Of a stretch of DNA of 64,000 bases, positions 1 through 64,000 are shown piece after piece; the stretch's first letter is position 1, and every line of letters begins with the position of its first letter. A program made the position numbers and the translations under genes. Source of the stretch: an uncultured Oscillospiraceae bacterium. GTDB taxonomy: Bacteria; Bacillota; Clostridia; Oscillospirales; Oscillospiraceae. The notes below the pieces were generated by a model, which saw nothing but the letters and a program-made list of their open reading frames with translations, was not told the DNA's origin and searched no databases. The stretch spans positions 1-64,000 of the forward strand of contig CANQRQ010000004.1 of NCBI GenBank assembly GCA_947626315.1, written 5' to 3'.

Positions 1-35
1 ATTCTAACAGCTTAAGCAACGAGATGGACGTATCC

Positions 36-50
36 TTGACTGGCGGTCAA
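36..50. promoter_or_regulatory. Possible operator/-35 region upstream of the two-component system
   Basis: An inverted repeat TTGAC-N5-GTCAA lies about 40 bases before the response regulator. Its left half also resembles a -35 box (TTGACT), but no convincing -10 box sits 16-18 bases downstream. It may be an autoregulatory site. This is a weak call from pattern alone. Confidence 0.25.
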
Positions 51-90
51 GCTTACGACCAAATATATTGTAGTAGGGGAGGGGATGGAG

Positions 91-801
91 ATGGACAAGG
101 CGATCCTGCGGGATAAAAAGCTCCTGCTGGTGGATGACGAGCCGGAGCTGCGGCAGATGCTGTCCGCCTTTCTGCGGGAGGCGGGCTGCCGGCAGCTGCG
201 CACCGCCGCCTTTGTCCGGGAGGCGGCGGACGCGGTCCGGGACTGGGAGCCGGACCTGGCGATCCTGGACGTGATGCTGCCGGACGGAGACGGCTTTTCT
301 CTTCTGGGGCAGCTCCGCGCCCGGTCCGCCCTGCCGGTCATCTTCCTCAGCGCCCGGGACGAGGCGGAGGCCGTGCTGAAGGGCCTGGGCCTGGGGGCGG
401 ACGACTATATCGCCAAGCCCTTTAGCCCGGAGGAGCTGCTGCTGCGCGTCTGCGCGGTGCTCCGCCGCTGCAGCCCGCCGGAGCCGGACCTGCTGCGCCT
501 GGCGGCCTGCCGGGTGGACTTTGACCGGGCCCAGGTCCTCCGGGACGACGGGGCGGTTCTGCCGCTGACCGCCATGGAGCACCGGCTGCTGAAGACGCTG
601 GCCGGGCGGGCGGGGAAGATCGTCACCGTGGACGCCCTGTGCCAGGCCCTCTGGGGAGACAACCCCTTTGGCTGCGGGAACAGCCTGAACGCCCATATCC
701 GACGGGTGCGGGAGAAGATCGAGGCCGAGCCCTCCCGGCCGGCCTCTCTGCTGACGGTAAAGGGCTTGGGCTACAGGCTGCTGGAGAGGAGCGACCCATG
801 A
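91..801 (+). CDS. OmpR/PhoB-family response regulator
   Basis: Cytoplasmic DNA-binding response regulator of 236 aa. The receiver domain (about residues 11-125) has the acidic pair in LLLVDDEP, the phospho-acceptor Asp60 in LAILDVMLPDGDG and the conserved Lys in IAKPFSPEEL. The C-terminal winged helix (about 140-232) ends in the usual LTVKGLGYRL. An ATG at 85 is also in frame, but the ribosome site AGGGGAGGGG ends at 84 and leaves no spacing for it, so ATG 91 is preferred. The stop overlaps the kinase start (ATGA), so the two are translationally coupled and almost certainly form a pair. The stimulus and target genes cannot be read from the sequence. Confidence 0.93.
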   Translation: MDKAILRDKKLLLVDDEPELRQMLSAFLREAGCRQLRTAAFVREAADAVRDWEPDLAILDVMLPDGDGFSLLGQLRARSALPVIFLSARDEAEAVLKGLGLGADDYIAKPFSPEELLLRVCAVLRRCSPPEPDLLRLAACRVDFDRAQVLRDDGAVLPLTAMEHRLLKTLAGRAGKIVTVDALCQALWGDNPFGCGNSLNAHIRRVREKIEAEPSRPASLLTVKGLGYRLLERSDP

Positions 802-2150
802 AAGCCTTTATCAGACAGATTTCAAAGACCCTTTCCGCCCTCGCGCTGCTGCTGGCGCTGCTGCTGGCGCTGAACCTGGCCGCCTTTGGGGGCAGCTTCT
901 ACCGGGTGGTGGCGGAGGATTACGGCGAGGGCTCCCCCACCCGGCTGCTGGAGGAGCTGGCCCCCGGCGTCTCTCCCATCGGGCTGCCCCGGGAGGACGC
1001 CCAGCGTCTGCGGCAATGGGGCATCTGGGCGCTGGTGCTGGACGGGGAGGGCCGGGTGGTCTGGAGCGCGGACGCCCCGGCAGAGCTCCCGGCCCGCTTC
1101 AGCGTGCAGGAGGTGGCCGTCTTTGCCAAGGGCTACCTGGCCGGATACCCGGTCTTTACCCGCAGCACGGACGGCGGCCTGCTGGTCCTGGGCTATCCCC
1201 GGGACAGCTATACCAAGCTCCCCGGAAACTATCTCCCGCTGCGCTTTGTGCGCCGGCTGCCCGCCTTTGCCCTGGGCCTGTTGGCGGCGGACCTGCTGGC
1301 CCTGCTGCTGGCCTGGGGCTTCTCCCGCCGCCGGATCTTGAAGCGCGCGGGGCCCATCATCGCCGCCGTGGAGGCCCTGGGGCGCGGGGAAGCGGTATCC
1401 CTCTCCCCGGAGGGGGAGCTGGCGGACCTGGCGGAGAGCGTGAACCGGACCGCCGGCCTGCTCCGCCGGCAGGACCGGGCCCGGGCGGAGTGGATCAACG
1501 GCATCTCCCATGATATCCGGACGCCCCTGGCGGTGATCATGGGCTACGCGGAGCGCATCGCGGGCGAAAAAAACGCGGATCCCCGGATCCGCAGAGAGGC
1601 CGGCCGCATCGGCTGGCAGAGTATGAGAATCAAAGAGCTGGTGCAGGACCTGAACCTGGCCTCCCAGCTGGAATACGGGACGCGGCCCCCGGCGCTGGCC
1701 CCGCTCAGCCCGGCGGCCCTGCTGCGGGAATACGGGGCGGAGCTGCTCAACGCCGGGCTGCCGGAGGGCTGTTCCCTGGAGATGGAAATCGCCCCGGAGA
1801 CGGAGGGCGCCGTCCTCAACGGGGACGCCCGCCTGCTCTCCAGAGCGGTCAACAATCTGGTGCAGAACAGCCTGCGCCATAACCCGGCTGGCTGCCGCCT
1901 GAGCCTGGGCCTGTGCCGGGAGGCGGAGGGGCTGGGTCTCTACGCGGCGGATGACGGCGTGGGCCTGACGGCCGCCGAGCTAGAGGAGCTCCGCCGCCGG
2001 ACGGAGAGCGGGGAAAGCTCCCCGGAGCTCCGCCACGGCCTGGGCCTGGTGCTGGTGAGCCGGATTGCCCGGGCCCACGGGGGCTCCCTGCGTATCGAGA
2101 GCGAGCCGGGCAAGGGCTGCCGGGTCACGCTTATCCTGCCGACGGCATAA
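798..2150 (+). CDS. Sensor histidine kinase
   Basis: Membrane histidine kinase of 450 aa and cognate partner of the upstream regulator. A first membrane segment (about 12-33) and a second (about 154-174) bracket an extracytoplasmic sensor of about 120 residues. A HAMP-like linker follows, then the dimerisation domain with phospho-acceptor His238 in GISHDIRTPLAVIMGYAERI. The ATPase domain shows the N box (NNLVQNSLRHN), G1 (DDGVGL) and G2 (HGLGLVL). The start is the ATG inside the ATGA overlap with the regulator. The gene is convergent with the next one and their coding ends overlap by 20 bases. The ligand is unknown because the sensor domain was not recognised. Confidence 0.92.
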   Translation: MKAFIRQISKTLSALALLLALLLALNLAAFGGSFYRVVAEDYGEGSPTRLLEELAPGVSPIGLPREDAQRLRQWGIWALVLDGEGRVVWSADAPAELPARFSVQEVAVFAKGYLAGYPVFTRSTDGGLLVLGYPRDSYTKLPGNYLPLRFVRRLPAFALGLLAADLLALLLAWGFSRRRILKRAGPIIAAVEALGRGEAVSLSPEGELADLAESVNRTAGLLRRQDRARAEWINGISHDIRTPLAVIMGYAERIAGEKNADPRIRREAGRIGWQSMRIKELVQDLNLASQLEYGTRPPALAPLSPAALLREYGAELLNAGLPEGCSLEMEIAPETEGAVLNGDARLLSRAVNNLVQNSLRHNPAGCRLSLGLCREAEGLGLYAADDGVGLTAAELEELRRRTESGESSPELRHGLGLVLVSRIARAHGGSLRIESEPGKGCRVTLILPTA

Positions 2151-2988
2151 CGCAGCCGATCCCCAGGGCGCCCCGGCCCACATGGCAGGCGATGCTGAGG
2201 GACAGGGGGGCGCAGTAGGTCTCATAGCCGGGGAAGGCGGCGCGGATCTCCGCCAGCCAGCCCTCCGCCTCCCGGTCGGAGCAGGTGTGCGCCGCCAGGA
2301 CGATCGGCCGCCTGTCCCGGAAACGGCCGGAGAGGTCCCGGGCCAGGGCGTCCAGCATGGCCTGCCGGGCGGCCCGGTGACCCCGGACCTTGGCGTAGGC
2401 GTCCAGCTTGCCCCCCTGGATCTGGAGGACGGGCTTGATGCTCAGCACCGTGCCCAGCGCGGCCGCGGCGGCGGTGATCCGCCCGCCCCGGCGCAGATAG
2501 CGGAGCGTGTCCACGCTGAGATAGATGCTGGCCTCCAGCCGGTCCCGCTCCAGCGCGGCGGCGATCTCCGCCCCGCTCAGGCCCTGCTTGGCCAGAGCCA
2601 GGGCGTCCAGCACCGACTGCCGCTGGGTCACGGAGATGCGCCGGTTGTCCGCCACGTGGACCCGGCCGGCGTAGTCCCGGGCCAAAATCTCCGCCGTCTC
2701 GCAGGAGCTGCTGAGCCCGGCGGACATGGGGATGTACACCAGCTCCTCATGGTCGGCCAGAAGCCGGTCCCAGAGGGCCAGCAGGTCGCCGGGGGTGGGC
2801 TGGGAGGTAGAGATCTCCTCTCCCGCGTCCTGCCGCCGGAAAAAGTCCTCCCGGCTCAGGGACACCCCCTCGTAATACAGCTCCCCGCCCACAAAAAAGG
2901 GCATGGGGAGAATGGCGACGCCCAGCGCCGCCGCCTCCCGGGGGCTGATGCCGCTGTTGCTGTCTGAGGCGATCGCGATTTTCTTCAT
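2131..2988 (-). CDS. DegV family fatty-acid-binding protein
   Basis: DegV/EDD-fold protein of about 285 aa. Family members bind long-chain fatty acids, and some (FakB) present them to the kinase FakA for phosphorylation. The N-terminus KKIAIASDSNSGI is the family signature, with the expected STSQPTPGDL and IPMSAGLSSSCETA motifs and the basic stretch LRYLRRGGRI. The ATG at 2988 gives the usual family start. A GTG at 2997 in the same frame has a better-spaced ribosome site (GGAGAA) and would add three residues. The last 20 bases overlap the end of the convergent kinase gene. No fakA homologue lies nearby. Confidence 0.88.
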   Translation of the reverse strand: MKKIAIASDSNSGISPREAAALGVAILPMPFFVGGELYYEGVSLSREDFFRRQDAGEEISTSQPTPGDLLALWDRLLADHEELVYIPMSAGLSSSCETAEILARDYAGRVHVADNRRISVTQRQSVLDALALAKQGLSGAEIAAALERDRLEASIYLSVDTLRYLRRGGRITAAAAALGTVLSIKPVLQIQGGKLDAYAKVRGHRAARQAMLDALARDLSGRFRDRRPIVLAAHTCSDREAEGWLAEIRAAFPGYETYCAPLSLSIACHVGRGALGIGCVMPSAG

Positions 2989-3075
2989 TTTCACCACTTG
3001 CTCTTCTCCGATACCGGAAAACATACGTGATGCATATTATACTGCTTTAGATCGGAAAAGTACAGAGAAAAATTA

Positions 3076-3293
3076 GCGTGTCGCTTTTTGCGACACGCTT
3101 CAAATGCGACCCACTGCGTTGGGCTCGCATTTGAGGGCTCGCGCTGATCGCAGGGGCTTCGCCCCGTTTGGTCGGCGCGAGGGCTCGCCTTGCTCGCCTT
3201 AGAGTGTTTTTGAGGCGGCAAAGCTGCCTCAAAAACGATTTAAATTCTTTTTCGCCGCTCTGCGGCGAAGGCAGTGAAACTTTGTCTACAGAC
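3076..3293 (+). repeat. Multi-hairpin dispersed repeat, copy 1
   Basis: A 218-bp element made of consecutive stem-loops. In order these are GCGTGTCG..CGACACGC; CAAATGCGA..TCGCATTTG; CTCGCGC..GCGCGAG enclosing GGGGC-ttc-GCCCC; GTTTTTGAGGC..GCCTCAAAAAC; and TCGCCGC-tct-GCGGCGA. It ends in ACTTTGTCTACAGAC. It lies between the 5' side of the DegV gene and the 3' end of the thioesterase gene. Open frames across it are by-products of the palindromes. Related copies lie at 8298, 51241 and 53541 (inverted). Together with the terminator at 3296 it fills the gene-free stretch 2989-3341. Confidence 0.93.
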
Positions 3294-3295
3294 CA

Positions 3296-3327
3296 AACTC
3301 CCCCTGAAATTGGCTTCAGGGGGAGTT
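3296..3327 (-). terminator. Terminator of the aminotransferase/thioesterase operon
   Basis: Perfect 13-bp inverted repeat AACTCCCCCTGAA / TTCAGGGGGAGTT with a short loop, directly after the thioesterase stop on the minus strand. The T tract is short. It abuts the end of the hairpin repeat copy 1. Confidence 0.7.
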
Positions 3328-3341
3328 CTATCCGTTGTTTA

Positions 3342-3734
3342 TCAGCCCTTTTTGGCCAGGGCTTTGGCCAGGAAGCGCTCATTGAAGACGATGCAGCGCT
3401 TGTGCGTCCCCTGGCCGATCAGCTCCTCCCCGGCCCAGGCGGACACCCGGAAGCACAGGGTCCTGCCCTCCACCGCCGTCAGCTCGCTCTCGGCCCGGAC
3501 CGCCATCCCCAGGGGCGTGGCTGCCAGGTGGGCGATGTCCAGCTCGATGCCCACGGTGCCCTGCCCCTCTTCCAGGAAGGGCTGCACCGATTCCAGCGCC
3601 GCCTTCTCCATGAGGGCGATCATGCTGGGGGTGGAGAAGACCTCCAGCGCCCCGCTGCCCACAGCGGCGGCGGTGTTTTCCTGGACGACCACTGTCCGGG
3701 CAGAGCCCTTCAGGCCGGGAACCAGGCCGTTCAC
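3342..3734 (-). CDS. Hotdog-fold thioesterase (FlK-like)
   Basis: Small acyl-CoA thioesterase-like protein of 130 aa, resembling the fluoroacetyl-CoA thioesterase FlK family. Visible family features are the segments TVVVQENTAAAVGSGALEVFSTPSMIALME and GTVGIELDIAHLAATPLGMAV, the latter holding a His, and the C-terminal RCIVFNERFLAK. The start is GTG at 3734, which overlaps the aminotransferase stop as GTGA, so the two genes are coupled. The physiological substrate is unknown. In other gut Clostridia such proteins are thought to clear toxic or dead-end acyl-CoAs. Confidence 0.85.
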   Translation of the reverse strand: MNGLVPGLKGSARTVVVQENTAAAVGSGALEVFSTPSMIALMEKAALESVQPFLEEGQGTVGIELDIAHLAATPLGMAVRAESELTAVEGRTLCFRVSAWAGEELIGQGTHKRCIVFNERFLAKALAKKG

Positions 3735-4912
3735 AGGGCTTCCTTAATGACCTCGGCCAGGCGCTTGATGCCCTCCACGATGCGCTCGTCCGGCATGCAG
3801 GAGTAGTTCAGGCGCATGCAGCACTTGGTCTCGCCGGAGGGATAGAAGCCGTCGCCGGGGACGAAGGCCACGCCCTTCTCCAGAGCCTTGGCGGCCAGGT
3901 CCCGGGTGTTCACCTGCGGCGGCAGCTCCACCCAGGTGAACAGGCCGCCGTCCGGGTCGGTGAACTTGGCCTCGGGCGGGAAGTTCTCCTTCATGGTCTG
4001 GATCATCAGCTGGCAGCGGTGCTTGTACACCTCGCGGATCTTCTCCACGTGCTTGTCAATGTCGAACATCTCCAGGTATTTGGAGATGACCATGGCGGTG
4101 ATGGTGGAGGTCTGGAGCACGGCGCCCTGAGCGATCAGGTTCAGCTTGCCCACGATCTCGTCGCTGGCGCAGGTCCAGCCTACCCGGAAGCCGGGGGCCA
4201 GGATCTTGGAGAAGGTGCCCATGTAGATGATCAGGCCCTCCGTGTCCAGGCTCTTCAGGGCGGGCTGATACTCGCCCTTGAAGCGCAGGTCGCCGTAGGG
4301 GTTGTCCTCGATGGCGGGGATGCCGTGCTTCTTGATGATCTCCATGAACTGCTTGCGCCGCTCCAGGGGCCAGGTGCGGCCGCTGGGGTTCTGGAAATCG
4401 GGGATCACGTAGATCAGCTTCACGTTCTCGGTGGTGGACAGGATCTTGTCCAGCTCCTCCATGATCATGCCGTTGTCGTCCGTGGGCACTTCCACGAAGT
4501 TGGGCTGGTAGGCGTTGAGGGCGTTGATGGCGCCCAGGTAGGAGGGGCTCTCCAGCACCACCACGTCGCCGGGGTTCAGAAACAGCTTCCCGCAGAAGTC
4601 CAGGCCCTGCTGGCTGCCGGCGGTGAGAATGACGTTGTCCGGGCTGGTGTGGATGGCGTTCTTGTCGGCCATGCGCTGGACGATCTGCGCCCGCAGGGGA
4701 GCCCAGCCCTCGGTCTGGCCGTACTGAAGGGCGACCTGGCCCTGCTCGTCCAGCACCGCGTCCATAGCGGCCTTGATGTCCGCCACCGGGAAGAGCTCAG
4801 GGGCCGGCAGGCCGCCGGCAAAAGAGATGATGTGGGGCTGGGCGGTGAGCTTCAGCAGCTCGCGAATGTCGGAGGCCTTGATCCGGCCCATCCGATCGGC
4901 AAATTGCACCAT
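3731..4912 (-). CDS. PLP-dependent aminotransferase, class I/II
   Basis: Fold-type I aminotransferase of 393 aa, close in pattern to the 2-aminoadipate/LysN and MocR-type transaminases. Features seen are IISFAGGLPAPELFP near the N-terminus, the cofactor-contact motif TAGSQQGLDF, PDFQNPSGRTW, the Asp/Tyr site AIEDNPYGDLRF, and the Schiff-base Lys in GTFSKILAPGFRVGW. The ATG at 4912 follows a good AAGGAAGG ribosome site. A much longer upstream reading in this frame runs antisense through the YyaL gene and is not real. It forms an operon with the downstream thioesterase. The exact amino-acid substrate cannot be assigned. Confidence 0.93.
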   Translation of the reverse strand: MVQFADRMGRIKASDIRELLKLTAQPHIISFAGGLPAPELFPVADIKAAMDAVLDEQGQVALQYGQTEGWAPLRAQIVQRMADKNAIHTSPDNVILTAGSQQGLDFCGKLFLNPGDVVVLESPSYLGAINALNAYQPNFVEVPTDDNGMIMEELDKILSTTENVKLIYVIPDFQNPSGRTWPLERRKQFMEIIKKHGIPAIEDNPYGDLRFKGEYQPALKSLDTEGLIIYMGTFSKILAPGFRVGWTCASDEIVGKLNLIAQGAVLQTSTITAMVISKYLEMFDIDKHVEKIREVYKHRCQLMIQTMKENFPPEAKFTDPDGGLFTWVELPPQVNTRDLAAKALEKGVAFVPGDGFYPSGETKCCMRLNYSCMPDERIVEGIKRLAEVIKEAL

Positions 4913-4978
4913 ATTTTTCCTTCCTTTCTGTTCCTTCCTGTACTTGTTCCGTTCCATAAAGTGGGTTCTTCTATGTAT

Positions 4979-5007
4979 TTTATACCATAAATTTCCCTGT
5001 ATGTAAA
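4979..5007 (-). promoter_or_regulatory. Candidate sigma-A promoter for the aminotransferase operon
   Basis: On the minus strand TTTACA (5007-5002), a 17-base spacer and TATAAA (4984-4979) precede the start at 4912 by about 65 bases. Confidence 0.55.
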
Positions 5008-5061
5008 CCATAAATTGTTCAAAAAGACAAACAAGTTGCCCATCAATCCAAATTCCCCGGC

Positions 5062-5091
5062 TTGCGCCGGGCCCGGCAGCCGGTGTATAAT
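5062..5091 (+). promoter_or_regulatory. Candidate sigma-A promoter for the YyaL gene
   Basis: TTGCGC (5062-5067), an 18-base spacer and a perfect TATAAT (5086-5091) lie about 70 bases before the start at 5162. It is divergent from the aminotransferase promoter. Confidence 0.6.
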
Positions 5092-5161
5092 AAAGCCGCG
5101 TCTTATCCAAGCTATTACGGACAGCGCGGCTGTCGGAAGAATACAGAGCGGAGGGTCCGTC

Positions 5162-7150
5162 ATGAGCAACAGCCTGATCAACGAAAAATCCCCCTATCTG
5201 CTCCAGCACGCGGAGAACCCGGTGGACTGGATGCCCTGGGGCGAAGCCGCCTTTGCGCGGGCAGAGCGGGAGGACAAGCCGGTTTTCCTCAGCATCGGCT
5301 ACTCCACCTGCCACTGGTGCCATGTGATGGCCCATGAGTCCTTTGAGGACCCCCAGGTGGCGGAGCTGCTGAACCGGGACTTTGTCTCCGTCAAGGTGGA
5401 CCGGGAGGAGCGCCCGGATGTGGACGCGGTCTACATGGAGGTCTGCACCGCCCTGAACGGCAGCGGCGGCTGGCCTCTCACCGTGCTGATGACGCCCCAA
5501 AAGCAGCCCTTCTTTGCCGCCACCTATCTGCCGAAGGACAACCGGGGCGGCCGCCTGGGTCTGCTGGGCCTGCTGACGATGATCGCCGCCAAATGGCGGC
5601 GGGACCGGGAGGAACTGCTGGCCGCGGGGGAGGAGATCTGCGCCTGGGTCTCCCGCCGCCGCCCCCTGGGCGAGGCGGAGCCGGACCAGGCCTTTCTCCA
5701 AAAGGCGGTGGAGCAGTTCAAGGCCTCCTTTGACGAGGAGTACGGCGGTTTCGGCGCCGCGCCCAAATTTCCCTCCGCCCACAACCTGCTCTTCCTTCTG
5801 CGCTACGCCGCCCTCTCCGGGGACAAAGCCGCCCGCCGCATGGCGGAGCGGACGCTGCAGCAGATGTTCCGGGGCGGGATCTATGACCACTTCGGCGGCG
5901 GCTTCTCCCGCTATTCCACGGACCGGGAGTGGCTGCTCCCCCATTTTGAAAAGACCCTCTATGACAACGCGCTGCTGGCCCTGGCCTATACGGAGGCCTG
6001 GCAGGAGGGACATCTGGCCCTGTATCGGCAGACGGCGGAGGCCGTGCTGGACTACTGCATGCGGGAGCTCCAGTCCCCGGAAGGGGGCTTCTACAGCGGC
6101 CAGGACGCGGACAGCGGCGGGGAAGAGGGGGGCTACTACGGATTCCGCCCCCAGGAGATCCGGCAGCTGCTGGGCGAAGACCCGGGACGGCATTTTGCCG
6201 AGTGCTATGACATCACCGAGGAGGGCAACATGGGCCGGAGCGGCAAGAGCGTGCCGAACCTGCTGCTGAACCAGCGCTGGAACCTGCTGCCCGAGGGTTA
6301 TGAGGACTTCCGGGAGCGGCTCCGGCTCTACCGGGAGCAGCGCGCCGCCCTGCCCACGGACACGAAGATCCTCACCGCCTGGAACGGGCTGCTGCTCATG
6401 GCCCTGGCCAGGGCCGCCTGGGTCTTTGACGACCCCCGCTACCTGGCCCAGGCCCGGCGGCTGGCCGGCTTCCTGCGCGCCTATGCCTTTGCCGGGGAGG
6501 AGCCGGGCAGCCTGCAGGCCTGTGTCTACGGGACGGAGAGCCGCTTCGGCGCCCGGCTGGAGGATTTTGCCTTTTATGCCCTGGGCCTGCTGGAGCTGTA
6601 TCAGGCGGATTTTCACACAGAGGACCTGGTCCTGGCGGCGGCCCTGGCCGAAGAGATCCCCCTCCGGTTTTCCGCCGCGGGAGGCGGGTACTATATGACC
6701 GCACGGGGCGCGGAGGAGCTGCTCAAGCGGCCCATGGAGAAGTATGACGGGGCCATGCCCTCCTCCAACAGCGCCTGCGCCGTGCTCTTTGATCGGCTCT
6801 CCCGGCTGACCGGGGCGAAAAAGTGGCGCGAGGCGGCGGAGGAGCAGCTGCGCTTCATCTGCCGCAGCGGGGAGAGCTATCCGGCGGGGCACGCCTTCGG
6901 CCTGATCGCCCTGCTCAGCGCGGTCTACCCCACCCGGGAGCTGGTCTGCGTGGCGGAGAAGCCGCCGGCGGCGCTGAAGAGCGTTCTGGCCCGCTACGCG
7001 CCGGAGCTCAGCGTCCTGCTCAAGCGGCCCGGGGACGAAGCGCTGGAGGCGCTGGCCCCCTTTACCCGGGAGATGCGGATGCAGGGAGGCAAGCCCACCT
7101 TCTATCTCTGCTCCGGCGGAAGCTGCGGCCTGCCGTTCACAGTGGAATAA
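5162..7150 (+). CDS. Thioredoxin-domain protein, YyaL/DUF255 family
   Basis: Protein of 662 aa related to YyaL and mammalian SPATA20. The N-terminal thioredoxin-like domain (about 1-170) carries the redox-type motif Cys50-His-Trp-Cys53 in [16 protein letters not shown], followed by the conserved DREERPDVD and GGWPLTV segments. The remainder is an (alpha/alpha)6-barrel-like region with conserved [11 protein letters not shown] and [20 protein letters not shown], as in glycosidase/epimerase folds. The ATG at 5162 has GGAGGG upstream. The reaction is not established for the family. It is a monocistronic gene closed by a bidirectional terminator. Confidence 0.9.
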
Positions 7151-7153
7151 AGC

Positions 7154-7195
7154 AAAACCTCCGGCTCAACTTAAAAAATGAGCCGGAGGCTTTCT
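7154..7195. terminator. Bidirectional terminator
   Basis: CCTCCGGCTCA / TGAGCCGGAGG (11 bp) is flanked by A-rich and T-rich tracts. It sits between the convergent YyaL and YtvI-like genes and can serve both. Confidence 0.85.
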
Positions 7196-8264
7196 ATACG
7201 CTCTTCCAGAGCTTGATAACGCCCTTGTCGTTCAATTGCTGGAGCGTCACGAAGAGGAGGGGGAACAGCAGCATCCCCCAGACCCCCCAGACCCGCCAGC
7301 CCACATAGATGGCGATCAGGGAGGCCAGCGGGTCCAGCCCGATCTGGTCCCCCAGCAGCTTGGCCTGGGCGCAGCTGCGCACCAGGTTTACCACCGCCCA
7401 GCAGATCAGCAGGCCGATGGCCCGGCTGTATTCCCCCAGCAGCAGGCAGTACAGGGCCCAGGGGATCAGCACCGTGCCGGTGCCGAAGACCGGCAGGGCG
7501 TCGATGAGGGCGGTCAGGGCGGCGAGGCCCGCCGCCCCCCGCACCTTCAGCAGCCAGAAGCCCAGCAGCAGCTGGAAAAAGGTCATGGCCATGAGGATCA
7601 GCTGGGCCCGGAAGAAGCCGCCGAAGCTGCCCTTCAGGTCTTGCCCCAGGCCCTCCAGCCGCCGCCGGAACTCCTGGGGAAGCTGCGCCGCCAGAAAGGC
7701 GGTGACCTTGGGAAAGGCCGCGGAGATGAAATAGGTGCCGATCCCGGCGGTGACGGAGAAGAGCAGCACGTCCGGGCTGGCCTGGGCCGCCCGGCCCACC
7801 GCGTCCAGGGTCCACTGGGAAAAGCGGGAGGGGAGCGCCCGCAGCGCGGCGGACATAGAGTCCAGCGCGGTCTCCAGATAGCCGGAGACCCCCTCCGGCG
7901 CGTTGGCCACCAGCTCCGCCGTCCGGCGCTCCAGGGCCTCCAGCCGCTCCCCGGCGGCGGCCATCAGCGCCGGGGCCTGCCGGGCAAAGTCCGTCACCGC
8001 CCCGATGCCCTTGGCCGCCAGGGCCGTGAGCCCCCACAGGGCCAGCGCCAGGATCGCCAGGGTCAGAAGTCCCGCGGCGGTGCCCCTCCGCCAGCCCCGG
8101 CGGGCCAGGCTCCGCACCGCCGGCTCCATCGCCGCCGCCAGGGCCAGCGCCACCAGAAAGGGGGCCGCCCAGGGCAGAAAGAAGCGCACCGTAAGCCAGA
8201 TGGCCCCTACCGCCGCCCCGGCGTACAGCAGCAGGGAAAAACAGCGCATGGCCCTCTGCTGCAC
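7194..8264 (-). CDS. AI-2E transporter-family membrane protein (YtvI-like)
   Basis: Polytopic membrane protein of 356 aa in the AI-2E/PerM exporter superfamily. It most resembles the sporulation integral membrane protein YtvI. There are two N-terminal helices, a hydrophilic amphipathic region (about 90-160), then five or six more helices with the family motifs LIDALPVFGTGTVLIPWALY and LGDQIGLDPLASL. The frame stays open into the upstream repeat element, but the GTG at 8264 follows a strong GGAGGTG site at ideal spacing and is taken as the start. The transported substrate is unknown. Confidence 0.85.
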   Translation of the reverse strand: MQQRAMRCFSLLLYAGAAVGAIWLTVRFFLPWAAPFLVALALAAAMEPAVRSLARRGWRRGTAAGLLTLAILALALWGLTALAAKGIGAVTDFARQAPALMAAAGERLEALERRTAELVANAPEGVSGYLETALDSMSAALRALPSRFSQWTLDAVGRAAQASPDVLLFSVTAGIGTYFISAAFPKVTAFLAAQLPQEFRRRLEGLGQDLKGSFGGFFRAQLILMAMTFFQLLLGFWLLKVRGAAGLAALTALIDALPVFGTGTVLIPWALYCLLLGEYSRAIGLLICWAVVNLVRSCAQAKLLGDQIGLDPLASLIAIYVGWRVWGVWGMLLFPLLFVTLQQLNDKGVIKLWKSV

Positions 8265-8297
8265 AGCGTTCACCTCCCGCAAAAAGGTCCATACTGA

Positions 8298-8534
8298 GCG
8301 TGTCGACAAAGTCGACACGCTTCAAATGCGACCCACTCGTGCCCTGCGGGTACTTCGTTGGGCTCGCATTTGAGGTACTCGCGCTTATCGCAGGGGCTTT
8401 GCCCCGTTTGGTCGGCGCGAGGGCTCGCTTTGCTCGCCTTAGAGTGTTTTTGAGGCGGCAAAGCTGCCTCAAAAACAATTTGAATTCTTTTTCGCCGCTC
8501 CGCGGCGAAGGCAATGAAGCTTTATCAGCAGTCT
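8298..8534 (+). repeat. Multi-hairpin dispersed repeat, copy 2
   Basis: A 237-bp copy of the same element. It begins with the perfect palindrome GCGTGTCGAC-aaa-GTCGACACGC and ends GCTTTATCAGCAGTCT. The loop of the second hairpin carries an extra 20 bases (GTGCCCTGCGGGTAC region) absent from copy 1, itself a small hairpin. This copy lies between two divergent genes, so it is upstream of both. An apparent 63-residue frame on the minus strand is a palindrome artefact. Confidence 0.93.
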
Positions 8535-8597
8535 TCCATACTCTTTTCTTGCCAGATTTCCCCGCCTTTATACGGCACCCAGCCCGCCGGCGGCGTA

Positions 8598-8725
8598 TAT
8601 AATAGGGTAGCCGCCCAAAGCGGCCGGTACGCCCCCGGCAAAGGGGGCCGTATGACATCAGAACAGCCGGACGGCGCCGGCGGGCCGGTTTTGGTCCCGC
8701 CGGGCTCCGGCGTTGGAGGAAACGC
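8598..8725 (+). promoter_or_regulatory. Promoter and GC-rich leader of the aspartate kinase gene
   Basis: TATAAT at 8598-8603 is a good -10 box, though no clear -35 box precedes it. The roughly 120-base leader that follows can form several GC-rich hairpins (TACGCCCCC..GGGGGCCGTA, then CGGCGGGCCGG..CCCGCCG). It does not match a lysine riboswitch or T-box that I recognise. Whether it regulates the gene is open. Confidence 0.4.
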
Positions 8726-9688
8726 ATGCTAATCGTGCAGAAATTCGGCGGCAGCTCCCTCGCCGATGTGGAAAGACTGCGCCGGGCCGCCGGAATATGC
8801 CTGGAGGCCCGGCGCGGGGGGCACAGAGTGGTTGTAGTGGTGTCCGCCGCCGGCGACGGGACAGACGACCTTCTGGAATTGGCGCGGCAGATCGATCCCC
8901 AGCCGTCCAAGCGGGAGCTGGACGCGCTGATGGCCACGGGAGAGCAGCAGTCCGCGGCGCTGATGGCCATCATGCTGGAGAGCCTGGGGGCCGGGGCCCG
9001 GTCCTTCTCCGGCTGGCAGGCCGGCGTCATCACCTCGGCCCGGCACGGGGAGGCCCGCATCGGCCTGCTGCTGCCGGACCGGCTTTCAGAGACCCTGGAG
9101 CAGGGGAAGATCGCCGTGGTGGCGGGCTTTCAGGGCGTCTCCCCCCAGGGGGAGATCACCACCTTGGGCCGGGGCGGCTCGGACACTACGGCGGTGGCCC
9201 TGGCTGCCGCCCTGGGGGCGGACCGCTGCGAGATATACACCGATGTAGACGGAATTTATACCGCCGATCCCCGGCTTGTGACCGGGGCCCGGCTGCTCCG
9301 GGAGATCGACTTCCGGGATATGCTGCTGCTGGCCAAGGCCGGGTCCCAGGTGCTCCACCCGGAGTCCGTGCGGCTGGCCATGGCCAACGGCGTGGCGCTG
9401 CAGGTGCTCTCCTCCTTTGAGAGCGCCCCCGGCTCCGCCGTGCGCCTCCTGGAGGAGGCGGAGCGGCCGGATTATGCCGGGGTCACCCGGGACGAGGCCG
9501 CGGGAACGGTGACGGCCGTGGGCCGGGCCGCCGGGCCCCAGACCCTCTCTCAGCTGGTTCTTCTGCTGGCCGGGGCCGGGGTGCCGGTGCTGGACGGCAG
9601 CGCGGGAGAGGGCTGCGTGTCAGTAAAGGTCGCCCAGGCGCAGCTGCTCCCCGCCCTGGAGCTGGTCCATGGGGCGCTGATCGGATAA
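8726..9688 (+). CDS. Aspartate kinase, short form
   Basis: Catalyses ATP-dependent phosphorylation of L-aspartate, the first step toward lysine, threonine and methionine. Kinase motifs are clear: KFGGSSLADVERL at residue 6, the ATGEQQSAALMA substrate loop, LGRGGSDTTAVALAAAL and TDVDGIYTADPR. At 320 aa it is about 80 residues shorter than the usual monofunctional enzyme of around 400. After the kinase domain only one ACT-like stretch (about 255-320) remains, where two are normal. The ATG at 8726 has TTGGAGGAA upstream. Feedback control by end products may therefore be reduced or different, which is an inference. Confidence 0.9.
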   Translation: MLIVQKFGGSSLADVERLRRAAGICLEARRGGHRVVVVVSAAGDGTDDLLELARQIDPQPSKRELDALMATGEQQSAALMAIMLESLGAGARSFSGWQAGVITSARHGEARIGLLLPDRLSETLEQGKIAVVAGFQGVSPQGEITTLGRGGSDTTAVALAAALGADRCEIYTDVDGIYTADPRLVTGARLLREIDFRDMLLLAKAGSQVLHPESVRLAMANGVALQVLSSFESAPGSAVRLLEEAERPDYAGVTRDEAAGTVTAVGRAAGPQTLSQLVLLLAGAGVPVLDGSAGEGCVSVKVAQAQLLPALELVHGALIG

Positions 9689-9697
9689 AACATACAA

Positions 9698-9756
9698 AAG
9701 GGAGGGACTGTGGGAGAACCGCGACTGCGATTCCCCCAGCCCCGGCTTTTGTCAGG
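9698..9756 (+). terminator. Probable terminator after aspartate kinase
   Basis: An imperfect stem (CTGTGGGAGAA against TTCCCCCAG) is followed by GGCTTTTG. It separates the kinase gene from the feo promoter. Confidence 0.4.
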
Positions 9757-9792
9757 AGAAGAAATAGCGCTGAAAAAATTTTCGCGCCCCTC

Positions 9793-9879
9793 TTGACAAA
9801 GGGAGTTAGAGATGCTAAACTAACGGGCGGTTAGAGAAATCTAATTTTCTTGATGCCAAAAAGTTAGCCATGTCTAACT
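9793..9879 (+). promoter_or_regulatory. feo promoter with three palindromic operator-like sites
   Basis: TTGACA (9793-9798), a 17-base spacer and TAAACT (9816-9821) form the promoter. Three sites of the form AGTTAG-N6-CTAACT overlap or follow it: 9804-9821 (imperfect, on the -10), 9829-9846 (degenerate) and 9862-9879 (perfect). A fourth perfect site precedes feoB. This suggests repression by a metal-responsive regulator of the DtxR/MntR or Fur type. The regulator gene is not in the window. Confidence 0.75.
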
Positions 9880-9897
9880 ACAGAAAAGGAGAGAGTG

Positions 9898-10110
9898 ATG
9901 ATGCCGCTGACATTGGCCCCTCTGGGAGAGGAGAGCATTATCCGCCGGGTGGGCGGAAATCCGGAGCTGAAAAAGCATTTGGAGGATATGGGCTTTGTGG
10001 CCGGAGGCGCGGTAACGGTGGTGTCCGCCATCGCGGGGAACCTGATCGTCAACGTGAAGGAGACCCGGGTGGCCATCAGCCGGGAAATGGCAGGAAAGAT
10101 CCTGGTTTGA
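9898..10110 (+). CDS. feoA: FeoA-family ferrous iron transport accessory protein (first copy)
   Basis: Small SH3-like cytoplasmic protein of 70 aa, thought to assist FeoB. It shows the FeoA pattern: ladder LAPLGEESIIRRVGG, LEDMGFVAGGAVTVV and a C-terminal RVAISREMAGKILV. GTG 9895, ATG 9898 and ATG 9901 are adjacent candidates after AAGGAG at 9886-9891. ATG 9898 gives six bases of spacing and ATG 9901 nine. It is the first gene of the feo operon, directly downstream of the palindromic sites. Confidence 0.9.
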   Translation: MMPLTLAPLGEESIIRRVGGNPELKKHLEDMGFVAGGAVTVVSAIAGNLIVNVKETRVAISREMAGKILV

Positions 10111-10155
10111 CTTTCGCGCGGAAGGCGCGGTGAAAAAAGAGGAGGAGAGAGAACA

Positions 10156-10407
10156 GTGAACACACTCAGACAGGCACAGATCGGCTCGACGGTGAAGGTC
10201 GTCAAGCTCCACGGCGAGGGTCCGGTGAAGCGCCGGATCATGGACATGGGCATTACCAAGGGCGTGGAGATCCGCGTGCGCAAGGTGGCGCCCCTGGGGG
10301 ACCCGGTGGAGGTCACGGTCCGGGGCTATGAGCTGTCCCTGCGGAAGGCCGACGCCGAGATGATCGAGGTGGAGACCCTGGGCGGCAGCGGCCACCCCTA
10401 TGCCTGA
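10156..10407 (+). CDS. feoA: FeoA-family ferrous iron transport accessory protein (second copy)
   Basis: Second FeoA protein, 83 aa, diverged from the first. It has the characteristic MDMGITKGVEIRVRKVAPLGDPVEV and ends in YELSLRKADAEMIEV. The start is GTG at 10156 after AGAGGAGGAGAGAG. Two FeoA genes ahead of FeoB are common in Clostridia. Both probably act on the FeoB pore or G domain, but their separate roles are not known. Confidence 0.93.
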   Translation: MNTLRQAQIGSTVKVVKLHGEGPVKRRIMDMGITKGVEIRVRKVAPLGDPVEVTVRGYELSLRKADAEMIEVETLGGSGHPYA

Positions 10408-10424
10408 GCGGCTTTTTATCCAAA

Positions 10425-10442
10425 AGTTAGAGGATGCTAACT
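10425..10442 (+). promoter_or_regulatory. Palindromic operator-like site before feoB
   Basis: A perfect AGTTAG-N6-CTAACT palindrome, identical in its arms to the site at 9862-9879, lies 20 bases before feoB. It could give separate metal control of feoB or a roadblock within the operon. Confidence 0.7.
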
Positions 10443-10461
10443 AAAACAGGAGGAAGAAACG

Positions 10462-12615
10462 ATGGACAAACAGATCAAAATTGCCCTTGCCGGCAACCCC
10501 AACTGCGGCAAGACGACCCTATTCAACGCCCTCACCGGCTCCAACCAGTTCGTGGGCAACTGGCCCGGCGTCACGGTGGAGAAGAAGGAAGGCCGGCTGA
10601 AAAAGCACAGCGACGTGGTGATCATGGACCTGCCCGGGATCTACTCCCTCTCCCCCTACACGATGGAGGAGGTCGTGGCCCGGAATTACCTGATCGGAGA
10701 GCGGCCCGACGCCATTTTAAATATTGTGGACGGCAGCAACCTGGAGCGAAATCTCTACCTGACCACCCAGCTGACCGAGCTGGGCATCCCCGTGGTAGTG
10801 GCCATCAACATGATGGACGTGGTGAAGAAAAACGGCGACAGCATCAACACCAAGGAGCTGTCCCGGGAGCTGGGCTGCCCCGTCTATGAGATTTCCGCTT
10901 TGAAGGGCGAGGGCGTCACCCAGGCGGCGGAGGCCGCCGTGGAGGCCGCCGCCTCCGGTAAGACCGTCCCCATGCACACCTTCTCCGGCCCGGTGGAGCA
11001 CGCCATTGCCCACATCGAGGAGGCCGCCGTGCACGAGATGCCCGAAGAGCAGCAGCGCTGGTACGCCATCAAGATTTTTGAGCGGGACAGCAAGGTGCTG
11101 GAGCAGCTGGCCATTCAAAAGAGCGTCCTGGACCACATCGAGCAGGACATCCAGGCCGCCGAGGAGGAGCTGGACGACGACGCGGAGAGCATCATTACCA
11201 ACGAACGGTACATATATATCGCCGGGCTGATGAAGGGCTGCTATAAGAAGAGATCCGCCGGACAGCTCACCGCCTCCGACCGGATCGACCGGATCGTAAC
11301 CAACCGGATCGCGGCCCTGCCCATCTTCGCGGTGGTCATGGCGGCGGTGTACTGGGTGGCTATGGGGCCCTTCGGCTCCTTCCTCACCGACTGGACCAAC
11401 GACGTGCTGGGCACCGAATGGCTGGTGGAGATCCCCCGGGGCTGGCTGGAGGGCTGGGGCGTGGCGGACTGGCTGGTGGGCCTGGTGTGCGACGGCGCTC
11501 TGGCGGGCGTAGGCGCGGTGCTGGGCTTCGTGCCCCAGATGCTGGTGCTGTTTATCATGCTGGCCATCCTGGAGGACTGCGGCTACATGGCCCGTGTGGC
11601 CTTCATCATGGACCGGATCTTCCGGAAGTTCGGCCTCAGCGGCAAGAGCTTTATCCCCATGCTCATCGGCACCGGCTGCGGCGTGCCCGGCGTCATGGCC
11701 TCCCGGACCATCGAAAATGAGCGGGACCGGCGCATGACCATCATGACCACCTGCTTTATCCCCTGCGGGGCCAAGATGCCCATCATCGGTCTGATTGCCG
11801 GCGCCCTCTTCGGCGGTAGCAGCCTGGTGGCCATCTCCGCCTACTTTATCGGCGTGGCCGCCATCATCGTCTCCGGCATTATGCTTAAGAAGACCCGGCG
11901 CTTTGCCGGCGAGCCGGCCCCCTTCGTCATGGAGCTGCCCGCCTATCACGCCCCCACCGTGGGCAATGTGCTCCGCTCCATGTGGGAGCGCGGCTGGTCC
12001 TTCATCAAGAAGGCCGGCACCATCATCCTCCTGTCCTCCATCGTGCTCTGGTTCCTCCAGGCCGTGGGCTGGGAGAATGGCAGCTTCGGCATGGTGGAGG
12101 ATATGAACAACTCCATCCTGGCCGCCGTGGGCAGCGCCATCGCCTTTGTCTTCTCCCCCCTGGGCTTCGGCAACTGGAGGGCCACCGTGGCCAGCATCAC
12201 CGGCCTTATCGCCAAGGAGAACGTGGTGGCTACCTTCGGCATCCTGTATAACTTCGCCGGAGAGCTCAGCGAGAACGGCGACGAGATCTGGGCCCTGGTG
12301 GCGGCGGATTACACCCAGCTGTCCGCCTACAGCTTCATGATCTTCAACCTGCTCTGCGCCCCCTGCTTTGCCGCCATGGGCGCCATCAAGCGGGAGATGA
12401 ACAACGGCAGGTGGACCCTCTTCGCCATCGGCTACATGTGCGCCTTTGCCTACACCGTGTCCCTGATCGTGTATCAGCTGGGCGCCTGGTTCATCGGCGC
12501 GGGCAATATCCTGGGCACCGCTGTGGCTCTGGTCCTGCTGGCTCTGCTCCTCTGGCAGCTCTTCAAGCCCGAGGGCAAAACGGCGGCCAAACTGCCAGAC
12601 CCGGTAAAGGCGTAA
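10462..12615 (+). CDS. feoB: Ferrous iron transporter FeoB
   Basis: GTP-dependent Fe(II) importer of the cytoplasmic membrane, 717 aa. The N-terminal G domain has G1 GNPNCGKTT (residues 11-19), G3 DLPG and G4 NMMD. A helical linker follows, then a membrane domain from about residue 280 with two Gate-type repeats. These include the conserved CGVPGVMASRTI and CFIPCGAKMPII segments, whose Cys residues lie in the pore. The ATG at 10462 follows AGGAGGAAG. It is co-transcribed with two FeoA genes and the Cys-rich peptide. Confidence 0.97.
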   Translation: MDKQIKIALAGNPNCGKTTLFNALTGSNQFVGNWPGVTVEKKEGRLKKHSDVVIMDLPGIYSLSPYTMEEVVARNYLIGERPDAILNIVDGSNLERNLYLTTQLTELGIPVVVAINMMDVVKKNGDSINTKELSRELGCPVYEISALKGEGVTQAAEAAVEAAASGKTVPMHTFSGPVEHAIAHIEEAAVHEMPEEQQRWYAIKIFERDSKVLEQLAIQKSVLDHIEQDIQAAEEELDDDAESIITNERYIYIAGLMKGCYKKRSAGQLTASDRIDRIVTNRIAALPIFAVVMAAVYWVAMGPFGSFLTDWTNDVLGTEWLVEIPRGWLEGWGVADWLVGLVCDGALAGVGAVLGFVPQMLVLFIMLAILEDCGYMARVAFIMDRIFRKFGLSGKSFIPMLIGTGCGVPGVMASRTIENERDRRMTIMTTCFIPCGAKMPIIGLIAGALFGGSSLVAISAYFIGVAAIIVSGIMLKKTRRFAGEPAPFVMELPAYHAPTVGNVLRSMWERGWSFIKKAGTIILLSSIVLWFLQAVGWENGSFGMVEDMNNSILAAVGSAIAFVFSPLGFGNWRATVASITGLIAKENVVATFGILYNFAGELSENGDEIWALVAADYTQLSAYSFMIFNLLCAPCFAAMGAIKREMNNGRWTLFAIGYMCAFAYTVSLIVYQLGAWFIGAGNILGTAVALVLLALLLWQLFKPEGKTAAKLPDPVKA

Positions 12616-12682
12616 AGAAGGAGTCATATTATAATAATGTATACGGCTGCCGTCCGGCGGCCCCTGAAAGGAGGCTTTCCCA

Positions 12683-12892
12683 GTGCTCACATGGATGCAC
12701 GCCAATTTTGCCACGCTGGTCATCTCCCTTGCGATGCTCCTGCTGATCGCGGCCGCGCTTCGCAGCGTGATCCGGGATAAAAAGCGGGGCAGGTCCTCCT
12801 GCGGGTCCTGCGGCGGCTGTGCCGGCTGCGCAGGCTGCGCCGCCTGCGGCAGCCGAAGCCCGCGCGGCGGGACCGGCGTCTCCCGCCGCTGA
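12683..12892 (+). CDS. FeoB-associated Cys-rich membrane protein
   Basis: Protein of 69 aa with one N-terminal membrane helix (about 8-27), a basic stop-transfer (RDKKRGR), and the Cys-rich tail CGSCGGCAGCAGCAACG. This is the architecture of the FeoB-associated Cys-rich family. The start is GTG at 12683 after AAAGGAGG. The Cys cluster may bind or hand over Fe(II) on the cytoplasmic side, an inference from composition and position. Confidence 0.88.
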   Translation: MLTWMHANFATLVISLAMLLLIAAALRSVIRDKKRGRSSCGSCGGCAGCAGCAACGSRSPRGGTGVSRR

Positions 12893-12919
12893 CCTTGTGG
12901 GGCAGAAACACGTAAAATG

Positions 12920-12966
12920 CCACCGTCAAAGCCTCCGCTTTTCCGGAGGCTTTGACGGTGGTTCTA
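12920..12966 (+). terminator. Strong terminator of the feo operon
   Basis: An 18-bp perfect inverted repeat beginning CCACCGTCAAAGCC, with a 6-base loop, is followed by TTCT. The long stem ends the feo operon just before the ribosomal promoter. Confidence 0.85.
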
Positions 12967-13045
12967 TTCACAGGAGAGCTTTTTCTCTTTTGTAGGCTCT
13001 TACAAAAAACGCGGAAAAATTTCTCCAAAAATCACAAAAAATCTC

Positions 13046-13074
13046 TTGACACAGCGGCCCGTTCCTGTTATATT
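13046..13074 (+). promoter_or_regulatory. Main promoter of the ribosomal protein supercluster
   Basis: Consensus TTGACA (13046-13051), a 17-base spacer and TATATT (13069-13074), preceded by an A/T-rich upstream region that resembles an UP element. No equally strong promoter was seen inside the cluster down to rplQ. Confidence 0.85.
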
Positions 13075-13079
13075 AATTG

Positions 13080-13389
13080 AGCGCCTGCGCGTGGAGCAAG
13101 GGCGTGTTATGCGATGAAGCGGGAGATTGCTCGGGCCTCCGAGGTAACTTCCGTGGAGTATGTCCGGCGCCGAAGGCAGCTTCGGCGCGTAATCGGGCGG
13201 CTGAAGCCTATCCGGTGCACGCGTATATCGCGCGGACGGGAGGGATCGACCGGCTGAAAAGCCGGTTTCTTTTTCGGACGCGGTCTGATACGCACGGTTG
13301 TGTGTACAGGAAATGCGGCTTCATCCGTACTATGAAAAACCGGCGGACCCAATGCGCCGGGAACAGTACGAAAAAAGGAGAACAAAGCA
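13080..13389 (+). promoter_or_regulatory. Structured 5' leader of the S10 operon with attenuator-like hairpin
   Basis: About 310 non-coding bases separate the promoter from rpsJ. They contain GCGCCGAAG-gcag-CTTCGGCGC and, at 13250-13275, an intrinsic-terminator-like CCGGCT-gaaa-AGCCGG followed by TTTCTTTTT. This arrangement fits transcriptional attenuation, perhaps by a ribosomal protein such as L4, as in the E. coli S10 leader. That mechanism is only inferred here. The open frames across it lack a ribosome site and family resemblance. Confidence 0.55.
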
Positions 13390-13707
13390 ATGGCAGCCAC
13401 CAGCAAAAACATGATTCGCATCCGTCTGAAAGCCTACGACCACCAGCTGATCGACAAGGCGGCCGAGACCATCGTCGAGGCGGCCAAGCGCACGGACGCC
13501 AAGGTTTCCGGTCCCATCCCCCTGCCCACCAAGACCGAGATCGTCACCATCCTGCGCGCCGTCCACAAGGACAAGGACAGCCGGGAGCAGTTCGAGCGGC
13601 GCACCCACAAGCGCCTGATCGACATTATGAGCCCCACCCAGAAGACCGTGGAGGCCCTGATGAACCTGGAAGTCCCCGCCGGCGTGGAAATCGAGATCAA
13701 ACTCTGA
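13390..13707 (+). CDS. rpsJ: 30S ribosomal protein S10 (NusE)
   Basis: First gene of the cluster, 105 aa. It carries the universal S10 core [14 protein letters not shown] near the start, [18 protein letters not shown] in the middle and the C-terminal [23 protein letters not shown]10 sits in the 30S head and also serves as NusE in antitermination. The ATG follows AAAAGGAGAAC. Length is normal for the family. Confidence 0.98.
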
Positions 13708-13840
13708 GCAAGACCCACCGTCAAATAACCCACAGCCCGCAGCTTGCGTATGCGGGCGGGTTAAGTTGCCAGCCTCTGGGGCCCGGCGGAACCGGGCGGC
13801 CAAGCGAGGCAACCAATAACCGTTAGGAGGAAATAAAAGC
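13708..13840 (+). other. Structured spacer before rplC
   Basis: This 133-base gap can form two nested elements. One is AACCC(13727-13731)/GGGTT(13758-13762) enclosing CCCGCA/TGCGGG. The other is GTTGCC(13765-13770)/GGCAAC(13808-13813) enclosing GCCCGG/CCGGGC. Such helices suggest an RNA regulatory or processing site. No function is known. Confidence 0.5.
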
Positions 13841-14569
13841 ATGAAGAAAGCCATCATCGGCAAGAAGGTCGGCATGACGCAGATCTTCGACGAGAGCGGC
13901 AAGGTCATCCCTGTGACCGTGATCGAGGCCGGCCCCTGCGTGGTCGTGCAGAAGATGACGGTCGAAAAGGAGGGCTACAACGCCGTTCAGTTCGGATACG
14001 AGGAAGTGTCCGAGAAAAAGCTCTCCAAGCCTGAGCAGGGCCATCTGAAGAAGGCCGGCGTGGGCGCGGTGAAGCATCTCAAGGAGTTCCGCCTTGAGGA
14101 CAGCAGCAAGTTTGAAGTGGGCGATGTTGTGAAGGCCGACATGTTCGCCGAGGGCGACAAGATCGACGTCACCGGCACCAGCAAGGGCAAGGGCTACGCC
14201 GGCGTCGTCAAGCGCTTCGGCCAGGGCCGGACCCCCACCAGCCACGGCGGCGGCCCTGTCCACCGGCACGCAGGCTCCATGGGCTCCAGCACGGATCCCT
14301 CCCGGATCTTCCCGGGCAAGAAGCAGGCCGGCCACATGGGCGTCGATCAGGTCACCGTCCAGAACCTGGACGTGGTCCGCGTGGACCCCGAGCTGAACAT
14401 GATCGCCATCCGCGGCGCCGTCCCCGGCCCCAAGGGCAGCATCGTGTATATCCGTGACGCCGTCCGGACCCAGCCCGTCAAGAAGGGCGCTGCCGCCGGC
14501 ATCAGCGTCAACCCGCAGAAGGCTTCCGCCCGTGTCAACCCGCAGAAGGCTTCCGCCCGTACCAAGTAA
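13841..14569 (+). CDS. rplC: 50S ribosomal protein L3
   Basis: Protein of 242 aa that binds near the peptidyl transferase centre. Family hallmarks are [29 protein letters not shown], the Gly/His-rich loop [33 protein letters not shown] and [23 protein letters not shown]. The C-terminus is extended by a 27-base perfect tandem duplication (14507-14533 and 14534-14560) encoding NPQKASARV twice with a final TK. The ATG follows TTAGGAGGAAAT. Confidence 0.98.
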
Positions 14570-14588
14570 AGAAAGGAGAGCAGCATAA

Positions 14589-15212
14589 ATGCCTAAAGCG
14601 AATGTTTACAACATGGCAGGCGAGAAGATCGGCGAGATCGAGCTCTCCGAGGCCATTTTCGGCATCGAGCCGAACAAGAGCGTTCTGCATGATTCTGTCA
14701 AGAATCACCTGGCCAACTGCCGGCAGGGTACCCAGAGCGCCCTCACCAAAGGGGAGGTTTCCTATACCACCCGCAAGCCCTGGCGCCAGAAGGGCACCGG
14801 CCGTGCCCGCGCCGGCTATGCCGGCTCCCCCGTGTGGACCCACGGCGGCGTAGCCTTTGCCCCCAAGCCCCGGGATTACAGCTACCGCCTGAACAAGAAG
14901 GTCAAGCGTCTGGCTCTCAAGTCCGCTCTGTCCGCCAAGGCGGCCGAGGGGGAGATCCTGGTGATCGACGGCCTGAAGATGGACGAGATCAAGACCAAGG
15001 TCTTCCAGGGCTTCCTGAGCAAGCTGGGCGTCTGCGGCAAGGCCCTGGTGGTCACCGAGACCATGGATGAGAAGCTGGTCAAGTCCGCCCGCAATATCGA
15101 GGGCGTCACCACCACCATGGCCACCATTCTCAGCCCCTACAGCATCCTTACCGGCGGCAAGCTGATCGTGGACAAGGCCGCCCTGGCCAAGATCGAGGAG
15201 GTGTATGCCTGA
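14589..15212 (+). CDS. rplD: 50S ribosomal protein L4
   Basis: L4, 207 aa, with the conserved loop that lines the exit tunnel (TTRKPWRQKGTGRARAGYAGSPVWTHGGVAFAPKPRDY) and the LKSALSAKAAEGEILVIDGL core. In E. coli this protein represses its own operon through the S10 leader. Whether the leader at 13080 responds to it here is untested. Its stop overlaps the rplW start by one base. Confidence 0.98.
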   Translation: MPKANVYNMAGEKIGEIELSEAIFGIEPNKSVLHDSVKNHLANCRQGTQSALTKGEVSYTTRKPWRQKGTGRARAGYAGSPVWTHGGVAFAPKPRDYSYRLNKKVKRLALKSALSAKAAEGEILVIDGLKMDEIKTKVFQGFLSKLGVCGKALVVTETMDEKLVKSARNIEGVTTTMATILSPYSILTGGKLIVDKAALAKIEEVYA

Positions 15213-15508
15213 TGAGAACCGCATACGACGTCATCATTCGCCCGATCATCACCGAGCAGTCCATGGAGGACCTGGACATCAAGAAGTATGCCTTTGAGGT
15301 CGCCAAGGACGCCAACAAGATCGAGATCAAGAAGGCCGTCGAGGAGATTTTCGGCGTCACCGTCATCAAGGTCACCACGCTGAACGTCCGCGGCAAGGCC
15401 AAGCGCACCGGCGCTTATCCCATGGGCAAGACTGCCTCCTGGAAAAAGGCCGTTGTTAAGCTCAGCGCCGACTCCAAGAACATTGAGCTCTTTGAAGGCA
15501 TGGCGTAA
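15212..15508 (+). CDS. rplW: 50S ribosomal protein L23
   Basis: L23, 98 aa, at the exit of the peptide tunnel and a docking point for trigger factor and SRP. It opens with [19 protein letters not shown] and contains [24 protein letters not shown] and VRGKAKRTG. The start ATG shares a base with the L4 stop, so translation is coupled. Confidence 0.97.
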
Positions 15509-15522
15509 GGGAGGTAGAAAGA

Positions 15523-16359
15523 ATGTCTATTAAAACTTACAGGCCCATTACTCCGGCCAGGAGAGGCATGACGGTCTCCGGCTTTGACGGGATCGACAAG
15601 CACGTAAAGCCGGAAAAGACCCTGGTTGAAGTTCTCAAGAAGCACTCCGGCCGCAACAGCTACGGCCGCATCACCGTCCGTCACCAGGGCGGCGGCAACC
15701 GGCAGAAGTACCGGGTGATCGACTTCAAGCGCGACAAGACCGAGATGAGCGCCAAGGTCCTCCGCCTGGAGTACGACCCCAACCGCAGCGCGTTTATCGC
15801 CCTGTGCGAGTATGAGGACGGCGAGCGCCGCTACATTCTGGCCCCTGTGGGCCTGAACGCCGGCGACAGCGTGCTCTCCTCTGCCGCGGCGGACATTAAG
15901 CCGGGCAACGCTCTGCCCCTGGCCAATATCCCCGTGGGCACCGTGATCCACAACATCGAGATGTACCCCGGCAAGGGCGCCCAGCTGGTGCGCAGCGCCG
16001 GCGTGGCGGCTCAGCTGATGGCCAAGGAGAACGGCATGGCGACTGTCCGCCTCCCCTCCGGCGAGTTCCGCAAGGTCCGGCTTGACTGCAAGGCCACCAT
16101 CGGCCAGGTAGGCAACATCGACCACGCCAACATCCACATCGGCAAGGCCGGCCGCAAACGCCACATGGGCGTGCGTCCCACGGTCCGCGGCTCTGTCATG
16201 AACCCGGTGGACCATCCCCACGGCGGCGGCGAAGGCAAGGCCCCTGTGGGCCGGCCCGGCCCTGTAACCCCCTGGGGCAAGCCCGCCCTGGGTTACAAGA
16301 CCCGCAAGACGAAGAACCGCACCGATAAGTTCATCGTCAAGCGCCGCAACGCGAAGTAA
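15523..16359 (+). CDS. rplB: 50S ribosomal protein L2
   Basis: L2, 278 aa, a core rRNA-binding protein needed for subunit association and peptidyl transfer. It has [21 protein letters not shown] near the start and the highly conserved C-terminal [20 protein letters not shown], whose His is important in known L2 proteins. Length is standard. The ribosome site GGGAGGTAG precedes ATG 15523. Confidence 0.98.
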
Positions 16360-16373
16360 GGAGGGAATCGAAC

Positions 16374-16646
16374 ATGAGCAGAAGCATCAAGAAAGGTCCT
16401 TTCGCGGCTCCCGAGCTGCTCAAGAGGATCGACGCCATGAACAAGAGCGGCAACAAGCAGGTTGTCAAGACCTGGTCCCGCGCCTCTACCATATTCCCGT
16501 CCTTTGTGGGGCACACCATCGCCGTCCACGACGGCCGCCGGCACGTGCCCGTGTATGTGACCGAGGATATGGTCGGCCACAAGCTGGGCGAGTTCGCCCC
16601 CACCAGGACCTTCCGCGGCCACGCCGGCAGCAAGACCGGCAAGTAA
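16374..16646 (+). CDS. rpsS: 30S ribosomal protein S19
   Basis: S19, 90 aa, in the 30S head near the subunit interface. It begins [10 protein letters not shown] and shows [48 protein letters not shown] in full agreement with the family. It follows rplB by 14 bases. Confidence 0.98.
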
Positions 16647-16658
16647 GGAGGAGCAGAG

Positions 16659-17006
16659 ATGGACGAAAAGAAAATAGCCCGCGCGGAGCACAAATACGCC
16701 CGTATTTCTCCCCGCAAGGTTGAGATCATCTGCGACATGATCCGCGGTAAGGACGCCAACTACGCCCTGGCCCTGATGGAGAACACCCCCAAGGCCGGCT
16801 GCGAGCTGATGATCAAGGTGCTGAAAAGCGCCATGGCCAACGCCGAGGCCAATTACGAGATGGACCCTGAAAAGCTCTACGTCTGTGAGACTTACGCCAA
16901 TGCCGGCCCCATCCTCAAGCGGGGCATGCCCAGAGCCCGGGGCCGTATGTACCGCATTAACAAGCGCACCAGCCACATCACCATCGCCGTGGCTGAGAGA
17001 GACTGA
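16659..17006 (+). CDS. rplV: 50S ribosomal protein L22
   Basis: L22, 115 aa, with a beta hairpin extending into the exit tunnel. Visible features are [21 protein letters not shown] and the hairpin segment [31 protein letters not shown]. Normal length, preceded by AAGGAGGAG. Confidence 0.98.
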
Positions 17007-17023
17007 GGGAAGGAGGCAGAATT

Positions 17024-17884
17024 ATGGGACAGAAAGTTAATCCTCACGGACTGCGCGTAGGCGTCATAAAGGACTGGGATTCCAGATGGTACGCCAGAGA
17101 GGACAAGGTCGGCGATCTGATCGTCGAGGACTACAAGATCCGCCAGTTCCTCAAGAAGACCCTCTATTCCGCCGGTGTTCCCACCATCGAGATCGAGCGG
17201 GATTCCGCCAAAGTCCGCATTTATATCCACTGCTCCCGCCCCGGCGTCGTGATCGGCAAGGGCGGCACGGAGATCGAGCGTCTCCGCCAGCAGGTGGAAA
17301 AGCTGATCGGCAAGCCCGTGGCTCTCTCCATCGTGGAGGTCCGCACCCCCGACACCAACGCCCAGCTGGTGGCGGAGAACATCGCCCAGCAGCTTGAAAA
17401 GCGCATCGGCTTCCGCCGGGCCATGAAGAACGCCATGGGCCGCGCCATGCGCATGGGCGCCCGGGGCATCAAGGTCAAGTGCGGCGGCCGTCTGGGCGGC
17501 GCTGAGATCGCCCGCTCCGAGTGCTACCACGAGGGCACCATCCCCCTGCAGACCATCCGGGCCGACATCGACTACGGCTTCGCCGAGGCGAACACCACCT
17601 ACGGCCGCATCGGCGTCAAGGTGTGGATCTACAAGGGCGAGGTCCTCTCTCAGACCCTGCGCACCACCCCGCGCACCATGGACCTGAGCAAGCCCGCCGG
17701 TGAGCGCCGCCGCCGCGACGACCGCCGCGGTGGGGATCGCCGCCGCGACGACCGCAGAGGCGGTTACAACAACGACCGCCGTCCCGGCGGTTACGGCAAC
17801 CGTCCCGCCGGTCAGGGCGACCGCCGTCCCGGCGGCTACAGCCCCCGGCCCGCGGCCCCCGCTAAGGAAGGAGGCAACAACTGA
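17024..17884 (+). CDS. rpsC: 30S ribosomal protein S3 with Arg/Gly/Asp-rich tail
   Basis: S3, 286 aa, at the mRNA entry channel. The KH domain ([20 protein letters not shown]) and the C-terminal domain through [11 protein letters not shown] are typical. From about residue 226 (17698-17881) a low-complexity extension of roughly 60 residues follows, built from [16 protein letters not shown] and related repeats and ending [10 protein letters not shown]. It makes the protein longer than the usual 210-240 aa. The tail is probably disordered and RNA-binding, by composition. The stop overlaps the rplP start. Confidence 0.97.
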
Positions 17885-18315
17885 TGTTAATGCCGAAAAG
17901 AGTCAAGTACCGCCGGGTACAGCGCGGCCGCATGAAAGGCAAAGCCACCCGCGGCAACTTCGTCAGCTACGGTGATTTCGGCCTCCAGGCCCAGGAGCCC
18001 GGCTGGATCACCTCCAATCAGATCGAGGCGGCCCGTATCGCCATGACCCGTTACACCAAGCGCGGCGGCCAGGTCTGGATCAAGATCTTCCCCGACAAGC
18101 CCGTTACCGCCAAGCCCGCCGAGACCCGTATGGGTTCCGGTAAAGGCTCTCCGGAGTACTGGGTCGCTGTTGTCAAGCCCGGCCGGGTGATGTTTGAGAT
18201 CGCCGGCGTCCCCGAAGAGACCGCCCGCGAGGCTCTCCGCCTTGCCAGCCACAAGCTGCCCATCAAGACCAAGATCGTCGCCAAGGGCGCTGAGACCGAG
18301 AACGGTGGTGAATGA
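17884..18315 (+). CDS. rplP: 50S ribosomal protein L16
   Basis: L16, 143 aa, contacting the A-site tRNA. It has [28 protein letters not shown]-like [32 protein letters not shown] and the [25 protein letters not shown] core. ATG 17884 overlaps the S3 stop by one base. An in-frame ATG at 17890 would give the common family start MPKR. Confidence 0.97.
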
Positions 18316-18316
18316 G

Positions 18317-18505
18317 ATGAAGGCAAACGAAATACGTTCTATGTCCGTCGGCGAGCTGGAGAGCAAGCTGGTCGACCTGAAGAAGGATCTCTTCATGCTC
18401 CGTATGCAGCACGCCACCAATCATCTTGACAACCCGGTTCGGATCTCCGCTGTGCGCCGTGACATCGCGCGCGTGAAGACCGTGCTGCGCGAGAAGCAGA
18501 ACTGA
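18317..18505 (+). CDS. rpmC: 50S ribosomal protein L29
   Basis: Two-helix protein of 62 aa near the tunnel exit. It begins [18 protein letters not shown] and contains [36 protein letters not shown], as expected for L29. The start ATG lies one base after the L16 stop. Longer readings of this frame are not family-like. Confidence 0.96.
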
Positions 18506-18518
18506 GGAGGTAAGAAGA

Positions 18519-18782
18519 ATGAGTGAACTGAGAACTACTTCCCGGAAGACCCGCGTAGGCAAGGTCGTATCCGACAAGATGGACAAAACCGTGGTCGTCA
18601 TCGTTGAGGACCGGGTCGCCCATAAGACCTATAAGAAGATCATCGGCCGGACCTACCGCCTCAAAGCCCACGACGAGAACAACGAATGCGGCGTTGGCGA
18701 TATCGTCCGTGTGATGGAGACCCGCCCCCTGTCCAAGGACAAGAGATGGCGCGTGGTCGAAATCGTCGAGAAAGCGAAGTAA
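18519..18782 (+). CDS. rpsQ: 30S ribosomal protein S17
   Basis: OB-fold protein of 87 aa that binds 16S rRNA early in assembly. Family segments are [84 protein letters not shown] ribosome site precedes it. Confidence 0.98.
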
Positions 18783-18795
18783 GGAGGCAGCCTAA

Positions 18796-19167
18796 ATGAT
18801 ACAGCAGGAATCTTATCTGAAGGTCGCCGACAACACCGGCGCCAAGGAGCTCAAGTGCATCCGCGTGCTTGGCGGCTCCAAGCGCAGATACGCCAGCATA
18901 GGCGACGTGATCATCTGCTCCGTCCGCAAGGCCGCTCCCGGCGGCGCCGTCAAGAAGGGCGACGTTGTCAAGGCCGTGGTGGTGCGCACCGTGAAGCCCG
19001 TCCGCCGGGCCGACGGCACCTATGTCCGCTTTGACGAGAACGCGGCTGTCCTCATCAACTCCGGCGACAAGAACCCCCGCGGGACCCGTATCTTTGGGCC
19101 CGTTGCCCGTGAGCTGCGCGACAAGGAGTATATGAAGATCCTGTCCCTGGCTCCCGAAGTGATTTGA
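18796..19167 (+). CDS. rplN: 50S ribosomal protein L14
   Basis: L14, 123 aa, at the subunit interface and the binding site of silencing factor RsfS. It shows [51 protein letters not shown] and the C-terminal [31 protein letters not shown]. One residue longer than the commonest length. Confidence 0.98.
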
Positions 19168-19181
19168 GGAGGGACGAGAGA

Positions 19182-19523
19182 ATGAAGATCAAAAAAGACG
19201 ACATGGTCGTTGTGATCACCGGCAAGGACAACTACAAGAACTCCAAGGACTGGCTGGACAACAAGAAGGTCACGGCCCACAAGGTTCTGTCCGCCGACCC
19301 CAAGAACGGCAAGCTGGTGGTTGAAGGCGTCAGCGTGGCCACCAAGCACCAGAAGCCCCAGGGCCAGAACAAGGACGGCGGCATCATCAAGGTGGAGACC
19401 CCCATCTATGCCAGCAAGGTCATGCTCTACTGCCCCAAGTGCAAGGCGGGCGTGCGCGCGGGTTACAAGGTGGAAGACGGCAAAAAGACCCGCGTCTGCA
19501 AGAAGTGCGGCGCAGAAATCTGA
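19182..19523 (+). CDS. rplX: 50S ribosomal protein L24
   Basis: KOW-domain assembly protein of 113 aa, starting MKIKKDDMVVVITGKDN. It carries a C-terminal zinc-ribbon-like CPKC..CKKC pair (YCPKCKAGVRAGYK and VCKKCGAEI) usual in Firmicutes. ATG 19182 follows GGAGGGACGAG. An upstream in-frame codon at 19164 would overlap rplN and is rejected. Confidence 0.97.
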   Translation: MKIKKDDMVVVITGKDNYKNSKDWLDNKKVTAHKVLSADPKNGKLVVEGVSVATKHQKPQGQNKDGGIIKVETPIYASKVMLYCPKCKAGVRAGYKVEDGKKTRVCKKCGAEI

Positions 19524-19541
19524 GAGAGGAGAGACTGACTT

Positions 19542-20081
19542 ATGACAAGAATGAAGAAAAAGTATCTTGAGGAAGTTGCTCCTGCTCTGATGGCCAAGTT
19601 CCAGTACAAGTCTGTCATGCAGATCCCCAAGCTGGATAAGATCGTGGTCTCCGTCGGCTGCGGCGACTGCAAGGATAACGCCAAGGCCCTGGACGCGGTG
19701 ATCAAGGATATCTCCGCCATCACCGGCCAGCATGCCGTGGCCACCGTGGCCAGGAAATCCGTGGCCAACTTCAAGCTCCGCGAGGGCATGAAGGTGGGTG
19801 TGAAGGTCACGCTGCGGCAGGACCGGATGTGGGAGTTCCTGGACCGTCTGTTCAACGTGGCCCTGCCCCGTGTCCGTGACTTCCGCGGCATCTCCGCCGA
19901 CGCCTTTGACGGCCGCGGCAACTACAGCCTGGGCCTGAAAGAGCAGATCATCTTCCCTGAGATCGAGTATGACAAGATCGAAAAGCTGCGCGGTATGAAC
20001 ATCGCGATCACCACCACCGCTCAGACCGACGAAGAGGCCCGCGAGCTGCTCCGGCTGCTGGGCGCCCCCTTCGTGAGCTAA
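19542..20081 (+). CDS. rplE: 50S ribosomal protein L5
   Basis: 5S rRNA-binding protein, 179 aa, of the central protuberance. Conserved stretches are [77 protein letters not shown] and the C-terminal [27 protein letters not shown]. Confidence 0.98.
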
Positions 20082-20094
20082 GGAGGAGGAAACT

Positions 20095-20280
20095 ATGGCT
20101 AAGAAATCCATGATTCTCAAGCAGCAGGCCCCCGCGAAGTTCTCCACCCGCCGGTACAACCGCTGCAAAATCTGCGGCCGCCCCCACGCCTACCTGCGCA
20201 ACTACGGCATCTGCCGTATCTGCTTCCGGGAGCTGGCTTATAAGGGACAGATCCCCGGCGTTAGGAAAGCGAGCTTTTAA
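20095..20280 (+). CDS. rpsN: 30S ribosomal protein S14, type Z (zinc-binding)
   Basis: Short S14 of 61 aa with an intact zinc site Cys24-X2-Cys27-X12-Cys40-X2-Cys43 ([20 protein letters not shown]). It is therefore the zinc-dependent type that Gram-positives carry in this operon. It ends at 20280, just before a long structured spacer. Confidence 0.98.
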
Positions 20281-20478
20281 GCTTCAAATGAAAGGAAGCT
20301 GAGCTTCCTTTCACTCAAGGGCAGCGCAAAAGAGACCCTTTGATTGTCCAACGGGGGCCAAAAGCCCCCGCGGCAATAAACGGACGGCGAAAGGCCGTGG
20401 CCAATCAAGCATTGGCATGGAACCTCGCCGCCAAAACCGTGGCGACACGGTAACTCTAAATTAGGAGGATAAAAAACC
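20281..20478 (+). other. Multi-helix RNA-like spacer between rpsN and rpsH
   Basis: A gene-free stretch of 198 bases with ordered pairing. It holds a perfect 10-bp hairpin GAAAGGAAGC-tga-GCTTCCTTTC (20290-20312), AAGGG/CCCTT (20317-20340), and then a three-way junction. In the junction TTGATTG (20340-20346) pairs with CAATCAA (20402-20408) around CGGGGGC/GCCCCCG (20352-20370) and ACGGC/GCCGT (20384-20398). A final hairpin ACCGT/ACGGT (20436-20451) precedes the ribosome site TTAGGAGG. Most other spacers here are 10-20 bases, so this looks like a selected regulatory or processing RNA. Confidence 0.6.
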
Positions 20479-20877
20479 ATGCAGATCACCGACCCCATTG
20501 CAGATATGCTTACCCGCATCCGCAACGCCGGCAGCGCGAAGCATGAAACCGTCGACGTTCCCGCTTCCAAGATGAAAAAGTCCATCGCCGAGATCCTGCT
20601 CAACGAGGGCTACATCAAGAACTATCAGGTGATTGATAACGGAACCCAGGGCGTCATCCGCATCACGCTCAAGTACCTCCCCGGCAAAGAGAAGGCCATT
20701 CAGGGCCTCCGCCGCGTCAGCAAGCCCGGCCTGCGGGTCTATGCCGGCGCCGACGAGCTGCCCCGGGTCCTCAAGGGCTTAGGCGTGGCCATCATTTCCA
20801 CTTCCAAGGGCGTTATGACCGACAAGCAGGCTCGCAAAGAGCATGTTGGCGGCGAAGTCCTGGCATTCATCTGGTAA
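20479..20877 (+). CDS. rpsH: 30S ribosomal protein S8
   Basis: S8, 132 aa, a primary 16S rRNA binder. It contains [31 protein letters not shown] and the C-terminal [31 protein letters not shown]. In E. coli S8 represses the spc operon by binding its mRNA. The structured RNA immediately upstream makes a similar loop conceivable here, though unproven. Confidence 0.98.
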
Positions 20878-20889
20878 GGAGGCGGCAGT

Positions 20890-21432
20890 ATGTCTAGAAT
20901 TGGTAGAGCACCCATTACCGTCCCCGCCGGAGTGGAAGTCAAGGTGGACGAGCACAACCACATCACCGTCAAGGGCCCCAAGGGCACGCTGGAGCGGACC
21001 CTGGTGCCTCAGATGAAGGTCACCGTGGACGCGGGCGTTATCCACGTCAGCCGTCCCGACGACACCAAAGAGAACCGTTCTCTGCACGGGCTCACCAGGA
21101 CCCTGGTGGACAACATGGTTATCGGCGTGACCCACGGCTTTGAGAAAAAGCTGGAGATCAACGGCGTGGGCTACCGCGCCGCGAAAGAGGGCAAGAATCT
21201 GGTCATGAACCTGGGCTTTTCCCACCAGGTCATCGTCCCCGAGACGGACGATATCCAGATCGACGTCCCCGACGCCAACCATGTGGTTATCAAAGGGATC
21301 GACAAGCAGAAGGTCGGCCAGTTTGCGGCTGAGGTTCGTGGCAAGAGGCCCCCGGAACCCTACAAGGGCAAGGGCATCAAGTATGACTACGAAGTGATCC
21401 GCCGCAAAGAAGGCAAGACCGGCGCTAAGTAA
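20890..21432 (+). CDS. rplF: 50S ribosomal protein L6
   Basis: L6, 180 aa, with two related domains near the sarcin-ricin loop. It starts SRIGRAPITVPAGVEV and has the signature GKRPPEPYKGKGIKY before a basic C-terminus. Confidence 0.98.
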   Translation: MSRIGRAPITVPAGVEVKVDEHNHITVKGPKGTLERTLVPQMKVTVDAGVIHVSRPDDTKENRSLHGLTRTLVDNMVIGVTHGFEKKLEINGVGYRAAKEGKNLVMNLGFSHQVIVPETDDIQIDVPDANHVVIKGIDKQKVGQFAAEVRGKRPPEPYKGKGIKYDYEVIRRKEGKTGAK

Positions 21433-21448
21433 ACGGAGGTGTGCCTGA

Positions 21449-21808
21449 ATGATTAAAAGACCTGATACCAGAGGACAGCGCATTAAGCGTCACCAGAGAG
21501 TGCGCGGCAAGATCTCCGGCACCGCCGAGCGGCCCCGGCTCTGTGTCTTCCGCAGCGAAAACAATATCTATGCCCAGATCATCGACGACGTGGCCGGGAC
21601 CACCCTGGTGTCCGCCTCCACCGTCGAGAAGGCTTTCGAGGGCAAGGGCGGCAACTGCGAGGCTGCCAAGAAGGTCGGCGCCGCCATCGCGGAGCGGGCT
21701 CTTCAGAAGGGCGTCGAGGAAGTCGTGTTTGACCGTGGCGGCTATATCTATCACGGCCGCGTGAAAGCGCTGGCAGAGGGCGCCCGCGAGGGCGGCCTGA
21801 AGTTCTGA
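21449..21808 (+). CDS. rplR: 50S ribosomal protein L18
   Basis: 5S rRNA-binding protein, 119 aa. Family elements are the basic N-terminus [49 protein letters not shown] and [28 protein letters not shown]. Normal Gram-positive length. Confidence 0.98.
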
Positions 21809-21826
21809 GAAGGGGGAGTACGAAAC

Positions 21827-22351
21827 ATGGCTTATAACAACGACAGGAGAGACCGCCGCAGAGAAGAGGCCCCCTCCGAGTTCATCGAGAAGGTCGTCTC
21901 CCTCAACCGGGTCAGCAAGACCGTCAAGGGCGGCCGCGTGGCCAAGTTCTCCGCTCTGTGCGTAGTGGGCGACGGCAAGGGCCGCGTCGGCTTCGGCATG
22001 GGCAAGGCCAACGAGGTCTCCGAGGCCATCCGCAAGGGCCTGGAGGACGCCAAGAAGAACATCTGCACCGTGACCCTCAGCGGGACCACGATCCCCCACG
22101 AGGTCATCGGCGAGTTCGGCGCCGGCCGCGTGCTGCTCAAGCCCGCGCCCGAAGGCACCGGCGTCATCGCCGGCGGCGCTGTCCGCGCGGTGGTGGAGGC
22201 CGCCGGCATCCGGGATATCCGGACCAAGTGCCTGCGCACCAACAACCCCGCCAACGTTGTTGCCGCCACCATGGTCGGCCTCAAGTCCCTGCGCGACGCT
22301 AAGCAGATCGCCGCTGTCCGGGGCAAGACGCCTGAAGAAGTTCAGGGTTAA
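21827..22351 (+). CDS. rpsE: 30S ribosomal protein S5
   Basis: S5, 174 aa, involved in mRNA unwinding and decoding accuracy. It shows [46 protein letters not shown] and [44 protein letters not shown] short, Arg/Asp-rich N-terminus precedes the domain. Confidence 0.98.
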
Positions 22352-22363
22352 GGAGGGCGGAAA

Positions 22364-22543
22364 ATGGCAAATCTTAGAATTAAGCTGGTCAAGAGCCTCA
22401 ACGGCAGGCTTGAGAGCCACATTGCGACCGCCCAGTCCCTGGGCCTGCACAAGATCGGCAATGAGACCGTGCAGCCCGACAATCCCCAGACCCGCGGCAA
22501 AATTGCCAAGATCGGCTATCTGCTGCAGGTAACAGAAGAATAA
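22364..22543 (+). CDS. rpmD: 50S ribosomal protein L30
   Basis: Protein of 59 aa read directly from the sequence. It begins [19 protein letters not shown] and has [26 protein letters not shown], typical of L30, and ends [11 protein letters not shown]. The start ATG follows AAGGAGGGCGG, and rplO begins 14 bases after its stop. Confidence 0.97.
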
Positions 22544-22556
22544 GGAGGGGAAGAGA

Positions 22557-22997
22557 ATGTATATCCACGAACTTTCTCCTGTGCCCGGCTCTACCCATGT
22601 GGACAAGCGCAAGGGCAGAGGCCACGCCACCGGCAACGGCAAGACCGCCGGCCGCGGCCACAAGGGCCAGAAGGCCCGCAGCGGCGGCGGCGTCCGCATC
22701 GGGTTTGAAGGCGGCCAGATGCCTCTGGCCCGCCGCATCCCCAAGAGAGGCTTCAATAACATCTTTGCCGAGCCTCTGGAGGCGGTGAACGTCTCCGCGC
22801 TCAACCGGTTTGAGGACGGCGCCGAGGTCGACGCCAAGGCTCTGCTGGACGCGGGCGTTCTCTCCAAATGCAAGTACGGTGTAAAGATCCTTGGAAACGG
22901 AGACGTGACCAAGAAGCTGACTGTAAAGGCTGCTGCTTTCTCCGAAACCGCGAAACAGAAGATAGAAGCGGCCGGCGGAAAGGCAGAGGTGGTTTAA
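22557..22997 (+). CDS. rplO: 50S ribosomal protein L15
   Basis: L15, 146 aa, an rRNA assembly protein. The Gly/Arg-rich N-terminal half ([45 protein letters not shown]) and the globular C-terminal part ([30 protein letters not shown]) are typical. Its stop is directly followed by the secY start. Confidence 0.98.
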
Positions 22998-24287
22998 GTG
23001 CTGCAAACGCTGCGCAACGCCTGGAGGATAGAGGATCTCCGCAAGAAGATCCTCTTCACCTTGGCCATCGTCCTGCTTTACAGGCTGGGCAACTCCATTC
23101 CCGTCCCCTATGTGAATGTGGAAGCCCTGAAGAGCTACTTTACACAGCTCCAGAACACGGTTCTGGGCCTGTACAACGTCATGTCCGGCGGGGCCTTCTC
23201 CCAGGCCACGATCTTCGCCCTGTCCATCCAGCCCTACATCAACGCCTCCATCATCATGCAGCTGCTCTGCATCGCCATCCCGGCGCTGGAGCGGATGCAG
23301 AAGGAGGAGGGCGAGGAGGGCCGCAAGAAGATCGCCTCCATCACCCGTTACGTCACCGTGGCCATCGGCCTGCTCATGGGCTTTGGCTACTACATGCTGA
23401 TCAGCAACAACCATCTGCTGAACACCCAGTATCAGGGCAGCATCCCCGCGGCGATCGTGGTCATTCTGACCTTCACCTCGGGCTCCGCGCTGATCATGTG
23501 GCTGGGTGAGCAGATCACCGAGTTCGGCATCGGCAACGGCATCTCCATCATCCTGTTCGCCAGCATCGTCTCCCGCATGCCCTCCAGCGTGATCAGCAGC
23601 ATCAGCAACATCGCCGCCGGCCAGCTCCAGTGGTGGGTCCTGCTGCTCATGATCCTGGGCGCGCTGCTGCTCATCGTCCTCATCGTCTTCGTCAACGACG
23701 CGGAGCGGAGGATCCCCGTGCAGTATGCCAAGCGGGTGGTGGGCCGCAGGATGTACGGCGGCCAGAGCACCCATCTGCCCATGAAGGTGAACATGTCCGG
23801 CGTTATGCCCATCATCTTCGCCCAGTCCATCGCCTCCCTGCCCGCCACCATCGCCATGCTGACGGGCGCCAGCACCGACGGCTGGTTCCAGAAGGTCTTT
23901 GGCAGCACCTCCCTGCTGTATGCCCTGATCTACTTCCTGCTGATCATCTTCTTTGCGTATTTCTACTCCACCATCCAGTTCAACCCCATTGAGGTGGCCA
24001 ACAACCTGAAGAAGAACGGCGGGTACATTCCCGGCTTCCGGCCCGGCAAGCCCACCAGCGAGTTCATCCAGAGAGTGCTGAACAAGATCACCCTCTTCGG
24101 CGCCATCTATCTGGGCATCATCGCGGTGGTCCCCATCCTGGTGTCCCACTTCAGCAAGTCCGCCGCGCTGACGGGCATCTCCCTGGGCGGCACTTCCATC
24201 ATCATCGTCGTAGGCGTTGCTCTTGAGACCTTCCGCACCCTGGAGGCGGAGCTGCTCATGCGCAACTACAAGGGCTTCCTCAACTGA
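22998..24287 (+). CDS. secY: Protein translocase subunit SecY
   Basis: Central channel of the Sec translocon, 429 aa with ten predicted membrane helices. It has an N-terminal RKKILFTLAIVLLYRLGNSIPVPYVN, the plug-region NVMSGGAFSQATIFALSIQPYINASIIMQLL and GFRPGKPTSEFIQRVLNKITLFGA near the C-terminus. The GTG start at 22998 abuts the L15 stop, giving tight coupling. It is the standard last gene of the spc block. Confidence 0.98.
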   Translation: MLQTLRNAWRIEDLRKKILFTLAIVLLYRLGNSIPVPYVNVEALKSYFTQLQNTVLGLYNVMSGGAFSQATIFALSIQPYINASIIMQLLCIAIPALERMQKEEGEEGRKKIASITRYVTVAIGLLMGFGYYMLISNNHLLNTQYQGSIPAAIVVILTFTSGSALIMWLGEQITEFGIGNGISIILFASIVSRMPSSVISSISNIAAGQLQWWVLLLMILGALLLIVLIVFVNDAERRIPVQYAKRVVGRRMYGGQSTHLPMKVNMSGVMPIIFAQSIASLPATIAMLTGASTDGWFQKVFGSTSLLYALIYFLLIIFFAYFYSTIQFNPIEVANNLKKNGGYIPGFRPGKPTSEFIQRVLNKITLFGAIYLGIIAVVPILVSHFSKSAALTGISLGGTSIIIVVGVALETFRTLEAELLMRNYKGFLN

Positions 24288-24306
24288 GCGAGGCGGGAGA
24301 GACAGT

Positions 24307-24939
24307 ATGAGACTTATACTTTTAGGCGCCCCCGGCGCAGGTAAAGGTACTCAGGCGGAGATACTGAGCAAAACGCTCAGTATCCCCACCATCTCCACCG
24401 GCAACATCCTCCGCGCGGCCATGAAGGAGGGAACGCCTGTGGGCCTGGAGGCCAAGGCGTATGTGGACGCGGGCAAGCTGGTCCCGGACGAGGTCATCAT
24501 CGGCATCATCAAGGACCGTCTGGCCCAGCCGGACTGTGCCAACGGCTACATTCTGGACGGCGTCCCCCGGACCATTCCCCAGGCCAAGGCCATGGAGGAG
24601 ATGGGCGTCCAGGTGGACTGCGCGCTCTCCATCGAGATCGAGGATGAGACCATTATTCAGCGGATGTCCGGCCGCCGGATCTGCAAGGACTGCGGCCAGC
24701 CCTTCCACGTGGTGTCCAATCCCCCCAAGAAAGAGGGCGTGTGCGACCTGTGCGGCGGTGAGCTCACCGTCCGCAAGGACGACGCGCCGGAGACGGTCCG
24801 CGCCCGGTTGGAGACTTACCACCGGGATACCGAACCCCTCAAGGATTTCTACCGGGAGAGAGGCAAGCTCAGAACGGCTGACAATCAAAGCACCATCGAG
24901 GCCACCACGGCCGAGATCAAACGGGTGCTGGGAATCTGA
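24307..24939 (+). CDS. adk: Adenylate kinase
   Basis: Interconverts ATP plus AMP with two ADP; 210 aa. It has the P-loop LGAPGAGKGTQAE at residue 6, the AMP site STGNILRAAM and DGVPRTIPQA. The LID carries a four-Cys zinc knot (CKDC and CDLC), typical of Gram-positive enzymes. ATG 24307 is chosen because it gives the family start MRLILLGAPG. Upstream in-frame codons fall inside secY. Confidence 0.98.
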   Translation: MRLILLGAPGAGKGTQAEILSKTLSIPTISTGNILRAAMKEGTPVGLEAKAYVDAGKLVPDEVIIGIIKDRLAQPDCANGYILDGVPRTIPQAKAMEEMGVQVDCALSIEIEDETIIQRMSGRRICKDCGQPFHVVSNPPKKEGVCDLCGGELTVRKDDAPETVRARLETYHRDTEPLKDFYRERGKLRTADNQSTIEATTAEIKRVLGI

Positions 24940-24941
24940 CC

Positions 24942-25730
24942 ATGTCGGACAGCATTTATATCAAATCCCCCAGAGAGATTGAGCTGATGCGCCAGGCCGG
25001 GAAGCTGGCCGCCGGGGCCCGCAGCATCGCGCGGCAGGCCGTGGCAGCCGGCGTCAGCACCCGGCAGATCGACAGGCATGTGCATGAGTTCATCACAAAA
25101 TCCGGCGCCGTCCCCACCTTCCTTCACTATAACGGCTTTCCCGGCAGCGCCTGCGTCTCAGTCAACGAGGAGGTCATCCACGGCATTCCCGGCCGGCGGA
25201 TCATCCACAACGGGGACATCGTGTCCTTAGATGTGGGGGCCACCTTCAAGGGCTTCGTGGGCGACTGCGCGGGCACCTTCCCCTGCGGGGAGGTGAGCCC
25301 GGAGGCCAAGCGGCTGATCCAGGTCACCCGGCAGAGCTTTTTTGAGGGGATCAAGTTTGCCAGAGAGGGCTACCGCATCTCTGACATTGGGGCGGCCATA
25401 CAGGAGTATGTGGAAGGCCAGGGGTATTCCGTCGTGCGGGAGTACGTGGGCCACGGCGTAGGCCGTCAGCTCCACGAGGCCCCCGAGGTGCCCAACTACC
25501 GCTTCGCCCGCAACGAGCGGGGGATCGGCCGGCGGGCGGACCCCCGGCTGGTAAGAGGCATGACCATCGCCGTTGAGCCGATGGTTAACGCCGGCGGCTT
25601 TGAGATTCGGGTCCAGCCCAACGGATGGACGGTGGTGACGGCGGACGGTTCGCTCTCCGCCCACTACGAGAACACCATCCTGATCACCGACGGCGAACCG
25701 GAGATACTCACCATGGCAGAGGATATCTGA
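24942..25730 (+). CDS. map: Methionine aminopeptidase, type I
   Basis: Removes the N-terminal Met from nascent proteins; 262 aa. The metal ligands are visible in [19 protein letters not shown] (two Asp), [12 protein letters not shown] (His), the Glu of [10 protein letters not shown] and the Glu of [11 protein letters not shown]. It starts two bases after adk. The segment [18 protein letters not shown] is slightly longer than in the E. coli enzyme. No KOW-domain protein follows it, unlike in several other Clostridia. Confidence 0.97.
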
Positions 25731-25764
25731 CAGTCTAAACGACCGACTTTGGAGGAAATTTACT

Positions 25765-25983
25765 TTGGCAAAAGACGATGTAATTGAACTCGAGGGCACG
25801 GTGGTAGAATCCCTGCCCAACACCATGTTTCAGGTGGATATCGGCAACGGCCACATTATTCTGGCGCACATCTCCGGAAAGCTCCGGATGAACTTCATCA
25901 AGATTCTTCCCGGCGACAAGGTCACGGTTCAGATGTCTCCCTATGACGTCACCCGGGGCCGGATCACCTGGAGGAGCAAATAA
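25765..25983 (+). CDS. infA: Translation initiation factor IF-1
   Basis: OB-fold factor of 72 aa that occupies the A site during initiation. It reads [60 protein letters not shown], in full agreement with IF-1. The start is TTG at 25765, nine bases after TTTGGAGGAAAT, an uncommon codon that may limit its level. Confidence 0.97.
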
Positions 25984-25998
25984 CAGGAGGCAAATCAA

Positions 25999-26112
25999 AT
26001 GAAAGTAAGACCTTCCGTGAAGCCCATGTGCGAGAAATGCAAGATCATCAAGCGCAAGGGCAAAGTCATGGTCATCTGCGAGAACCCCAAGCACAAGCAG
26101 CGGCAGGGTTAA
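25999..26112 (+). CDS. rpmJ: 50S ribosomal protein L36 (zinc form)
   Basis: Tiny protein of 37 aa read directly from the sequence, starting [20 protein letters not shown]. Zinc ligands Cys11, Cys14, Cys27 and His32 are all present, so it is the C+ type. ATG 25999 follows CAGGAGGC. Confidence 0.97.
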
Positions 26113-26304
26113 GAGGAGGCCCAGCCTCCGCCATCGCAGGACCCGGGGCGCGGCCCCGGTATACCCCGGCGGCATGGCCGTCGCCGCCTGACGGCGGCAG
26201 CCTGTCTTTATAAACAATCCCGCGGGAACAGGGGCTCCCTCCGGCGGGAACAAGTTCCTGTCCAGAATGACAGCGGGAAATTATCGAAAGGAAGAACGAA
26301 AAGT
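26113..26304 (+). other. Hairpin-rich spacer between rpmJ and rpsM
   Basis: A gap of 192 bases with GC-rich hairpins, including GGAGGC-cca-GCCTCC (26115-26129) and CCGGGGC/GCCCCGG near 26143-26159, then a less structured stretch to the ribosome site AAAGGAAG. It marks the start of the alpha-operon part. A role in attenuation or mRNA processing is only a guess. Confidence 0.4.
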
Positions 26305-26673
26305 ATGGCACGTATAGCCGGCGTTGACCTGCCCAAAGACAAGAGGATCGAGATCGGCCTCACCTACGTCTACGGTATCGGCAGAACCAGCGCAAAGAAG
26401 ATTCTGGCGATGACCGGAATCAACCCTGACACCAGAGTGAAGGATCTCACCGACGAGGAAGAGTCCAAGCTGCGCGAGTGCATCGACCACAACTTCATCG
26501 TTGAGGGCGACCTGCGCCGCCAGACTGCGCTTGACATCAAGCGCCTGACCGAGATCGGCTGCTACCGCGGTCTTCGTCACCGCAGAGGCCTGCCTGTCCG
26601 CGGCCAGAGAAGCAAGACCAACGCGCGCACCCGCAAGGGTCCGAAACGCACCATCGCGAACAAGAAGAAGTAA
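26305..26673 (+). CDS. rpsM: 30S ribosomal protein S13
   Basis: S13, 122 aa, in the 30S head contacting P-site tRNA. It begins [29 protein letters not shown] and ends with the basic [28 protein letters not shown] tail. Standard first gene of the alpha block. Confidence 0.98.
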
Positions 26674-26689
26674 GGAGGGGAACTGATAA

Positions 26690-27091
26690 ATGGCTGCAAA
26701 CAACGCGAAAAAGAAAGTCAGAACCCGCAGAAGAGAGCGCAAGAACATTGAAAAGGGCCAGGTCCATATCAGCTCTTCCTTCAATAACACCATGGTCACC
26801 ATCACCGATACCCAGGGCAACGCTCTGTCCTGGGCCTCCGCCGGCGGCCTGGGCTTCCGCGGAAGCAAGAAATCTACCCCCTTTGCCGCGCAGACCGCTG
26901 CCGAGACTGCCGCCCGCGCGGCCATGGAGCACGGCCTGAAGACGGTGGAAGTGTTCGTCAAGGGCCCTGGCTCCGGCCGTGAAGCCGCCATCCGCGCCCT
27001 GCAGACGGCAGGACTTGAAGTGACGATGATCAAGGACGTTACCCCCATTCCCCACAATGGCTGCCGTCCTCCGAAACGTCGCCGCGTCTAA
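26690..27091 (+). CDS. rpsK: 30S ribosomal protein S11
   Basis: S11, 133 aa, on the 30S platform. Family motifs are [63 protein letters not shown] and the C-terminal [18 protein letters not shown]. Confidence 0.98.
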
Positions 27092-27110
27092 TTGAAGGAG
27101 GGAAACAACT

Positions 27111-27737
27111 ATGGCAAGATATACTGAGGCAGTCTGCCGCCAGTGCCGCAGAGAGGGCCAGAAGCTCTTTCTCAAGGGCGACCGCTGCTATACCGATAAA
27201 TGCGCCATGAACGCCAGAGGCTTCGCCCCCGGCCAGCACGGCCAGGGCCGGAGCAAGACCTCCGATTACGGCCAGCAGCTGCGCGAGAAGCAGAAGGCCA
27301 AACGGTTCTACGGCGTTCTGGAGAGCCAGTTCCGCAGCTACTTTGAGATGGCGGAGCGCCGCCAGGGCCAGACCGGTGAAAACCTGCTGGCGATCCTGGA
27401 GTGCCGGCTGGACAACGTGGTTTACCGCATCGGCCTGGCCATGAGCCGCGCCGAGGCCCGCCAGATGGTCAGCCACGGGCACATCACCGTCAACGGCCGC
27501 AAGGTCAACATCCCCAGCTACCAGGTGAAGCCCGGCATGGTGGTGGCCCTCAAGGAGAGCAGCCGCAGCATCGAGAAGATCAAGGCCAACGTGGAGGCCA
27601 ACGCGTTCCGCCCCGCCCCCAAGTGGCTCGAGTATGACGCCAACAACATGATGGCCAAGGTCCTGGCCGTCCCCGCCCGGGACGATATCGACCTGCCCAT
27701 CGAGGAGCACCTGATCGTCGAGTTGTACTCCAAGTAA
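27111..27737 (+). CDS. rpsD: 30S ribosomal protein S4 (zinc-type)
   Basis: Primary 16S rRNA binder, 208 aa. The N-terminus has Cys9, Cys12, Cys26 and Cys31 (CRQC and CYTDKC), a zinc site found in many Gram-positive S4 proteins. The S4 RNA-binding domain is clear in [44 protein letters not shown]. In other bacteria S4 autoregulates its operon. No leader was recognised here. Confidence 0.98.
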
Positions 27738-27818
27738 AATAGACACCCTCAAATTGGTAAGCTGACACAACGCGTCTGTCCTGGACGCAACACTTAAAAG
27801 GAGGGTACAATAACAAAT

Positions 27819-28769
27819 ATGATTGAAATCAAAAAGCCGCGGATCGAGTGCATTGAGACTCCCGCAGACAGCGCCTACGGCAAGTATATCATTGAACCTC
27901 TGGAACGCGGCTATGGCACCACGCTTGGAAACTCTCTTCGCAGGGTCCTGCTGTCTTCTCTGCCCGGCACCGCCTGCACCAGCATCAAGATCGCCGGTGT
28001 CCAGCATGAGTTTTCCACCATCCCCGGCGTGAAAGAGGACGTGACGGAGATCGTGCTCAACGTCAAGAGCATCATCGCCCGTCTCCACAGCACCGGACCC
28101 AAGACTGTCTACATTGAGGCCGCCGGCGAGGGCGTTGTCACCGCCGGGGACATCAAGGCGGACGCGGAGGTGGAGATCCTCAACCCGGAGCAGCCCATCG
28201 CCACACTGGGGCCGGAGGGCGCGCTGAACATGGAGCTGGTGCTGGACCACGGCCGGGGCTATGTCTCCGCGGAGAAGAATAAAAATCCCCAGATGGCCAT
28301 TGGCACCATCCCGGTGGATTCCATCTACACGCCTGTTTTGAAGGTCAACTACACCGTTGAAAACACCCGTGTGGGTAACCAGACGGACTTTGACAAGCTG
28401 ACGATCGAGGTCTGGACCGACAAGACCATGACGGCCAGAGACGCCCTCTCTCTGGGCGCCAAGATCCTCTGCGACCATTTCACCCTGTTTACCGACCTGT
28501 CTGACACCATCGGCAGCAACTCCACAGTCGTGGAGAAGGTGGAGAAGGAGCCGGACACCATGCTCAAAATGACCATCGAGGAGCTGGATCTGTCCGTGAG
28601 AAGCTTCAACTGCCTCAAGCGCGCCAACATCAACACGGTGGAGGATCTGGTCAACAAGACCCAGGACGAGATGATCAAGGTCCGGAACCTGGGCCGCAAG
28701 TCCCTGGAAGAGGTGGAGCACAAGCTGACGATGATGGGCTTGTCTCTGGCAAGCGAGGAATCCCAGTAA
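27819..28769 (+). CDS. rpoA: DNA-directed RNA polymerase subunit alpha
   Basis: Alpha subunit, 316 aa. The N-terminal assembly domain has [31 protein letters not shown] and [17 protein letters not shown] short linker leads to the C-terminal domain with [48 protein letters not shown], which binds UP elements and activators. The ATG follows AAAAGGAGGGT. It sits 81 bases after rpsD, in a gap where no gene is seen. Confidence 0.98.
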
Positions 28770-28904
28770 AGCGCTCACGCAAGCAAAGCTTCGCGCATCG
28801 GCTCAGGCGGCGGAAGGCCGCGGCCCGGCTGCACCGGGCCTCCTGAGCGCGGTGACTTTTCACAATCAGCTGATCCCCAGTAAGCAAAAAGGAGGAACGA
28901 CAAG
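28770..28904 (+). other. Three-way-junction-like spacer before rplQ
   Basis: GCTCAGG (28801-28807) pairs with CCTGAGC (28842-28848) around two inner hairpins, CGGC/GCCG (28808-28820) and GGCCCGG/CCGGGCC (28822-28840). The gap is much longer than usual in this cluster and could be a regulatory or processing element for rplQ. Confidence 0.5.
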
Positions 28905-29246
28905 ATGCCCGGAACAAGAAAGCTCGGCAGGCCCACTGACCAGCGCATGGCGATGCTCCGCCAGCAGGTCACGGATTTCCTGGATAAAGGCCGGATGGAG
29001 ACCACCGTCTCCCGCGCCAAGGAGATCGCGCCCCTGGCCGAGAAGATGATAAGCCTTGGCAAGAACAAGTCCCTGGCCAATTACCGCCAGGCGCTGGCCT
29101 TTATCACCCGCGAGGATGTGGCCAAGAAGGTGTTTGACGAGCTGGCTCCCAAGTATGCGGAACGCAGCGGCGGCTATACCCGCATCACCCGCATCGGCAA
29201 CCGCCGGGGCGACGCGGCCGAAGTGGCTGTCATCGAACTGGTATAA
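28905..29246 (+). CDS. rplQ: 50S ribosomal protein L17
   Basis: L17, 113 aa, last gene of the supercluster. It opens [25 protein letters not shown] and contains [17 protein letters not shown] and the C-terminal [26 protein letters not shown]. An AAAAGGAGGAAC ribosome site precedes it. Confidence 0.98.
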
Positions 29247-29259
29247 AACCATAAGCTTA

Positions 29260-29297
29260 AGCGGAGAGGAAAAACCTCTTCGCTTGCTTTTTGAGTG
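29260..29297 (+). terminator. Terminator of the ribosomal supercluster
   Basis: AAGCGGAGAGG / CCTCTTCGCTT (one G-U pair) with a short A loop, followed closely by GCTTTTTG, 15 bases after rplQ. Confidence 0.8.
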
Positions 29298-29318
29298 CTC
29301 TTGCGGAAAGCCCTTGAC

Positions 29319-29375
29319 AAAACAGGTCGAATGGATTAGCTTTAAGAAAAGGTCTAATCTGTTCGACCTGTTTTT
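29319..29375 (+). terminator. Second, long-stem terminator-like hairpin
   Basis: AACAGGTCGAATGGATTAG (29321-29339) pairs with the complementary segment at 29354-29372 over 19 positions, with only two G-U wobbles in RNA. It runs into TTTTTG. A consensus-like TTGACA (29314-29319) touches its left arm. It may back up the first terminator or control the small membrane gene downstream. Confidence 0.65.
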
Positions 29376-29424
29376 GCCGGAGGGACTTGGAGATGGCCGG
29401 AGAAGCGTGAAAAGAGGGATAGAA

Positions 29425-29730
29425 ATGCTGCTTATTCTGACCCCGCTGCTGGCGGTTTTGCTCCCTATAGCGGGCCTGCTCCGGCTGCAAAAGAGGCCGG
29501 AGCGGCCTCTGCGCCGGCCCTGGCTCTTCTCTCTGGGCAGCTTTGCCGCCTGCTGCGCGGTCATCTGCCTGGAGCTGCGGGCCCTGGGCCTGCGGGCAGA
29601 GCATGGAGATATCAGCGGCATTCTGGACACCTGGCAGGCCGCGCTGAAAATCAGCGCGGGCCTGAGCATTGTGACGCTGCTGGTGAACCTCCTGTTCCTA
29701 TACGCCGCCTTTTCCGAAAGAAGAAAATAG
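29425..29730 (+). CDS. Small predicted membrane protein of unknown function
   Basis: Not recognised. The 101-aa product has a membrane helix at about 2-20, a second at about 32-52 and a third near the C-terminus at about 77-96, with a charged end SERRK. ATG 29425 is preceded by AAGAGGG. The same frame is open further upstream, but that part crosses the terminator hairpins and antisense to rplQ. It lies alone between two terminators. Confidence 0.6.
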   Translation: MLLILTPLLAVLLPIAGLLRLQKRPERPLRRPWLFSLGSFAACCAVICLELRALGLRAEHGDISGILDTWQAALKISAGLSIVTLLVNLLFLYAAFSERRK

Positions 29731-29744
29731 CGTAAGCATAAAAA

Positions 29745-29782
29745 TCACCGGCTTCATTTTCAGAAGCCGGTGATTTTTTGAA
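29745..29782. terminator. Bidirectional terminator
   Basis: AAAATCACCGGCTTC / GAAGCCGGTGATTTT, with A and T tracts on both sides, between the small membrane gene and the convergent rpsR. Confidence 0.85.
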
Positions 29783-29790
29783 GGGTTAAA

Positions 29791-30030
29791 TTAGTCGGTC
29801 ACGTAGGGCAGCAGGGCGATCTGACGGGCTCTCTTGATAGCCTCGGTCAGCTGCCGCTGGTGCATGGCGCAGGTGCCGGTGGTGCGGCGGGGCAGGATCT
29901 TGCTCCGCTCGGACAGGAAGCGGCGAAGCTTGGCAGTGTCCTTATAGTCGATATAGGTGGCCTTGTCCACGCAGAACTGGCAGACTTTCCTGCGCTTGCG
30001 GGTCTTGGGGTTGTTCTTATCGAAAGGCAT
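29791..30030 (-). CDS. rpsR: 30S ribosomal protein S18
   Basis: S18, 79 aa, partner of S6 on the 30S platform. It has [21 protein letters not shown] with a Cys pair (C17, C20) and [38 protein letters not shown]. It is the last gene of the rpsF-ssb-rpsR operon. Confidence 0.98.
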
Positions 30031-30069
30031 AAAGCGGTTCCTCCTTACATAATGTTATGGGATATCCCC

Positions 30070-30540
30070 TCAGAACGGCAGCTCGCCGTCCCCATCGTCC
30101 AGCTCCGAGAAGGCGGAGGGGGCAGGGGCGGAGCTCCTGGCGCTGTTGTCATAGCTGTTATAGGAGCTGCTGCTGTAAGAATTGCTGTGGCTGTCACTCC
30201 GCGGCTCCCCGTCGCGGCGCTTGCTCTCGCCGAAATAGACATTATCTACCACGATCTCCGCGCTGCGGCGCTTGCCGCCCTCCCGGTCCGTCCAATCCCG
30301 GATCTGGAGCCGGCCGGAGACCACGGCCATACTGCCCTTCTGGAAATACTTGCTGACAAACTCGGCGGTCTGGCGCCAGGCCACACAGTCGATAAAATCG
30401 GTCTGCCGCTCGCCGCTGTCCCGGTTGGCGAAATCCCGATCCACCGCCACGGTGAAGGAAGCCACAGGCGTCTGGGACTGGGTGTATCTGAGCTCCGGAT
30501 CCCGGGTCAGACGGCCCATGATGACGATATGGTTTAACAT
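30070..30540 (-). CDS. ssb: Single-stranded DNA-binding protein
   Basis: OB-fold protein of 156 aa that coats single-stranded DNA in replication and repair. The N-terminus MLNHIVIMGRLTRDPELRYTQSQTPVASFTVAVDRD and FIDCVAWRQTAEFVSKYFQKGSMAVVSGRLQIRDW are typical. A Ser/Asn-rich linker leads to the acidic tip ELDDGDGELPF, which recruits partner proteins. It is placed between rpsF and rpsR as in most Firmicutes. Confidence 0.97.
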   Translation of the reverse strand: MLNHIVIMGRLTRDPELRYTQSQTPVASFTVAVDRDFANRDSGERQTDFIDCVAWRQTAEFVSKYFQKGSMAVVSGRLQIRDWTDREGGKRRSAEIVVDNVYFGESKRRDGEPRSDSHSNSYSSSSYNSYDNSARSSAPAPSAFSELDDGDGELPF

Positions 30541-30551
30541 GCCGCCACCCC

Positions 30552-30848
30552 TTATTCAGCCCGCAGGGTGATCAGCCGGCGCAGGATCCCGTCGGTAATG
30601 CCAAGGATACGGTCCAGCTCCGCGGGGAACTCGGGGCCGCTGGTGAACTTCATCAGCACATAGTAGCCTTCGGAGAGATAGTTGATTTCATAGGCCAGCT
30701 TGCGCTTACCCATTTCCTCCAGTTCCTCCAGCGTACCGTTGGCCTCAACAAGTGCCTTGAACTTCTCCACCAGCTCGGCGGTCTGCTCCTCCGTGCAGTT
30801 GGGATTGATGATGTACATAACCTCGTACTTTTCGCTTGCTTTTGCCAT
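30552..30848 (-). CDS. rpsF: 30S ribosomal protein S6
   Basis: S6, 98 aa, which pairs with S18. It contains KYEVMYIINPNCTEEQTAELVEKFK, MGKRKLAYEINYLSEGYYVLMKF and EFPAELDRILGITDGILRRLI. The ATG at 30848 has a perfect AAAAGGAGGTG site, so a longer in-frame reading beginning at 30911 is rejected. Confidence 0.97.
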   Translation of the reverse strand: MAKASEKYEVMYIINPNCTEEQTAELVEKFKALVEANGTLEELEEMGKRKLAYEINYLSEGYYVLMKFTSGPEFPAELDRILGITDGILRRLITLRAE

Positions 30849-30926
30849 GGTTGCACCTCCTTTTGGCCTTTTGGCCCCCGCTCGCGGCGGGAGCAAGGAA
30901 AGCCCGCTCATCAGACAGGCCTAATT

Positions 30927-30954
30927 ATTATACCGGATTTTCCCGAAAAGTCAA
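30927..30954 (-). promoter_or_regulatory. Promoter of rpsF-ssb-rpsR
   Basis: On the minus strand TTGACT (30954-30949), a 16-base spacer and a perfect TATAAT (30932-30927) lie about 80 bases before rpsF. Confidence 0.8.
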
Positions 30955-30961
30955 GGTTTTT

Positions 30962-31125
30962 TTGACAACGGGAGGCAGAAGGGACTATAAAAGCGCGCGG
31001 CAGGGGGGACTTGCGCCCGACGGCGTTTTGCGGTATGATAAACAAACACGGCGCCACGGCCGCCGGATTCCGGCGGCGCAGCGCTGAAATTGTTGACAAA
31101 ATCGAAACATCTTACATGATATAAT
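30962..31125 (+). promoter_or_regulatory. Tandem promoter candidates before the dehydratase activase genes
   Basis: Two reasonable promoters read rightward: TTGACA (30962-30967) with TATAAA (30986-30991, 18-base spacer), and TTGCGC (31011-31016) with TATGAT (31034-31039, 17-base spacer). A third set, TTGACA (31093) and TATAAT (31120), has consensus boxes but an over-long 21-base spacer. Apart from these the gap 30849-31200 holds no gene. Confidence 0.5.
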
Positions 31126-31200
31126 GTGCTAAAGTATAAAAAGATATCTTCCGGCCCAGGCCGGGCCGGAAGCAGCGATAGAATTTGAAGCAGGGATGGT

Positions 31201-34173
31201 ATGGAGAGCCGGGAACAGAAACTTTGCGTAGGCATTGACGTGGGCTCCACCACGGCCAAGATCGTGGTCGTGGACGGGGGCCAGGTGGTCTATGAAAAAT
31301 ATCAGCGGCATTTTTCCCAGGTCCGGGAAAAGCTGCTGGAAATGCTGGAGGAGGCCTGCCCCGTCATCGGGGACAGGCGCTTTCAGTGCGCCCTCAGCGG
31401 CTCAGCGGGCCTGGGCATTGCGGACGCGGCGGGCATCCCCTTTGTCCAGGAGGTCTTCGCCACGGCGGAGACGGTCAGGCACACCGCGCCGGATACGGAC
31501 GTGGTCATCGAGCTGGGGGGCGAGGACGCCAAGATCATTTTCTTTAGGGGCGGCCTGGACGAGCGGATGAACGGCAGCTGCGCCGGGGGCACCGGGGCCT
31601 TTATCGACCAGATGGCCACGCTTCTGAATGTGACGCCGGACGAGATGGACGAGCTGAGCCTGCGGAGCGAGCGGCTGTACCCCATCGCCTCCCGCTGCGG
31701 CGTCTTTGCCAAGACGGATATCCAGCCCCTGCTGAACCAGGGCGCCCGGAAGGAGGACGTGGCCGCCAGCATCTACCAGGCGGTGGTGAACCAGACCATC
31801 GCGGGCCTGGCCCAGGGCCGGAAGATCGACGGGAAGGTGATGTTCCTGGGCGGGCCGCTGAGTTTCTGCCTGGGGCTTCGGCGGCGCTTCACCGAGACGC
31901 TGAAGCTCTCGGAGGAGAACGCGATCTTCCCGCCCTACGCCCGCTTCGCGGTGGCCTATGGGGCCTCGCTCTACGCCGGGAAGCAGCGGGAGGACTTCAA
32001 CTATGAGGAGCTGCGCCAGCGGCTGCTGGAAACGGCCCACCTGGCCTCCGGCGTGGCGGCGGAGCCGCCGCTGTTTGCGGACCAGGCGGAGCTGGACGCC
32101 TTTATCCGGCGGCACAACCGGGCGGACGTGCGCCGGGAGGCGCTGGGTACATACCGGGGCAAGGCCTATCTGGGGGTGGACTGCGGCAGCACCACCACCA
32201 AGTTTGCCCTGATCGGCGAAGAAAACCAGCTGCTGTACAGCTTTTACGATTCCAACCGGGGCAGCCCGGTGGAGATCGTCCGGCAGCAGCTGCAGGAGAT
32301 TTACGCCCAGTGCGGGGACCGGGTGCGGATCGCCGCGGCGGCGGTCACCGGCTACGGGGAGGAGCTGATCAAGCACGCCTTCCACCTGGATCTGGGCATT
32401 GTGGAGACCCTGGCCCATCTGAAGGCGGCCAAGTTCTTCAACCCCCAGGTGGACTTCATCCTGGACATCGGCGGGCAGGACATCAAGTGCTTTCGGGTGC
32501 GAAACGGCGCCATCGACAGCATCATGCTCAACGAGGCCTGCTCCTCCGGCTGCGGCTCCTTTATCGAGACCTTTGCCCGCTCCATGGGCTACGACGTGAA
32601 GGAGTTCAGCCGCCTTGGGCTGCTGGCCAAGCGGCCGGTGAGCCTGGGGACCCGCTGCACGGTGTTCATGAACTCCTCCGTCAAGCAGGCCCAGAAGGAC
32701 GGGGCCTGCGTGGAGGATATCTCCGCGGGCCTGTCTCTGAGCGTGGTGAAAAACGCCATTTATAAAGTCATCCGGGCGGGCTCCGCGGCGGAGCTGGGGG
32801 AGAACATCGTGGTCCAGGGGGGGACCTTCCTGAACAACGCGGTGCTCCGGAACTTTGAGCGGGAGCTGGGGCGGAACGTGATCCGCCCGGAGATCTCCGG
32901 CCTGATGGGGGCTTTCGGCGCGGCGCTCTACGCCAGGAGCGAGGAAAAGCCGGAGGGCTCCTCCAGCCTGGGCCCGGCGGAGCTGGAGGGCTTCAGCCAC
33001 CGGGTCAAGTCCGCGGTCTGCAGCGGCTGCACCAACAACTGCCGCCTGACGGTGAACCTCTTCCCGGGCGGGGAACGCTATGTCTCCGGCAACCGCTGTG
33101 AGCGGGGCCTGGGCATCCGGAAAAAGCAGGAGGAGAGCCTGAACCTCCACGAATACAAGCGCCGCCTCCTGGCGGAGATCGGGGAGAAAAAGCCGGAAAA
33201 GGCGGTCCGGGGCGTGATCGGCATGCCGATGGCCCTGGGCATGTTTGAGCTGCTGCCCCTCTGGCACGGGATCTTCACGGCCCTGGGCTTTGAGGTCCTG
33301 GTCTCCTCCCCCTCCACCCGGCAGACCTATCTGCGGGGCCAGCAGAGCATCCCCTCGGACACCGCCTGCTATCCCGCCAAGCTGATGCACGGGCACGTGG
33401 AGGAGCTGATCGACCGGGGCGCGGACGCCGTCTTTTATCCCTGCATCGTCTATAACGTGGACGAAAAGCGCTCCGACAACCACTATAACTGCCCGGTGGT
33501 GGCCTATTACGCGGAGCTTTTGAAGGGCAACGTGGAGCGGCTGCAGCAGGTCAAATTCCTGCACCCCTATCTGAACATCAACGACCGCCGGCAGCTGAGC
33601 CACGAGCTGTTCACCTTCCTCCGGCAGGAGGGCTACGAGGTCCACCGGCACGAGATAAAGCAGGCGGTGGACCGGGGCTTTGAGGCCTACCGGCAGTATA
33701 TGGAGGCGGTCTGCGCCGAGGGCGAACGGGTGGTGGAGCAGGCCCGGCGGGAGGGCAGGCGCGTCCTGATCCTGGCCGGCCGGCCCTATCACATCGACCC
33801 GGAGATCGGCCACGGGATCGACAAGCTCTGCGAGAGCCTGGGCTTCGCGGTGGTCAGCGAGGACAGCGTGTGGCGCTTGGCCAAAAACCGGCCGGAGGTG
33901 CGGGTGCTGAACCAGTGGACCTATCACGCCCGGCTGTACAACGCCGCTCAGTTCGCCTGTGAGCACCCGGACGTGGAGCTGGTGCAGCTGGTGTCCTTCG
34001 GCTGCGGGCTGGACGCCATCACCACCGACGAGGTCAAGGACATCCTGGAGCGAAACGGCAAGCTCTATACCCAGATCAAGATCGACGAAATCACCAACCT
34101 GGGCGCGGTGAAGATTCGGCTCAGGAGCCTGATCGGAGCCATTGAAGAAAGAGAGGCGGGCCATGCAGGCTGA
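31201..34173 (+). CDS. Acyl-CoA dehydratase activase-related protein (two activase domains plus DUF2229)
   Basis: Protein of 990 aa in the HgdC/BadF/BcrA-D activase group, which use ATP to drive electron transfer into 2-hydroxyacyl-CoA dehydratases. Two ASKHA ATPase domains are present, at about 8-260 (GIDVGSTTAKIVVVD) and 325-580 (GVDCGSTTTKFALIG). Both retain the cluster Cys pair: NGSCAGGTG with SRCGVFAKTD in the first, and NEACSSGCGSF with TRCTVFMNSS in the second. A Cys-rich linker CSGCTNNC (about 607) precedes a DUF2229 CoA-substrate domain (about 660-900). It overlaps the next gene by 11 bases. The physiological substrate is unknown. Confidence 0.9.
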   Translation: MESREQKLCVGIDVGSTTAKIVVVDGGQVVYEKYQRHFSQVREKLLEMLEEACPVIGDRRFQCALSGSAGLGIADAAGIPFVQEVFATAETVRHTAPDTDVVIELGGEDAKIIFFRGGLDERMNGSCAGGTGAFIDQMATLLNVTPDEMDELSLRSERLYPIASRCGVFAKTDIQPLLNQGARKEDVAASIYQAVVNQTIAGLAQGRKIDGKVMFLGGPLSFCLGLRRRFTETLKLSEENAIFPPYARFAVAYGASLYAGKQREDFNYEELRQRLLETAHLASGVAAEPPLFADQAELDAFIRRHNRADVRREALGTYRGKAYLGVDCGSTTTKFALIGEENQLLYSFYDSNRGSPVEIVRQQLQEIYAQCGDRVRIAAAAVTGYGEELIKHAFHLDLGIVETLAHLKAAKFFNPQVDFILDIGGQDIKCFRVRNGAIDSIMLNEACSSGCGSFIETFARSMGYDVKEFSRLGLLAKRPVSLGTRCTVFMNSSVKQAQKDGACVEDISAGLSLSVVKNAIYKVIRAGSAAELGENIVVQGGTFLNNAVLRNFERELGRNVIRPEISGLMGAFGAALYARSEEKPEGSSSLGPAELEGFSHRVKSAVCSGCTNNCRLTVNLFPGGERYVSGNRCERGLGIRKKQEESLNLHEYKRRLLAEIGEKKPEKAVRGVIGMPMALGMFELLPLWHGIFTALGFEVLVSSPSTRQTYLRGQQSIPSDTACYPAKLMHGHVEELIDRGADAVFYPCIVYNVDEKRSDNHYNCPVVAYYAELLKGNVERLQQVKFLHPYLNINDRRQLSHELFTFLRQEGYEVHRHEIKQAVDRGFEAYRQYMEAVCAEGERVVEQARREGRRVLILAGRPYHIDPEIGHGIDKLCESLGFAVVSEDSVWRLAKNRPEVRVLNQWTYHARLYNAAQFACEHPDVELVQLVSFGCGLDAITTDEVKDILERNGKLYTQIKIDEITNLGAVKIRLRSLIGAIEEREAGHAG

Positions 34174-35449
34174 AAACGAGGCGCAGGTGCGCCGGCCAAG
34201 CCTGGAGGAGATCCGGCGGGATGGCTACACCATCCTGATCCCGACCATGCTCCCCACCCATTTTAAAATCATGGAGGGCGTTCTGCGCTCCTTCGGCTAC
34301 CGCGCGGTGCTGCTGGAAAACAGCGACGAGCGCGTGGTGGAATACGGGCTGAAATACGTCCACAACGACACCTGCTACCCCGCGCTGCTGGTGATCGGGC
34401 AGCTGCTCTCCGCCATCGAGAGCGGGCAGTACGACCGGAAAAAGCTGGCCCTGCTGATCACCCAGACCGGGGGCGGCTGCCGGGCCTCCAATTACATCCA
34501 GCTGCTGCGCAAGGCCCTGCGGAAGGCGGGCCTGGAGGAGATCCCCGTGCTGTCGCTGAACGTGTCCGGCCTGGAGAAGGAGAGCGCTTTGAAGATGACC
34601 CCGGCCCTGGCGGCCCGGTTCCTGCTGGCGGTGCTGTGCGGGGATCTGCTGATGCTGCTGCGCAACCAGGTAAAGCCCTACGAGCGGGAACCAGGCGCCG
34701 CGGAGCGGCTGGAAGCGAGCTGGGTGGAGCGGCTGAGCCAGGCCCTGAGCAGGGACAGCCGGTTCAGCTACCGGCGGCTCAGAGGCCTCTACCGGCAGAT
34801 CGTCCGGGATTTTGAGGCGCTGCCCGTGGAGGGGGAGCGCAAGGTCCGGGTGGGCATCGTGGGGGAAATCTTCGTGAAGTTCTCCCCCCTGGGCAACAAC
34901 GAGCTGGAGAAGTTCCTGGCCCGGGAAAACGCCGAGGTGGTCATGCCAGGCCTGATGGATTTCTGCATGTACTGCGCCCACAGCTCCCTTACCGACGCCC
35001 GGCTCTTCGGCATCAAGCGGGTCAAGGGCCTGGCCTTCGGCGCGGCCCTGGGCCTGCTGGAGAAGCTGCAAAAGGACCTGATCCGCATCATCCGGGCGGA
35101 GAGCCGCTTTGACCCGCCCACGCCCTTCGCCCATGTGGAGAAGCTGGCGGAGACCATCGTGAGCCCCGGGACCAAGATGGGCGAGGGCTGGCTGCTGACC
35201 GGGGAGATGATCGAGCTGATCGAACAGGGGGTCAACAACATCGTCTGCGTGCAGCCCTTCGGCTGCCTGCCCAACCACATTGTGGGCAAGGGCATGATGA
35301 AGCCCCTGAAGGAGCGGTACCCGGAGGCCAACATCGTGGCCGTGGACTATGACGCCGGGGCCACCCGCATCAACCAGGAAAACCGGATCAAGCTCATGCT
35401 CTCCAACGCGGTCAAAAGCGAGACGCAGTCGGAGGCCGTCGGCGTATAA
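34163..35449 (+). CDS. 2-hydroxyacyl-CoA dehydratase-type protein
   Basis: Protein of 428 aa resembling the dehydratase D-component/HgdB family that follows or is fused to the large activase in many Clostridia. It carries conserved Cys-containing segments HNDTCYPALLVIGQL, TQTGGGCRASNYIQLL, MDFCMYCAHSS and CVQPFGCLPNHIVGKGM that could bind an iron-sulfur cluster. ATG 34163 lies inside the end of the upstream gene. A TTG at 34142 is in frame but has no better ribosome site. It acts with the upstream activase by position. The reaction is unassigned. Confidence 0.85.
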   Translation: MQAENEAQVRRPSLEEIRRDGYTILIPTMLPTHFKIMEGVLRSFGYRAVLLENSDERVVEYGLKYVHNDTCYPALLVIGQLLSAIESGQYDRKKLALLITQTGGGCRASNYIQLLRKALRKAGLEEIPVLSLNVSGLEKESALKMTPALAARFLLAVLCGDLLMLLRNQVKPYEREPGAAERLEASWVERLSQALSRDSRFSYRRLRGLYRQIVRDFEALPVEGERKVRVGIVGEIFVKFSPLGNNELEKFLARENAEVVMPGLMDFCMYCAHSSLTDARLFGIKRVKGLAFGAALGLLEKLQKDLIRIIRAESRFDPPTPFAHVEKLAETIVSPGTKMGEGWLLTGEMIELIEQGVNNIVCVQPFGCLPNHIVGKGMMKPLKERYPEANIVAVDYDAGATRINQENRIKLMLSNAVKSETQSEAVGV

Positions 35450-35480
35450 GGCGTAAAAAGGCGTATAAAGCGCATAGGCA

Positions 35481-35522
35481 TAGAAAATGCCTCCCCCGCG
35501 AAAGCGGGGGGAGGCATTTTTC
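35481..35522. terminator. Bidirectional terminator
   Basis: AAAATGCCTCCCCC-gcgaaagc-GGGGGGAGGCATTTTT lies between the convergent dehydratase gene and greA. The stem is strong and has T tracts on both strands. Confidence 0.88.
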
Positions 35523-36024
35523 AGTATTGCAGTAGCGGGGCGGAGCCGTCGTCCTCGGTCTTGGTGATGGAGCGGATCTGGGCTTCATAGCTGTAGTGCT
35601 CGTTCACCTGGACGGTGAAGCGGTCCCCCACCTTTTTGCCCAGCACCTGCTTGCCGAAAGGGGATTCCTTGCTGATCAGCCCCTTGCGGGGGTCGCAGCG
35701 GACGGTGGTCACCACCTGGATGATCTCCGTCTCCTCGTCCTCGGGCAGGTAGATCTCCACCTTGTCGAAAAGGCCCACCTCGTCGGCCCCGGAGCGGTCG
35801 TCGATCACCCGGGCGGTTTTGATCATGCCCTCCAGATAGCGGATGCGGCTGCGGTTCTTGTTCTGGGCCTGCTTGGCGGCCTTGTACTCATAGTTCTCGC
35901 TCAGGTCCCCAAAGGCCCGGGTGCGCTTGACCTCCTCGATCAGCTCCGGCATCAGCTCCAGCCGCCGGTAGTCCAGCTCCCGGCGCATCTTCTCCAGGTC
36001 CTGCCTGGTCAGTTCATCATGCAT
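35521..36024 (-). CDS. greA: Transcription elongation factor GreA
   Basis: Rescues backtracked RNA polymerase by stimulating transcript cleavage; 167 aa. The N-terminal coiled coil (about 1-80) contains ELDYRRLELMPELIEEVKRTRAFGDLSENYEYKAAK with the acidic tip DLSENYEY. The FKBP-like domain follows with ISKESPFGKQVLGKKVGDRF. ATG 36024 follows GGGAGA. A longer reading through the upstream gene is a frame artefact. Confidence 0.95.
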   Translation of the reverse strand: MHDELTRQDLEKMRRELDYRRLELMPELIEEVKRTRAFGDLSENYEYKAAKQAQNKNRSRIRYLEGMIKTARVIDDRSGADEVGLFDKVEIYLPEDEETEIIQVVTTVRCDPRKGLISKESPFGKQVLGKKVGDRFTVQVNEHYSYEAQIRSITKTEDDGSAPLLQY

Positions 36025-36040
36025 ACAGTCTCCCGTCCGG

Positions 36041-36448
36041 TCAAATGTCGATATTGATGGCGTTGAGCCCGTTCCGGTCAAACTCCTCCAGATACTCCTC
36101 CATGCGGGCGGAGAGCTCCGTGAAATCCTCCGGATCGCTGGCCTCCAGGCCCAGGTCCCGCCGGGCCAGCTCCTCGGCCAGGATGTTATAGAAGACCGCG
36201 TCCTCATAGTCGGCAATGGCTTCATGGATGCCCCCGTCCTCGTAGGCCCGGGAGGGAAAGATGTGCCCGTGCCAGAGCTGCACCAGAGAGCGCATTCCGC
36301 TGGAGGGGCAGAGGGCAAAGAGCTTTTCCTGCAAAAGGTCATAGTCCTCAAAACGGTCGTCCCCCCGGGTGGAGTTCAGAATCCAGTTGCCTATATAGAC
36401 CAGGTCCAGCAGACGCCGGAACTCCTTATCCGTCAATTCGATCTTCAC
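36041..36448 (-). CDS. Conserved hypothetical protein upstream of greA
   Basis: Not recognised. The 135-aa acidic, mostly helical product begins MKIELTDKEFRRLLDLVYIGNWILNS and contains GDDRFEDYDLLQEKLFAL and a Glu-rich C-terminus ARMEEYLEEFDRNG. It has no membrane segment or signal peptide. The start is GTG at 36448 after GAGGAGGCG. It lies 16 bases upstream of greA and is probably co-transcribed. Confidence 0.75.
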   Translation of the reverse strand: MKIELTDKEFRRLLDLVYIGNWILNSTRGDDRFEDYDLLQEKLFALCPSSGMRSLVQLWHGHIFPSRAYEDGGIHEAIADYEDAVFYNILAEELARRDLGLEASDPEDFTELSARMEEYLEEFDRNGLNAINIDI

Positions 36449-36551
36449 ATGATCGCCTCCTCGCGGCCGGTCTCGGCCATACCATGTATTATATACCTAT
36501 TATAGCAGAGCACAAGCCCCAATTCTACATTTTCTCGTTAACAAATTTTGC

Positions 36552-36580
36552 TTGTATTGCGCGTATATTTGAGGTATAGT
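36552..36580 (+). promoter_or_regulatory. Candidate promoter for murI
   Basis: TTGTAT (36552-36557), a 17-base spacer and TATAGT (36575-36580) lie about 80 bases before murI, within an A/T-rich divergent intergenic region. Confidence 0.55.
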
Positions 36581-36662
36581 AACCATCAGTGAGCGGGCGG
36601 AGGCGCGCTTTCCCCCGCTGGCGGACAGCGGCGCGGCCGCTTTCTCGTGTGCAGGAGGGCAG

Positions 36663-37466
36663 ATGGATCGAAGACCAATCGGAATCTTTGACTCGGGCTT
36701 AGGCGGGCTGACGGCGGCCAGAGCGCTGCGGGCGCGTATGCCGGAGGAAGATATCCTCTATTTCGGAGACACAGGGCGGATGCCCTACGGGCCCCGCCCG
36801 GCGGAGCAGCTGCGGCGGATCGCGGCACAGGATATGGATTATGTGGCCTCCTTCGGCGTCAAAGCCATCATCGCCGCCTGCGGCACCGTGTCCAGCACGG
36901 CGGGAGACCTGCTGGAGCAATACCGGCTGCCGGTGTTCGGCGTGCTGAAGGCCGGCGTAGAGGGCCTGGCCCGCGCCGGCGGAACAGGGCCGGCGGCGGT
37001 GCTCGCCACCCAGGCCAGCATTGACAGCGGCGCCTATGCCAGGGCCTTCAGCCAGGCCGCGCCGGGGCGGAGGCTCCTGTCCGTGGCCTGCCCGGCTCTG
37101 GTCCCCCTGATCGAGAGCGGGCACACGGAGCCGGAGGACCCGGCCCTGGAAGAGGCGCTGGAGCAATATCTGGCGCCGGTGCGGGCGGCGGGCGCCACCG
37201 CGCTGCTCCTGGGCTGCACCCATTACAGCCTGATCTGGCAGGCCGTCCAGCGCTTTGCAGGCGGCGGCACGGAGCTTGTGGGCGCGGCGGAGTGCGGCGC
37301 GGCGGCCCTGGGGGACTATCTCAGCGAAAACGGGCTCACCGGCGGCGCGGGCCGGGAGCTGTATTATACCAGCGGCAGCGTGGAGGAGTTCACCGCCGCG
37401 GGGACGGCCTTTCTGGGCCGGAGCATAGAAGGACTGGTGCGGCAGGCGCCGGTCATGGAGGTTTGA
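36663..37466 (+). CDS. murI: Glutamate racemase
   Basis: Makes D-glutamate for peptidoglycan; 267 aa. It opens PIGIFDSGLGGLTAARALRARMP with the catalytic-site Asp-Ser and has FGDTGRMPYGPRP. The two catalytic Cys lie in IAACGTVSS and LLLGCTHYSL. The first motif is ACGT rather than the commoner ACNT, so an Asn is replaced by Gly. The ATG has AGGAGGG upstream. It is likely co-transcribed with the next two genes. Confidence 0.93.
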   Translation: MDRRPIGIFDSGLGGLTAARALRARMPEEDILYFGDTGRMPYGPRPAEQLRRIAAQDMDYVASFGVKAIIAACGTVSSTAGDLLEQYRLPVFGVLKAGVEGLARAGGTGPAAVLATQASIDSGAYARAFSQAAPGRRLLSVACPALVPLIESGHTEPEDPALEEALEQYLAPVRAAGATALLLGCTHYSLIWQAVQRFAGGGTELVGAAECGAAALGDYLSENGLTGGAGRELYYTSGSVEEFTAAGTAFLGRSIEGLVRQAPVMEV

Positions 37467-37468
37467 AC

Positions 37469-37897
37469 ATGCTGAAGGATGTGCTGATTTCCATCAAGAG
37501 CACCCAGGACTACGGACAGGACGAGGAGAACAGCCTGGAGTTTATCACCGACGGGTATTATTTCTACGACGGGGACATCGGCTGCCTGAGCTATCAGGAG
37601 AGCGAAGTCACCGGCATGGAGGGCACCCGCACCAGCGTGATGGTGGGGCCGGACCAGGTGGTGGTGGACCGGGACGGGAACATCAACAGCCGGATGGTTT
37701 TCCGGGAGGGGCTGAAAAACGCCTTCCAGTACCGGACGCCCTACGGTATGGCCACCTTCGGGGTGGACACCCGGAAGATCCGGCAGGACTTCGGCGAAAA
37801 CGGCGGCAAGATGGAGATCGACTATGTGATGGACATCGAGCACGCTGTCGTGTCGAGAAATAAATTTCAGATCACAGTCAGACAGATGGGGGAGTAA
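37469..37897 (+). CDS. DUF1934 (YwiB-like) beta-barrel protein
   Basis: Small calycin-like protein of 142 aa, starting MLKDVLISIKSTQDY. It shows the DUF1934 pattern FITDGYYFYDGDIGCLSYQESEVTGMEGTRTSV, TPYGMATFGVDTRKI and MDIEHAVVSRNKFQITV. It lies two bases after murI and directly before argS, the same pairing as ywiB-argS in Bacillus. Its function is not established. Confidence 0.85.
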   Translation: MLKDVLISIKSTQDYGQDEENSLEFITDGYYFYDGDIGCLSYQESEVTGMEGTRTSVMVGPDQVVVDRDGNINSRMVFREGLKNAFQYRTPYGMATFGVDTRKIRQDFGENGGKMEIDYVMDIEHAVVSRNKFQITVRQMGE

Positions 37898-37900
37898 AGC

Positions 37901-39646
37901 ATGGCGGATATGATTCAACTGGCCAAGGACCAGATCAACGAGCTTCTGCAGGCGGCCTGTCAGAAGGCCGCGGCGGCGGGGCAGCTTCCGGCGGACGCCG
38001 TCCTCAGCGGCGGCGTGGAGATCCCCAAGGACACGGCCAACGGGGACTTTGCCGCCAACCACGCCATGGTGGGGGCCAGGACCCTGCACATGCCCCCCCG
38101 GAAAATCGCCCAGACCCTGCTGGAGAACATGGATCTGGCGGGGAGCTTCTTCGCCTCCGCGGAGGCGGCGGGGCCGGGCTTTATGAACTTCCGCCTGGCG
38201 GACAGCTGGTACGGAGAGGTGCTGCGCGCCGTCTGCGCCCAGGGGGCGGACTACGGCCGCTGCAACGACGGAGGCGGGAAAAAGCTGATGGTGGAGTTTG
38301 TCTCCGCCAACCCCACCGGCCCCATGCACATGGGCAATGCCCGGGGCGGCGTCCTGGGGGACGCCCTGGCCTCCGTGCTGGACCGGGTGGGCTGGCAGGT
38401 CTCCCGGGAGTTCTATGTCAACGACGCGGGCAACCAGATCGAGAAGTTTGCCTCCTCCATCGACGCCCGCTACCGGCAGCTGATCCTGGGGGAGGAGGCC
38501 GTTCCCTTCCCGGAGGACGGCTACCACGGGAACGATATCCGGGACCTGGCCGCCGCCTTCCGGGCGGAAAACGGCGACGCCTTTCTGGACAGGCCCGAGG
38601 CCGAGCGGCATGAGGCCATGGCCAGGTTCGGCCTGGAGCGGAACATCCCCAAAATGCAGGCGGACCTGCGCCGCTACGGCATCGAGTACGACAAGTGGTT
38701 CTTCGAGTCGGAGCTCCACGAGACCGGCTACGTGGCCGAGACGGTGGGAAAGCTGACAGACCTGGGCTATACCTATGAGAAGGACGGGGCCCTGTGGCTC
38801 CGGACGGCCCGGATCCTCCGGGACAAGCTGCTGCAGGCGGGGAAAAAGCCGGAGGAGATCGACAGGCTGGACCTGAAGGACGACGTGCTCCGCCGGGCCA
38901 ACGGCTTCTATACCTACTTTGCCGCCGATATCGCCTACCACCGGAACAAATTTGAGAAGCGGGGCTTTGACAAGGTGATCAACGTCTGGGGCGCGGACCA
39001 CCACGGCCATGTGGCCCGGCTGAAGGGGGCCATGGACGCCCTGGGCCTGGACGGGGAGCACAGGCTGGACATCGTCCTCATGCAGCTGGTGAAGCTCACC
39101 CGGGGCGGCGAGGTGGTGCGCATGTCCAAGCGCACCGGCAAGGCCATCTCTCTGACGGACCTGCTGGATGAGATCCCGGTGGACGCGGCCCGGTACTTCT
39201 TCAACTCCCGGCCGGAATCCCCGGTGGAGTTTGACCTGGAGCTGGCCGTCCGGCAGGACAGCGAGAACCCGGTGTACTATGTCCAGTATGCCCACGCCCG
39301 GATCTGCACCATGCTGGCGAACCTGCTGGCCGAGGGGCACCCAGTCCCGGCGCCGGAGGAGGCGAGGACGGAGCTGCTCACCGACCCCACGGAGCGGGAG
39401 CTGATCAAGCAGCTGGCCGCCCTGCCCGACGAGCTGCGGCAGGCCGCCCGGGACTACGACCCCAGCCGGGTGAACCGCTTCGTCACGGAGCTGGCCGCCC
39501 GCTTCCACAAGTTCTATACCGTCTGCCGCCTGAAGGGGGCGGAGGAGGAGCTGCTGAAGGCCCGGCTGCTGCTGGCCGACTGCACCCGCCGGGTGCTGGC
39601 TCTGGCCCTGGGCATCATCGGCGTCAGCGCCCCGGAAAAAATGTAA
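37901..39646 (+). CDS. argS: Arginyl-tRNA synthetase
   Basis: Class I synthetase charging tRNA-Arg; 581 aa. An N-terminal additional domain (about 1-110) is followed by the HIGH-type motif FVSANPTGPMHMGNARGG, the conserved NVWGADHHGHVARLKGAM and the KMSKS-type RMSKRTGKAISLTDLLDEI. The C-terminal DALR anticodon domain begins YYVQYAHARI. It follows the DUF1934 gene by three bases. Confidence 0.97.
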   Translation: MADMIQLAKDQINELLQAACQKAAAAGQLPADAVLSGGVEIPKDTANGDFAANHAMVGARTLHMPPRKIAQTLLENMDLAGSFFASAEAAGPGFMNFRLADSWYGEVLRAVCAQGADYGRCNDGGGKKLMVEFVSANPTGPMHMGNARGGVLGDALASVLDRVGWQVSREFYVNDAGNQIEKFASSIDARYRQLILGEEAVPFPEDGYHGNDIRDLAAAFRAENGDAFLDRPEAERHEAMARFGLERNIPKMQADLRRYGIEYDKWFFESELHETGYVAETVGKLTDLGYTYEKDGALWLRTARILRDKLLQAGKKPEEIDRLDLKDDVLRRANGFYTYFAADIAYHRNKFEKRGFDKVINVWGADHHGHVARLKGAMDALGLDGEHRLDIVLMQLVKLTRGGEVVRMSKRTGKAISLTDLLDEIPVDAARYFFNSRPESPVEFDLELAVRQDSENPVYYVQYAHARICTMLANLLAEGHPVPAPEEARTELLTDPTERELIKQLAALPDELRQAARDYDPSRVNRFVTELAARFHKFYTVCRLKGAEEELLKARLLLADCTRRVLALALGIIGVSAPEKM

Positions 39647-39659
39647 AGAACAAAAAAAC

Positions 39660-39706
39660 CAAATGGGCTGTAGCAAAAAGCATTTTGCTACAGCTCATTT
39701 TTTATT
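39660..39706 (+). terminator. Terminator of murI-DUF1934-argS
   Basis: AAATGGGCTGTAGCAAAA / TTTTGCTACAGCTCATTT with one G-U pair, followed by TTTTATTTT. Confidence 0.88.
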
Positions 39707-39712
39707 TTCCTC

Positions 39713-39766
39713 TTGACAGGGCCGCACAGTTGTGTTATTGTATTAATCGGTTAATACAATAACACA
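39713..39766 (+). promoter_or_regulatory. Promoter with 36-bp perfect palindromic operator
   Basis: TTGACA (39713-39718), a 17-base spacer and TATTGT (39736-39741). The -10 box lies within the left arm of a perfect palindrome, TGTGTTATTGTATTAA-tcgg-TTAATACAATAACACA (39731-39766). The position and adjacency to a GntR gene make autorepression very likely. Confidence 0.88.
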
Positions 39767-39781
39767 AAAGGGGGCGGATGT

Positions 39782-40165
39782 ATGGAATGGCAGCTCAGGA
39801 ATGACCTGCCCATCTATTCCCAGCTGATCGAGCAGATCAAGCAGGCGATCGTCTCCGGCGCCTTTCCCCCGGGGGAGCGGCTGGCCTCCGTCCGGGACCT
39901 GGCCATGGAGGCGGGGGTCAACCCCAACACCATGCAGCGGGCGCTGCAGGAGCTGGAGCGGGAGGGCCTGGTCTTCTCCCAGCGCACCTCCGGCCGCTTC
40001 GTGACCGAGGATACCCGGGTGATCGAGGCGGCGAAGAAAAACCTGGCCGGGGAGCGGGCCGGGGCCTTTCTCAGCTCCATGGAGAAGCTGGGCTACAGCG
40101 GGGAAGAAATTCTCTCCCTGATCGGGGAGCGGTTGAAGGAGGAAAATCATGGCGGCGATACTTGA
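39782..40165 (+). CDS. GntR-family regulator, YtrA type
   Basis: Short GntR regulator of 127 aa. The winged helix (about 10-75) has LPIYSQLIEQIKQAIVSGAFPPGERLASVRDLAMEAGVNPNTMQRALQELEREGLV. The effector domain is reduced to a short helical tail, as in the YtrA group that controls ABC exporters. It is preceded by the large palindrome at 39731 and overlaps the ABC ATPase gene by 17 bases. It probably represses its own operon until an inducer, often a cell-wall stress signal in this group, is present. Confidence 0.92.
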   Translation: MEWQLRNDLPIYSQLIEQIKQAIVSGAFPPGERLASVRDLAMEAGVNPNTMQRALQELEREGLVFSQRTSGRFVTEDTRVIEAAKKNLAGERAGAFLSSMEKLGYSGEEILSLIGERLKEENHGGDT

Positions 40166-40847
40166 ATGCCGGGCGCTGGGCAAACGCTACGGGGCGGTCC
40201 AGGCCCTGGAAAACGTGAATCTGCGCATTGAGACAGGCCGGGTGGTGGGGCTGCTGGGGCCCAACGGCAGCGGCAAGACCACCCTTCTAAAGCTGGCCAA
40301 CGGCCTGCTGACCCCCAGCGAGGGGGAGATCCTGGTAGCCGGCCAGGCGCCGGGGCCCCAGAGCCGGGCGCTGGTCTCCTACCTGCCGGACAGGGGCTGC
40401 CTGCCCGACTGGATGAACGCCCGGCAGCTGATGAACTTTTTCGGGGATTTCTACACCGATTTTGACGCGGCCAAGGCCCAGGACATGCTCCAGCGCCTGG
40501 GGATCGGGGAGGACATGCGCATCAGGCAGATGTCCAAGGGCACCCGGGAGAAAGTGCAGCTGATCCTGGTCATGAGCCGGGCGGCGAAGCTGTACCTGCT
40601 GGATGAACCCATCGGCGGCGTGGACCCGGCCACCCGGGACTATATCCTCAGCACCATCATCCGCAACTACAACCCAGAGGCAGCGGTGGTGATCTCCACC
40701 CATCTGATCGCGGATGTGGAGCCGGTGCTGGACGAGGTGGTGTTCATCGGCGGGGGCCATGTGCTGCTCCAGTCGCCGGTGGACGAGATTAGGGAGAAGT
40801 ACAACCGGAGTGTGGACGCGTATTTCAGGGAGGTGTTCAGATGTTAG
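40149..40847 (+). CDS. ABC transporter ATP-binding protein (YtrB-like)
   Basis: ATPase of 232 aa. Walker A is GPNGSGKTT (about 37-45), the signature segment is the atypical QMSKGTREKV and Walker B is LYLLDEPIGGVDPATR, followed by the His switch ISTHLIADVE. The LSGGQ motif is replaced by MSKGT, seen in several exporters of this regulator-linked type. It is translationally overlapped by genes on both sides and partners the permease downstream. Confidence 0.92.
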   Translation: MAAILECRALGKRYGAVQALENVNLRIETGRVVGLLGPNGSGKTTLLKLANGLLTPSEGEILVAGQAPGPQSRALVSYLPDRGCLPDWMNARQLMNFFGDFYTDFDAAKAQDMLQRLGIGEDMRIRQMSKGTREKVQLILVMSRAAKLYLLDEPIGGVDPATRDYILSTIIRNYNPEAAVVISTHLIADVEPVLDEVVFIGGGHVLLQSPVDEIREKYNRSVDAYFREVFRC

Positions 40848-41674
40848 GCAAGCTTTTGAAGCATGAATTCCGTGCCACCGGGCGGATCATGCTGCCCATG
40901 CTGGGAGCCCTGGCGCTGCTGGCGGGCATGGCCAACCTCTCCTTCCGGGGGATAGAGTATACGGACAGTGTGATCGTCAATCTGATCCTGGGCTTTGTGA
41001 TCGTCCTGTTCTTCCTGGGCCTCTTCGCGGCGGCGGTACTGTCTGTGGTCATCGTGGTCTACCGCTTCTATAAGAATCTGCTGAGGGACGAGGGCTATCT
41101 GATGTTCACCCTGCCGGTCAGCGTCCACTCCCTGGTCTGGTCCAAGCTGATCGCCGCCTGCTGCTGGATCCTCCTCACCGCGCTGGTCTGCACAGGCCTG
41201 CTGCTGCTGACGGTCTTCAATCTCGCCGCCGACATGGGCTTGGAGGAGATCCTCCGGTTCCTGCCAACCATAGGAGAGACGATCCGGGAGGCCATCGAGC
41301 AGACGGCGCTCAGCTCCTGGGACCTGGTAGGCTACTGTGTGGAGGGACTGCTGGGCGTACTGGCCCTCTGCATGTGCCAGTGCCTGCTGTTTTACGCGGC
41401 CATGGCCATCGGGCACAGCTTCGCCAAGAACAAGGTGCTGCTGTCCATCCTGTTTTTCATCGCCATCCGCTTCGGGATACAGCTTCTGGAGGCCCTGATC
41501 GGGGTGATCGCCAACCGCCTGGGCCTGGATTCCGTGGTCCTCTTTGAGCAGACGGAGGTCCTGCGCTTCATGCACGGTTTCCTGATCACCATGACCGTCC
41601 AGGGACTGGTCCAAGGCGCGCTGCTGTACCTGCTGACGGTGCTGCCCCTGAAGAAGGGATTAAACCTGGACTAA
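40841..41674 (+). CDS. ABC transporter permease
   Basis: Membrane protein of 277 aa with about six hydrophobic helices (near 18-33, 45-75, 105-130, 165-190, 200-225 and 245-270). It starts MLGKLLKHEFRATGRIMLPM, the usual beginning of ABC-2-like permeases in these operons. The ATG overlaps the ATPase gene by seven bases. Substrate unknown; export of antimicrobial peptides or lipids is possible by analogy with ytr-type operons. Confidence 0.88.
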   Translation: MLGKLLKHEFRATGRIMLPMLGALALLAGMANLSFRGIEYTDSVIVNLILGFVIVLFFLGLFAAAVLSVVIVVYRFYKNLLRDEGYLMFTLPVSVHSLVWSKLIAACCWILLTALVCTGLLLLTVFNLAADMGLEEILRFLPTIGETIREAIEQTALSSWDLVGYCVEGLLGVLALCMCQCLLFYAAMAIGHSFAKNKVLLSILFFIAIRFGIQLLEALIGVIANRLGLDSVVLFEQTEVLRFMHGFLITMTVQGLVQGALLYLLTVLPLKKGLNLD

Positions 41675-41689
41675 GCGTAAAAAATCTTT

Positions 41690-41726
41690 TACCGCGCCGC
41701 GGCAGTTCTTCTGCCGCGGCGTCTGT
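41690..41726 (+). terminator. Terminator of the GntR-ABC operon
   Basis: CGCCGCGGCAG-ttctt-CTGCCGCGGCG followed by TCTGTTTTTG. Confidence 0.88.
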
Positions 41727-41750
41727 TTTTGCCTGTTTTGCAAAAAGTGC

Positions 41751-41779
41751 TTGTCAGAACCCCTAAAACGTGGTAACCT
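41751..41779 (+). promoter_or_regulatory. Candidate promoter for the glycosidase gene
   Basis: TTGTCA (41751-41756), a 17-base spacer and TAACCT (41774-41779), about 55 bases before the start. Confidence 0.5.
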
Positions 41780-41834
41780 ATTCTGTACCGGCGGGCAGCC
41801 GGCAGTTTACAGTTAGGAGAGGCAAAAGCCTTTT

Positions 41835-42962
41835 ATGAGGGATATGAAGGAAAAGAAAGAGCTTGAACAGGCGGCCCCGGAGGAGACCGGCGGCGCGCCG
41901 GAGCGGAAGCCGAAAAAGAGCGCCGGCCGGCGCGTGGCCAAGGCGCTGGGGAGGATCCTCTGCGTCCTGCTGGTGACGCTGGCGGCGGCGCTGGCAGGGG
42001 TGTTCGGCGTGGCCTATATTCTGGCCCGGGGGCCGTCCCCTACGGCCCAGAGCCTCTTTGTCCTGTCCCTGCGGGAGACCAGCGCCGTCGGTTTTATCGC
42101 GGATATTTTCCTCTCCCCGGAGGAGATCGCCCAGATCGAGGCGGGCCGGGGCCAGGAGCGGGTGGTGCAGACGGACCCCTCCCTGGTCACCATCAGCAAT
42201 GAGGAGCCCTCCACAGAGCCGGACCGCTGGGGCCTGGTGGACGAGGACGGAGACGGCATCATCATCGACGAGGTGAAGGGCGAGGGCTATTCCGGCTACA
42301 TGATGGTGGTGCTGGACCCCTCCCGGGTCATTATGGGCAGCGTCCCGGAGAGCTTTGGCGTCCGGGGCTACACCGTGGAAGAGATGGTCCAGGTTTTTGA
42401 CGCAGTGGCCGGGACCAACGCCGGCGGCTTTGAGGACGAAGGCGGCACGGGCAACGGCAGCATGCCGGACCATACGGTGGTGTTCAAGGGGCAGCTCTAT
42501 GCCAGCGGCTCCGGCACCGGCAGCGGCTTTGTGGGCCTGGACGACGAGTACAAGCTCCACGTGGGCCTGGTGGGCTCACAGGCCCTTCGGGATGCCCACA
42601 TCCAGTACGGCTGCTCCTTCGGGCCCGTGCTGGTCAGCAACGGCAAGGACGCCCACCCGGACAACATGGCCAGCGGCATCAACCCCCGCACGGCCATCGG
42701 CCAGCGGGAGGACGGGGCGATCCTGCTGCTGGTGATCGACGGGCGCCAGGTCATCAGCCTGGGCGCCACCTATTCGGACCTGGTGGAGATCATGCTGCGC
42801 TACGGGGCGATGAACGCCTGCAATCTGGACGGCGGCTCCTCTTCCCTTATGTACTATAACGGGGAATATGTGAACAACTGCGCATCGGTCATCGGCATCC
42901 GGCCTGTGCCCACGACGTTTCTGGTGTTGAAGGAAGGAGCGCGGGAAAGTGGCGGCTACTGA
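41835..42962 (+). CDS. Phosphodiester glycosidase family protein, membrane-anchored
   Basis: Protein of 375 aa with a charged cytoplasmic N-terminus, one membrane helix (about 45-67) and an exported domain of the NAGPA/phosphodiester glycosidase family. Conserved parts are AGTNAGGFEDEGGTGNG, the YGCSFGPVLVSNGK segment, NPRTAIGQREDGAILLLVIDGRQ and the NACNLDGGSSSLMYYNGEYVN motif. It may act on cell-wall or surface glycans, which is an inference. It overlaps the next gene by 14 bases. Confidence 0.88.
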   Translation: MRDMKEKKELEQAAPEETGGAPERKPKKSAGRRVAKALGRILCVLLVTLAAALAGVFGVAYILARGPSPTAQSLFVLSLRETSAVGFIADIFLSPEEIAQIEAGRGQERVVQTDPSLVTISNEEPSTEPDRWGLVDEDGDGIIIDEVKGEGYSGYMMVVLDPSRVIMGSVPESFGVRGYTVEEMVQVFDAVAGTNAGGFEDEGGTGNGSMPDHTVVFKGQLYASGSGTGSGFVGLDDEYKLHVGLVGSQALRDAHIQYGCSFGPVLVSNGKDAHPDNMASGINPRTAIGQREDGAILLLVIDGRQVISLGATYSDLVEIMLRYGAMNACNLDGGSSSLMYYNGEYVNNCASVIGIRPVPTTFLVLKEGARESGGY

Positions 42963-44043
42963 AAAGCGGAAAAAAACCAGCGGCTTTGCGATAGGCCTGC
43001 TGGTATACGGCGTTGTCCTGCTGGTGGTCGTGGCCGTAGGGCTGATGTTCTTCTATCTGTTTATTGACGCCTATGAGCAGACCCGGCCGGCCACCGTGGC
43101 CCAGGCATATCTGGACAGTCTGACTGCGGACCGGGTGATCGAGAGAGAGCCGGTCTTCTTCTCCTACACGCTGGACAACCGGCTCCAGAGCGAGGGGGAG
43201 GCCCGCGCCTTTGTGCAGACCCTGCTGCGGGAGGACCTGCATTTCGCCCGGGACTACAGCAGCCAGGAGGAGGGCTACAGCTATGTGCTGGAGAGCGGCG
43301 AGACCCCCATTGGCCGCTTTACCCTCACGGAGACCGGGGAGACCCAGCTGGGCTTTGCCTGCCTGGCGGTGAGCCAGGAGAGCTTTGACCTGACCCCCTA
43401 TGTCCGGCAGGTGGAGATCACTGTCCCCACGGACTATAAGGTGGAGTGCAACGGCATAGACCTGGCCTGGCGGTATGTGGAAAAGAGCCGGGTGCCCTAT
43501 GATCTTTTAAACGAGTTCTATGACGACGGCTACAAGCTGCCCTGGCTGGTGACCTATCAGACGGGCAAGGTCCTGGGCGAACCGGAGCTCCTGGTCACCG
43601 ACGGCGAAGGCAATCCGGTGACCGGGGAGGCGCTCAGCGAGGACGCCTTCACGGACAACTGCAGCATTGCGGAAAAGGAAGAGATCTGGGAATTCGTGTA
43701 CGAGTACATTACCCGGTACGTGCGCTACCTGTCCGGGACCCAGCTGGTCGCCATGGCGGGCTATTCCCAGGTGGCGAGCATGGTGGTGGAGGGCTCGGAC
43801 CTGCAGCAGCGGCTGCTCTCGGCGGTGGGCGGCCTGGGCTTTGCCAGCAGCAAGAGCGATGAGATCCAGTCCATCGAAATAAACCGTATGATGAACGTGG
43901 GCAACGGATACTATGTCTGCGACGTCACCTATCTGGTGAAGACCCTGGGCCAGGCGGACTATGTGACCACCACCAACAACTCCAAGCTGGTGATGGTGGA
44001 GACCGACTACGGCCTCCGGGCCACCTCCCAGGCCAGCTATTAA
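42949..44043 (+). CDS. Membrane-anchored hypothetical protein
   Basis: Not recognised. The 364-aa product has a single N-terminal membrane helix (about 13-38) and a large extracytoplasmic region rich in Asp, Glu and Tyr. No catalytic motif is apparent. It begins with GTG at 42949 after AAGGAGCGCGGG, inside the end of the glycosidase gene. The two are co-translated and probably work at the same surface site. Confidence 0.8.
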   Translation: MAATEKRKKTSGFAIGLLVYGVVLLVVVAVGLMFFYLFIDAYEQTRPATVAQAYLDSLTADRVIEREPVFFSYTLDNRLQSEGEARAFVQTLLREDLHFARDYSSQEEGYSYVLESGETPIGRFTLTETGETQLGFACLAVSQESFDLTPYVRQVEITVPTDYKVECNGIDLAWRYVEKSRVPYDLLNEFYDDGYKLPWLVTYQTGKVLGEPELLVTDGEGNPVTGEALSEDAFTDNCSIAEKEEIWEFVYEYITRYVRYLSGTQLVAMAGYSQVASMVVEGSDLQQRLLSAVGGLGFASSKSDEIQSIEINRMMNVGNGYYVCDVTYLVKTLGQADYVTTTNNSKLVMVETDYGLRATSQASY

Positions 44044-44061
44044 TCAGCGAACAAGAATCAA

Positions 44062-44099
44062 ACCCTCCGGCTTTTTATGAGCCGGAGGGTTTCCTTTAA
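44062..44099. terminator. Bidirectional terminator
   Basis: AAACCCTCCGGCT-ttttatg-AGCCGGAGGGTTT between the convergent hypothetical gene and the TraX-like gene. The stem closely resembles the one at 7154. Confidence 0.85.
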
Positions 44100-44872
44100 A
44101 AGCGGAGAAATGCCAGGAGCAGCAGGTGCAGCGGATAGAAGAGATAGAAGAACCATTTGTGGATGGTCTTCCGGCTGCCGCTCTGGCCGTTGTAGAAGCA
44201 ATTCAGCAGCAGCGGCACCAGGAACACCCCGAATTGGAACAGGCAGCTGTCCAGGCCGTTGTCCCAGGGGGCGAAGAGGACGAAGGTGGCCCCGCCGATC
44301 AGGCAGTACCCCAGCCATTTCAGGACCGGCCTGTCCCGCAGGAGGAAGAAGTTCAGCGCCCAGAGTACGTCAAAATACTGCCAGTCCCCATAGCGGGAGA
44401 GCCAGACCAGCAGCGCCGCCCCCAGCAGCCGCAGCGGCAGGGGGATCCGCTCCGTATCCCAGAGCCAGATGGCCAGCAGGCCCAGCAGCAGGGAATAGAT
44501 CACCCCAAAGTAGGGATAGATCACCAGCGTCCGGGTGTAATAGTGCATGGGGAAGGACCAAAGCCCTGTCCCGTGCACATAGCCGTGCATCATCCGGACG
44601 GGAAACACGCCGAATTCAAACAGACAGAAAGCCGGCCAGGAGAGCAGGGCAAAAAGCGCCAGCCGCCCGGCGTATTTTCCTCGGTTGTGGGTGTGCAGAT
44701 AGCCCTCGGCCACAAAAAAAGCCATGGTGGGCCCGGTCAGCCGGCCAAAAAAGTGCATCAGCTGCCCCGCCGGGGAGGTGGTGGGCACCCAGGCCCAGGC
44801 GATATGGTCGATCACCATGGCGATGATCACCAGGTACTTGATCTGGTTCCGGTTCATTTGCAGGCGTTTCAT
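44096..44872 (-). CDS. TraX-family membrane protein
   Basis: Polytopic protein of 258 aa with about eight hydrophobic helices. It begins MKRLQMNRNQIKYLVIIAMVIDHIAWAW and has FGRLTGPTMAFFVAEGYLHTHNRGKYAGRLALFALLSWPAF, the pattern of TraX-like proteins. TraX acetylates F-pilin, but chromosomal homologues in Clostridia lack a pilus context and their role is unknown. No conjugation genes lie nearby. Confidence 0.87.
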   Translation of the reverse strand: MKRLQMNRNQIKYLVIIAMVIDHIAWAWVPTTSPAGQLMHFFGRLTGPTMAFFVAEGYLHTHNRGKYAGRLALFALLSWPAFCLFEFGVFPVRMMHGYVHGTGLWSFPMHYYTRTLVIYPYFGVIYSLLLGLLAIWLWDTERIPLPLRLLGAALLVWLSRYGDWQYFDVLWALNFFLLRDRPVLKWLGYCLIGGATFVLFAPWDNGLDSCLFQFGVFLVPLLLNCFYNGQSGSRKTIHKWFFYLFYPLHLLLLAFLRF

Positions 44873-44890
44873 AGGCGAACCTCTCTTTGT

Positions 44891-45763
44891 CTAATCGTCT
44901 GTTTTAAAGCCCTCGCCGTGGACCTCGGTAGAGTCCATGACAAAGGTGAAAGCGTCCGGGTCCGTCTGCCGGATCAGGCGCAGAGACTGCGCCAGCACGC
45001 CCCGGCGGGTGACGGAGATGACCAGCTGCTTTTCGTCTTTGGTATAGCCCCCGTAGGCGGGGAGCACGGTGGTGCCCCGGTCCATAAAGGTGTTCAGCGC
45101 CCGGGAGACCTCCTCCCCGTGGGAGGTGACAATGTAGATCACTTTGGCGTAGTCGACGCCCTGGGCCAGGGCGTCGATCACCTTGGAGGAGATGAATATG
45201 GTGATGGCGGAGTACAGGGCCACGTCAATGTCCCTGAATACCAGCACTGCGACAGCCACCACCGCCGCATCGATGGCCAGCAGCAGCGTGCCCATAGGGA
45301 GGTTGGGCAGAAGGCTCCGCTTCAGCAGCAGGGCCAGCAGGTCCGTGCCGCCGGTGCTGATGCCCCGGAGGACCAGCAGCCCCACCCCCAGGCCGCAGAC
45401 GGCCCCGCCGAACACCGCTCCCAGCAGGGGCTTGTCTCCATAGGCGGGGAGCAGCCAGGTGAAAAGCTCAATAAAGCCCGACAGCAGCACGGTGCACACC
45501 AGGGTCATCGTCAGCGGCCGGGGCCCCAGGATCCGCCAGGCACCCAGCAGCAGCGGCAGGTTGAGCAGCAGCGACCACACGCTCACCCGGATAGGCGTGA
45601 TGTGGGCCAGCGCCGTAGACAGGCCGGAGACGCCGCCGGGGGCAATGTCGTTGGGGACGGTGAACATGGTCAGGGACAGGGCCACCAGGGCACTGCCGGC
45701 GGCGCAGAACAGCAGATCGGTCAAAAGCCCTTTCCAGAATTCCCCGTCAATACGCTTTGCCAT
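44891..45763 (-). CDS. YitT family membrane protein (DUF161-DUF2179)
   Basis: Protein of about 290 aa. The membrane part (about 10-200) contains the family motif TVPNDIAPGGVSGLSTALAHIT and GISTGGTDLLALLLKR. The cytoplasmic DUF2179 domain (about 205-285) has YIVTSHGEEVSRALNTFMDRGTTVLPAYGGYTKDEKQLVISVTRR. ATG 45763 is preferred. GTG 45784 and TTG 45790 are in frame but fall in a hairpin leader without a ribosome site. Function unknown. Confidence 0.87.
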   Translation of the reverse strand: MAKRIDGEFWKGLLTDLLFCAAGSALVALSLTMFTVPNDIAPGGVSGLSTALAHITPIRVSVWSLLLNLPLLLGAWRILGPRPLTMTLVCTVLLSGFIELFTWLLPAYGDKPLLGAVFGGAVCGLGVGLLVLRGISTGGTDLLALLLKRSLLPNLPMGTLLLAIDAAVVAVAVLVFRDIDVALYSAITIFISSKVIDALAQGVDYAKVIYIVTSHGEEVSRALNTFMDRGTTVLPAYGGYTKDEKQLVISVTRRGVLAQSLRLIRQTDPDAFTFVMDSTEVHGEGFKTDD

Positions 45764-45783
45764 GCCGGCCAGGCCCCCTTTCA

Positions 45784-45880
45784 CTGCCAAACGGCAGGTT
45801 TGGCAGCCAATGATTCAAAGAATCATTGGCGCGATGCTTATTGCTATAATCACTATAGCACAGATCCCGGCCTCTGTCGA
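45784..45880 (-). promoter_or_regulatory. Promoter and two-hairpin leader of the YitT gene
   Basis: On the minus strand TCGACA (45880-45875), a 17-base spacer and TATAGT (45857-45852). The leader then forms two perfect hairpins in a row, GCCAATGATTC/GAATCATTGGC (45806-45830) and CTGCCAAAC/GTTTGGCAG (45784-45806), just before the start codon. Confidence 0.6.
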
Positions 45881-45884
45881 GGGG

Positions 45885-46406
45885 TCAGCCCCAGAACAGG
45901 CGGCAGGCCCAGGCCGAGGAGACAAAGCAGGCCAGGTCCGCGCAGAGGGCGGCGGGAATGGCCCAGCGGCTCTTCTTCACGCCCGCCGCGGCAAAATAGA
46001 CCGCCGCCACATAGAAGGTGGTCTCGCTGGAGCCGATCATCACCGCCGCGGTGCGGCCGATCAGAGAGTCCGCGCCAAAGCGGCCGATCAGCTCCGAGGC
46101 CGCCGCCAGGGCGGCGCTGCCGGAGACCGGCCGCAGCAGCAGCAAAAGGGTGGTCTCCGGGGGTATGCCCAGGAGCTGCAGGGCCGGGGACAGCAGCCGG
46201 CCCAGCAGCTCCGGCAGACCGGAGGCGCGCAGCAGCGCGAGGGCGGGAAAGAGCGTGAGCAGGGCGGGCAGAATGTCCGCCATCACCCGCAGGCCCTTCC
46301 TGGCCCCCTCCAGCAGGGCGGCATAGATATCCACGCCCTGCAGCGCCGCCGCCAGCAGGACGCAGCTGATCAGCAGAGGCGCGGTGAGCTCCAGCAGCCC
46401 GCTCAT
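45885..46406 (-). CDS. spmB: Spore maturation protein B
   Basis: Membrane protein of 173 aa with nucleoside-recognition (Gate) fold features, needed with SpmA for spore core dehydration in Bacillus. It begins MSGLLELTAPLLISCVLL and contains GARKGLRVMADILPALLTLFPALALLRASG, LRPVSGSAALA and IGSSETTFYVAAVYF. ATG 46406 overlaps the spmA stop (ATGA), so a longer upstream reading is unnecessary. Confidence 0.93.
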   Translation of the reverse strand: MSGLLELTAPLLISCVLLAAALQGVDIYAALLEGARKGLRVMADILPALLTLFPALALLRASGLPELLGRLLSPALQLLGIPPETTLLLLLRPVSGSAALAAASELIGRFGADSLIGRTAAVMIGSSETTFYVAAVYFAAAGVKKSRWAIPAALCADLACFVSSAWACRLFWG

Positions 46407-46972
46407 GGCCAGAGCCGCCGGAGGAGGGCCGCTGCCAGCAGGCCCGCCGCCACCGAGGCCGCCGAGCTGAGCCACACGGCGGGCAGGATATCAAAGGCCG
46501 AGGCGGCCCCCGCCGCGGCCCGGACGGCGGCGATGGAGCTGGGGAGCAGCTGAAGGGAGGCGGTGTTCAGCACCACCAGCAGGCGCAGTTCCTCCTCCGC
46601 GCCGGGGAGCCGGGCCATGCCCTGGGCGCAGCGGATCCCCGCCGGCGTGGCGGCGTTGCCCAGGCCCAGCAGATTGGCGCTGACATTCTCCGACAGGGCG
46701 GACAGCACTTCCCCGTCCCGGGCGGAGCGGGGAAACAGGCGGCGCAGAACCGGCCGCAGGGACCGGGAGAGCAGCCGGGCGGCGCCGCAGCGCTCCGCCA
46801 GCTCCAGCACCGCGCTCCAGAGGCAGACCCCGCCGGTGACGCTCAGGCAGAAGCGCAGAGCCTCCGACGCCCCCTCCATCACCGCCGCGCCGGCCTGGGC
46901 CGTACGGCCCAGAGCCGGGGAGAGAAGGGTGCAGAGCAGGTAGATCCCTGTCAGCAGCAAACCAATAAACAC
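46403..46972 (-). CDS. spmA: Spore maturation protein A
   Basis: Membrane protein of about 189 aa and partner of SpmB. It shows VTGGVCLWSAVLELAERCGAARLLSR, NVSANLLGLGNAATPAGIRCAQGM and a strong final helix. The GTG start at 46972 lacks a well-placed ribosome site; the nearest purine run, AAGGGGG, is 13 or more bases upstream. The A/T-rich upstream sequence may hold a sporulation-sigma promoter (CATAAGGG with an upstream ATA), a weak guess. Confidence 0.92.
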   Translation of the reverse strand: MFIGLLLTGIYLLCTLLSPALGRTAQAGAAVMEGASEALRFCLSVTGGVCLWSAVLELAERCGAARLLSRSLRPVLRRLFPRSARDGEVLSALSENVSANLLGLGNAATPAGIRCAQGMARLPGAEEELRLLVVLNTASLQLLPSSIAAVRAAAGAASAFDILPAVWLSSAASVAAGLLAAALLRRLWP

Positions 46973-47079
46973 CAGGAGATTTCCCCCTTATGATTAAAAT
47001 AATTGAAGAATATTTAAAAATTTCGCTGGTTTTAAGCCATTTTTCTTACAGTGTTTAAGATTTAGACACATTTTCGATA

Positions 47080-47135
47080 TTGACCTCACGGCAGTTTTTT
47101 AATATAATACAATCATATTGTACGAGCTTGTACAA
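47080..47135 (+). promoter_or_regulatory. Promoter and palindromic site of the AbrB-like gene
   Basis: TTGACC (47080-47085), a 17-base spacer and a perfect TATAAT (47103-47108). Ten bases downstream lies TTGTAC-N6-GTACAA (47118-47135), an inverted repeat positioned for repression, possibly by the gene product itself. Confidence 0.8.
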
Positions 47136-47185
47136 AACTGTGCGGCTGTACAACGGGAGACTCACTACAGCGAGGGGGGGAGAAG

Positions 47186-47431
47186 ATGAAGTCGACCGGC
47201 ATAGTCCGCAAGGTAGACGAGCTTGGACGGATCGTCCTGCCGATTGAGATGCGCCGCACGCTGGATATCGAGGAGAAGGACGCACTAGAGATATATGTGG
47301 AGGGAGAGAGCGTTATTCTTCGCAAATATCAGGCCTCCTGCGTCTTTTGCGACAGCGTGAAAGATATCATCGGTTTCAAAGGAAGGAACGTCTGCACGGA
47401 CTGCATCAACAAGCTCAAAGCGAAGCTTTGA
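47186..47431 (+). CDS. AbrB-family transcriptional regulator with four-Cys tail
   Basis: DNA-binding regulator of 81 aa. Residues 1-48 are close to the swapped-hairpin domain of Bacillus AbrB (MKSTGIVRKVDELGRIVLPI and RRTLDIEEKDALEIYVEG). The C-terminus differs: it carries Cys52-X2-Cys55 and Cys70-X2-Cys73 (CVFC and CTDC), a likely zinc site, in place of the AbrB dimerisation domain. It probably controls transition-state or sporulation genes. The spm genes are divergent to it. Confidence 0.92.
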   Translation: MKSTGIVRKVDELGRIVLPIEMRRTLDIEEKDALEIYVEGESVILRKYQASCVFCDSVKDIIGFKGRNVCTDCINKLKAKL

Positions 47432-47460
47432 GACGAGTTTGGCGAAACGCATAGAAGAGA

Positions 47461-47494
47461 CGGCCAGCCGCGCTTTTCGCGCGGCTGGCCGTCA
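47461..47494. terminator. Bidirectional terminator
   Basis: CGGCCAGCCGCGC-ttttc-GCGCGGCTGGCCG between the convergent AbrB-like and methyltransferase genes. The T tract is weak. Confidence 0.75.
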
Positions 47495-47552
47495 GTTTAT
47501 CAAATTATGAAAAACAATTCTTTTCAACAGGCAGAGCGGCGAAACGGCTGGG

Positions 47553-48278
47553 CTACGGGCGGTGATAGATCCGCCTGTATTCCTCCGTTTCGGAGCCGTC
47601 CGCCCGGCAGAGGAGCAGCTCCGGCTCGATCCTCAGCCCGGGCTTCCCGCCCCGGCGGCCCTCCACCAGCACCAGGCTGGGCGCGGCGGCGGGCCGGGCA
47701 CAGACCAGCCGCAGCCGCTTCGGCTCCAGCCCGGCGGCGGACAGGGCGCAGAACAGCTCCGCCAGCCGCTCCGGCCGGTGCACTACGAAGAAGCTCCCGC
47801 CTGTCCGGCAGAAGAACGCGGCGGCGGCGCAGAGCTCCTCCAGGCTGCAGTCCGTCTCCCCCCGGGCGGCGGCCCGGTCCCGGTCCGGGGAGAGGGGCCC
47901 GGAGCCCAGGGGAAAATAGGGCGGATTGGCCACGGCAAAGTCAAAGCTTCCAGCCCGGAAGAGCTCCCGGTGCCGGCGGATGTCCCCGGCGACGATGCGG
48001 CTGCGCCCGGTCAGGCCGTTTTCCGCCATGTTCCGCTCCGCCAGGGCCGCCGCAGAGGGCAGCAGCTCCAGCCCGGTCATGTGCAGGCGGGGGGAGCGGC
48101 TGAGCAGCAGCAGGGTCAGCGCGCCAGAGGCGCAGCCCAGGTCGATGCCCCGCCCGGCGGCCGGCAGGCGGACAAAATCCGCCAGGAGCACGCAGTCCGT
48201 GCTCAGGCGGGCGTGCTCCGCCTGGGCAAAGACGGGGCCGCCCGGCCAGAGGGGAACAAACAGCGGTTCTCTGTCCAT
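47553..48278 (-). CDS. tRNA1(Val) adenine-N6 methyltransferase-like (TrmN6/YabB)
   Basis: Rossmann-fold methyltransferase of 241 aa. Motif I is GIDLGCASGALTLLLL, the adenine-N6 catalytic motif IV is FAVANPPYF, and the family segment CSLEELCAAAAFFCRTGGSFFVVHRPERL follows. It most resembles TrmN6, which modifies A37 of tRNA-Val. ATG 48278 has a TTGGAGGTTTT site and is preferred over the upstream in-frame codon at 48302. Confidence 0.88.
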   Translation of the reverse strand: MDREPLFVPLWPGGPVFAQAEHARLSTDCVLLADFVRLPAAGRGIDLGCASGALTLLLLSRSPRLHMTGLELLPSAAALAERNMAENGLTGRSRIVAGDIRRHRELFRAGSFDFAVANPPYFPLGSGPLSPDRDRAAARGETDCSLEELCAAAAFFCRTGGSFFVVHRPERLAELFCALSAAGLEPKRLRLVCARPAAAPSLVLVEGRRGGKPGLRIEPELLLCRADGSETEEYRRIYHRP

Positions 48279-48300
48279 AAAACCTCCAAATGAACTGGCC

Positions 48301-48534
48301 AAAAAGGGCTATCGCCCTTTTTGTGCCAAAGGGGCTGCAGCCCAATGCGCGCACTCATTGGCCGCAAAGGCGGCCAATTCGCACACTTTTGGGCTGAGAA
48401 GAGTTTTTCCCGACGTACACGCCGCCGGGAAAAACGATCAAAATGCTTTCGCGCCTGCGGGCGCGAAACTCTGCGAGGCTTTTGTGATAAAGTCGTGTTA
48501 AGAAAAAGGGGCGGAAACCGCCCCTTTTTCTTAA
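48301..48534. repeat. Second hairpin-chain element ending in a terminator
   Basis: A chain of palindromes: AAAAAGGGC/GCCCTTTTT (48301-48322), GGGGCTGCAGCCC (48331-48343), TTGGCCGC/GCGGCCAA (48358-48377), GTTTTTCCCG/CGGGAAAAAC (48401-48436) and TTTCGCGC/GCGCGAAA (48448-48470). A 17-bp terminator-type stem closes it (48498-48534, arm TTAAGAAAAAGGGGCGG). It resembles the other repeat in design but not in sequence. Only one copy is in the window. Open frames across it are artefacts. It fills most of the gap 48279-48541. Confidence 0.7.
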
Positions 48535-48541
48535 GCAATCC

Positions 48542-48712
48542 TCAGCCCTGGGAGATAGCCTCGGCAGGACACTGAGCAGCGCAGGCGCCGCACTCCAGGC
48601 ACTTCTCAGGATCGATCTCGTAGTGCAGATCGCCCATCTCAATCGCCTCGGCAGGGCACTGCGCGGCGCAGGAGCCGCAGGACAGGCACTCGTCGCTAAT
48701 AACGTAAGCCAT
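48542..48712 (-). CDS. Ferredoxin, 2[4Fe-4S]
   Basis: Low-potential electron carrier of 56 aa with two clusters. The first half has CLSCGSCAAQCP and the second CLECGACAAQCP, each with the completing distal Cys from the other half. It starts MAYVISDECLSCG at ATG 48712 after TATGGAGGTAAC and ends before the terminator stem at 48498. It is monocistronic. Fermentative Clostridia use such ferredoxins with hydrogenases and pyruvate:ferredoxin oxidoreductase. Confidence 0.97.
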   Translation of the reverse strand: MAYVISDECLSCGSCAAQCPAEAIEMGDLHYEIDPEKCLECGACAAQCPAEAISQG

Positions 48713-48777
48713 GGTGTTACCTCCATATGTATTTTTTTGACCCTGCCGCCAAAGGCGGCGGGACCACTTGTGAATCC

Positions 48778-48805
48778 ATTGTAACACAACTCCCGCAAAA
48801 ATCAA
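48778..48805 (-). promoter_or_regulatory. Promoter of the ferredoxin gene
   Basis: On the minus strand TTGATT (48805-48800), a 16-base spacer and TACAAT (48783-48778), about 65 bases before the ferredoxin start. The remainder of the gap up to the divergent ClpC-type gene at 48966 is A/T-rich with no clear second promoter. Confidence 0.65.
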
Positions 48806-48965
48806 TTGAAAAATGATGCCGCCTCCTATAAATCCTGCAAAGTTTGGGGATAATTTTCAATGCCGCCGATGCTTTTCGCCGGTTTTGGCGGCGGCAATTG
48901 TGGATAATAATAGTCTGTGCGGGGTTTGTGTCCTTCAGCGGCGCGGAAAAAAGGGGGTAACCACC

Positions 48966-51239
48966 ATGAAAAGCAACGAGAAGTTTACCCAGCGGGCGGA
49001 GCTGGCCATTGAAAAGGCCCGGACCGCGGCCGGAGAGCTGGGCCACAGCTACGTAGGCACGGAGCATCTGCTGCTGGGCATCCTACAGGAGAGCGTCGGC
49101 CTGGGCGCCCGGGTCCTCCGTGCCCGGGGCGTGACAGAGGCCGCTCTGCGCCGGGCGATCCTGGAGACGGACGGCGCCGGCGCGCCGGGCCTGCCGGTGC
49201 AGGGCCTCAGCATCCGGGCCAGGACCGCCGTGGAGCGGGCCGCGGCGGAGGCCGGCAGCCTTCGCCAGGGCTACATCGGCACCGAGCACCTGCTGATCGG
49301 CATCCTCCGCCAGAGCGACTGCACCGGCACCGCGGTGCTCCGGCGCCTGGGGGTGGACATCAACGACATCTATACCGACCTGGTGGCGGTTTTCGGCAGC
49401 CCCTCCAACGGAAAGCCCCAGACCGGCACCGCCCGCGGCACGGCCCGCCGGACGGAGACCCGCGTCCTGGACCAGTACAGCCGGGACCTGACGGAGCTGG
49501 CCGCCGCGGGCCGGATCGACCCGGTGATCGGCCGGGGGGACGAGATCCGGCGGGCCGTCCAGATCCTCTCCCGCAAGACCAAAAACAACCCGGTCCTGGT
49601 GGGGGAGCCCGGCGTGGGCAAGACCGCCGTGGCGGAGGGCCTGGCCCTCCGGGTGGCCCGGGGGGACGCGCCGGAGGAGCTGCGGCAGAAACGCATCGTC
49701 TCGCTGGACATTCCCGCCATGCTGGCGGGCACCAAGTACCGGGGGGATTTTGAGGAGCGGGTCAAGTCCGTTCTGAAGGATGTGCGCCGGGCGGGGGACG
49801 TGATCCTCTTCATCGACGAGCTGCACACCATCATCGGCGCGGGCAGCGCGGAGGGCGCCATCGACGCGGCCAACATACTCAAGCCGGCGCTGGGCCGGGG
49901 CGAGATCCAGATCATCGGGGCCACCACGCCGGAGGAGTACCGGCGGCATATCGAGAAGGACGCGGCGCTGGAGCGGCGCTTCCAGCCGGTGAAGGTCTCC
50001 GAGCCGGACCGGGAGCACACCCTGGAGATGCTGCGGGGCCTGCGGGCGGGCCTGGAAAAGCACCACGGCGTGGCCATCAGCGACGAGGCCATTGCCGCCG
50101 CCTACGAGCTCTCCGTCCGCTATATCAACGACCGCTTCCTGCCGGACAAGGCCATCGACCTGCTGGACGAGGCCGCCGCCGGGCTCCACGTGGCCACCAG
50201 CGGCCGCTCCCGCAAGGGGGTCACCGTCCAGGCGGCGGACGTGGCCCAGGTGGTGTCCCTCTGGACGGATATTCCCGTCACAGGCCTGGACAAGGACGAG
50301 ACGGAGAAGCTGAAGCATCTGGAGGAGCAGCTGAAAAAGCGGGTGATCGGCCAGGACGAGGCCGTTTCCGCCGTGGCCCGGGCCATCCGGCGCAGCCGGG
50401 TGGGTCTGCGGGACCCGGGGCGGCCGGTGGGCAGCTTCCTGTTCCTGGGCCCCACAGGGGTAGGCAAGACGGAGCTCTGCCGGGCCCTGGCCGCCACGGT
50501 CTACGGGGACGAGCGGGCCATGGTGCGGCTGGACATGTCCGAGTACATGGAAAAGCACTCGGTCAGCCGCCTGATCGGCTCGCCCCCCGGCTACGTGGGC
50601 TATGAGGACGGGGGCCAGCTCACGGAGCAGGTCCGGCGCAAGCCCTGGTCCGTGGTGCTGTTTGACGAGATCGAAAAGGCCCACGAGGACGTCTGGAGCA
50701 TCCTGCTGCAGATCATGGACGACGGCCGGCTGACGGACGCCACCGGCCGGGTGGTGGACTTCAGCAACACGGTGATCGTCATGACCTCCAACATCGGCGC
50801 CAAGGCCATTACGGAAAACCGCACGCCTCTGGGCTTTGCCGCCGGGGCGGAGCAGGGGGACGCGGCGCTGCGCCGCCTGGTCATCGAGGAACTGCGCGGC
50901 ACCTTCCGGCCGGAGTTTCTCAACCGGGTGGACGAGACCATCGTCTTTCGCCGCCTGGGCGCGGAGGACATGCTGGGCATCACCCAGACCCTGCTGATGG
51001 GGGTCAAGGAGCGCTTCCAGGCCCTGGGCATCACCCTGGTGGTGCCGGAGGAGACGGCCCGGTGGCTGGCCCGGGAGGGCTATGACGATAAGTTCGGCGC
51101 CCGGCCCCTGCGGCGCGCGGTGCAGCACAGCATCGAGGACGCGGCGGCGGAGCTTCTCCTGGACGGCCGGGCCAAGGCCGGGGACAGCGTGGCCGCCCTC
51201 GTCGCCGACGGAAAGCTGCGCCTGTCGGTGGCTATATAG
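48966..51239 (+). CDS. clpC: ClpC-type AAA+ unfoldase lacking the middle domain
   Basis: Hsp100 ATPase of 757 aa. A duplicated Clp N domain (about 1-140) has YVGTEHLLLGIL and YIGTEHLLIGIL. The first AAA domain has Walker A GEPGVGKTA (about 214) and Walker B ILFIDELHTIIGAG. The second has GPTGVGKTE (about 495) and VVLFDEIEKAHEDV. A TPLGFAA loop near residue 620 matches the LGF-type ClpP-docking tripeptide. Between LLDEAAAGLHVA and VTVQAADVAQVV only about ten residues remain where ClpC has a coiled-coil middle domain of about 50-70. No ctsR or mcsAB genes are adjacent. ATG 48966 follows AAGGGGGTAACC. Confidence 0.93.
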   Translation: MKSNEKFTQRAELAIEKARTAAGELGHSYVGTEHLLLGILQESVGLGARVLRARGVTEAALRRAILETDGAGAPGLPVQGLSIRARTAVERAAAEAGSLRQGYIGTEHLLIGILRQSDCTGTAVLRRLGVDINDIYTDLVAVFGSPSNGKPQTGTARGTARRTETRVLDQYSRDLTELAAAGRIDPVIGRGDEIRRAVQILSRKTKNNPVLVGEPGVGKTAVAEGLALRVARGDAPEELRQKRIVSLDIPAMLAGTKYRGDFEERVKSVLKDVRRAGDVILFIDELHTIIGAGSAEGAIDAANILKPALGRGEIQIIGATTPEEYRRHIEKDAALERRFQPVKVSEPDREHTLEMLRGLRAGLEKHHGVAISDEAIAAAYELSVRYINDRFLPDKAIDLLDEAAAGLHVATSGRSRKGVTVQAADVAQVVSLWTDIPVTGLDKDETEKLKHLEEQLKKRVIGQDEAVSAVARAIRRSRVGLRDPGRPVGSFLFLGPTGVGKTELCRALAATVYGDERAMVRLDMSEYMEKHSVSRLIGSPPGYVGYEDGGQLTEQVRRKPWSVVLFDEIEKAHEDVWSILLQIMDDGRLTDATGRVVDFSNTVIVMTSNIGAKAITENRTPLGFAAGAEQGDAALRRLVIEELRGTFRPEFLNRVDETIVFRRLGAEDMLGITQTLLMGVKERFQALGITLVVPEETARWLAREGYDDKFGARPLRRAVQHSIEDAAAELLLDGRAKAGDSVAALVADGKLRLSVAI

Positions 51240-51240
51240 A

Positions 51241-51638
51241 CTGCTTCAAATGCGACCCGCTTGTGCCCAAAGGGCACGGCGCTGGGCTCGCATTTGAGGA
51301 ACTCGCGCTTATACCCAAAGGGCACAGGTCGCAGGGGCTTCGCCCCGTTTGGTCGGCGCGGCGTCAGAACAACGCTGTAGCGCCATTTTGCCGCGCAAGC
51401 ACGGCAAAATCGGCGGACAGCCTTGTTCTTCCTTAGCAAAACCAAAGCATTTGCTTTGGTTTTGAGAGGAGGCAGAGCGGCGTGAATGAGCTTTCGGCTT
51501 TAGCCGGAAGCGAATGAATGGAGCTTCTGCCGACGTGGCTCGCCTTAGAGTGTTTTTGAGGCGGCAAAGCTGCCTCAAAACGATTTAAATTCTTTTCACC
51601 GCTCTGTGGTGAAAGTAATGAAGCTTTGTCTGCAGTCT
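51241..51638 (+). repeat. Multi-hairpin dispersed repeat, copy 3 (expanded)
   Basis: The same element as at 3076 and 8298, in the same orientation, beginning directly after the ClpC stop. The first hairpin is missing. A small module GTGCCC-aaa-GGGCAC sits in the loop of the CAAATGCGA hairpin and a second partial one follows at about 51313-51329. A 176-bp segment (51361-51536) unrelated to the other copies splits the element. The GTTTTTGAGGC hairpin and the AAGCTTTGTCTGCAGTCT end are intact. Confidence 0.9.
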
Positions 51639-51676
51639 AAAAGGCCCGGGGCTCTGCCCGGGGCCTTTTTCTTCTA
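51639..51676 (+). terminator. Terminator after the ClpC-type gene and repeat
   Basis: AAAAGGCCCCGGGC-type stem (AAGGCCCGGGGC / GCCCGGGGCCTT) followed by TTTTCTT. It abuts the end of repeat copy 3, as another hairpin abuts copy 1. Confidence 0.85.
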
Positions 51677-51764
51677 ATCTGCCTCTTGTAGAGGTTAAGA
51701 GGGCGGATTTTTGAGAAAAAGCTGCGGTTTCTTAAATATTTCTTTATTATTTTAACTGAATCAC

Positions 51765-51793
51765 TTGACATAACACCAAAGACGGGCTAAAAT
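51765..51793 (+). promoter_or_regulatory. Promoter of the RNase Y gene
   Basis: Consensus TTGACA (51765-51770), a 17-base spacer and TAAAAT (51788-51793), leaving a leader of about 170 bases. No other gene is seen between the repeat and the coding start. Confidence 0.8.
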
Positions 51794-51964
51794 AAAACAG
51801 TTAATATTTTGCTTGCGGAAGCCGGGGAGGCTCCGCCTGAATATTACTTTTTAAAACTGCCGGGCCTCTGGCTGCCTTTGGCCCGTCGTCTCTATAAGAC
51901 AATTGAAAAAAGAGCAGCGAAACCACCGCAAAATTCTGAAAGAATGGAGGTGTGTTTACTGACT

Positions 51965-53506
51965 ATGCCACCGATTTTATGGATCGTTATTATAGCCGTT
52001 GTGGCTGTTATCTGTTTTTTGCTGGGCGTCCAGTACCGGAAAAAGGTCGCCGAGCGTGAAATAGTAAGCGCGGAGGAAGAAGCAAAGCGCATAATAAATG
52101 AATCAATAAAGAGTGCGGAGAGCAAGAAGAGAGAAGCTCTCTTAGAGGCAAAGGAAGAAATACACAAAAGCCGCTCGGAGAACGAGCGGGAGATCAAGGA
52201 GCGCCGCAGCGAGGTACAGAAGCAGGAGCGCCGCCTTCAGCAGAAGGAGGAGAGCCTGGACCGGAAGCTGGACTCCATCGACAAAAAGAACGAGACCCTG
52301 AACAACAAAATTGCCGCCGTCGAAGCGCAGCAGCAGGAAGTGGCCAAGGTCAAGAAGGCCCAGCTGGAAATGCTGGAGAAGATCTCCGGCTTTTCCATCG
52401 AAGAGGCCAAGGCCTATCTGGTCGCCAATGTGCGCGACGAGGTGACCCATGAGATGGCCGTGAAGGTCAAGGAGATCGAGGCCCAGGCCAAGGAAGAGGC
52501 CGACGAGCGCGCCAGAGAGATCGTCGCTACCGCCATCCAGCGCTGCGCCGCCGACCATGCCAGTGAGATCACCGTCTCCGTCGTCCCCCTCCCCAACGAC
52601 GAGATGAAGGGCCGCATCATCGGCCGGGAAGGCCGCAACATCCGCAGCATCGAAACTCTCACCGGCTGCGATCTGATCATCGACGATACCCCCGAGGCCA
52701 TCACCGTCTCCAGCTTTGACCCGGTCCGCCGGGAGGTGGCCCGCATTGCCCTGGAGAAGCTGATCCAGGACGGCCGCATCCACCCCGCCCGGATCGAGGA
52801 GATGGTGGCCAAGGCCCAGCGGGAGGTCAACGCCGTCATCAAGGCCGAGGGCGAGCGCGCCGTGTTCGAGACCAATATCCACGGCATCCACCCGGAGCTG
52901 GTTCGGCTCCTGGGCCGCATGAAGTACCGCACCAGCTACGGCCAGAACGTGCTGAACCACTCCATCGAGGTGTCCCACATCGCGGGGCTCCTGGCCTCCG
53001 AGCTGGGCGTGGACGTGAACGTGGCCAAGCGCGCCGGCCTGCTGCACGATCTGGGTAAGGCCATCGACCATGAGGTAGAGGGCAGCCACGTGACCATCGG
53101 CGTGGACCTGGCCCGCAAGTATAAGGAGTCCGAAGCGGTGATCCACGCCATCGAGGCCCACCACGGCGACGTGGAGCCCCACACCGTGGAGGCCTGCCTG
53201 GTGCAGGCGGCGGACGCGATTTCCGCCTCCCGTCCCGGCGCCCGGCGCGAAAACATCGAGAACTATGTCAAGCGCCTGGAAAAGCTGGAAGAGGTCTCCA
53301 AGAGCTTCCCCGGCATCGCCAGCTCCTATGCCATCCAGGCGGGGCGGGAGATCCGGATCATGGTCAAGCCCGAGGACGTCAGCGAGGACCAGATGGTCCT
53401 GCTGGCCCGGGACATTGCCAAGAAGATCGAGGAAGAGCTCACCTATCCCGGCCAGATCAAGGTCCATCTCCTGCGGGAGACCAAGGCCGTGGATTACGCC
53501 AAGTAA
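51965..53506 (+). CDS. rny: Ribonuclease Y
   Basis: Membrane-bound endoribonuclease starting decay of many mRNAs; about 513 aa. There is an N-terminal membrane helix (about 5-25), a long charged coiled coil (30-200), a KH domain with [29 protein letters not shown] and an HD domain with [13 protein letters not shown] and [12 protein letters not shown]. The start is not certain. ATG 51965 gives a typical N-terminus but is 14 bases from GGAGG, while ATG 51944 overlaps that site. The gene is bracketed by inverted copies of the hairpin repeat. Confidence 0.94.
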
Positions 53507-53514
53507 AAACCCGG

Positions 53515-53541
53515 AAGCCGCAAGGGAATCCTTGCGGCTTC
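53515..53541. repeat. Direct repeat flanking repeat copy 4, left
   Basis: A 27-base palindromic hairpin (AAGCCGCAAGG / CCTTGCGGCTT) nine bases after the RNase Y stop, probably its terminator stem. It matches the right flank at 53762-53788 in 26 of 27 positions. Confidence 0.85.
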
Positions 53542-53761
53542 AGACTGTAGACAAAGCTTCATTCCCTTCGCCGCAGAGCGGCGAAAAGAATTTAAATTGT
53601 TTTTGAGGCAGCTTGCCGCCTCAAAAACACTCTAAGGCGAGCCAAGCGAGCCCTCGCGCCGACCAAACGGGGCAAAGCCCCTGCGATCAGCGCGAGTAAC
53701 TCAAATGCGAGCCCAACGCAGTGGGTCGCATTTGAAGCGTGTCGACTTTGTCGACACGCTC
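53541..53761 (-). repeat. Multi-hairpin dispersed repeat, copy 4 (inverted)
   Basis: About 220 bp of the same element in reverse orientation. From left to right it reads CAGACTGTAGACAAAGC, TCGCCGC/GCGGCGA, GTTTTTGAGGC/GCCTCAAAAAC, the CTCGCGC/GCGCGAG structure, CAAATGCGA/TCGCATTTG and GCGTGTCGAC/GTCGACACGC. It is the compact form without loop modules. It lies between two near-identical copies of a hairpin, as expected for an insertion with target duplication. Confidence 0.93.
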
Positions 53762-53788
53762 AAGCCGCAAGGGGATCCTTGCGGCTTC
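53762..53788. repeat. Direct repeat flanking repeat copy 4, right
   Basis: Second copy of the 27-base hairpin (one difference from the left copy), followed by TATATCAT and then the ribosome site of the next gene. Confidence 0.85.
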
Positions 53789-53814
53789 TATATCATGAGA
53801 GAGGAGCGGAAAGC

Positions 53815-54684
53815 GTGAAAGTATTGAGCTATCTCAGCCGGCGCAGCGGGAAAGCCGCCACGGGCGTCTCCTTTGATGGGGAGCGGGTGTTCAGCCTGGA
53901 GGAGCTGGGCTGGCCCCAGGGGACGGATGTGCTGTCCTTTATCCGGGACCTGGGCTGCGATTTTACCCGGGTGCAGGCGCCTGCCGCGGGGGGCGAGGCG
54001 CTCCGGGACGTGGAGCTGCTGGCCCCGATCCCCCATCCGGCCAACAACGTGATCTGTATCGGCCTCAACTACAGGGACCATGTGGAGGAGTCTGACCGGG
54101 CGGGCATTCTGGAGCCGGCCAAGGCGGAGGCGGCGTATTTCACCAAGCACGTGAACGAGGCGATCCGCCCCGGCGGCGCCATCGACGGGCATTTTGACAT
54201 CTGCGACTCCCTGGATTATGAGTGCGAGCTGGCCGTCATTCTGGGCCGGGACGCCTATCAGGTGAGCCGGGAGGAGGCCGGGGACTTCATTTTCGGCTTC
54301 TCCGTGGCCAACGACGTGACGGCCCGGAACATCCAGAAGGGCCGGGGCCAGTGGTTCTTCGGCAAGAGCCTGGACAGCTTCTTCCCTATGGGGCCCTGGA
54401 TCGTCACCCGGGACGAGCTGGGGGCCGCGCCGGACCTGGCCATCCGCTCCTTTGTGAACGGGGAGCCGCGGCAGAACAGCCGCACCAGCTGCCTGATCCA
54501 CAGCGTGGCGGAGATCATCGAGGACCTGAGCCGGGGGATCACCCTCCGGGCCGGGACCATCATCGCCACCGGCACCCCCTCCGGCGTGGGCATGGGCTTT
54601 GACCCGCCCCGCTATCTGCGGAGCGGGGACCGGGTCCGCTGTGAGATCGAGGGCATCGGCGCGCTGGAAAACAGCGTCCGCTGA
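53815..54684 (+). CDS. Fumarylacetoacetate hydrolase family protein
   Basis: Protein of 289 aa in the FAH/HpcE superfamily, which hydrolyses or isomerises C-C bonds of beta-diketo acids with a divalent metal. The core shows VICIGLNYRDHVEESDR, the metal ligands in LDYECELAVILGRDAYQV (Glu pair) and VANDVTARNIQK (Asp), plus GKSLDSFFPMGPWIV and TGTPSGVGMGF. GTG 53815 follows GAGAGGAGCGG. An upstream in-frame codon at 53779 lies in the repeat flank and is rejected. No promoter was identified after the repeat. The substrate is unassigned. Confidence 0.9.
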   Translation: MKVLSYLSRRSGKAATGVSFDGERVFSLEELGWPQGTDVLSFIRDLGCDFTRVQAPAAGGEALRDVELLAPIPHPANNVICIGLNYRDHVEESDRAGILEPAKAEAAYFTKHVNEAIRPGGAIDGHFDICDSLDYECELAVILGRDAYQVSREEAGDFIFGFSVANDVTARNIQKGRGQWFFGKSLDSFFPMGPWIVTRDELGAAPDLAIRSFVNGEPRQNSRTSCLIHSVAEIIEDLSRGITLRAGTIIATGTPSGVGMGFDPPRYLRSGDRVRCEIEGIGALENSVR

Positions 54685-54735
54685 AAAATCCTCCGGCGCG
54701 GGGCCGGAGAGAAGGCATATTTTAGGGAGAGGCAA

Positions 54736-55164
54736 ATGGAGAACGGGAACGGACAGGGTGCGCCCCTGGAGATAAAGGAGAGAGACTTCGGGAAGTACTG
54801 CGGCGTCGTGCTGGAGCAGCTGGGCAAGGGTTACTGCCGGACCGGCTGCCAGATGGAGCAGCACCACCTGAACTACATAGACATTGTCCACGGCGGCGTC
54901 ACCTTCACCCTCATGGACATCGCGGCGGGCAAGGCGGCGCTGAGCCTCCGGGAGGAGGGCAGCACCGTGGTGACCCAGTGCGCCGACGTGCATTTCCTCC
55001 GGCCGGTGCGGAAGGGCCACATCTGCGCCGATGCGCGGGTGGTCAAATCCGGGCGGAAGACGGCCTTCTCCGTGGTGGACCTGCTGGACGAGGCGGGGAC
55101 AGTCTGCGCCCACGGGGAATTTGAGATTTTTTACATCGACAAGAAGAGAAGCAAGCCGGAATAA
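54736..55164 (+). CDS. PaaI-type hotdog thioesterase
   Basis: Protein of 142 aa with the PaaI/YdiI pattern: HHLNYIDIVHGGVTFTLMDIAAGKAAL (catalytic-loop HGG and Asp), then VVTQCADVHFLRPVRKGHICADARVVKSGRKTAFSVVDLLDEAG. It probably hydrolyses an aryl- or acyl-CoA. It is 51 bases after the FAH-family gene and likely in its operon, hinting at a shared small-acid catabolic role. Confidence 0.9.
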   Translation: MENGNGQGAPLEIKERDFGKYCGVVLEQLGKGYCRTGCQMEQHHLNYIDIVHGGVTFTLMDIAAGKAALSLREEGSTVVTQCADVHFLRPVRKGHICADARVVKSGRKTAFSVVDLLDEAGTVCAHGEFEIFYIDKKRSKPE

Positions 55165-55182
55165 CCCGGCCGGACGCGCAAA

Positions 55183-55214
55183 AGGACAGGGGCCTCAAGC
55201 TCCTGTCCTTTCGT
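55183..55214. terminator. Bidirectional terminator
   Basis: AAAGGACAGG / CCTGTCCTTT between the convergent thioesterase and AAA ATPase genes. Confidence 0.75.
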
Positions 55215-55228
55215 ATGTATTTTCCCCT

Positions 55229-56650
55229 TCAGCTCTCGGGGTCCTGGAGGTCCTCCGGCAGGACGGCCATCAGGGCCTCCTTGTCCGGCGCCTCCAGCCC
55301 CGCCACCCGGTTGGACTGGCGGACGACCATATCCTCAAAGCAGTTGCGCACGTCCCGGCCGTTGCCGAAGTTCTCCCCCCGCTCCTGATAGAGCCGGTCA
55401 AAGAGGGCCCGGGCGGCGGTCTCTGCCTCCGGACTGAGCTTATAGCCGTTCTTCTCGCACTGGCCCAGGAAAATGGCCATCAGCTGCTCCCCGGTGTAGT
55501 CCGGGAAGTGGATGTATTTGTTGAAGCGGGATTCCAGCCCCGGGTTGGAGCCGAGGAAGCGCTCCATGGGGCCGTCATACCCGGCCACAATGACCACCAG
55601 ATCGTCCCGGTGGTCCTCCATGGCCTTCAGGACGGTCTCAATGGCCTCCCGGCCAAAGTCGTTCTCCCCGCCGGAGGAGAGGGAATAGGCCTCGTCAATG
55701 AACAGCACGCCCCCCAGGGCGGATTTCACCGCCTCCTGGGTCTTCAGGGCGGTCTGCCCCACGTAGCCCGCCACCAGGCCGGAGCGGTCCACCTCCACCA
55801 GCTGGCCCTTGCTGAGCACGCCGATGGCGGCGTAGAGGCCGCTGATCAGGCGGGCCACGGTGGTCTTGCCGGTGCCGGGGTTGCCGGTGAACACCATGTG
55901 CAGGGACATGGGGGGTACCGGCAGCTGGTTTTCCTGCCGCAGGCGGCGCACCTTCATCAGGTTCACCAGGCTCTTGACGTCCTTCTTTACTTCGTCCAGG
56001 CCCACCAGCGCGTCCAGCTGGGCCATCAGCTCGTCAAAGTCCGGCTTCTTCTCCGGCGCGGCCGCCGGGGGCGGCGCGGCGGGCTCTCCGCCGGCGCTCT
56101 GAGGCTGGACCGGGTGCTTGTCCTTGAAGCTGGGCTCACTGCTGGTCACATAGTCCATAGGGTCCAGCCCCACGCGGGTCTTTTTCACGCCGGCGGTGTC
56201 GCAGATGGCGGAGAGCTTGTCCGCGCACTCTGTGATGAACTCCGCCTCCGCCAGGGTCACGTCGTCATCCGCGGCGGCCAGGCACAGGAGAATGTTGGTG
56301 AGCATCCGGATAAAGGTGCGGGAGGTCTCCGTGCGGCGCCGGGCATCCCGCTCCGCCAGCTCCCAGAAGAAGGCCGGCGGCAGGAACAGGTCCTCCTCGC
56401 AGACGGCGCTGGTCAGGTTCCAGAGCAGCCACTGGGGGTGGGGACGGCCCTTGGAATAGATCTGGTTGGCCAGATCCACATGGTGCTGGCTGATCCCGCC
56501 CGCCCGGCTCCAGAGGGAGAGGGCGCAGCGGGTCATGAAGCGGTCCAGCTCCTCGGCCAGGCCCGCGCCGCCGGCCCGGTAAAAGGCATCGGTGTTGGCC
56601 AGATAGATTTTATGAAACTCCTCGGGGGAGCGGTTCCAGGCGGTAGGCAT
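55229..56650 (-). CDS. CbxX/CfqX-type AAA ATPase with N-terminal helical domain
   Basis: Protein of 473 aa. The C-terminal AAA module resembles SpoVK/CbbX: Walker A GNPGTGKTT (256-264), VDRSGLVAGYVGQTA, Walker B VLFIDEAYSLSSGGENDFG, the arginine-finger region GLESRFNKYIHFPDYT and GNGRDVRNCFEDMVVRQ. The N-terminal 165 residues are helical, with a TerB-like segment AAADDDVTLAEAEFITECAD, joined by a Pro/Ala-rich linker (about 185-205). Such ATPases remodel protein complexes or serve sporulation. The partner here is unknown. Confidence 0.9.
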   Translation of the reverse strand: MPTAWNRSPEEFHKIYLANTDAFYRAGGAGLAEELDRFMTRCALSLWSRAGGISQHHVDLANQIYSKGRPHPQWLLWNLTSAVCEEDLFLPPAFFWELAERDARRRTETSRTFIRMLTNILLCLAAADDDVTLAEAEFITECADKLSAICDTAGVKKTRVGLDPMDYVTSSEPSFKDKHPVQPQSAGGEPAAPPPAAAPEKKPDFDELMAQLDALVGLDEVKKDVKSLVNLMKVRRLRQENQLPVPPMSLHMVFTGNPGTGKTTVARLISGLYAAIGVLSKGQLVEVDRSGLVAGYVGQTALKTQEAVKSALGGVLFIDEAYSLSSGGENDFGREAIETVLKAMEDHRDDLVVIVAGYDGPMERFLGSNPGLESRFNKYIHFPDYTGEQLMAIFLGQCEKNGYKLSPEAETAARALFDRLYQERGENFGNGRDVRNCFEDMVVRQSNRVAGLEAPDKEALMAVLPEDLQDPES

Positions 56651-56687
56651 AGGGCTGGTCTCCTCTCTTTCAGGCGGTCTAATTCGT

Positions 56688-56715
56688 ATTATAAACCAAA
56701 AGCGGCGGCGGTCAA
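56688..56715 (-). promoter_or_regulatory. Promoter of the CbxX-type gene
   Basis: On the minus strand TTGACC (56715-56710), a 16-base spacer and a perfect TATAAT (56693-56688), about 40 bases before the start. It lies just past the end of the small upstream gene. Confidence 0.8.
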
Positions 56716-56724
56716 GCCCTTTCG

Positions 56725-56889
56725 TCAGGGCTGCCGGGGGTTATGCCGCTGCCCGGCGGGATTCCGCTGTTTGCCCGGCATCAGCCGCAGGCCCTGGGCC
56801 TCTGCCCCGGCGGCGGGTTTGGCCGCGCCCACCCGCTTCCAGACGTCTTCAAAGCCCTGGAGGCGGCGGGCAATGTCCTGATCTTTCAT
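56725..56889 (-). CDS. Small basic protein of unknown function (54 aa)
   Basis: Not recognised. A short gene read directly from the sequence begins MKDQDIARRLQGFEDVWKR and continues through an Ala/Gly-rich middle to a basic tail RQP. The ATG at 56889 has a well-spaced AAGGAG site, which distinguishes it from chance frames. It is about 17% Arg and Lys, soluble in appearance and helical at the N-terminus. It sits upstream of the CbxX-type gene and divergent to rsmE. Confidence 0.6.
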   Translation of the reverse strand: MKDQDIARRLQGFEDVWKRVGAAKPAAGAEAQGLRLMPGKQRNPAGQRHNPRQP

Positions 56890-56938
56890 GAAATGCGCTC
56901 CTTATTCCTTTTTCGTTCGCTCCAGTCTATGCCGGCAC

Positions 56939-56967
56939 TTGCAAAGCGGTGCGATCTGTGCGATAAT
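56939..56967 (+). promoter_or_regulatory. Candidate promoter for rsmE
   Basis: TTGCAA (56939-56944), a 17-base spacer and GATAAT (56962-56967), about 45 bases before the start. Confidence 0.6.
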
Positions 56968-57010
56968 ATATCTATAGAAAGCGTTGCAAAAAGCCGGAAC
57001 GGAGGCTGCT

Positions 57011-57742
57011 ATGGCGAGATTTTTTATGGCAGGGACCAATATCCTGGGCGGTATGGCGATCCTGAAGGGGCGGGACGCGGAGCATGTGCATGTGCTGCGG
57101 CTGCGCCCGGGGGAGGACGTGATCATCTGCGACGGACAGGGGACGGATTACAAATGCCGTCTGGTGAAGGCCGAAAAGGAGCAGGTGGAGGCCCAGGTGC
57201 TGGAGATCGTGAAATGCCCCGCGGAGCCCTCGGTGAAGGTCTCCGTGCTCTGCGGCCTGCCCAAAGGGGACCGGACTGATTATATCATCCAGAAGTCCGT
57301 GGAGGCGGGAGCGGAGGAGATCCTCTTCTTTCAGTCGGCCCGCTGCGTGGCCAAGCCTGACAAGCCGGAGAAAAAGCTGGAGCGCTGGCAGCGGATCGCC
57401 GAGGAAGCCGCCAAGCAGTCCGGCCGGGGGATCATTCCCCAGGTGAGCTGGGCGGGGGACCTGGCCGGGGCGCTGGACGCCGCGGTGCAGAAGGATCTGG
57501 CCCTCTTCATGTATGAGACGGGGGAGCGGGAGGCCCTGAACCGGGTGCTGGAGGAAAACCGGAACATTGCCACCGCCGCTATTATCACCGGGCCGGAGGG
57601 GGGCTTTGAGCCCTTTGAGGCGGACCTGGCCCGCATCGCGGGGCTGCATGTCTGCTCTATGGGGGACCGGATCCTCCGTTGCGAGACCGCGCCGGTGGTT
57701 GCCCTGACGGCCCTGATGTACGCTACCGGGAATTTATCCTGA
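57011..57742 (+). CDS. rsmE: 16S rRNA (uracil-1498-N3)-methyltransferase
   Basis: SPOUT-class enzyme of 243 aa that methylates U1498 in the decoding region. A PUA-like N-terminus (about 1-70) is followed by the knot domain with LCGLPKGDRTDYIIQKSVEAGAEEI, the RWQRIAEEAAKQSGRGIIP segment, ITGPEGGFEPFEADLA and the SAM-binding SMGDRILRCETAPVVAL. ATG 57011 follows CGGAGGCTG. Codons further upstream are not supported by the family length. Confidence 0.95.
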   Translation: MARFFMAGTNILGGMAILKGRDAEHVHVLRLRPGEDVIICDGQGTDYKCRLVKAEKEQVEAQVLEIVKCPAEPSVKVSVLCGLPKGDRTDYIIQKSVEAGAEEILFFQSARCVAKPDKPEKKLERWQRIAEEAAKQSGRGIIPQVSWAGDLAGALDAAVQKDLALFMYETGEREALNRVLEENRNIATAAIITGPEGGFEPFEADLARIAGLHVCSMGDRILRCETAPVVALTALMYATGNLS

Positions 57743-57762
57743 GAAGAGAATACGAAAAAGAT

Positions 57763-57798
57763 TGCCGCCCGGGGATGCTTCCCGGGCGGCATATTTTT
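57763..57798. terminator. Terminator after rsmE
   Basis: GCCGCCCGGG-gatgctt-CCCGGGCGGC followed by ATATTTTTTG. It may also serve the convergent DUF4340 gene. Confidence 0.85.
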
Positions 57799-57809
57799 TG
57801 CTCATTTGT

Positions 57810-59252
57810 TCAGCTCAGGACGATGGCGTGGACCGCTTCGATCAGGTCCACCGCCTGGGAGCGGGGGATCAGAGCCACAGGCGCCCCGTCCACCTCCGCC
57901 AGGCAGCGGGTCCCGTCATAGCGGTAGAGATTGATGCGCAGGGTGGGGAAGTTCTCGCTGTCCAGGTGGAGGATCAGGCCGATCTCCTGCTTGTCCGAGG
58001 GCGTTTCCGCGCTGAATTCCTCCGCCGAGAGGGCGGTCAGGGCGGCGCGCAGGGCGTCCACTTCCAGCTCCTCCTCTCCGTAGAACCAGCTTGTCTCGTC
58101 CCCCTCTGTCTGGGCGCTTAGGGCATAGCTCTTACCCTCCAGGGAGACGTCGATCCCGGTCACCGCGTCGAAATCCGCCGTCAGCAGCTCCTTGTGCCGC
58201 AGATCGTCCAAGGAGGCCGCCATCAGCTGCCGGTAGCTGCCGCCGTCTATTTTGTAGACGATGGGGGAGTCGCCCACGCGCACATAGGCGGTGATCTCTT
58301 CCTCCTCGCTCTCCGCGTTCTCCGAATCCTCCGCGGCTTCGCCGGATTCATCGTCCCCGGCGGTCTCCGCCGCCTGGGCGGCCTCTGCCGGGTCGCGGCT
58401 GATGTGCAGGGTGAAGCTCTCCTCCTGCTCCTCCCCGTCCTCACCGTCAGCGGTGTAATCCACGGCCACGGTCAGCTCCGGAGCGTCCAGGCCGTAGCTG
58501 GCCAGCTCCTCCTCCGTGGCGTTGTAGGTCACGTAGTCCTTGGCATCCAGCAGCGTGATGTTGGCCAGATACCCGTTCACCAGGGAGCTGTCCAGAGGCA
58601 GGAGGCCGCCGTCGCGCCGGGTGAAGTAGACATCGTCCTCGCAGAGAGAGTTCCCACTGTCCTCTTCATAAAAGATCTCGTAGTTCTCCGCGCCGCTGAA
58701 ACGCACGGAGCTGGGCTTTTCAAAGCTGGGCAGCTCGTCATGCTGGATCATGTCGCTGAGCACTGCGTCATAGTCGTCCAGCGGGTCCTCGTTCACCAGA
58801 TATACGTTGCCGTCCCCGATGGAGACATAGCGCTTGCCGTCCATCTGGCTGAAGTCCCCCAGCGTGAGCGTCAACTCCCGGTCCCCGGCCGTCAGGCGGA
58901 CGGTGCAGAGGGGTTTTTCCAGCCCGTATTGGCCGAAATCCTCCACGTTTTCAATGACGAAAGCGGCCGTAAAGTCCTCAAAGCGGCTGAGGAAATCCGC
59001 CACTTTCTCCTGGTCCACCGGGAAGGCCTCGTCCCCGTCCCAGAGCCAGCGGCCGTCCCGGTGGAAGGACAGGCTCTCCCCGTCGTACTCCCAGGACAGG
59101 GCAGTGACCGTGTCCGGGGAGATCTCCAGGACGGTCTCGCCGCTGTTTTGGATCTGCTCGGTCTTCTCTTTGAAAAAGCTCAGGCCCACAGTGGCGAGGA
59201 CCGCCACGGCCAGCACGGCCAACAAAACGGCCAGCTTTTTAGACTGCTTCAT
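57810..59252 (-). CDS. DUF4340 domain membrane-anchored protein
   Basis: Protein of 480 aa with one N-terminal membrane helix (about 7-26) and an acidic extracytoplasmic region of two DUF4340-like repeats. The first is seen in VTALSWEYDGESLSFHRDGRWLWDGDEAFPVDQEKV and the second in the C-terminal half. A Glu/Asp-rich low-complexity insert (about 280-320) separates them. It is the last gene of the Gld-like operon and overlaps the preceding gene by 14 bases. In known clusters this protein accompanies GldG-like subunits. Function unknown. Confidence 0.85.
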   Translation of the reverse strand: MKQSKKLAVLLAVLAVAVLATVGLSFFKEKTEQIQNSGETVLEISPDTVTALSWEYDGESLSFHRDGRWLWDGDEAFPVDQEKVADFLSRFEDFTAAFVIENVEDFGQYGLEKPLCTVRLTAGDRELTLTLGDFSQMDGKRYVSIGDGNVYLVNEDPLDDYDAVLSDMIQHDELPSFEKPSSVRFSGAENYEIFYEEDSGNSLCEDDVYFTRRDGGLLPLDSSLVNGYLANITLLDAKDYVTYNATEEELASYGLDAPELTVAVDYTADGEDGEEQEESFTLHISRDPAEAAQAAETAGDDESGEAAEDSENAESEEEEITAYVRVGDSPIVYKIDGGSYRQLMAASLDDLRHKELLTADFDAVTGIDVSLEGKSYALSAQTEGDETSWFYGEEELEVDALRAALTALSAEEFSAETPSDKQEIGLILHLDSENFPTLRINLYRYDGTRCLAEVDGAPVALIPRSQAVDLIEAVHAIVLS

Positions 59253-60687
59253 TCTGGAGCCTCCTTCTTCTCACCGCCACGGCGACGCCAACCCCCAGGA
59301 AAGCCAGCGGGAACACCACGGTCATCAGGGCCTTCAGCAGGGAGGAAGCGGAATCGCTGATCGTCAGATAGTTGTAGTTGAGGGATTTGCTGCGGATGGC
59401 CATGGCCTCCGTCTCCCCGATGAGGGAGGACAGGGCGTTCATCGCCAGGTCCGTGTTGGCTCCGGAGGACAGGGCGTTGTACATGTCCTCCAGGAAGGAC
59501 GAGGAGCTGAACCAGACGATCTGCCCGCCCCCGGCGTCCTCGATCCGGACGGCCAGGGCAAAGGGCCCGTCCGTGTCCTCCGGCTCCTTCTCATAGGTGT
59601 CCAGCGCGTACCCGGCGGCCTTGCTGAAGGCCGTATCGGAGGTGCTGAGCAGAGAAGTGACCGTGTCGTTATTGCCCGACATCTCCAGGCCCTGGGCGAT
59701 GGGGAGGATCGCGTAATAGCGCTCCTCTATGAGGGAGTCGGTGATGGGGTCGCTGTTCAGGTCCGGCAGCAGCACATAGGGCGCCTGGAGGGCGTAGTGC
59801 TCCCGGTCGCCCTCCACCACCACCCCGTCCACGGCGGTCACGCCGTAGGGGCGCAGCAGGCTGTACAGATTCTCCAGCGTGCCGTCCTCGGTGGGCCCGG
59901 CGGCGGCCAGCAGCTTCCCTCCGCCGGAAACGTAGCCGGAGAGCAGCTCCGCCTCCGCCTCGGACAGGTCGCTCTGAGGCGCGTAGATCAGCACGCAGGC
60001 GGCGTCCTGGGGGACCTCGTCCTCCTTCAGCAGGGACAGGGACTGGATCTGAATGTTGTCCTTCTCGATCTGGTCCCGGAAGGTGGCGGGCAGCTCTGCC
60101 TCCCCGTGGCCCTCCAGGGTATAGAGGACGGGCAGCTCCTCCCGCACCACGTAGTCGATGGCGGAGGTGATGGCCCCCTCCCCGTCAAAGGAGGTGCTGT
60201 AGGAGTAGGAGTACAGGTCCGGCTCCTGGATGTAGATGTCCTCATAGCCGATGTACCGGCTGCGCTCCCCGCTCACCACCACCAGGCTGTTGTTCTGCAC
60301 CGTCTCGTCGGTGTACTGGGCGGCAAAGGTGGGGTAGACGTCCGGGTTGCGCTTGACCACAGAGATGTGGTCGGACAGGCTGTCATATTTGCTCAGAAGG
60401 GTCTCGATCACCGCGTCCTCCTGGCCGGCCTGGACGATCCAATAGAGGGTCACGTCCTGCTGGAGATTGTTTACCACCACCTTGGTGTTGCTGGTGATGG
60501 AGTAGAGCTTGGAGGCGCTGATGTCAAATTTGGTGGCGGAGGCGGGCAGCAGGGAAACAAAGATATTTACCACCAGCAGGATGGCCAGCACCAGGGCGCT
60601 GACGGCCAGGGAATAGGTCCCGCCCCGCAGGGCCAGCTGGCCGCCGCTCTCGGAGGGCTTGAAAAGCCGGAATTTTTTCTTCTCCAT
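59239..60687 (-). CDS. GldG-like ABC auxiliary membrane protein
   Basis: Protein of 482 aa with a membrane helix near the N-terminus (about 24-47), a large extracytoplasmic ABC_transp_aux-type domain and a C-terminal helix (about 447-470). Typical parts are FDISASKLYSITSNTKVVVNNL, LPVLYTLEGHGEAELP and GGGKLLAAAGPTEDG. It resembles GldG of gliding Bacteroidetes, though gliding is not expected here. It overlaps the permease gene by a single base. Confidence 0.88.
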   Translation of the reverse strand: MEKKKFRLFKPSESGGQLALRGGTYSLAVSALVLAILLVVNIFVSLLPASATKFDISASKLYSITSNTKVVVNNLQQDVTLYWIVQAGQEDAVIETLLSKYDSLSDHISVVKRNPDVYPTFAAQYTDETVQNNSLVVVSGERSRYIGYEDIYIQEPDLYSYSYSTSFDGEGAITSAIDYVVREELPVLYTLEGHGEAELPATFRDQIEKDNIQIQSLSLLKEDEVPQDAACVLIYAPQSDLSEAEAELLSGYVSGGGKLLAAAGPTEDGTLENLYSLLRPYGVTAVDGVVVEGDREHYALQAPYVLLPDLNSDPITDSLIEERYYAILPIAQGLEMSGNNDTVTSLLSTSDTAFSKAAGYALDTYEKEPEDTDGPFALAVRIEDAGGGQIVWFSSSSFLEDMYNALSSGANTDLAMNALSSLIGETEAMAIRSKSLNYNYLTISDSASSLLKALMTVVFPLAFLGVGVAVAVRRRRLQNEAV

Positions 60688-61550
60688 CAGTTGTACCTCC
60701 TTTTCTCCAGGGACTGGACCGACAGGAACAGAAACAGGGCGGTCACAGTCAGGTCAAAGACCACGGCAGTCAGGTCAAAGACGCCGTTGACAAAGCTCTC
60801 GAACCGGGCGAAGAGGGAGAGCGTTGTCATCACCCGGGGCAGCAGATTCTCAAAGGAGCTGATGTGGAAGAAGTACGCCGCCATGACCGCCAGCATCAGC
60901 ACGATGCCCAGAAGGTAGGCCAGGTTCTCGTTCTTGGTTACGAAGCGGACCAGCACGCACAGCAGGAGGATCAGCACCGTCAAAGCCAGAATGGAGCCGA
61001 AGGCGGTGGCGGAGACGTACTCCGACAGGCTGACGCTGAAATAGTTGAACAGCATCAGCGCCATGCTCAGCCCGGCGGCCAGACCCTGGTTGTCCGTCAG
61101 GGAGGAGACAAAGACGCCCAGGGCGATCAAGGCCGCCCCCATCAGGAAAAAGGCGAAGATGGAGCCGTAGGCCGCCGGCAGGTACACGTCCCCGAAGCGG
61201 GAGAAGATCAGCGGGTACAGGGAGACGATGCACAGGGGGACCAGATATACCGTCAGCAGGGCCAGATACTTGCCCAGGATCACCTGGGTGGTACTGATGG
61301 GCAGGGAGTACAGAAGCTGGTCTGTCTTCTGCCGCCGCTCCTCGGAGAGCACCCGCATGGTGAGGACAGGCACGATAATGGCCAGCACCAGGGAGCAGTA
61401 CTCCAGGACGAACTCAAAATTGCTCACCGCCGCCTGGATGTTGTACCGCAGGGCCCCCAGGCCCACGAACATCAGCAGGAAGGCCCCGAACACGTAGGCC
61501 GTCAGGGAGTGAAAATAGCTGCGCAGTTCATGCTTCAGCACTGCCGTCAT
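60687..61550 (-). CDS. ABC-2 type permease (GldF-like)
   Basis: Integral membrane subunit of 287 aa with six predicted helices. It begins MTAVLKHELRSYFHSLTAYVFGAFLL and has the characteristic PVLTMRVLSEERRQKTDQLLYSLPISTTQVILGKYLALLTVY loop. It overlaps the ATPase gene by 23 bases. With the ATPase and GldG-like protein it should form an exporter. The substrate is unknown. Confidence 0.92.
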   Translation of the reverse strand: MTAVLKHELRSYFHSLTAYVFGAFLLMFVGLGALRYNIQAAVSNFEFVLEYCSLVLAIIVPVLTMRVLSEERRQKTDQLLYSLPISTTQVILGKYLALLTVYLVPLCIVSLYPLIFSRFGDVYLPAAYGSIFAFFLMGAALIALGVFVSSLTDNQGLAAGLSMALMLFNYFSVSLSEYVSATAFGSILALTVLILLLCVLVRFVTKNENLAYLLGIVLMLAVMAAYFFHISSFENLLPRVMTTLSLFARFESFVNGVFDLTAVVFDLTVTALFLFLSVQSLEKRRYN

Positions 61551-62505
61551 GATTCTGTCCCTCCTTCCCCTGGGCTTCCTTTTCTGTCAGCTCAATGAAA
61601 ATATCCTCCAGATTGGCCTTCCGCAGCCCGATCTCCAGCAGGGCGATCCCCCTCTCCGCAAAGGCGAAGAACAGGCGGCGGGAGACGTCGTAGAGCTCCT
61701 CTTCGGCGCCGATGCGCGCCTCGGTGAGGCCGGGGCTCTTCTCCTGCAGGTCCAGGGGGCTGACGCCCTCTGTCTGCACCAGAATGTCCACCACCACGTC
61801 CTGGGGCGCGTCGGCGGTGAAGACGATCTCGTTGGAGGTCATGCGCCGTTCCAGATTCTCCGGCGTGTCAAAGGCCACCAGCTTCCCCTTGGAGAGGATC
61901 AGGATCTGGCCGCAGATGGCCTGCACCTCGGAGAGGATATGGGAGCTGAAAAGCACCGTGTGGGTCTTGCCCAGCTCCTTGATCAGGTCCCGGATCTCGA
62001 TGATCTGCAGAGGGTCCAGGCCCACGGTGGGCTCGTCCAGGATGATCATCTGCGGGTCCCCCAGCAGGGCCTGGGCGATGCCCAGCCGCTGCTTATAGCC
62101 CTTGGACAGGGCGGCAATGCGCCGGCCCCGGACGTTTTCCAGCCCCGTCTGCCGGAGCACCTCTCCGATCTGCTCCGTGAGGGCCGGGCCCTTGAGACCC
62201 TTGGCCTCGCCCACAAAGCGGAGATACTCCAGCGGCGTCTCGTTGAGATACAGCGGCGGCTGCTCCGGCAGGTAGCCGATCAGCCGCTTGGCCTGGTTCG
62301 GCTCCTGAAAAATGTCATGTCCGTCGATACGGACGTGCCCCTCGGTGGCCGACAGGCAGCCGGTCATAATGTTCATGGTGGTGGATTTGCCCGCCCCGTT
62401 TGGGCCCAGAAAGCCGTAAATCTGTCCGGGCTGAATGGTAAAGGACAGGTCAGACACCGCCGTTACGTCTCCGTAGCGCTTGGTCAGATGCTCTACTTCG
62501 ATCAA
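61528..62505 (-). CDS. ABC transporter ATP-binding protein (GldA-like)
   Basis: ATPase of 325 aa. Walker A is GPNGAGKST, the signature is the variant ALSKGYKQRLG, Walker B is MIILDEPTVGLDPLQ and the switch His is in LFSSHILSEVQ. A C-terminal extension of about 100 residues follows the ATPase core, as in GldA-type proteins. The start is TTG at 62505, well placed after AAGGAGGGAT. A TTG at 62526 is in frame but has no such site. Confidence 0.93.
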   Translation of the reverse strand: MIEVEHLTKRYGDVTAVSDLSFTIQPGQIYGFLGPNGAGKSTTMNIMTGCLSATEGHVRIDGHDIFQEPNQAKRLIGYLPEQPPLYLNETPLEYLRFVGEAKGLKGPALTEQIGEVLRQTGLENVRGRRIAALSKGYKQRLGIAQALLGDPQMIILDEPTVGLDPLQIIEIRDLIKELGKTHTVLFSSHILSEVQAICGQILILSKGKLVAFDTPENLERRMTSNEIVFTADAPQDVVVDILVQTEGVSPLDLQEKSPGLTEARIGAEEELYDVSRRLFFAFAERGIALLEIGLRKANLEDIFIELTEKEAQGKEGQNHDGSAEA

Positions 62506-62597
62506 GGATATCCCTCCTTCTTTCAAGCTTTCTATACTATATGGCGGAAAGCTGAAACATCCCTTAAAAAGTTGTGAGCAAATTATGAAGAATCGCC

Positions 62598-62623
62598 CCG
62601 CGGGAGGGCCGAAGGTCCCGCGG
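62598..62623. other. GC-rich hairpin upstream of the thrS promoter
   Basis: Perfect arms CCGCGGGA / TCCCGCGG around a 10-base loop in the divergent region. It lacks a T tract. It could be a regulator site or a leader hairpin of the ABC operon. Confidence 0.4.
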
Positions 62624-62630
62624 CGGCGGC

Positions 62631-62659
62631 TTGACAGAACGGGCCGCGCGTGGTATCAT
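62631..62659 (+). promoter_or_regulatory. Promoter of the thrS T-box transcript
   Basis: TTGACA (62631-62636), a 17-base spacer and TATCAT (62654-62659) directly precede the leader. Confidence 0.85.
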
Positions 62660-62667
62660 GATAAAAC

Positions 62668-62906
62668 AAATCGGCAATGACGGAGACCACGCCGCCAAGT
62701 CCACCCAGAGAGGGGCGCGCATGCTGAAAGCGCCCTGTGGAGAAGGCGGAGCCGTGACCGCTCCCGAGCCGCCGGGGAAAGAACCCGGCCGGGCTCTCCC
62801 GTTACAGAGAACGCGAGCGACGGCCCTTTGGGCCGTAAGCAGGGTGGAACCGTGAGATAAGGCAATTATCCCACCCCTGATCATTCAATCAGGGGTGGGT
62901 TTTGTT
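62668..62906 (+). promoter_or_regulatory. T-box riboswitch (threonine) with terminator
   Basis: A leader of about 240 bases with T-box landmarks: an AG-rich stem-I region (CAGAGAGGGG), the distal-loop-like GCTGAAAGCGCC, the T-box core AGGGTGGAACCGTGAG (62841-62856), and the terminator CCCACCCCTGA / TCAGGGGTGGG then TTTTGTT (62870-62906). A threonine codon ACC at 62686-62688 is the likely specifier. Uncharged tRNA-Thr would stabilise the antiterminator and turn on thrS. Confidence 0.92.
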
Positions 62907-62937
62907 GTCCCCGCCCCGGAAAACGGAGGAGAAGAGC

Positions 62938-64000
62938 ATGGACGAGAAAAAATTCAGTTTTGAAAACCCGGAATTCAAGAACACCTACCGGCACACCACC
63001 AGCCACATCCTGGCCCAGGCCGTCAAGCGCCTGTACCCGGAGGTAAAGCTGGCCATCGGCCCCGCCATCGAAAACGGCTTTTATTACGACTTTGACGCCC
63101 CCTTCCCCATCACGCCGGAGATCCTGGAGGCCCTGGAGGCGGAGATGCGGAAAATCTGCAAGGAGAAGCTGAAGCTGGAGCGCTTTGAACTGCCCCGGGA
63201 AGAGGCCATCCGGTTCATGGAGGAGCGGCAGGAGCCCTATAAGGTAGAGCTCATCAACGACCTGCCCGAGGACGCGGTGATCAGCTTCTACCGGCAGGGC
63301 GAGTTCACGGACCTGTGCGCCGGCCCCCATCTGGACTCCACCGGCCGGGTCAAGGGCAACGCCATCAAGCTCACCTCCTGCACCGGCGCCTACTGGCGGG
63401 GGGACTCCAACCGGAAGATGCTCCAGCGGGTCTACGGCACCTGCTTTATGAAAAAGGAGGAGCTGGACGGGTATCTGGCCCTGATCGAGGAGGCCAAGAA
63501 GCGGGACCACCGGAAGCTGGGCAAGGAGCTGGGCCTGTTCATGTTCGCCGAGGAGGGCCCCGGCTTCCCCTTCTTCCTGCCCAAGGGCATGGTGCTGCGC
63601 AACACCCTGATCGACTACTGGCGGCAGGTCCACAAGAAATACGGCTATGTGGAGATCTCCACGCCCATGATCCTCAACCAGGAGCTCTGGCACCGGAGCG
63701 GCCACTGGGAGCATTATAAGGACAACATGTACACCACCGTCATTGACGGGGAGGACTATGCTATCAAGCCCATGAACTGCCCCGGCGGCATGCTGGTGTA
63801 TAAGAGCGAGCCCCACTCCTACCGGGATCTGCCCATGCGGGTGGCGGAGCTGGGCCTGGTGCACCGGCACGAGCTGTCCGGCGCGCTGCACGGCCTGTTC
63901 CGGGTCCGCTGCTTCACCCAGGATGACGCCCATATCTTCATGACCTGGGGGCAGATGAAGGACGAGATCAAGAACGTCATGCGGCTGTTTGACGAGGTGT
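62938..64000 (+). CDS. thrS: Threonyl-tRNA synthetase, N-terminal TGS domain absent (partial, runs off the window)
   Basis: Class II synthetase; 354 residues are visible and the 3' end is cut by the window. It starts directly at the editing domain ([30 protein letters not shown]), with the HXXXH pair His19/His23 and [10 protein letters not shown]. The catalytic core follows, with [11 protein letters not shown] and [18 protein letters not shown] (motif 1 region) and the zinc-site Cys in [10 protein letters not shown]. The usual TGS domain of about 60 residues ahead of this is missing. ATG 62938 has AACGGAGGAGAAG upstream and lies just after the T-box terminator, so no room is left for it. Confidence 0.95.

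Follow-up and report, generated by a model that had tools for sequence, protein, structure and literature searches.

Organization of the elements in the window

The window, meaning the whole 64,000-nucleotide stretch analyzed here, contains four copies of an element built from an ordered series of hairpins. The initial annotation had listed four such copies, and our alignment recovers all of them as mutually alignable sequences, with bounds shifted by at most 2 nt on re-checking. The same hairpin order and common 3' end are found in each copy, as had been claimed. The copies and their adjoining features are as follows.

3075..3293, plus strand: copy 1, family I, short form (alignment, bounds re-checked; covariance-model match 3100-3236, 127 bits)
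3296..3327, no strand: terminator-like hairpin (AACTCCCCCTGAA..TTCAGGGGGAGTT) abutting the 3' end of copy 1 (sequence)
8288..8295, no strand: direct repeat TCCATACT, 8 bp, left of copy 2 (flank comparison)
8296..8534, plus strand: copy 2, short form (alignment; covariance-model match 8322-8476, 131 bits)
8535..8542, no strand: direct repeat TCCATACT, 8 bp, right of copy 2 (flank comparison)
51240..51638, plus strand: copy 3, long form, about 178 nt longer (alignment; covariance-model matches 51246-51411 and 51437-51581)
51360..51537, plus strand: module found in the long form, containing additional hairpins, between hairpins B and M (alignment)
51639..51669, no strand: terminator-like hairpin abutting the 3' end of copy 3 (sequence)
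53515..53540, no strand: terminator-like hairpin, left one of the two that form the 26-bp target duplication around copy 4 (flank comparison)
53541..53761, minus strand: copy 4, short form (alignment; covariance-model match 53599-53735, 126 bits)
53762..53787, no strand: terminator-like hairpin, right one of the two that form the 26-bp target duplication around copy 4, with one base different (flank comparison)

Copy 1 is located between a DegV-family gene and an FlK-type thioesterase gene, each on the minus strand. Copy 2 separates two divergent genes, of the YtvI/AI-2E transporter family (minus) and the aspartate kinase family (plus). Copy 3 follows a Clp-type AAA+ ATPase gene (48813-51239), beginning immediately 3' of its stop codon, with rny downstream of the copy; pheT was dropped as the preceding gene, which is the Clp-type ATPase. 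Copy 4 lies between rny (end 53506) and an ORF with an FAA-hydrolase domain (53779-54684, plus). The proposed purely intergenic siting and lack of protein genes hold for all four copies, the ORF list showing only overlapping open frames inside them. Modules similar to the extra one of copy 3 are present in five other copies (L017, L019, L020, L023, and L025). The duplication of the flanking terminator, at copy 4 and at other sites, had been missed in the initial annotation.

Family size and the shared end

The suspicion of many copies per genome is borne out by about 25 copies in the 2.7-Mb genome of the organism itself (36 BLAST pieces grouped by eye). Among relatives searched for further copies, matches occur in 57 of 102 genomes of the genus (own genome included), and the core is present in 41 of 400 genomes of the family and in 18 of 106 genera. 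The 3' end of the element is TTTGTCTACAGTCT(G), which is common to two further MITE bodies, so that three different bodies carry the end motif. Allowing at most two mismatches, the motif CTTTGTCTACAGTCT was found 54 times in the own genome (reversed control 3), 53 times in G116, where some of the places counted are 5' hairpin arms (control 4), and 18 times in G018 (control 3). The 5' end is only partly like the 3' end. In the 45 nt that follow the 3' end, a perfect stem of at least 7 bp is found at 37 of 66 sites across the three bodies, whereas 11.4% of 1,000 45-mers drawn at random from these loci contain one.

The 3' end also occurs on an autonomous IS1182-family element found in sister species. 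In G018, the end motif lies 77 bp ahead of a transposase gene that runs off the contig, and two transposase pieces of this genome score under the NF033551-type family cut-off. A complete relative in G041 (L183), bounded by AGCCTGTAGACAAA and TTTGTCTACGGTCT, encodes an IS1182 transposase (NF033551, 445 bits against a cut-off of 270), and the partner transposase matches the domains PF13751 and PF05598. The left ends of the insertion sequence adjoin hairpins at six loci (L116, L183, L184, L185, L186, and L197), and the copies bounded by both ends (L183 and L185) have unlike hairpins at their two ends. The transposase gene of L185 is split into two frames. The own genome and G116 yielded no IS1182-type transposase, so the helper there is lost, unassembled, or different. 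The elements have the marks of MITEs in being short, multicopy, intergenic, and free of a transposase gene, and the terminal repeat shared with the autonomous partner is seen at the 3' end, the 5' ends being partly alike.

Flanking hairpins and the same loci in relatives

Of 66 distinct sites, 25 have a flanking segment, mostly a whole hairpin, on both sides of the element, and the other 41 lack a two-sided duplication under the same rule; among mismatched pairs, 30 of 4,290 pass under a looser, one-ended rule. This survey covers end motifs assignable to bodies I-III (26 were unassignable in one count) and away from contig ends. The length of the duplication varies with the hairpin. At L123 and L152 the duplicated terminators show paired differences, and the same pattern of hairpin duplication is found in another genus (G403, site L269). 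In the flank test of 29 near-full copies, the 8-bp repeats at copy 2 and L008 are non-palindromic.

Empty sites had been proposed as a check and were found at the locus of copy 4, where 25 of 29 relatives compared have a hairpin without an IS1182-type end. In G021 and G085, other MITEs occupy this locus, each flanked by its own duplicated hairpin. The locus of copy 1 was compared in eight genomes and matched in seven. No second copy of hairpin 3296..3327 is present on the other side of copy 1, and the counterpart of this hairpin abuts different elements in three relatives: in G116 a family I copy in the opposite orientation, without the 3' end or a second hairpin; in G018 the end of the insertion sequence; and in G048 a 195-bp element flanked by near-identical hairpins. 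In G109 and G012 the hairpin stands alone. The L013 site, searched in five genomes and read by eye, is clearly comparable in G116 and G018 only, and is a single hairpin in both. A hairpin located between rpsB and tsf in 26 of 29 relatives is gone in the own genome (G000), where the copy at that place has neither IS-type end.

Proposed mode of insertion

Taken together, the sequence comparisons indicate that the elements are probably MITEs moved in trans by an IS1182-family transposase and inserted at hairpins, many of which are intrinsic terminators. A non-autonomous mobile element was among the roles originally suggested, and it is now supported by a partner insertion sequence that shares the end, by duplicated targets and empty sites, and by terminators that were hit more than once. 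The transposase would read a 5' perfect hairpin containing ..GACAAAG and the 3' end CTTTGTCTACAGTCTG. The preference for hairpins, often intrinsic terminators, is shown by the sequences themselves; the target would be extruded as a hairpin or cruciform, and on each arm the element would be joined at the 5' foot. Subsequent gap repair would leave the element flanked by two full copies of the hairpin, and the neighboring genes would thereby keep a terminator.

Stem covariation and alternative explanations

The stems were compared in an alignment of 44 copies (thinned from 78), which excludes L136, L166, cores lacking a clear hairpin A, and also L057 and L067, in which an insert separates B from M. 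Both sides have changed at 31 of 45 pairs, with 166 two-sided cells against 44.3 in shuffles, as was predicted for a structured RNA. Such an RNA, a cis-acting mRNA element or a small RNA spread by mobility and kept for function, would also agree with the conserved unpaired stretches of hairpin B (ATCGC and TTGGTCG), with the presence of the core in so many genera, and with the fact that, where the upstream gene runs in the same direction (64 copies), 33 begin 0-10 nt past its stop codon. One-sided cells number only 24, against the 166 two-sided ones, and 15 of them fall at a single pair. Leaving aside one fixed G-T pair, the plus strand of the 44 copies has more A-C than G-T appositions (35 versus 12; 86 versus 23 in a rougher parse with six long M hairpins in the wrong frame), and the plus-strand stems show no G-U excess. 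The A-C excess would correspond to G-U pairs if the RNA came from the opposite strand, but the fixed G-T pair (28 of 44 copies) argues against this. Because one-sided wobble steps are few and no plus-strand G-U excess is seen, the compensatory changes do not single out RNA. The elements are also met in both orientations relative to neighboring genes. At the gathering threshold, Rfam matched only the S10 leader in the window (13106-13179) and left the element unmatched, and at a relaxed threshold it gave no match at the element in L001, L031, and L032. We therefore consider a functional RNA unlikely.

A core carried by more than one kind of transposon, conserved through recent mobility and replication errors that correct hairpins and not through function, is possible but less likely than not. 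Inverted repeats were sought around 69 core copies, and convincing ends were found in some only. L032 ends in TTAGGCAATTGTGAAA and TTAGACAATTGCGAAA with the repeat ATACGCGG, and this second kind of end is drawn, partly by eye, from a handful of copies (L032, L034, L051, L065, L077, and L093). Core copies of rumen lineages include some with such other ends and 8-10 bp repeats, which the insertion sequence described above would not account for, while IS1182-type ends occur in species near that of the window. The scarcity of wobble steps and the paired differences between duplicated terminators at L123 and L152 point in the same direction, but hairpin correction would not conserve the unpaired stretches of hairpin B. 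Terminators or insulators selected for their hairpins, and not mobile DNA, would agree with the intergenic position and with a scan of copy 1 alone, which gave two terminator-like matches (0.7 expected), namely hairpin C and the opposite-strand 5' hairpin. This is very improbable given that the ends match an insertion sequence and target duplications are present, that hairpin C has its T-run before the GC stem and an A-run after it, and that one copy lies inside the operon between rpsB and tsf. The idea that tandem identical terminators predate the elements, which inserted between them, is hardly credible. It is contradicted at two loci, those of copy 4 and L013, by the single hairpin at the same junctions in relatives, and in each of three species with an insertion at a shared terminator it is the species' own hairpin that is doubled.

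Comparison with known systems and implications

BOX, RUP, Correia, and other bacterial MITEs are likewise short, intergenic, and multicopy, with the transposase supplied in trans, and BOX is modular; they are not known to duplicate whole hairpins. The elements described here differ in that one end is a perfect hairpin and the other is common to three bodies. Group IIC introns likewise sit after terminators, but terminator duplication does not fit such an intron, and none was matched by Rfam in the window. ISfinder reportedly lists variable repeats for IS1182. REP/BIME sequences with RAYT transposases, a type treated in PMC2817692, are also multicopy intergenic palindromes, whereas the present elements have an end in common with a DDE-type insertion sequence, plus target duplications. 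The closest parallel is provided by IS1272 and TnSha1, IS1182-family elements of staphylococci, whose targets are reported to be hairpins without sequence consensus, several being terminators, and in which a single terminator received several independent insertions in either orientation (PMC5678879, PMC4923244). The IS1182-family transposase (of the partner here), the hairpin or terminator targets, and the repeated hits on one terminator are shared. According to these reports, the target hairpin is wholly or partly removed with no target duplication, and the IS1272 study shows duplication of the whole stem-loop only in a drawing of one possible pathway. Here, in contrast, the whole hairpin is often duplicated, and the elements are mostly gene-less MITEs. 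We found no published report of whole-hairpin duplication as an observed outcome in the open-licence literature, and may be wrong in this.

We suggest, with less than even confidence, that two properties are combined: targets measured by shape, so that the terminator is copied, and a four-hairpin core that is a free-standing module, moved between at least two kinds of transposon end in many genera of one family. If the extruded hairpin were attacked at its 5' feet, the duplication would be as long as the hairpin, and the module may have moved because its DNA structure benefits transposition or the host.

Most DDE transposons cut with a fixed stagger. Here the duplicated segment tracks hairpin length, as expected of an enzyme that reads cruciforms. 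The 25 natural examples of duplication, together with the empty sites and the terminators hit in several species, make this mechanism directly testable and are a natural resource for studying how transposons recognize DNA shape. The conserved core raises a separate question, of how one structure is kept across genera while its ends change and it carries no gene. The examples also illustrate how the terminators of a genus can come to be filled with mobile DNA, with a hairpin remaining on each side of an insertion.

Family I copies and their anatomy

The initial annotation had located four copies of a multi-hairpin element of about 220 bp (family I) in the window. All four were confirmed at their positions, and their mutual alignment spans the whole length. 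The copies and the target duplicates of copy 4 are as follows.

3075–3293, plus strand: copy 1
8296–8534, plus strand: copy 2
51240–51638, plus strand: copy 3, the long form, with about 178 additional nt at 51360–51537
53541–53761, minus strand: copy 4
53515–53540 and 53762–53787: target duplicates of copy 4, 26 bp, a foot-to-foot hairpin

A module similar to the copy 3 insert is present in five further element copies of the own genome (G000; an assembly of 2.68 Mb in 68 contigs). With copy 2 as the BLAST query, 36 pieces were recovered from this genome. Visual grouping assigned them to three small fragments and about 25 copies, of which 16 are short, 6 long, and 3 partial. From 5′ to 3′, family I comprises an optional 5′ hairpin (GAGCGTGTCGACAAAGTCGACACGCT), the hairpins A, B, M, and C that form the core, and a variable tail followed by the end CTTTGTCTACAGTCTG. 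The internal loop of hairpin B is conserved (ATCGC / TTGGTCG), and hairpin M carries two pyrimidine mismatches. A tandem pair of cores is found at 2916–3202 of locus L084. The sole Rfam match in the window at the gathering threshold is an S10-Clostridia ribosomal protein leader (13106–13179).

Shared ends and the partner insertion sequence

The own genome contains 54 occurrences of the end motif and 3 of its reversed control; the corresponding counts are 53 and 4 in the relative G116 (where the 53 include some 5′-hairpin arms) and 18 and 3 in the relative G018. Reading of these sites yielded two more bodies. Family II has TCAAGTTGAAGACAAAGTGTCTTCAACTTGA as its 5′ end and family III has AGCTTGTAGACAAAGTCCTTTGGACTTTGTCTACAAGCT; the 5′-end hairpin is perfect in intact copies of families I–III. 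Family II, a second MITE family with the same 3′ end, lies just outside the window (G000 C4:64732, 81517, 90175, and 104814) and on other contigs; in one tally it occupies 21 own-genome sites, versus 20 for family I. A family III element on contig C1 of G116 (L165) contains a module resembling the one in the long form of family I, and modules seem to have been exchanged between bodies.

In G018, the end motif stands 77 bp ahead of a transposase gene truncated by the contig end, and the matching second half was found on a different contig. Both halves score under the cut-off of the IS1182 model, and a complete relative in G041 scores over it. Relatives of at least 82% identity occur in G018, G041, G060, G092, G073, G094, G093, and G085, within the 31 of 102 genomes that gave any match; no relative was found in the own genome or G116. 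The element at 1229–1423 of L322 has an IS1182-type end and a body containing the repeat TGTCATTGCGAGCCAGTG..CGTGGCAATCCG, and similar repeats occur near L183, an IS copy bounded by both ends, and within L218.

Target hairpins and duplicated flanks

Flank duplication was analyzed at 66 distinct sites of families I–III in G000, G116, and G018. A flank of 15–42 bp, beginning at most 3 nt from the 3′ end, is duplicated at 26 of them; 21 of these flanks hold a perfect stem of at least 8 bp and 25 adjoin the 5′ end motif as well. Among mismatched site pairs, 30 of 4,290 pass the same one-ended rule. In clear cases, the duplicate spans the hairpin from foot to foot; L004 (32 bp) and copy 4 (26 bp) are examples. 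The repeats flanking two copies, copy 2 and L008, are 8 bp long and not palindromic. Two IS copies delimited by both ends have different hairpins on their two sides. At L123, L152, L150, L174, and L136 (families I–III), the end hairpins of one element have common feet and unlike interiors, as if the palindromes had been rewritten after duplication; the interior differences at L123 and L152 are paired changes.

Empty and occupied sites in relatives

The locus after rny was compared in 29 relatives, the best-matching loci of 99 matching genomes (own counted). After rny, which adjoins copy 4, 25 of the 29 carry a hairpin without an IS1182-type end; a strong hairpin is absent in one, one is not alignable, and G021 and G085 are occupied by other MITEs, each flanked by two copies of its own terminator. 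Of eight genomes queried at the locus of copy 1, seven matched, and G116, G018, G048, G109, and G012 were judged. G116 has a reversed family I copy lacking the 3′ end and the second hairpin. In G018 the IS end lies where the contig stops, G048 holds a 195-bp element flanked by near-identical hairpins, and G109 and G012 have nothing but a hairpin. The site of L013 holds a single hairpin in G116 and G018. Between rpsB and tsf, 26 of 29 compared relatives have a gap of 62–78 nt, too small for the element, with a hairpin present. The own-genome gap is 211 nt and contains the core with neither IS-type end, and the relatives' hairpin is missing, possibly replaced through transposition.

Covariation of the stems

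The compensatory changes by which the initial annotation proposed to judge the stems are present: across 44 sequences, both sides changed in 31 of 45 pairs. Such two-sided changes number 166 cells, compared with 44.3 after shuffling. The paired fraction is 94.1% of cells and does not exceed 49.3% once the partners are slid. Only 24 cells have one-sided changes, 15 of them at one pair, which is G-T in 28 of 44 sequences. The 1,887 cells apart from that pair include 12 G-T and 35 A-C, and thus the plus strand has no G-U excess; the opposite strand would fit G-U pairing somewhat better, except for the fixed G-T pair. We read this pattern as DNA-level maintenance of structure, through selection or hairpin-templated correction.

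Distribution and cores with other ends

DNA searches with copy 2 matched 57 of 102 genus genomes (own counted) and none of 15 genomes that represent other genera in the order. A pattern scan gave 53 stretches in named genomes, many rumen-derived; every source record is an uncultured or MAG Oscillospiraceae, Ruminococcaceae, Clostridia, Clostridiales, or Eubacteriales, including two MAGs named Lapin. A covariance model of the core, built from 44 diverse copies, matched 41 of 400 family genomes, in 18 of 106 genera (E ≤ 1e-4, strict filters); at most eight places were scored per genome, and the figures count genomes rather than copy numbers. The top score of all came from G199, a genome of another genus.

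Some cores found in rumen species are bounded by different ends with short repeats, such as L032 (TTAGGCAATTG.., ATACGCGG), L034 (ACTTTATGAT), and L051 (ATTCTGAT). These three and L065, L077, and L093, all of rumen lineages, combine the same core with differing terminal repeats and 8–10 bp target repeats. In G403, from another genus, the IS1182-type 5′ hairpin and the doubled terminator recur, clearly at L269 and less exactly at L268 and L270. The upstream gene is co-oriented for 58 of 85 copies. Among the 64 copies whose upstream gene runs in the same direction, 33 start 0–10 nt past the stop codon of that gene and one more overlaps it (TAA 22, TGA 7, and TAG 5 at these 34). Hairpins starting directly 3′ of stop codons in some relatives may account in part for these positions, and the stop codon at L034 seems to come from the element itself.

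Proposed mechanism and relation to known elements

The mobile-element reading of the initial annotation is well supported by the shared ends, the hairpin-length duplications, and the empty sites. These elements are probably MITEs mobilized by an IS1182-family transposase that targets hairpins; our confidence is slightly lowered by one IS copy with a broken transposase gene and by the G116 element without a 3′ end at the copy 1 locus. Mobilization would occur in trans, with attack on the 5′ foot of the hairpin arms and a putative cruciform intermediate. According to PMC5678879 and PMC4923244, the staphylococcal IS1182-family elements IS1272 and TnSha1 insert at hairpins, several of them terminators, and the target hairpins are lost wholly or partly on insertion. 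In a pathway drawn in PMC5678879, joining at the 5′ feet would lead to duplication of the whole stem-loop, and the present elements repeatedly show this duplication. Collectively, the elements are best described as MITEs that probably depend on an IS1182-family transposase, duplicate their targets over the length of a hairpin, and retain a core of conserved structure.
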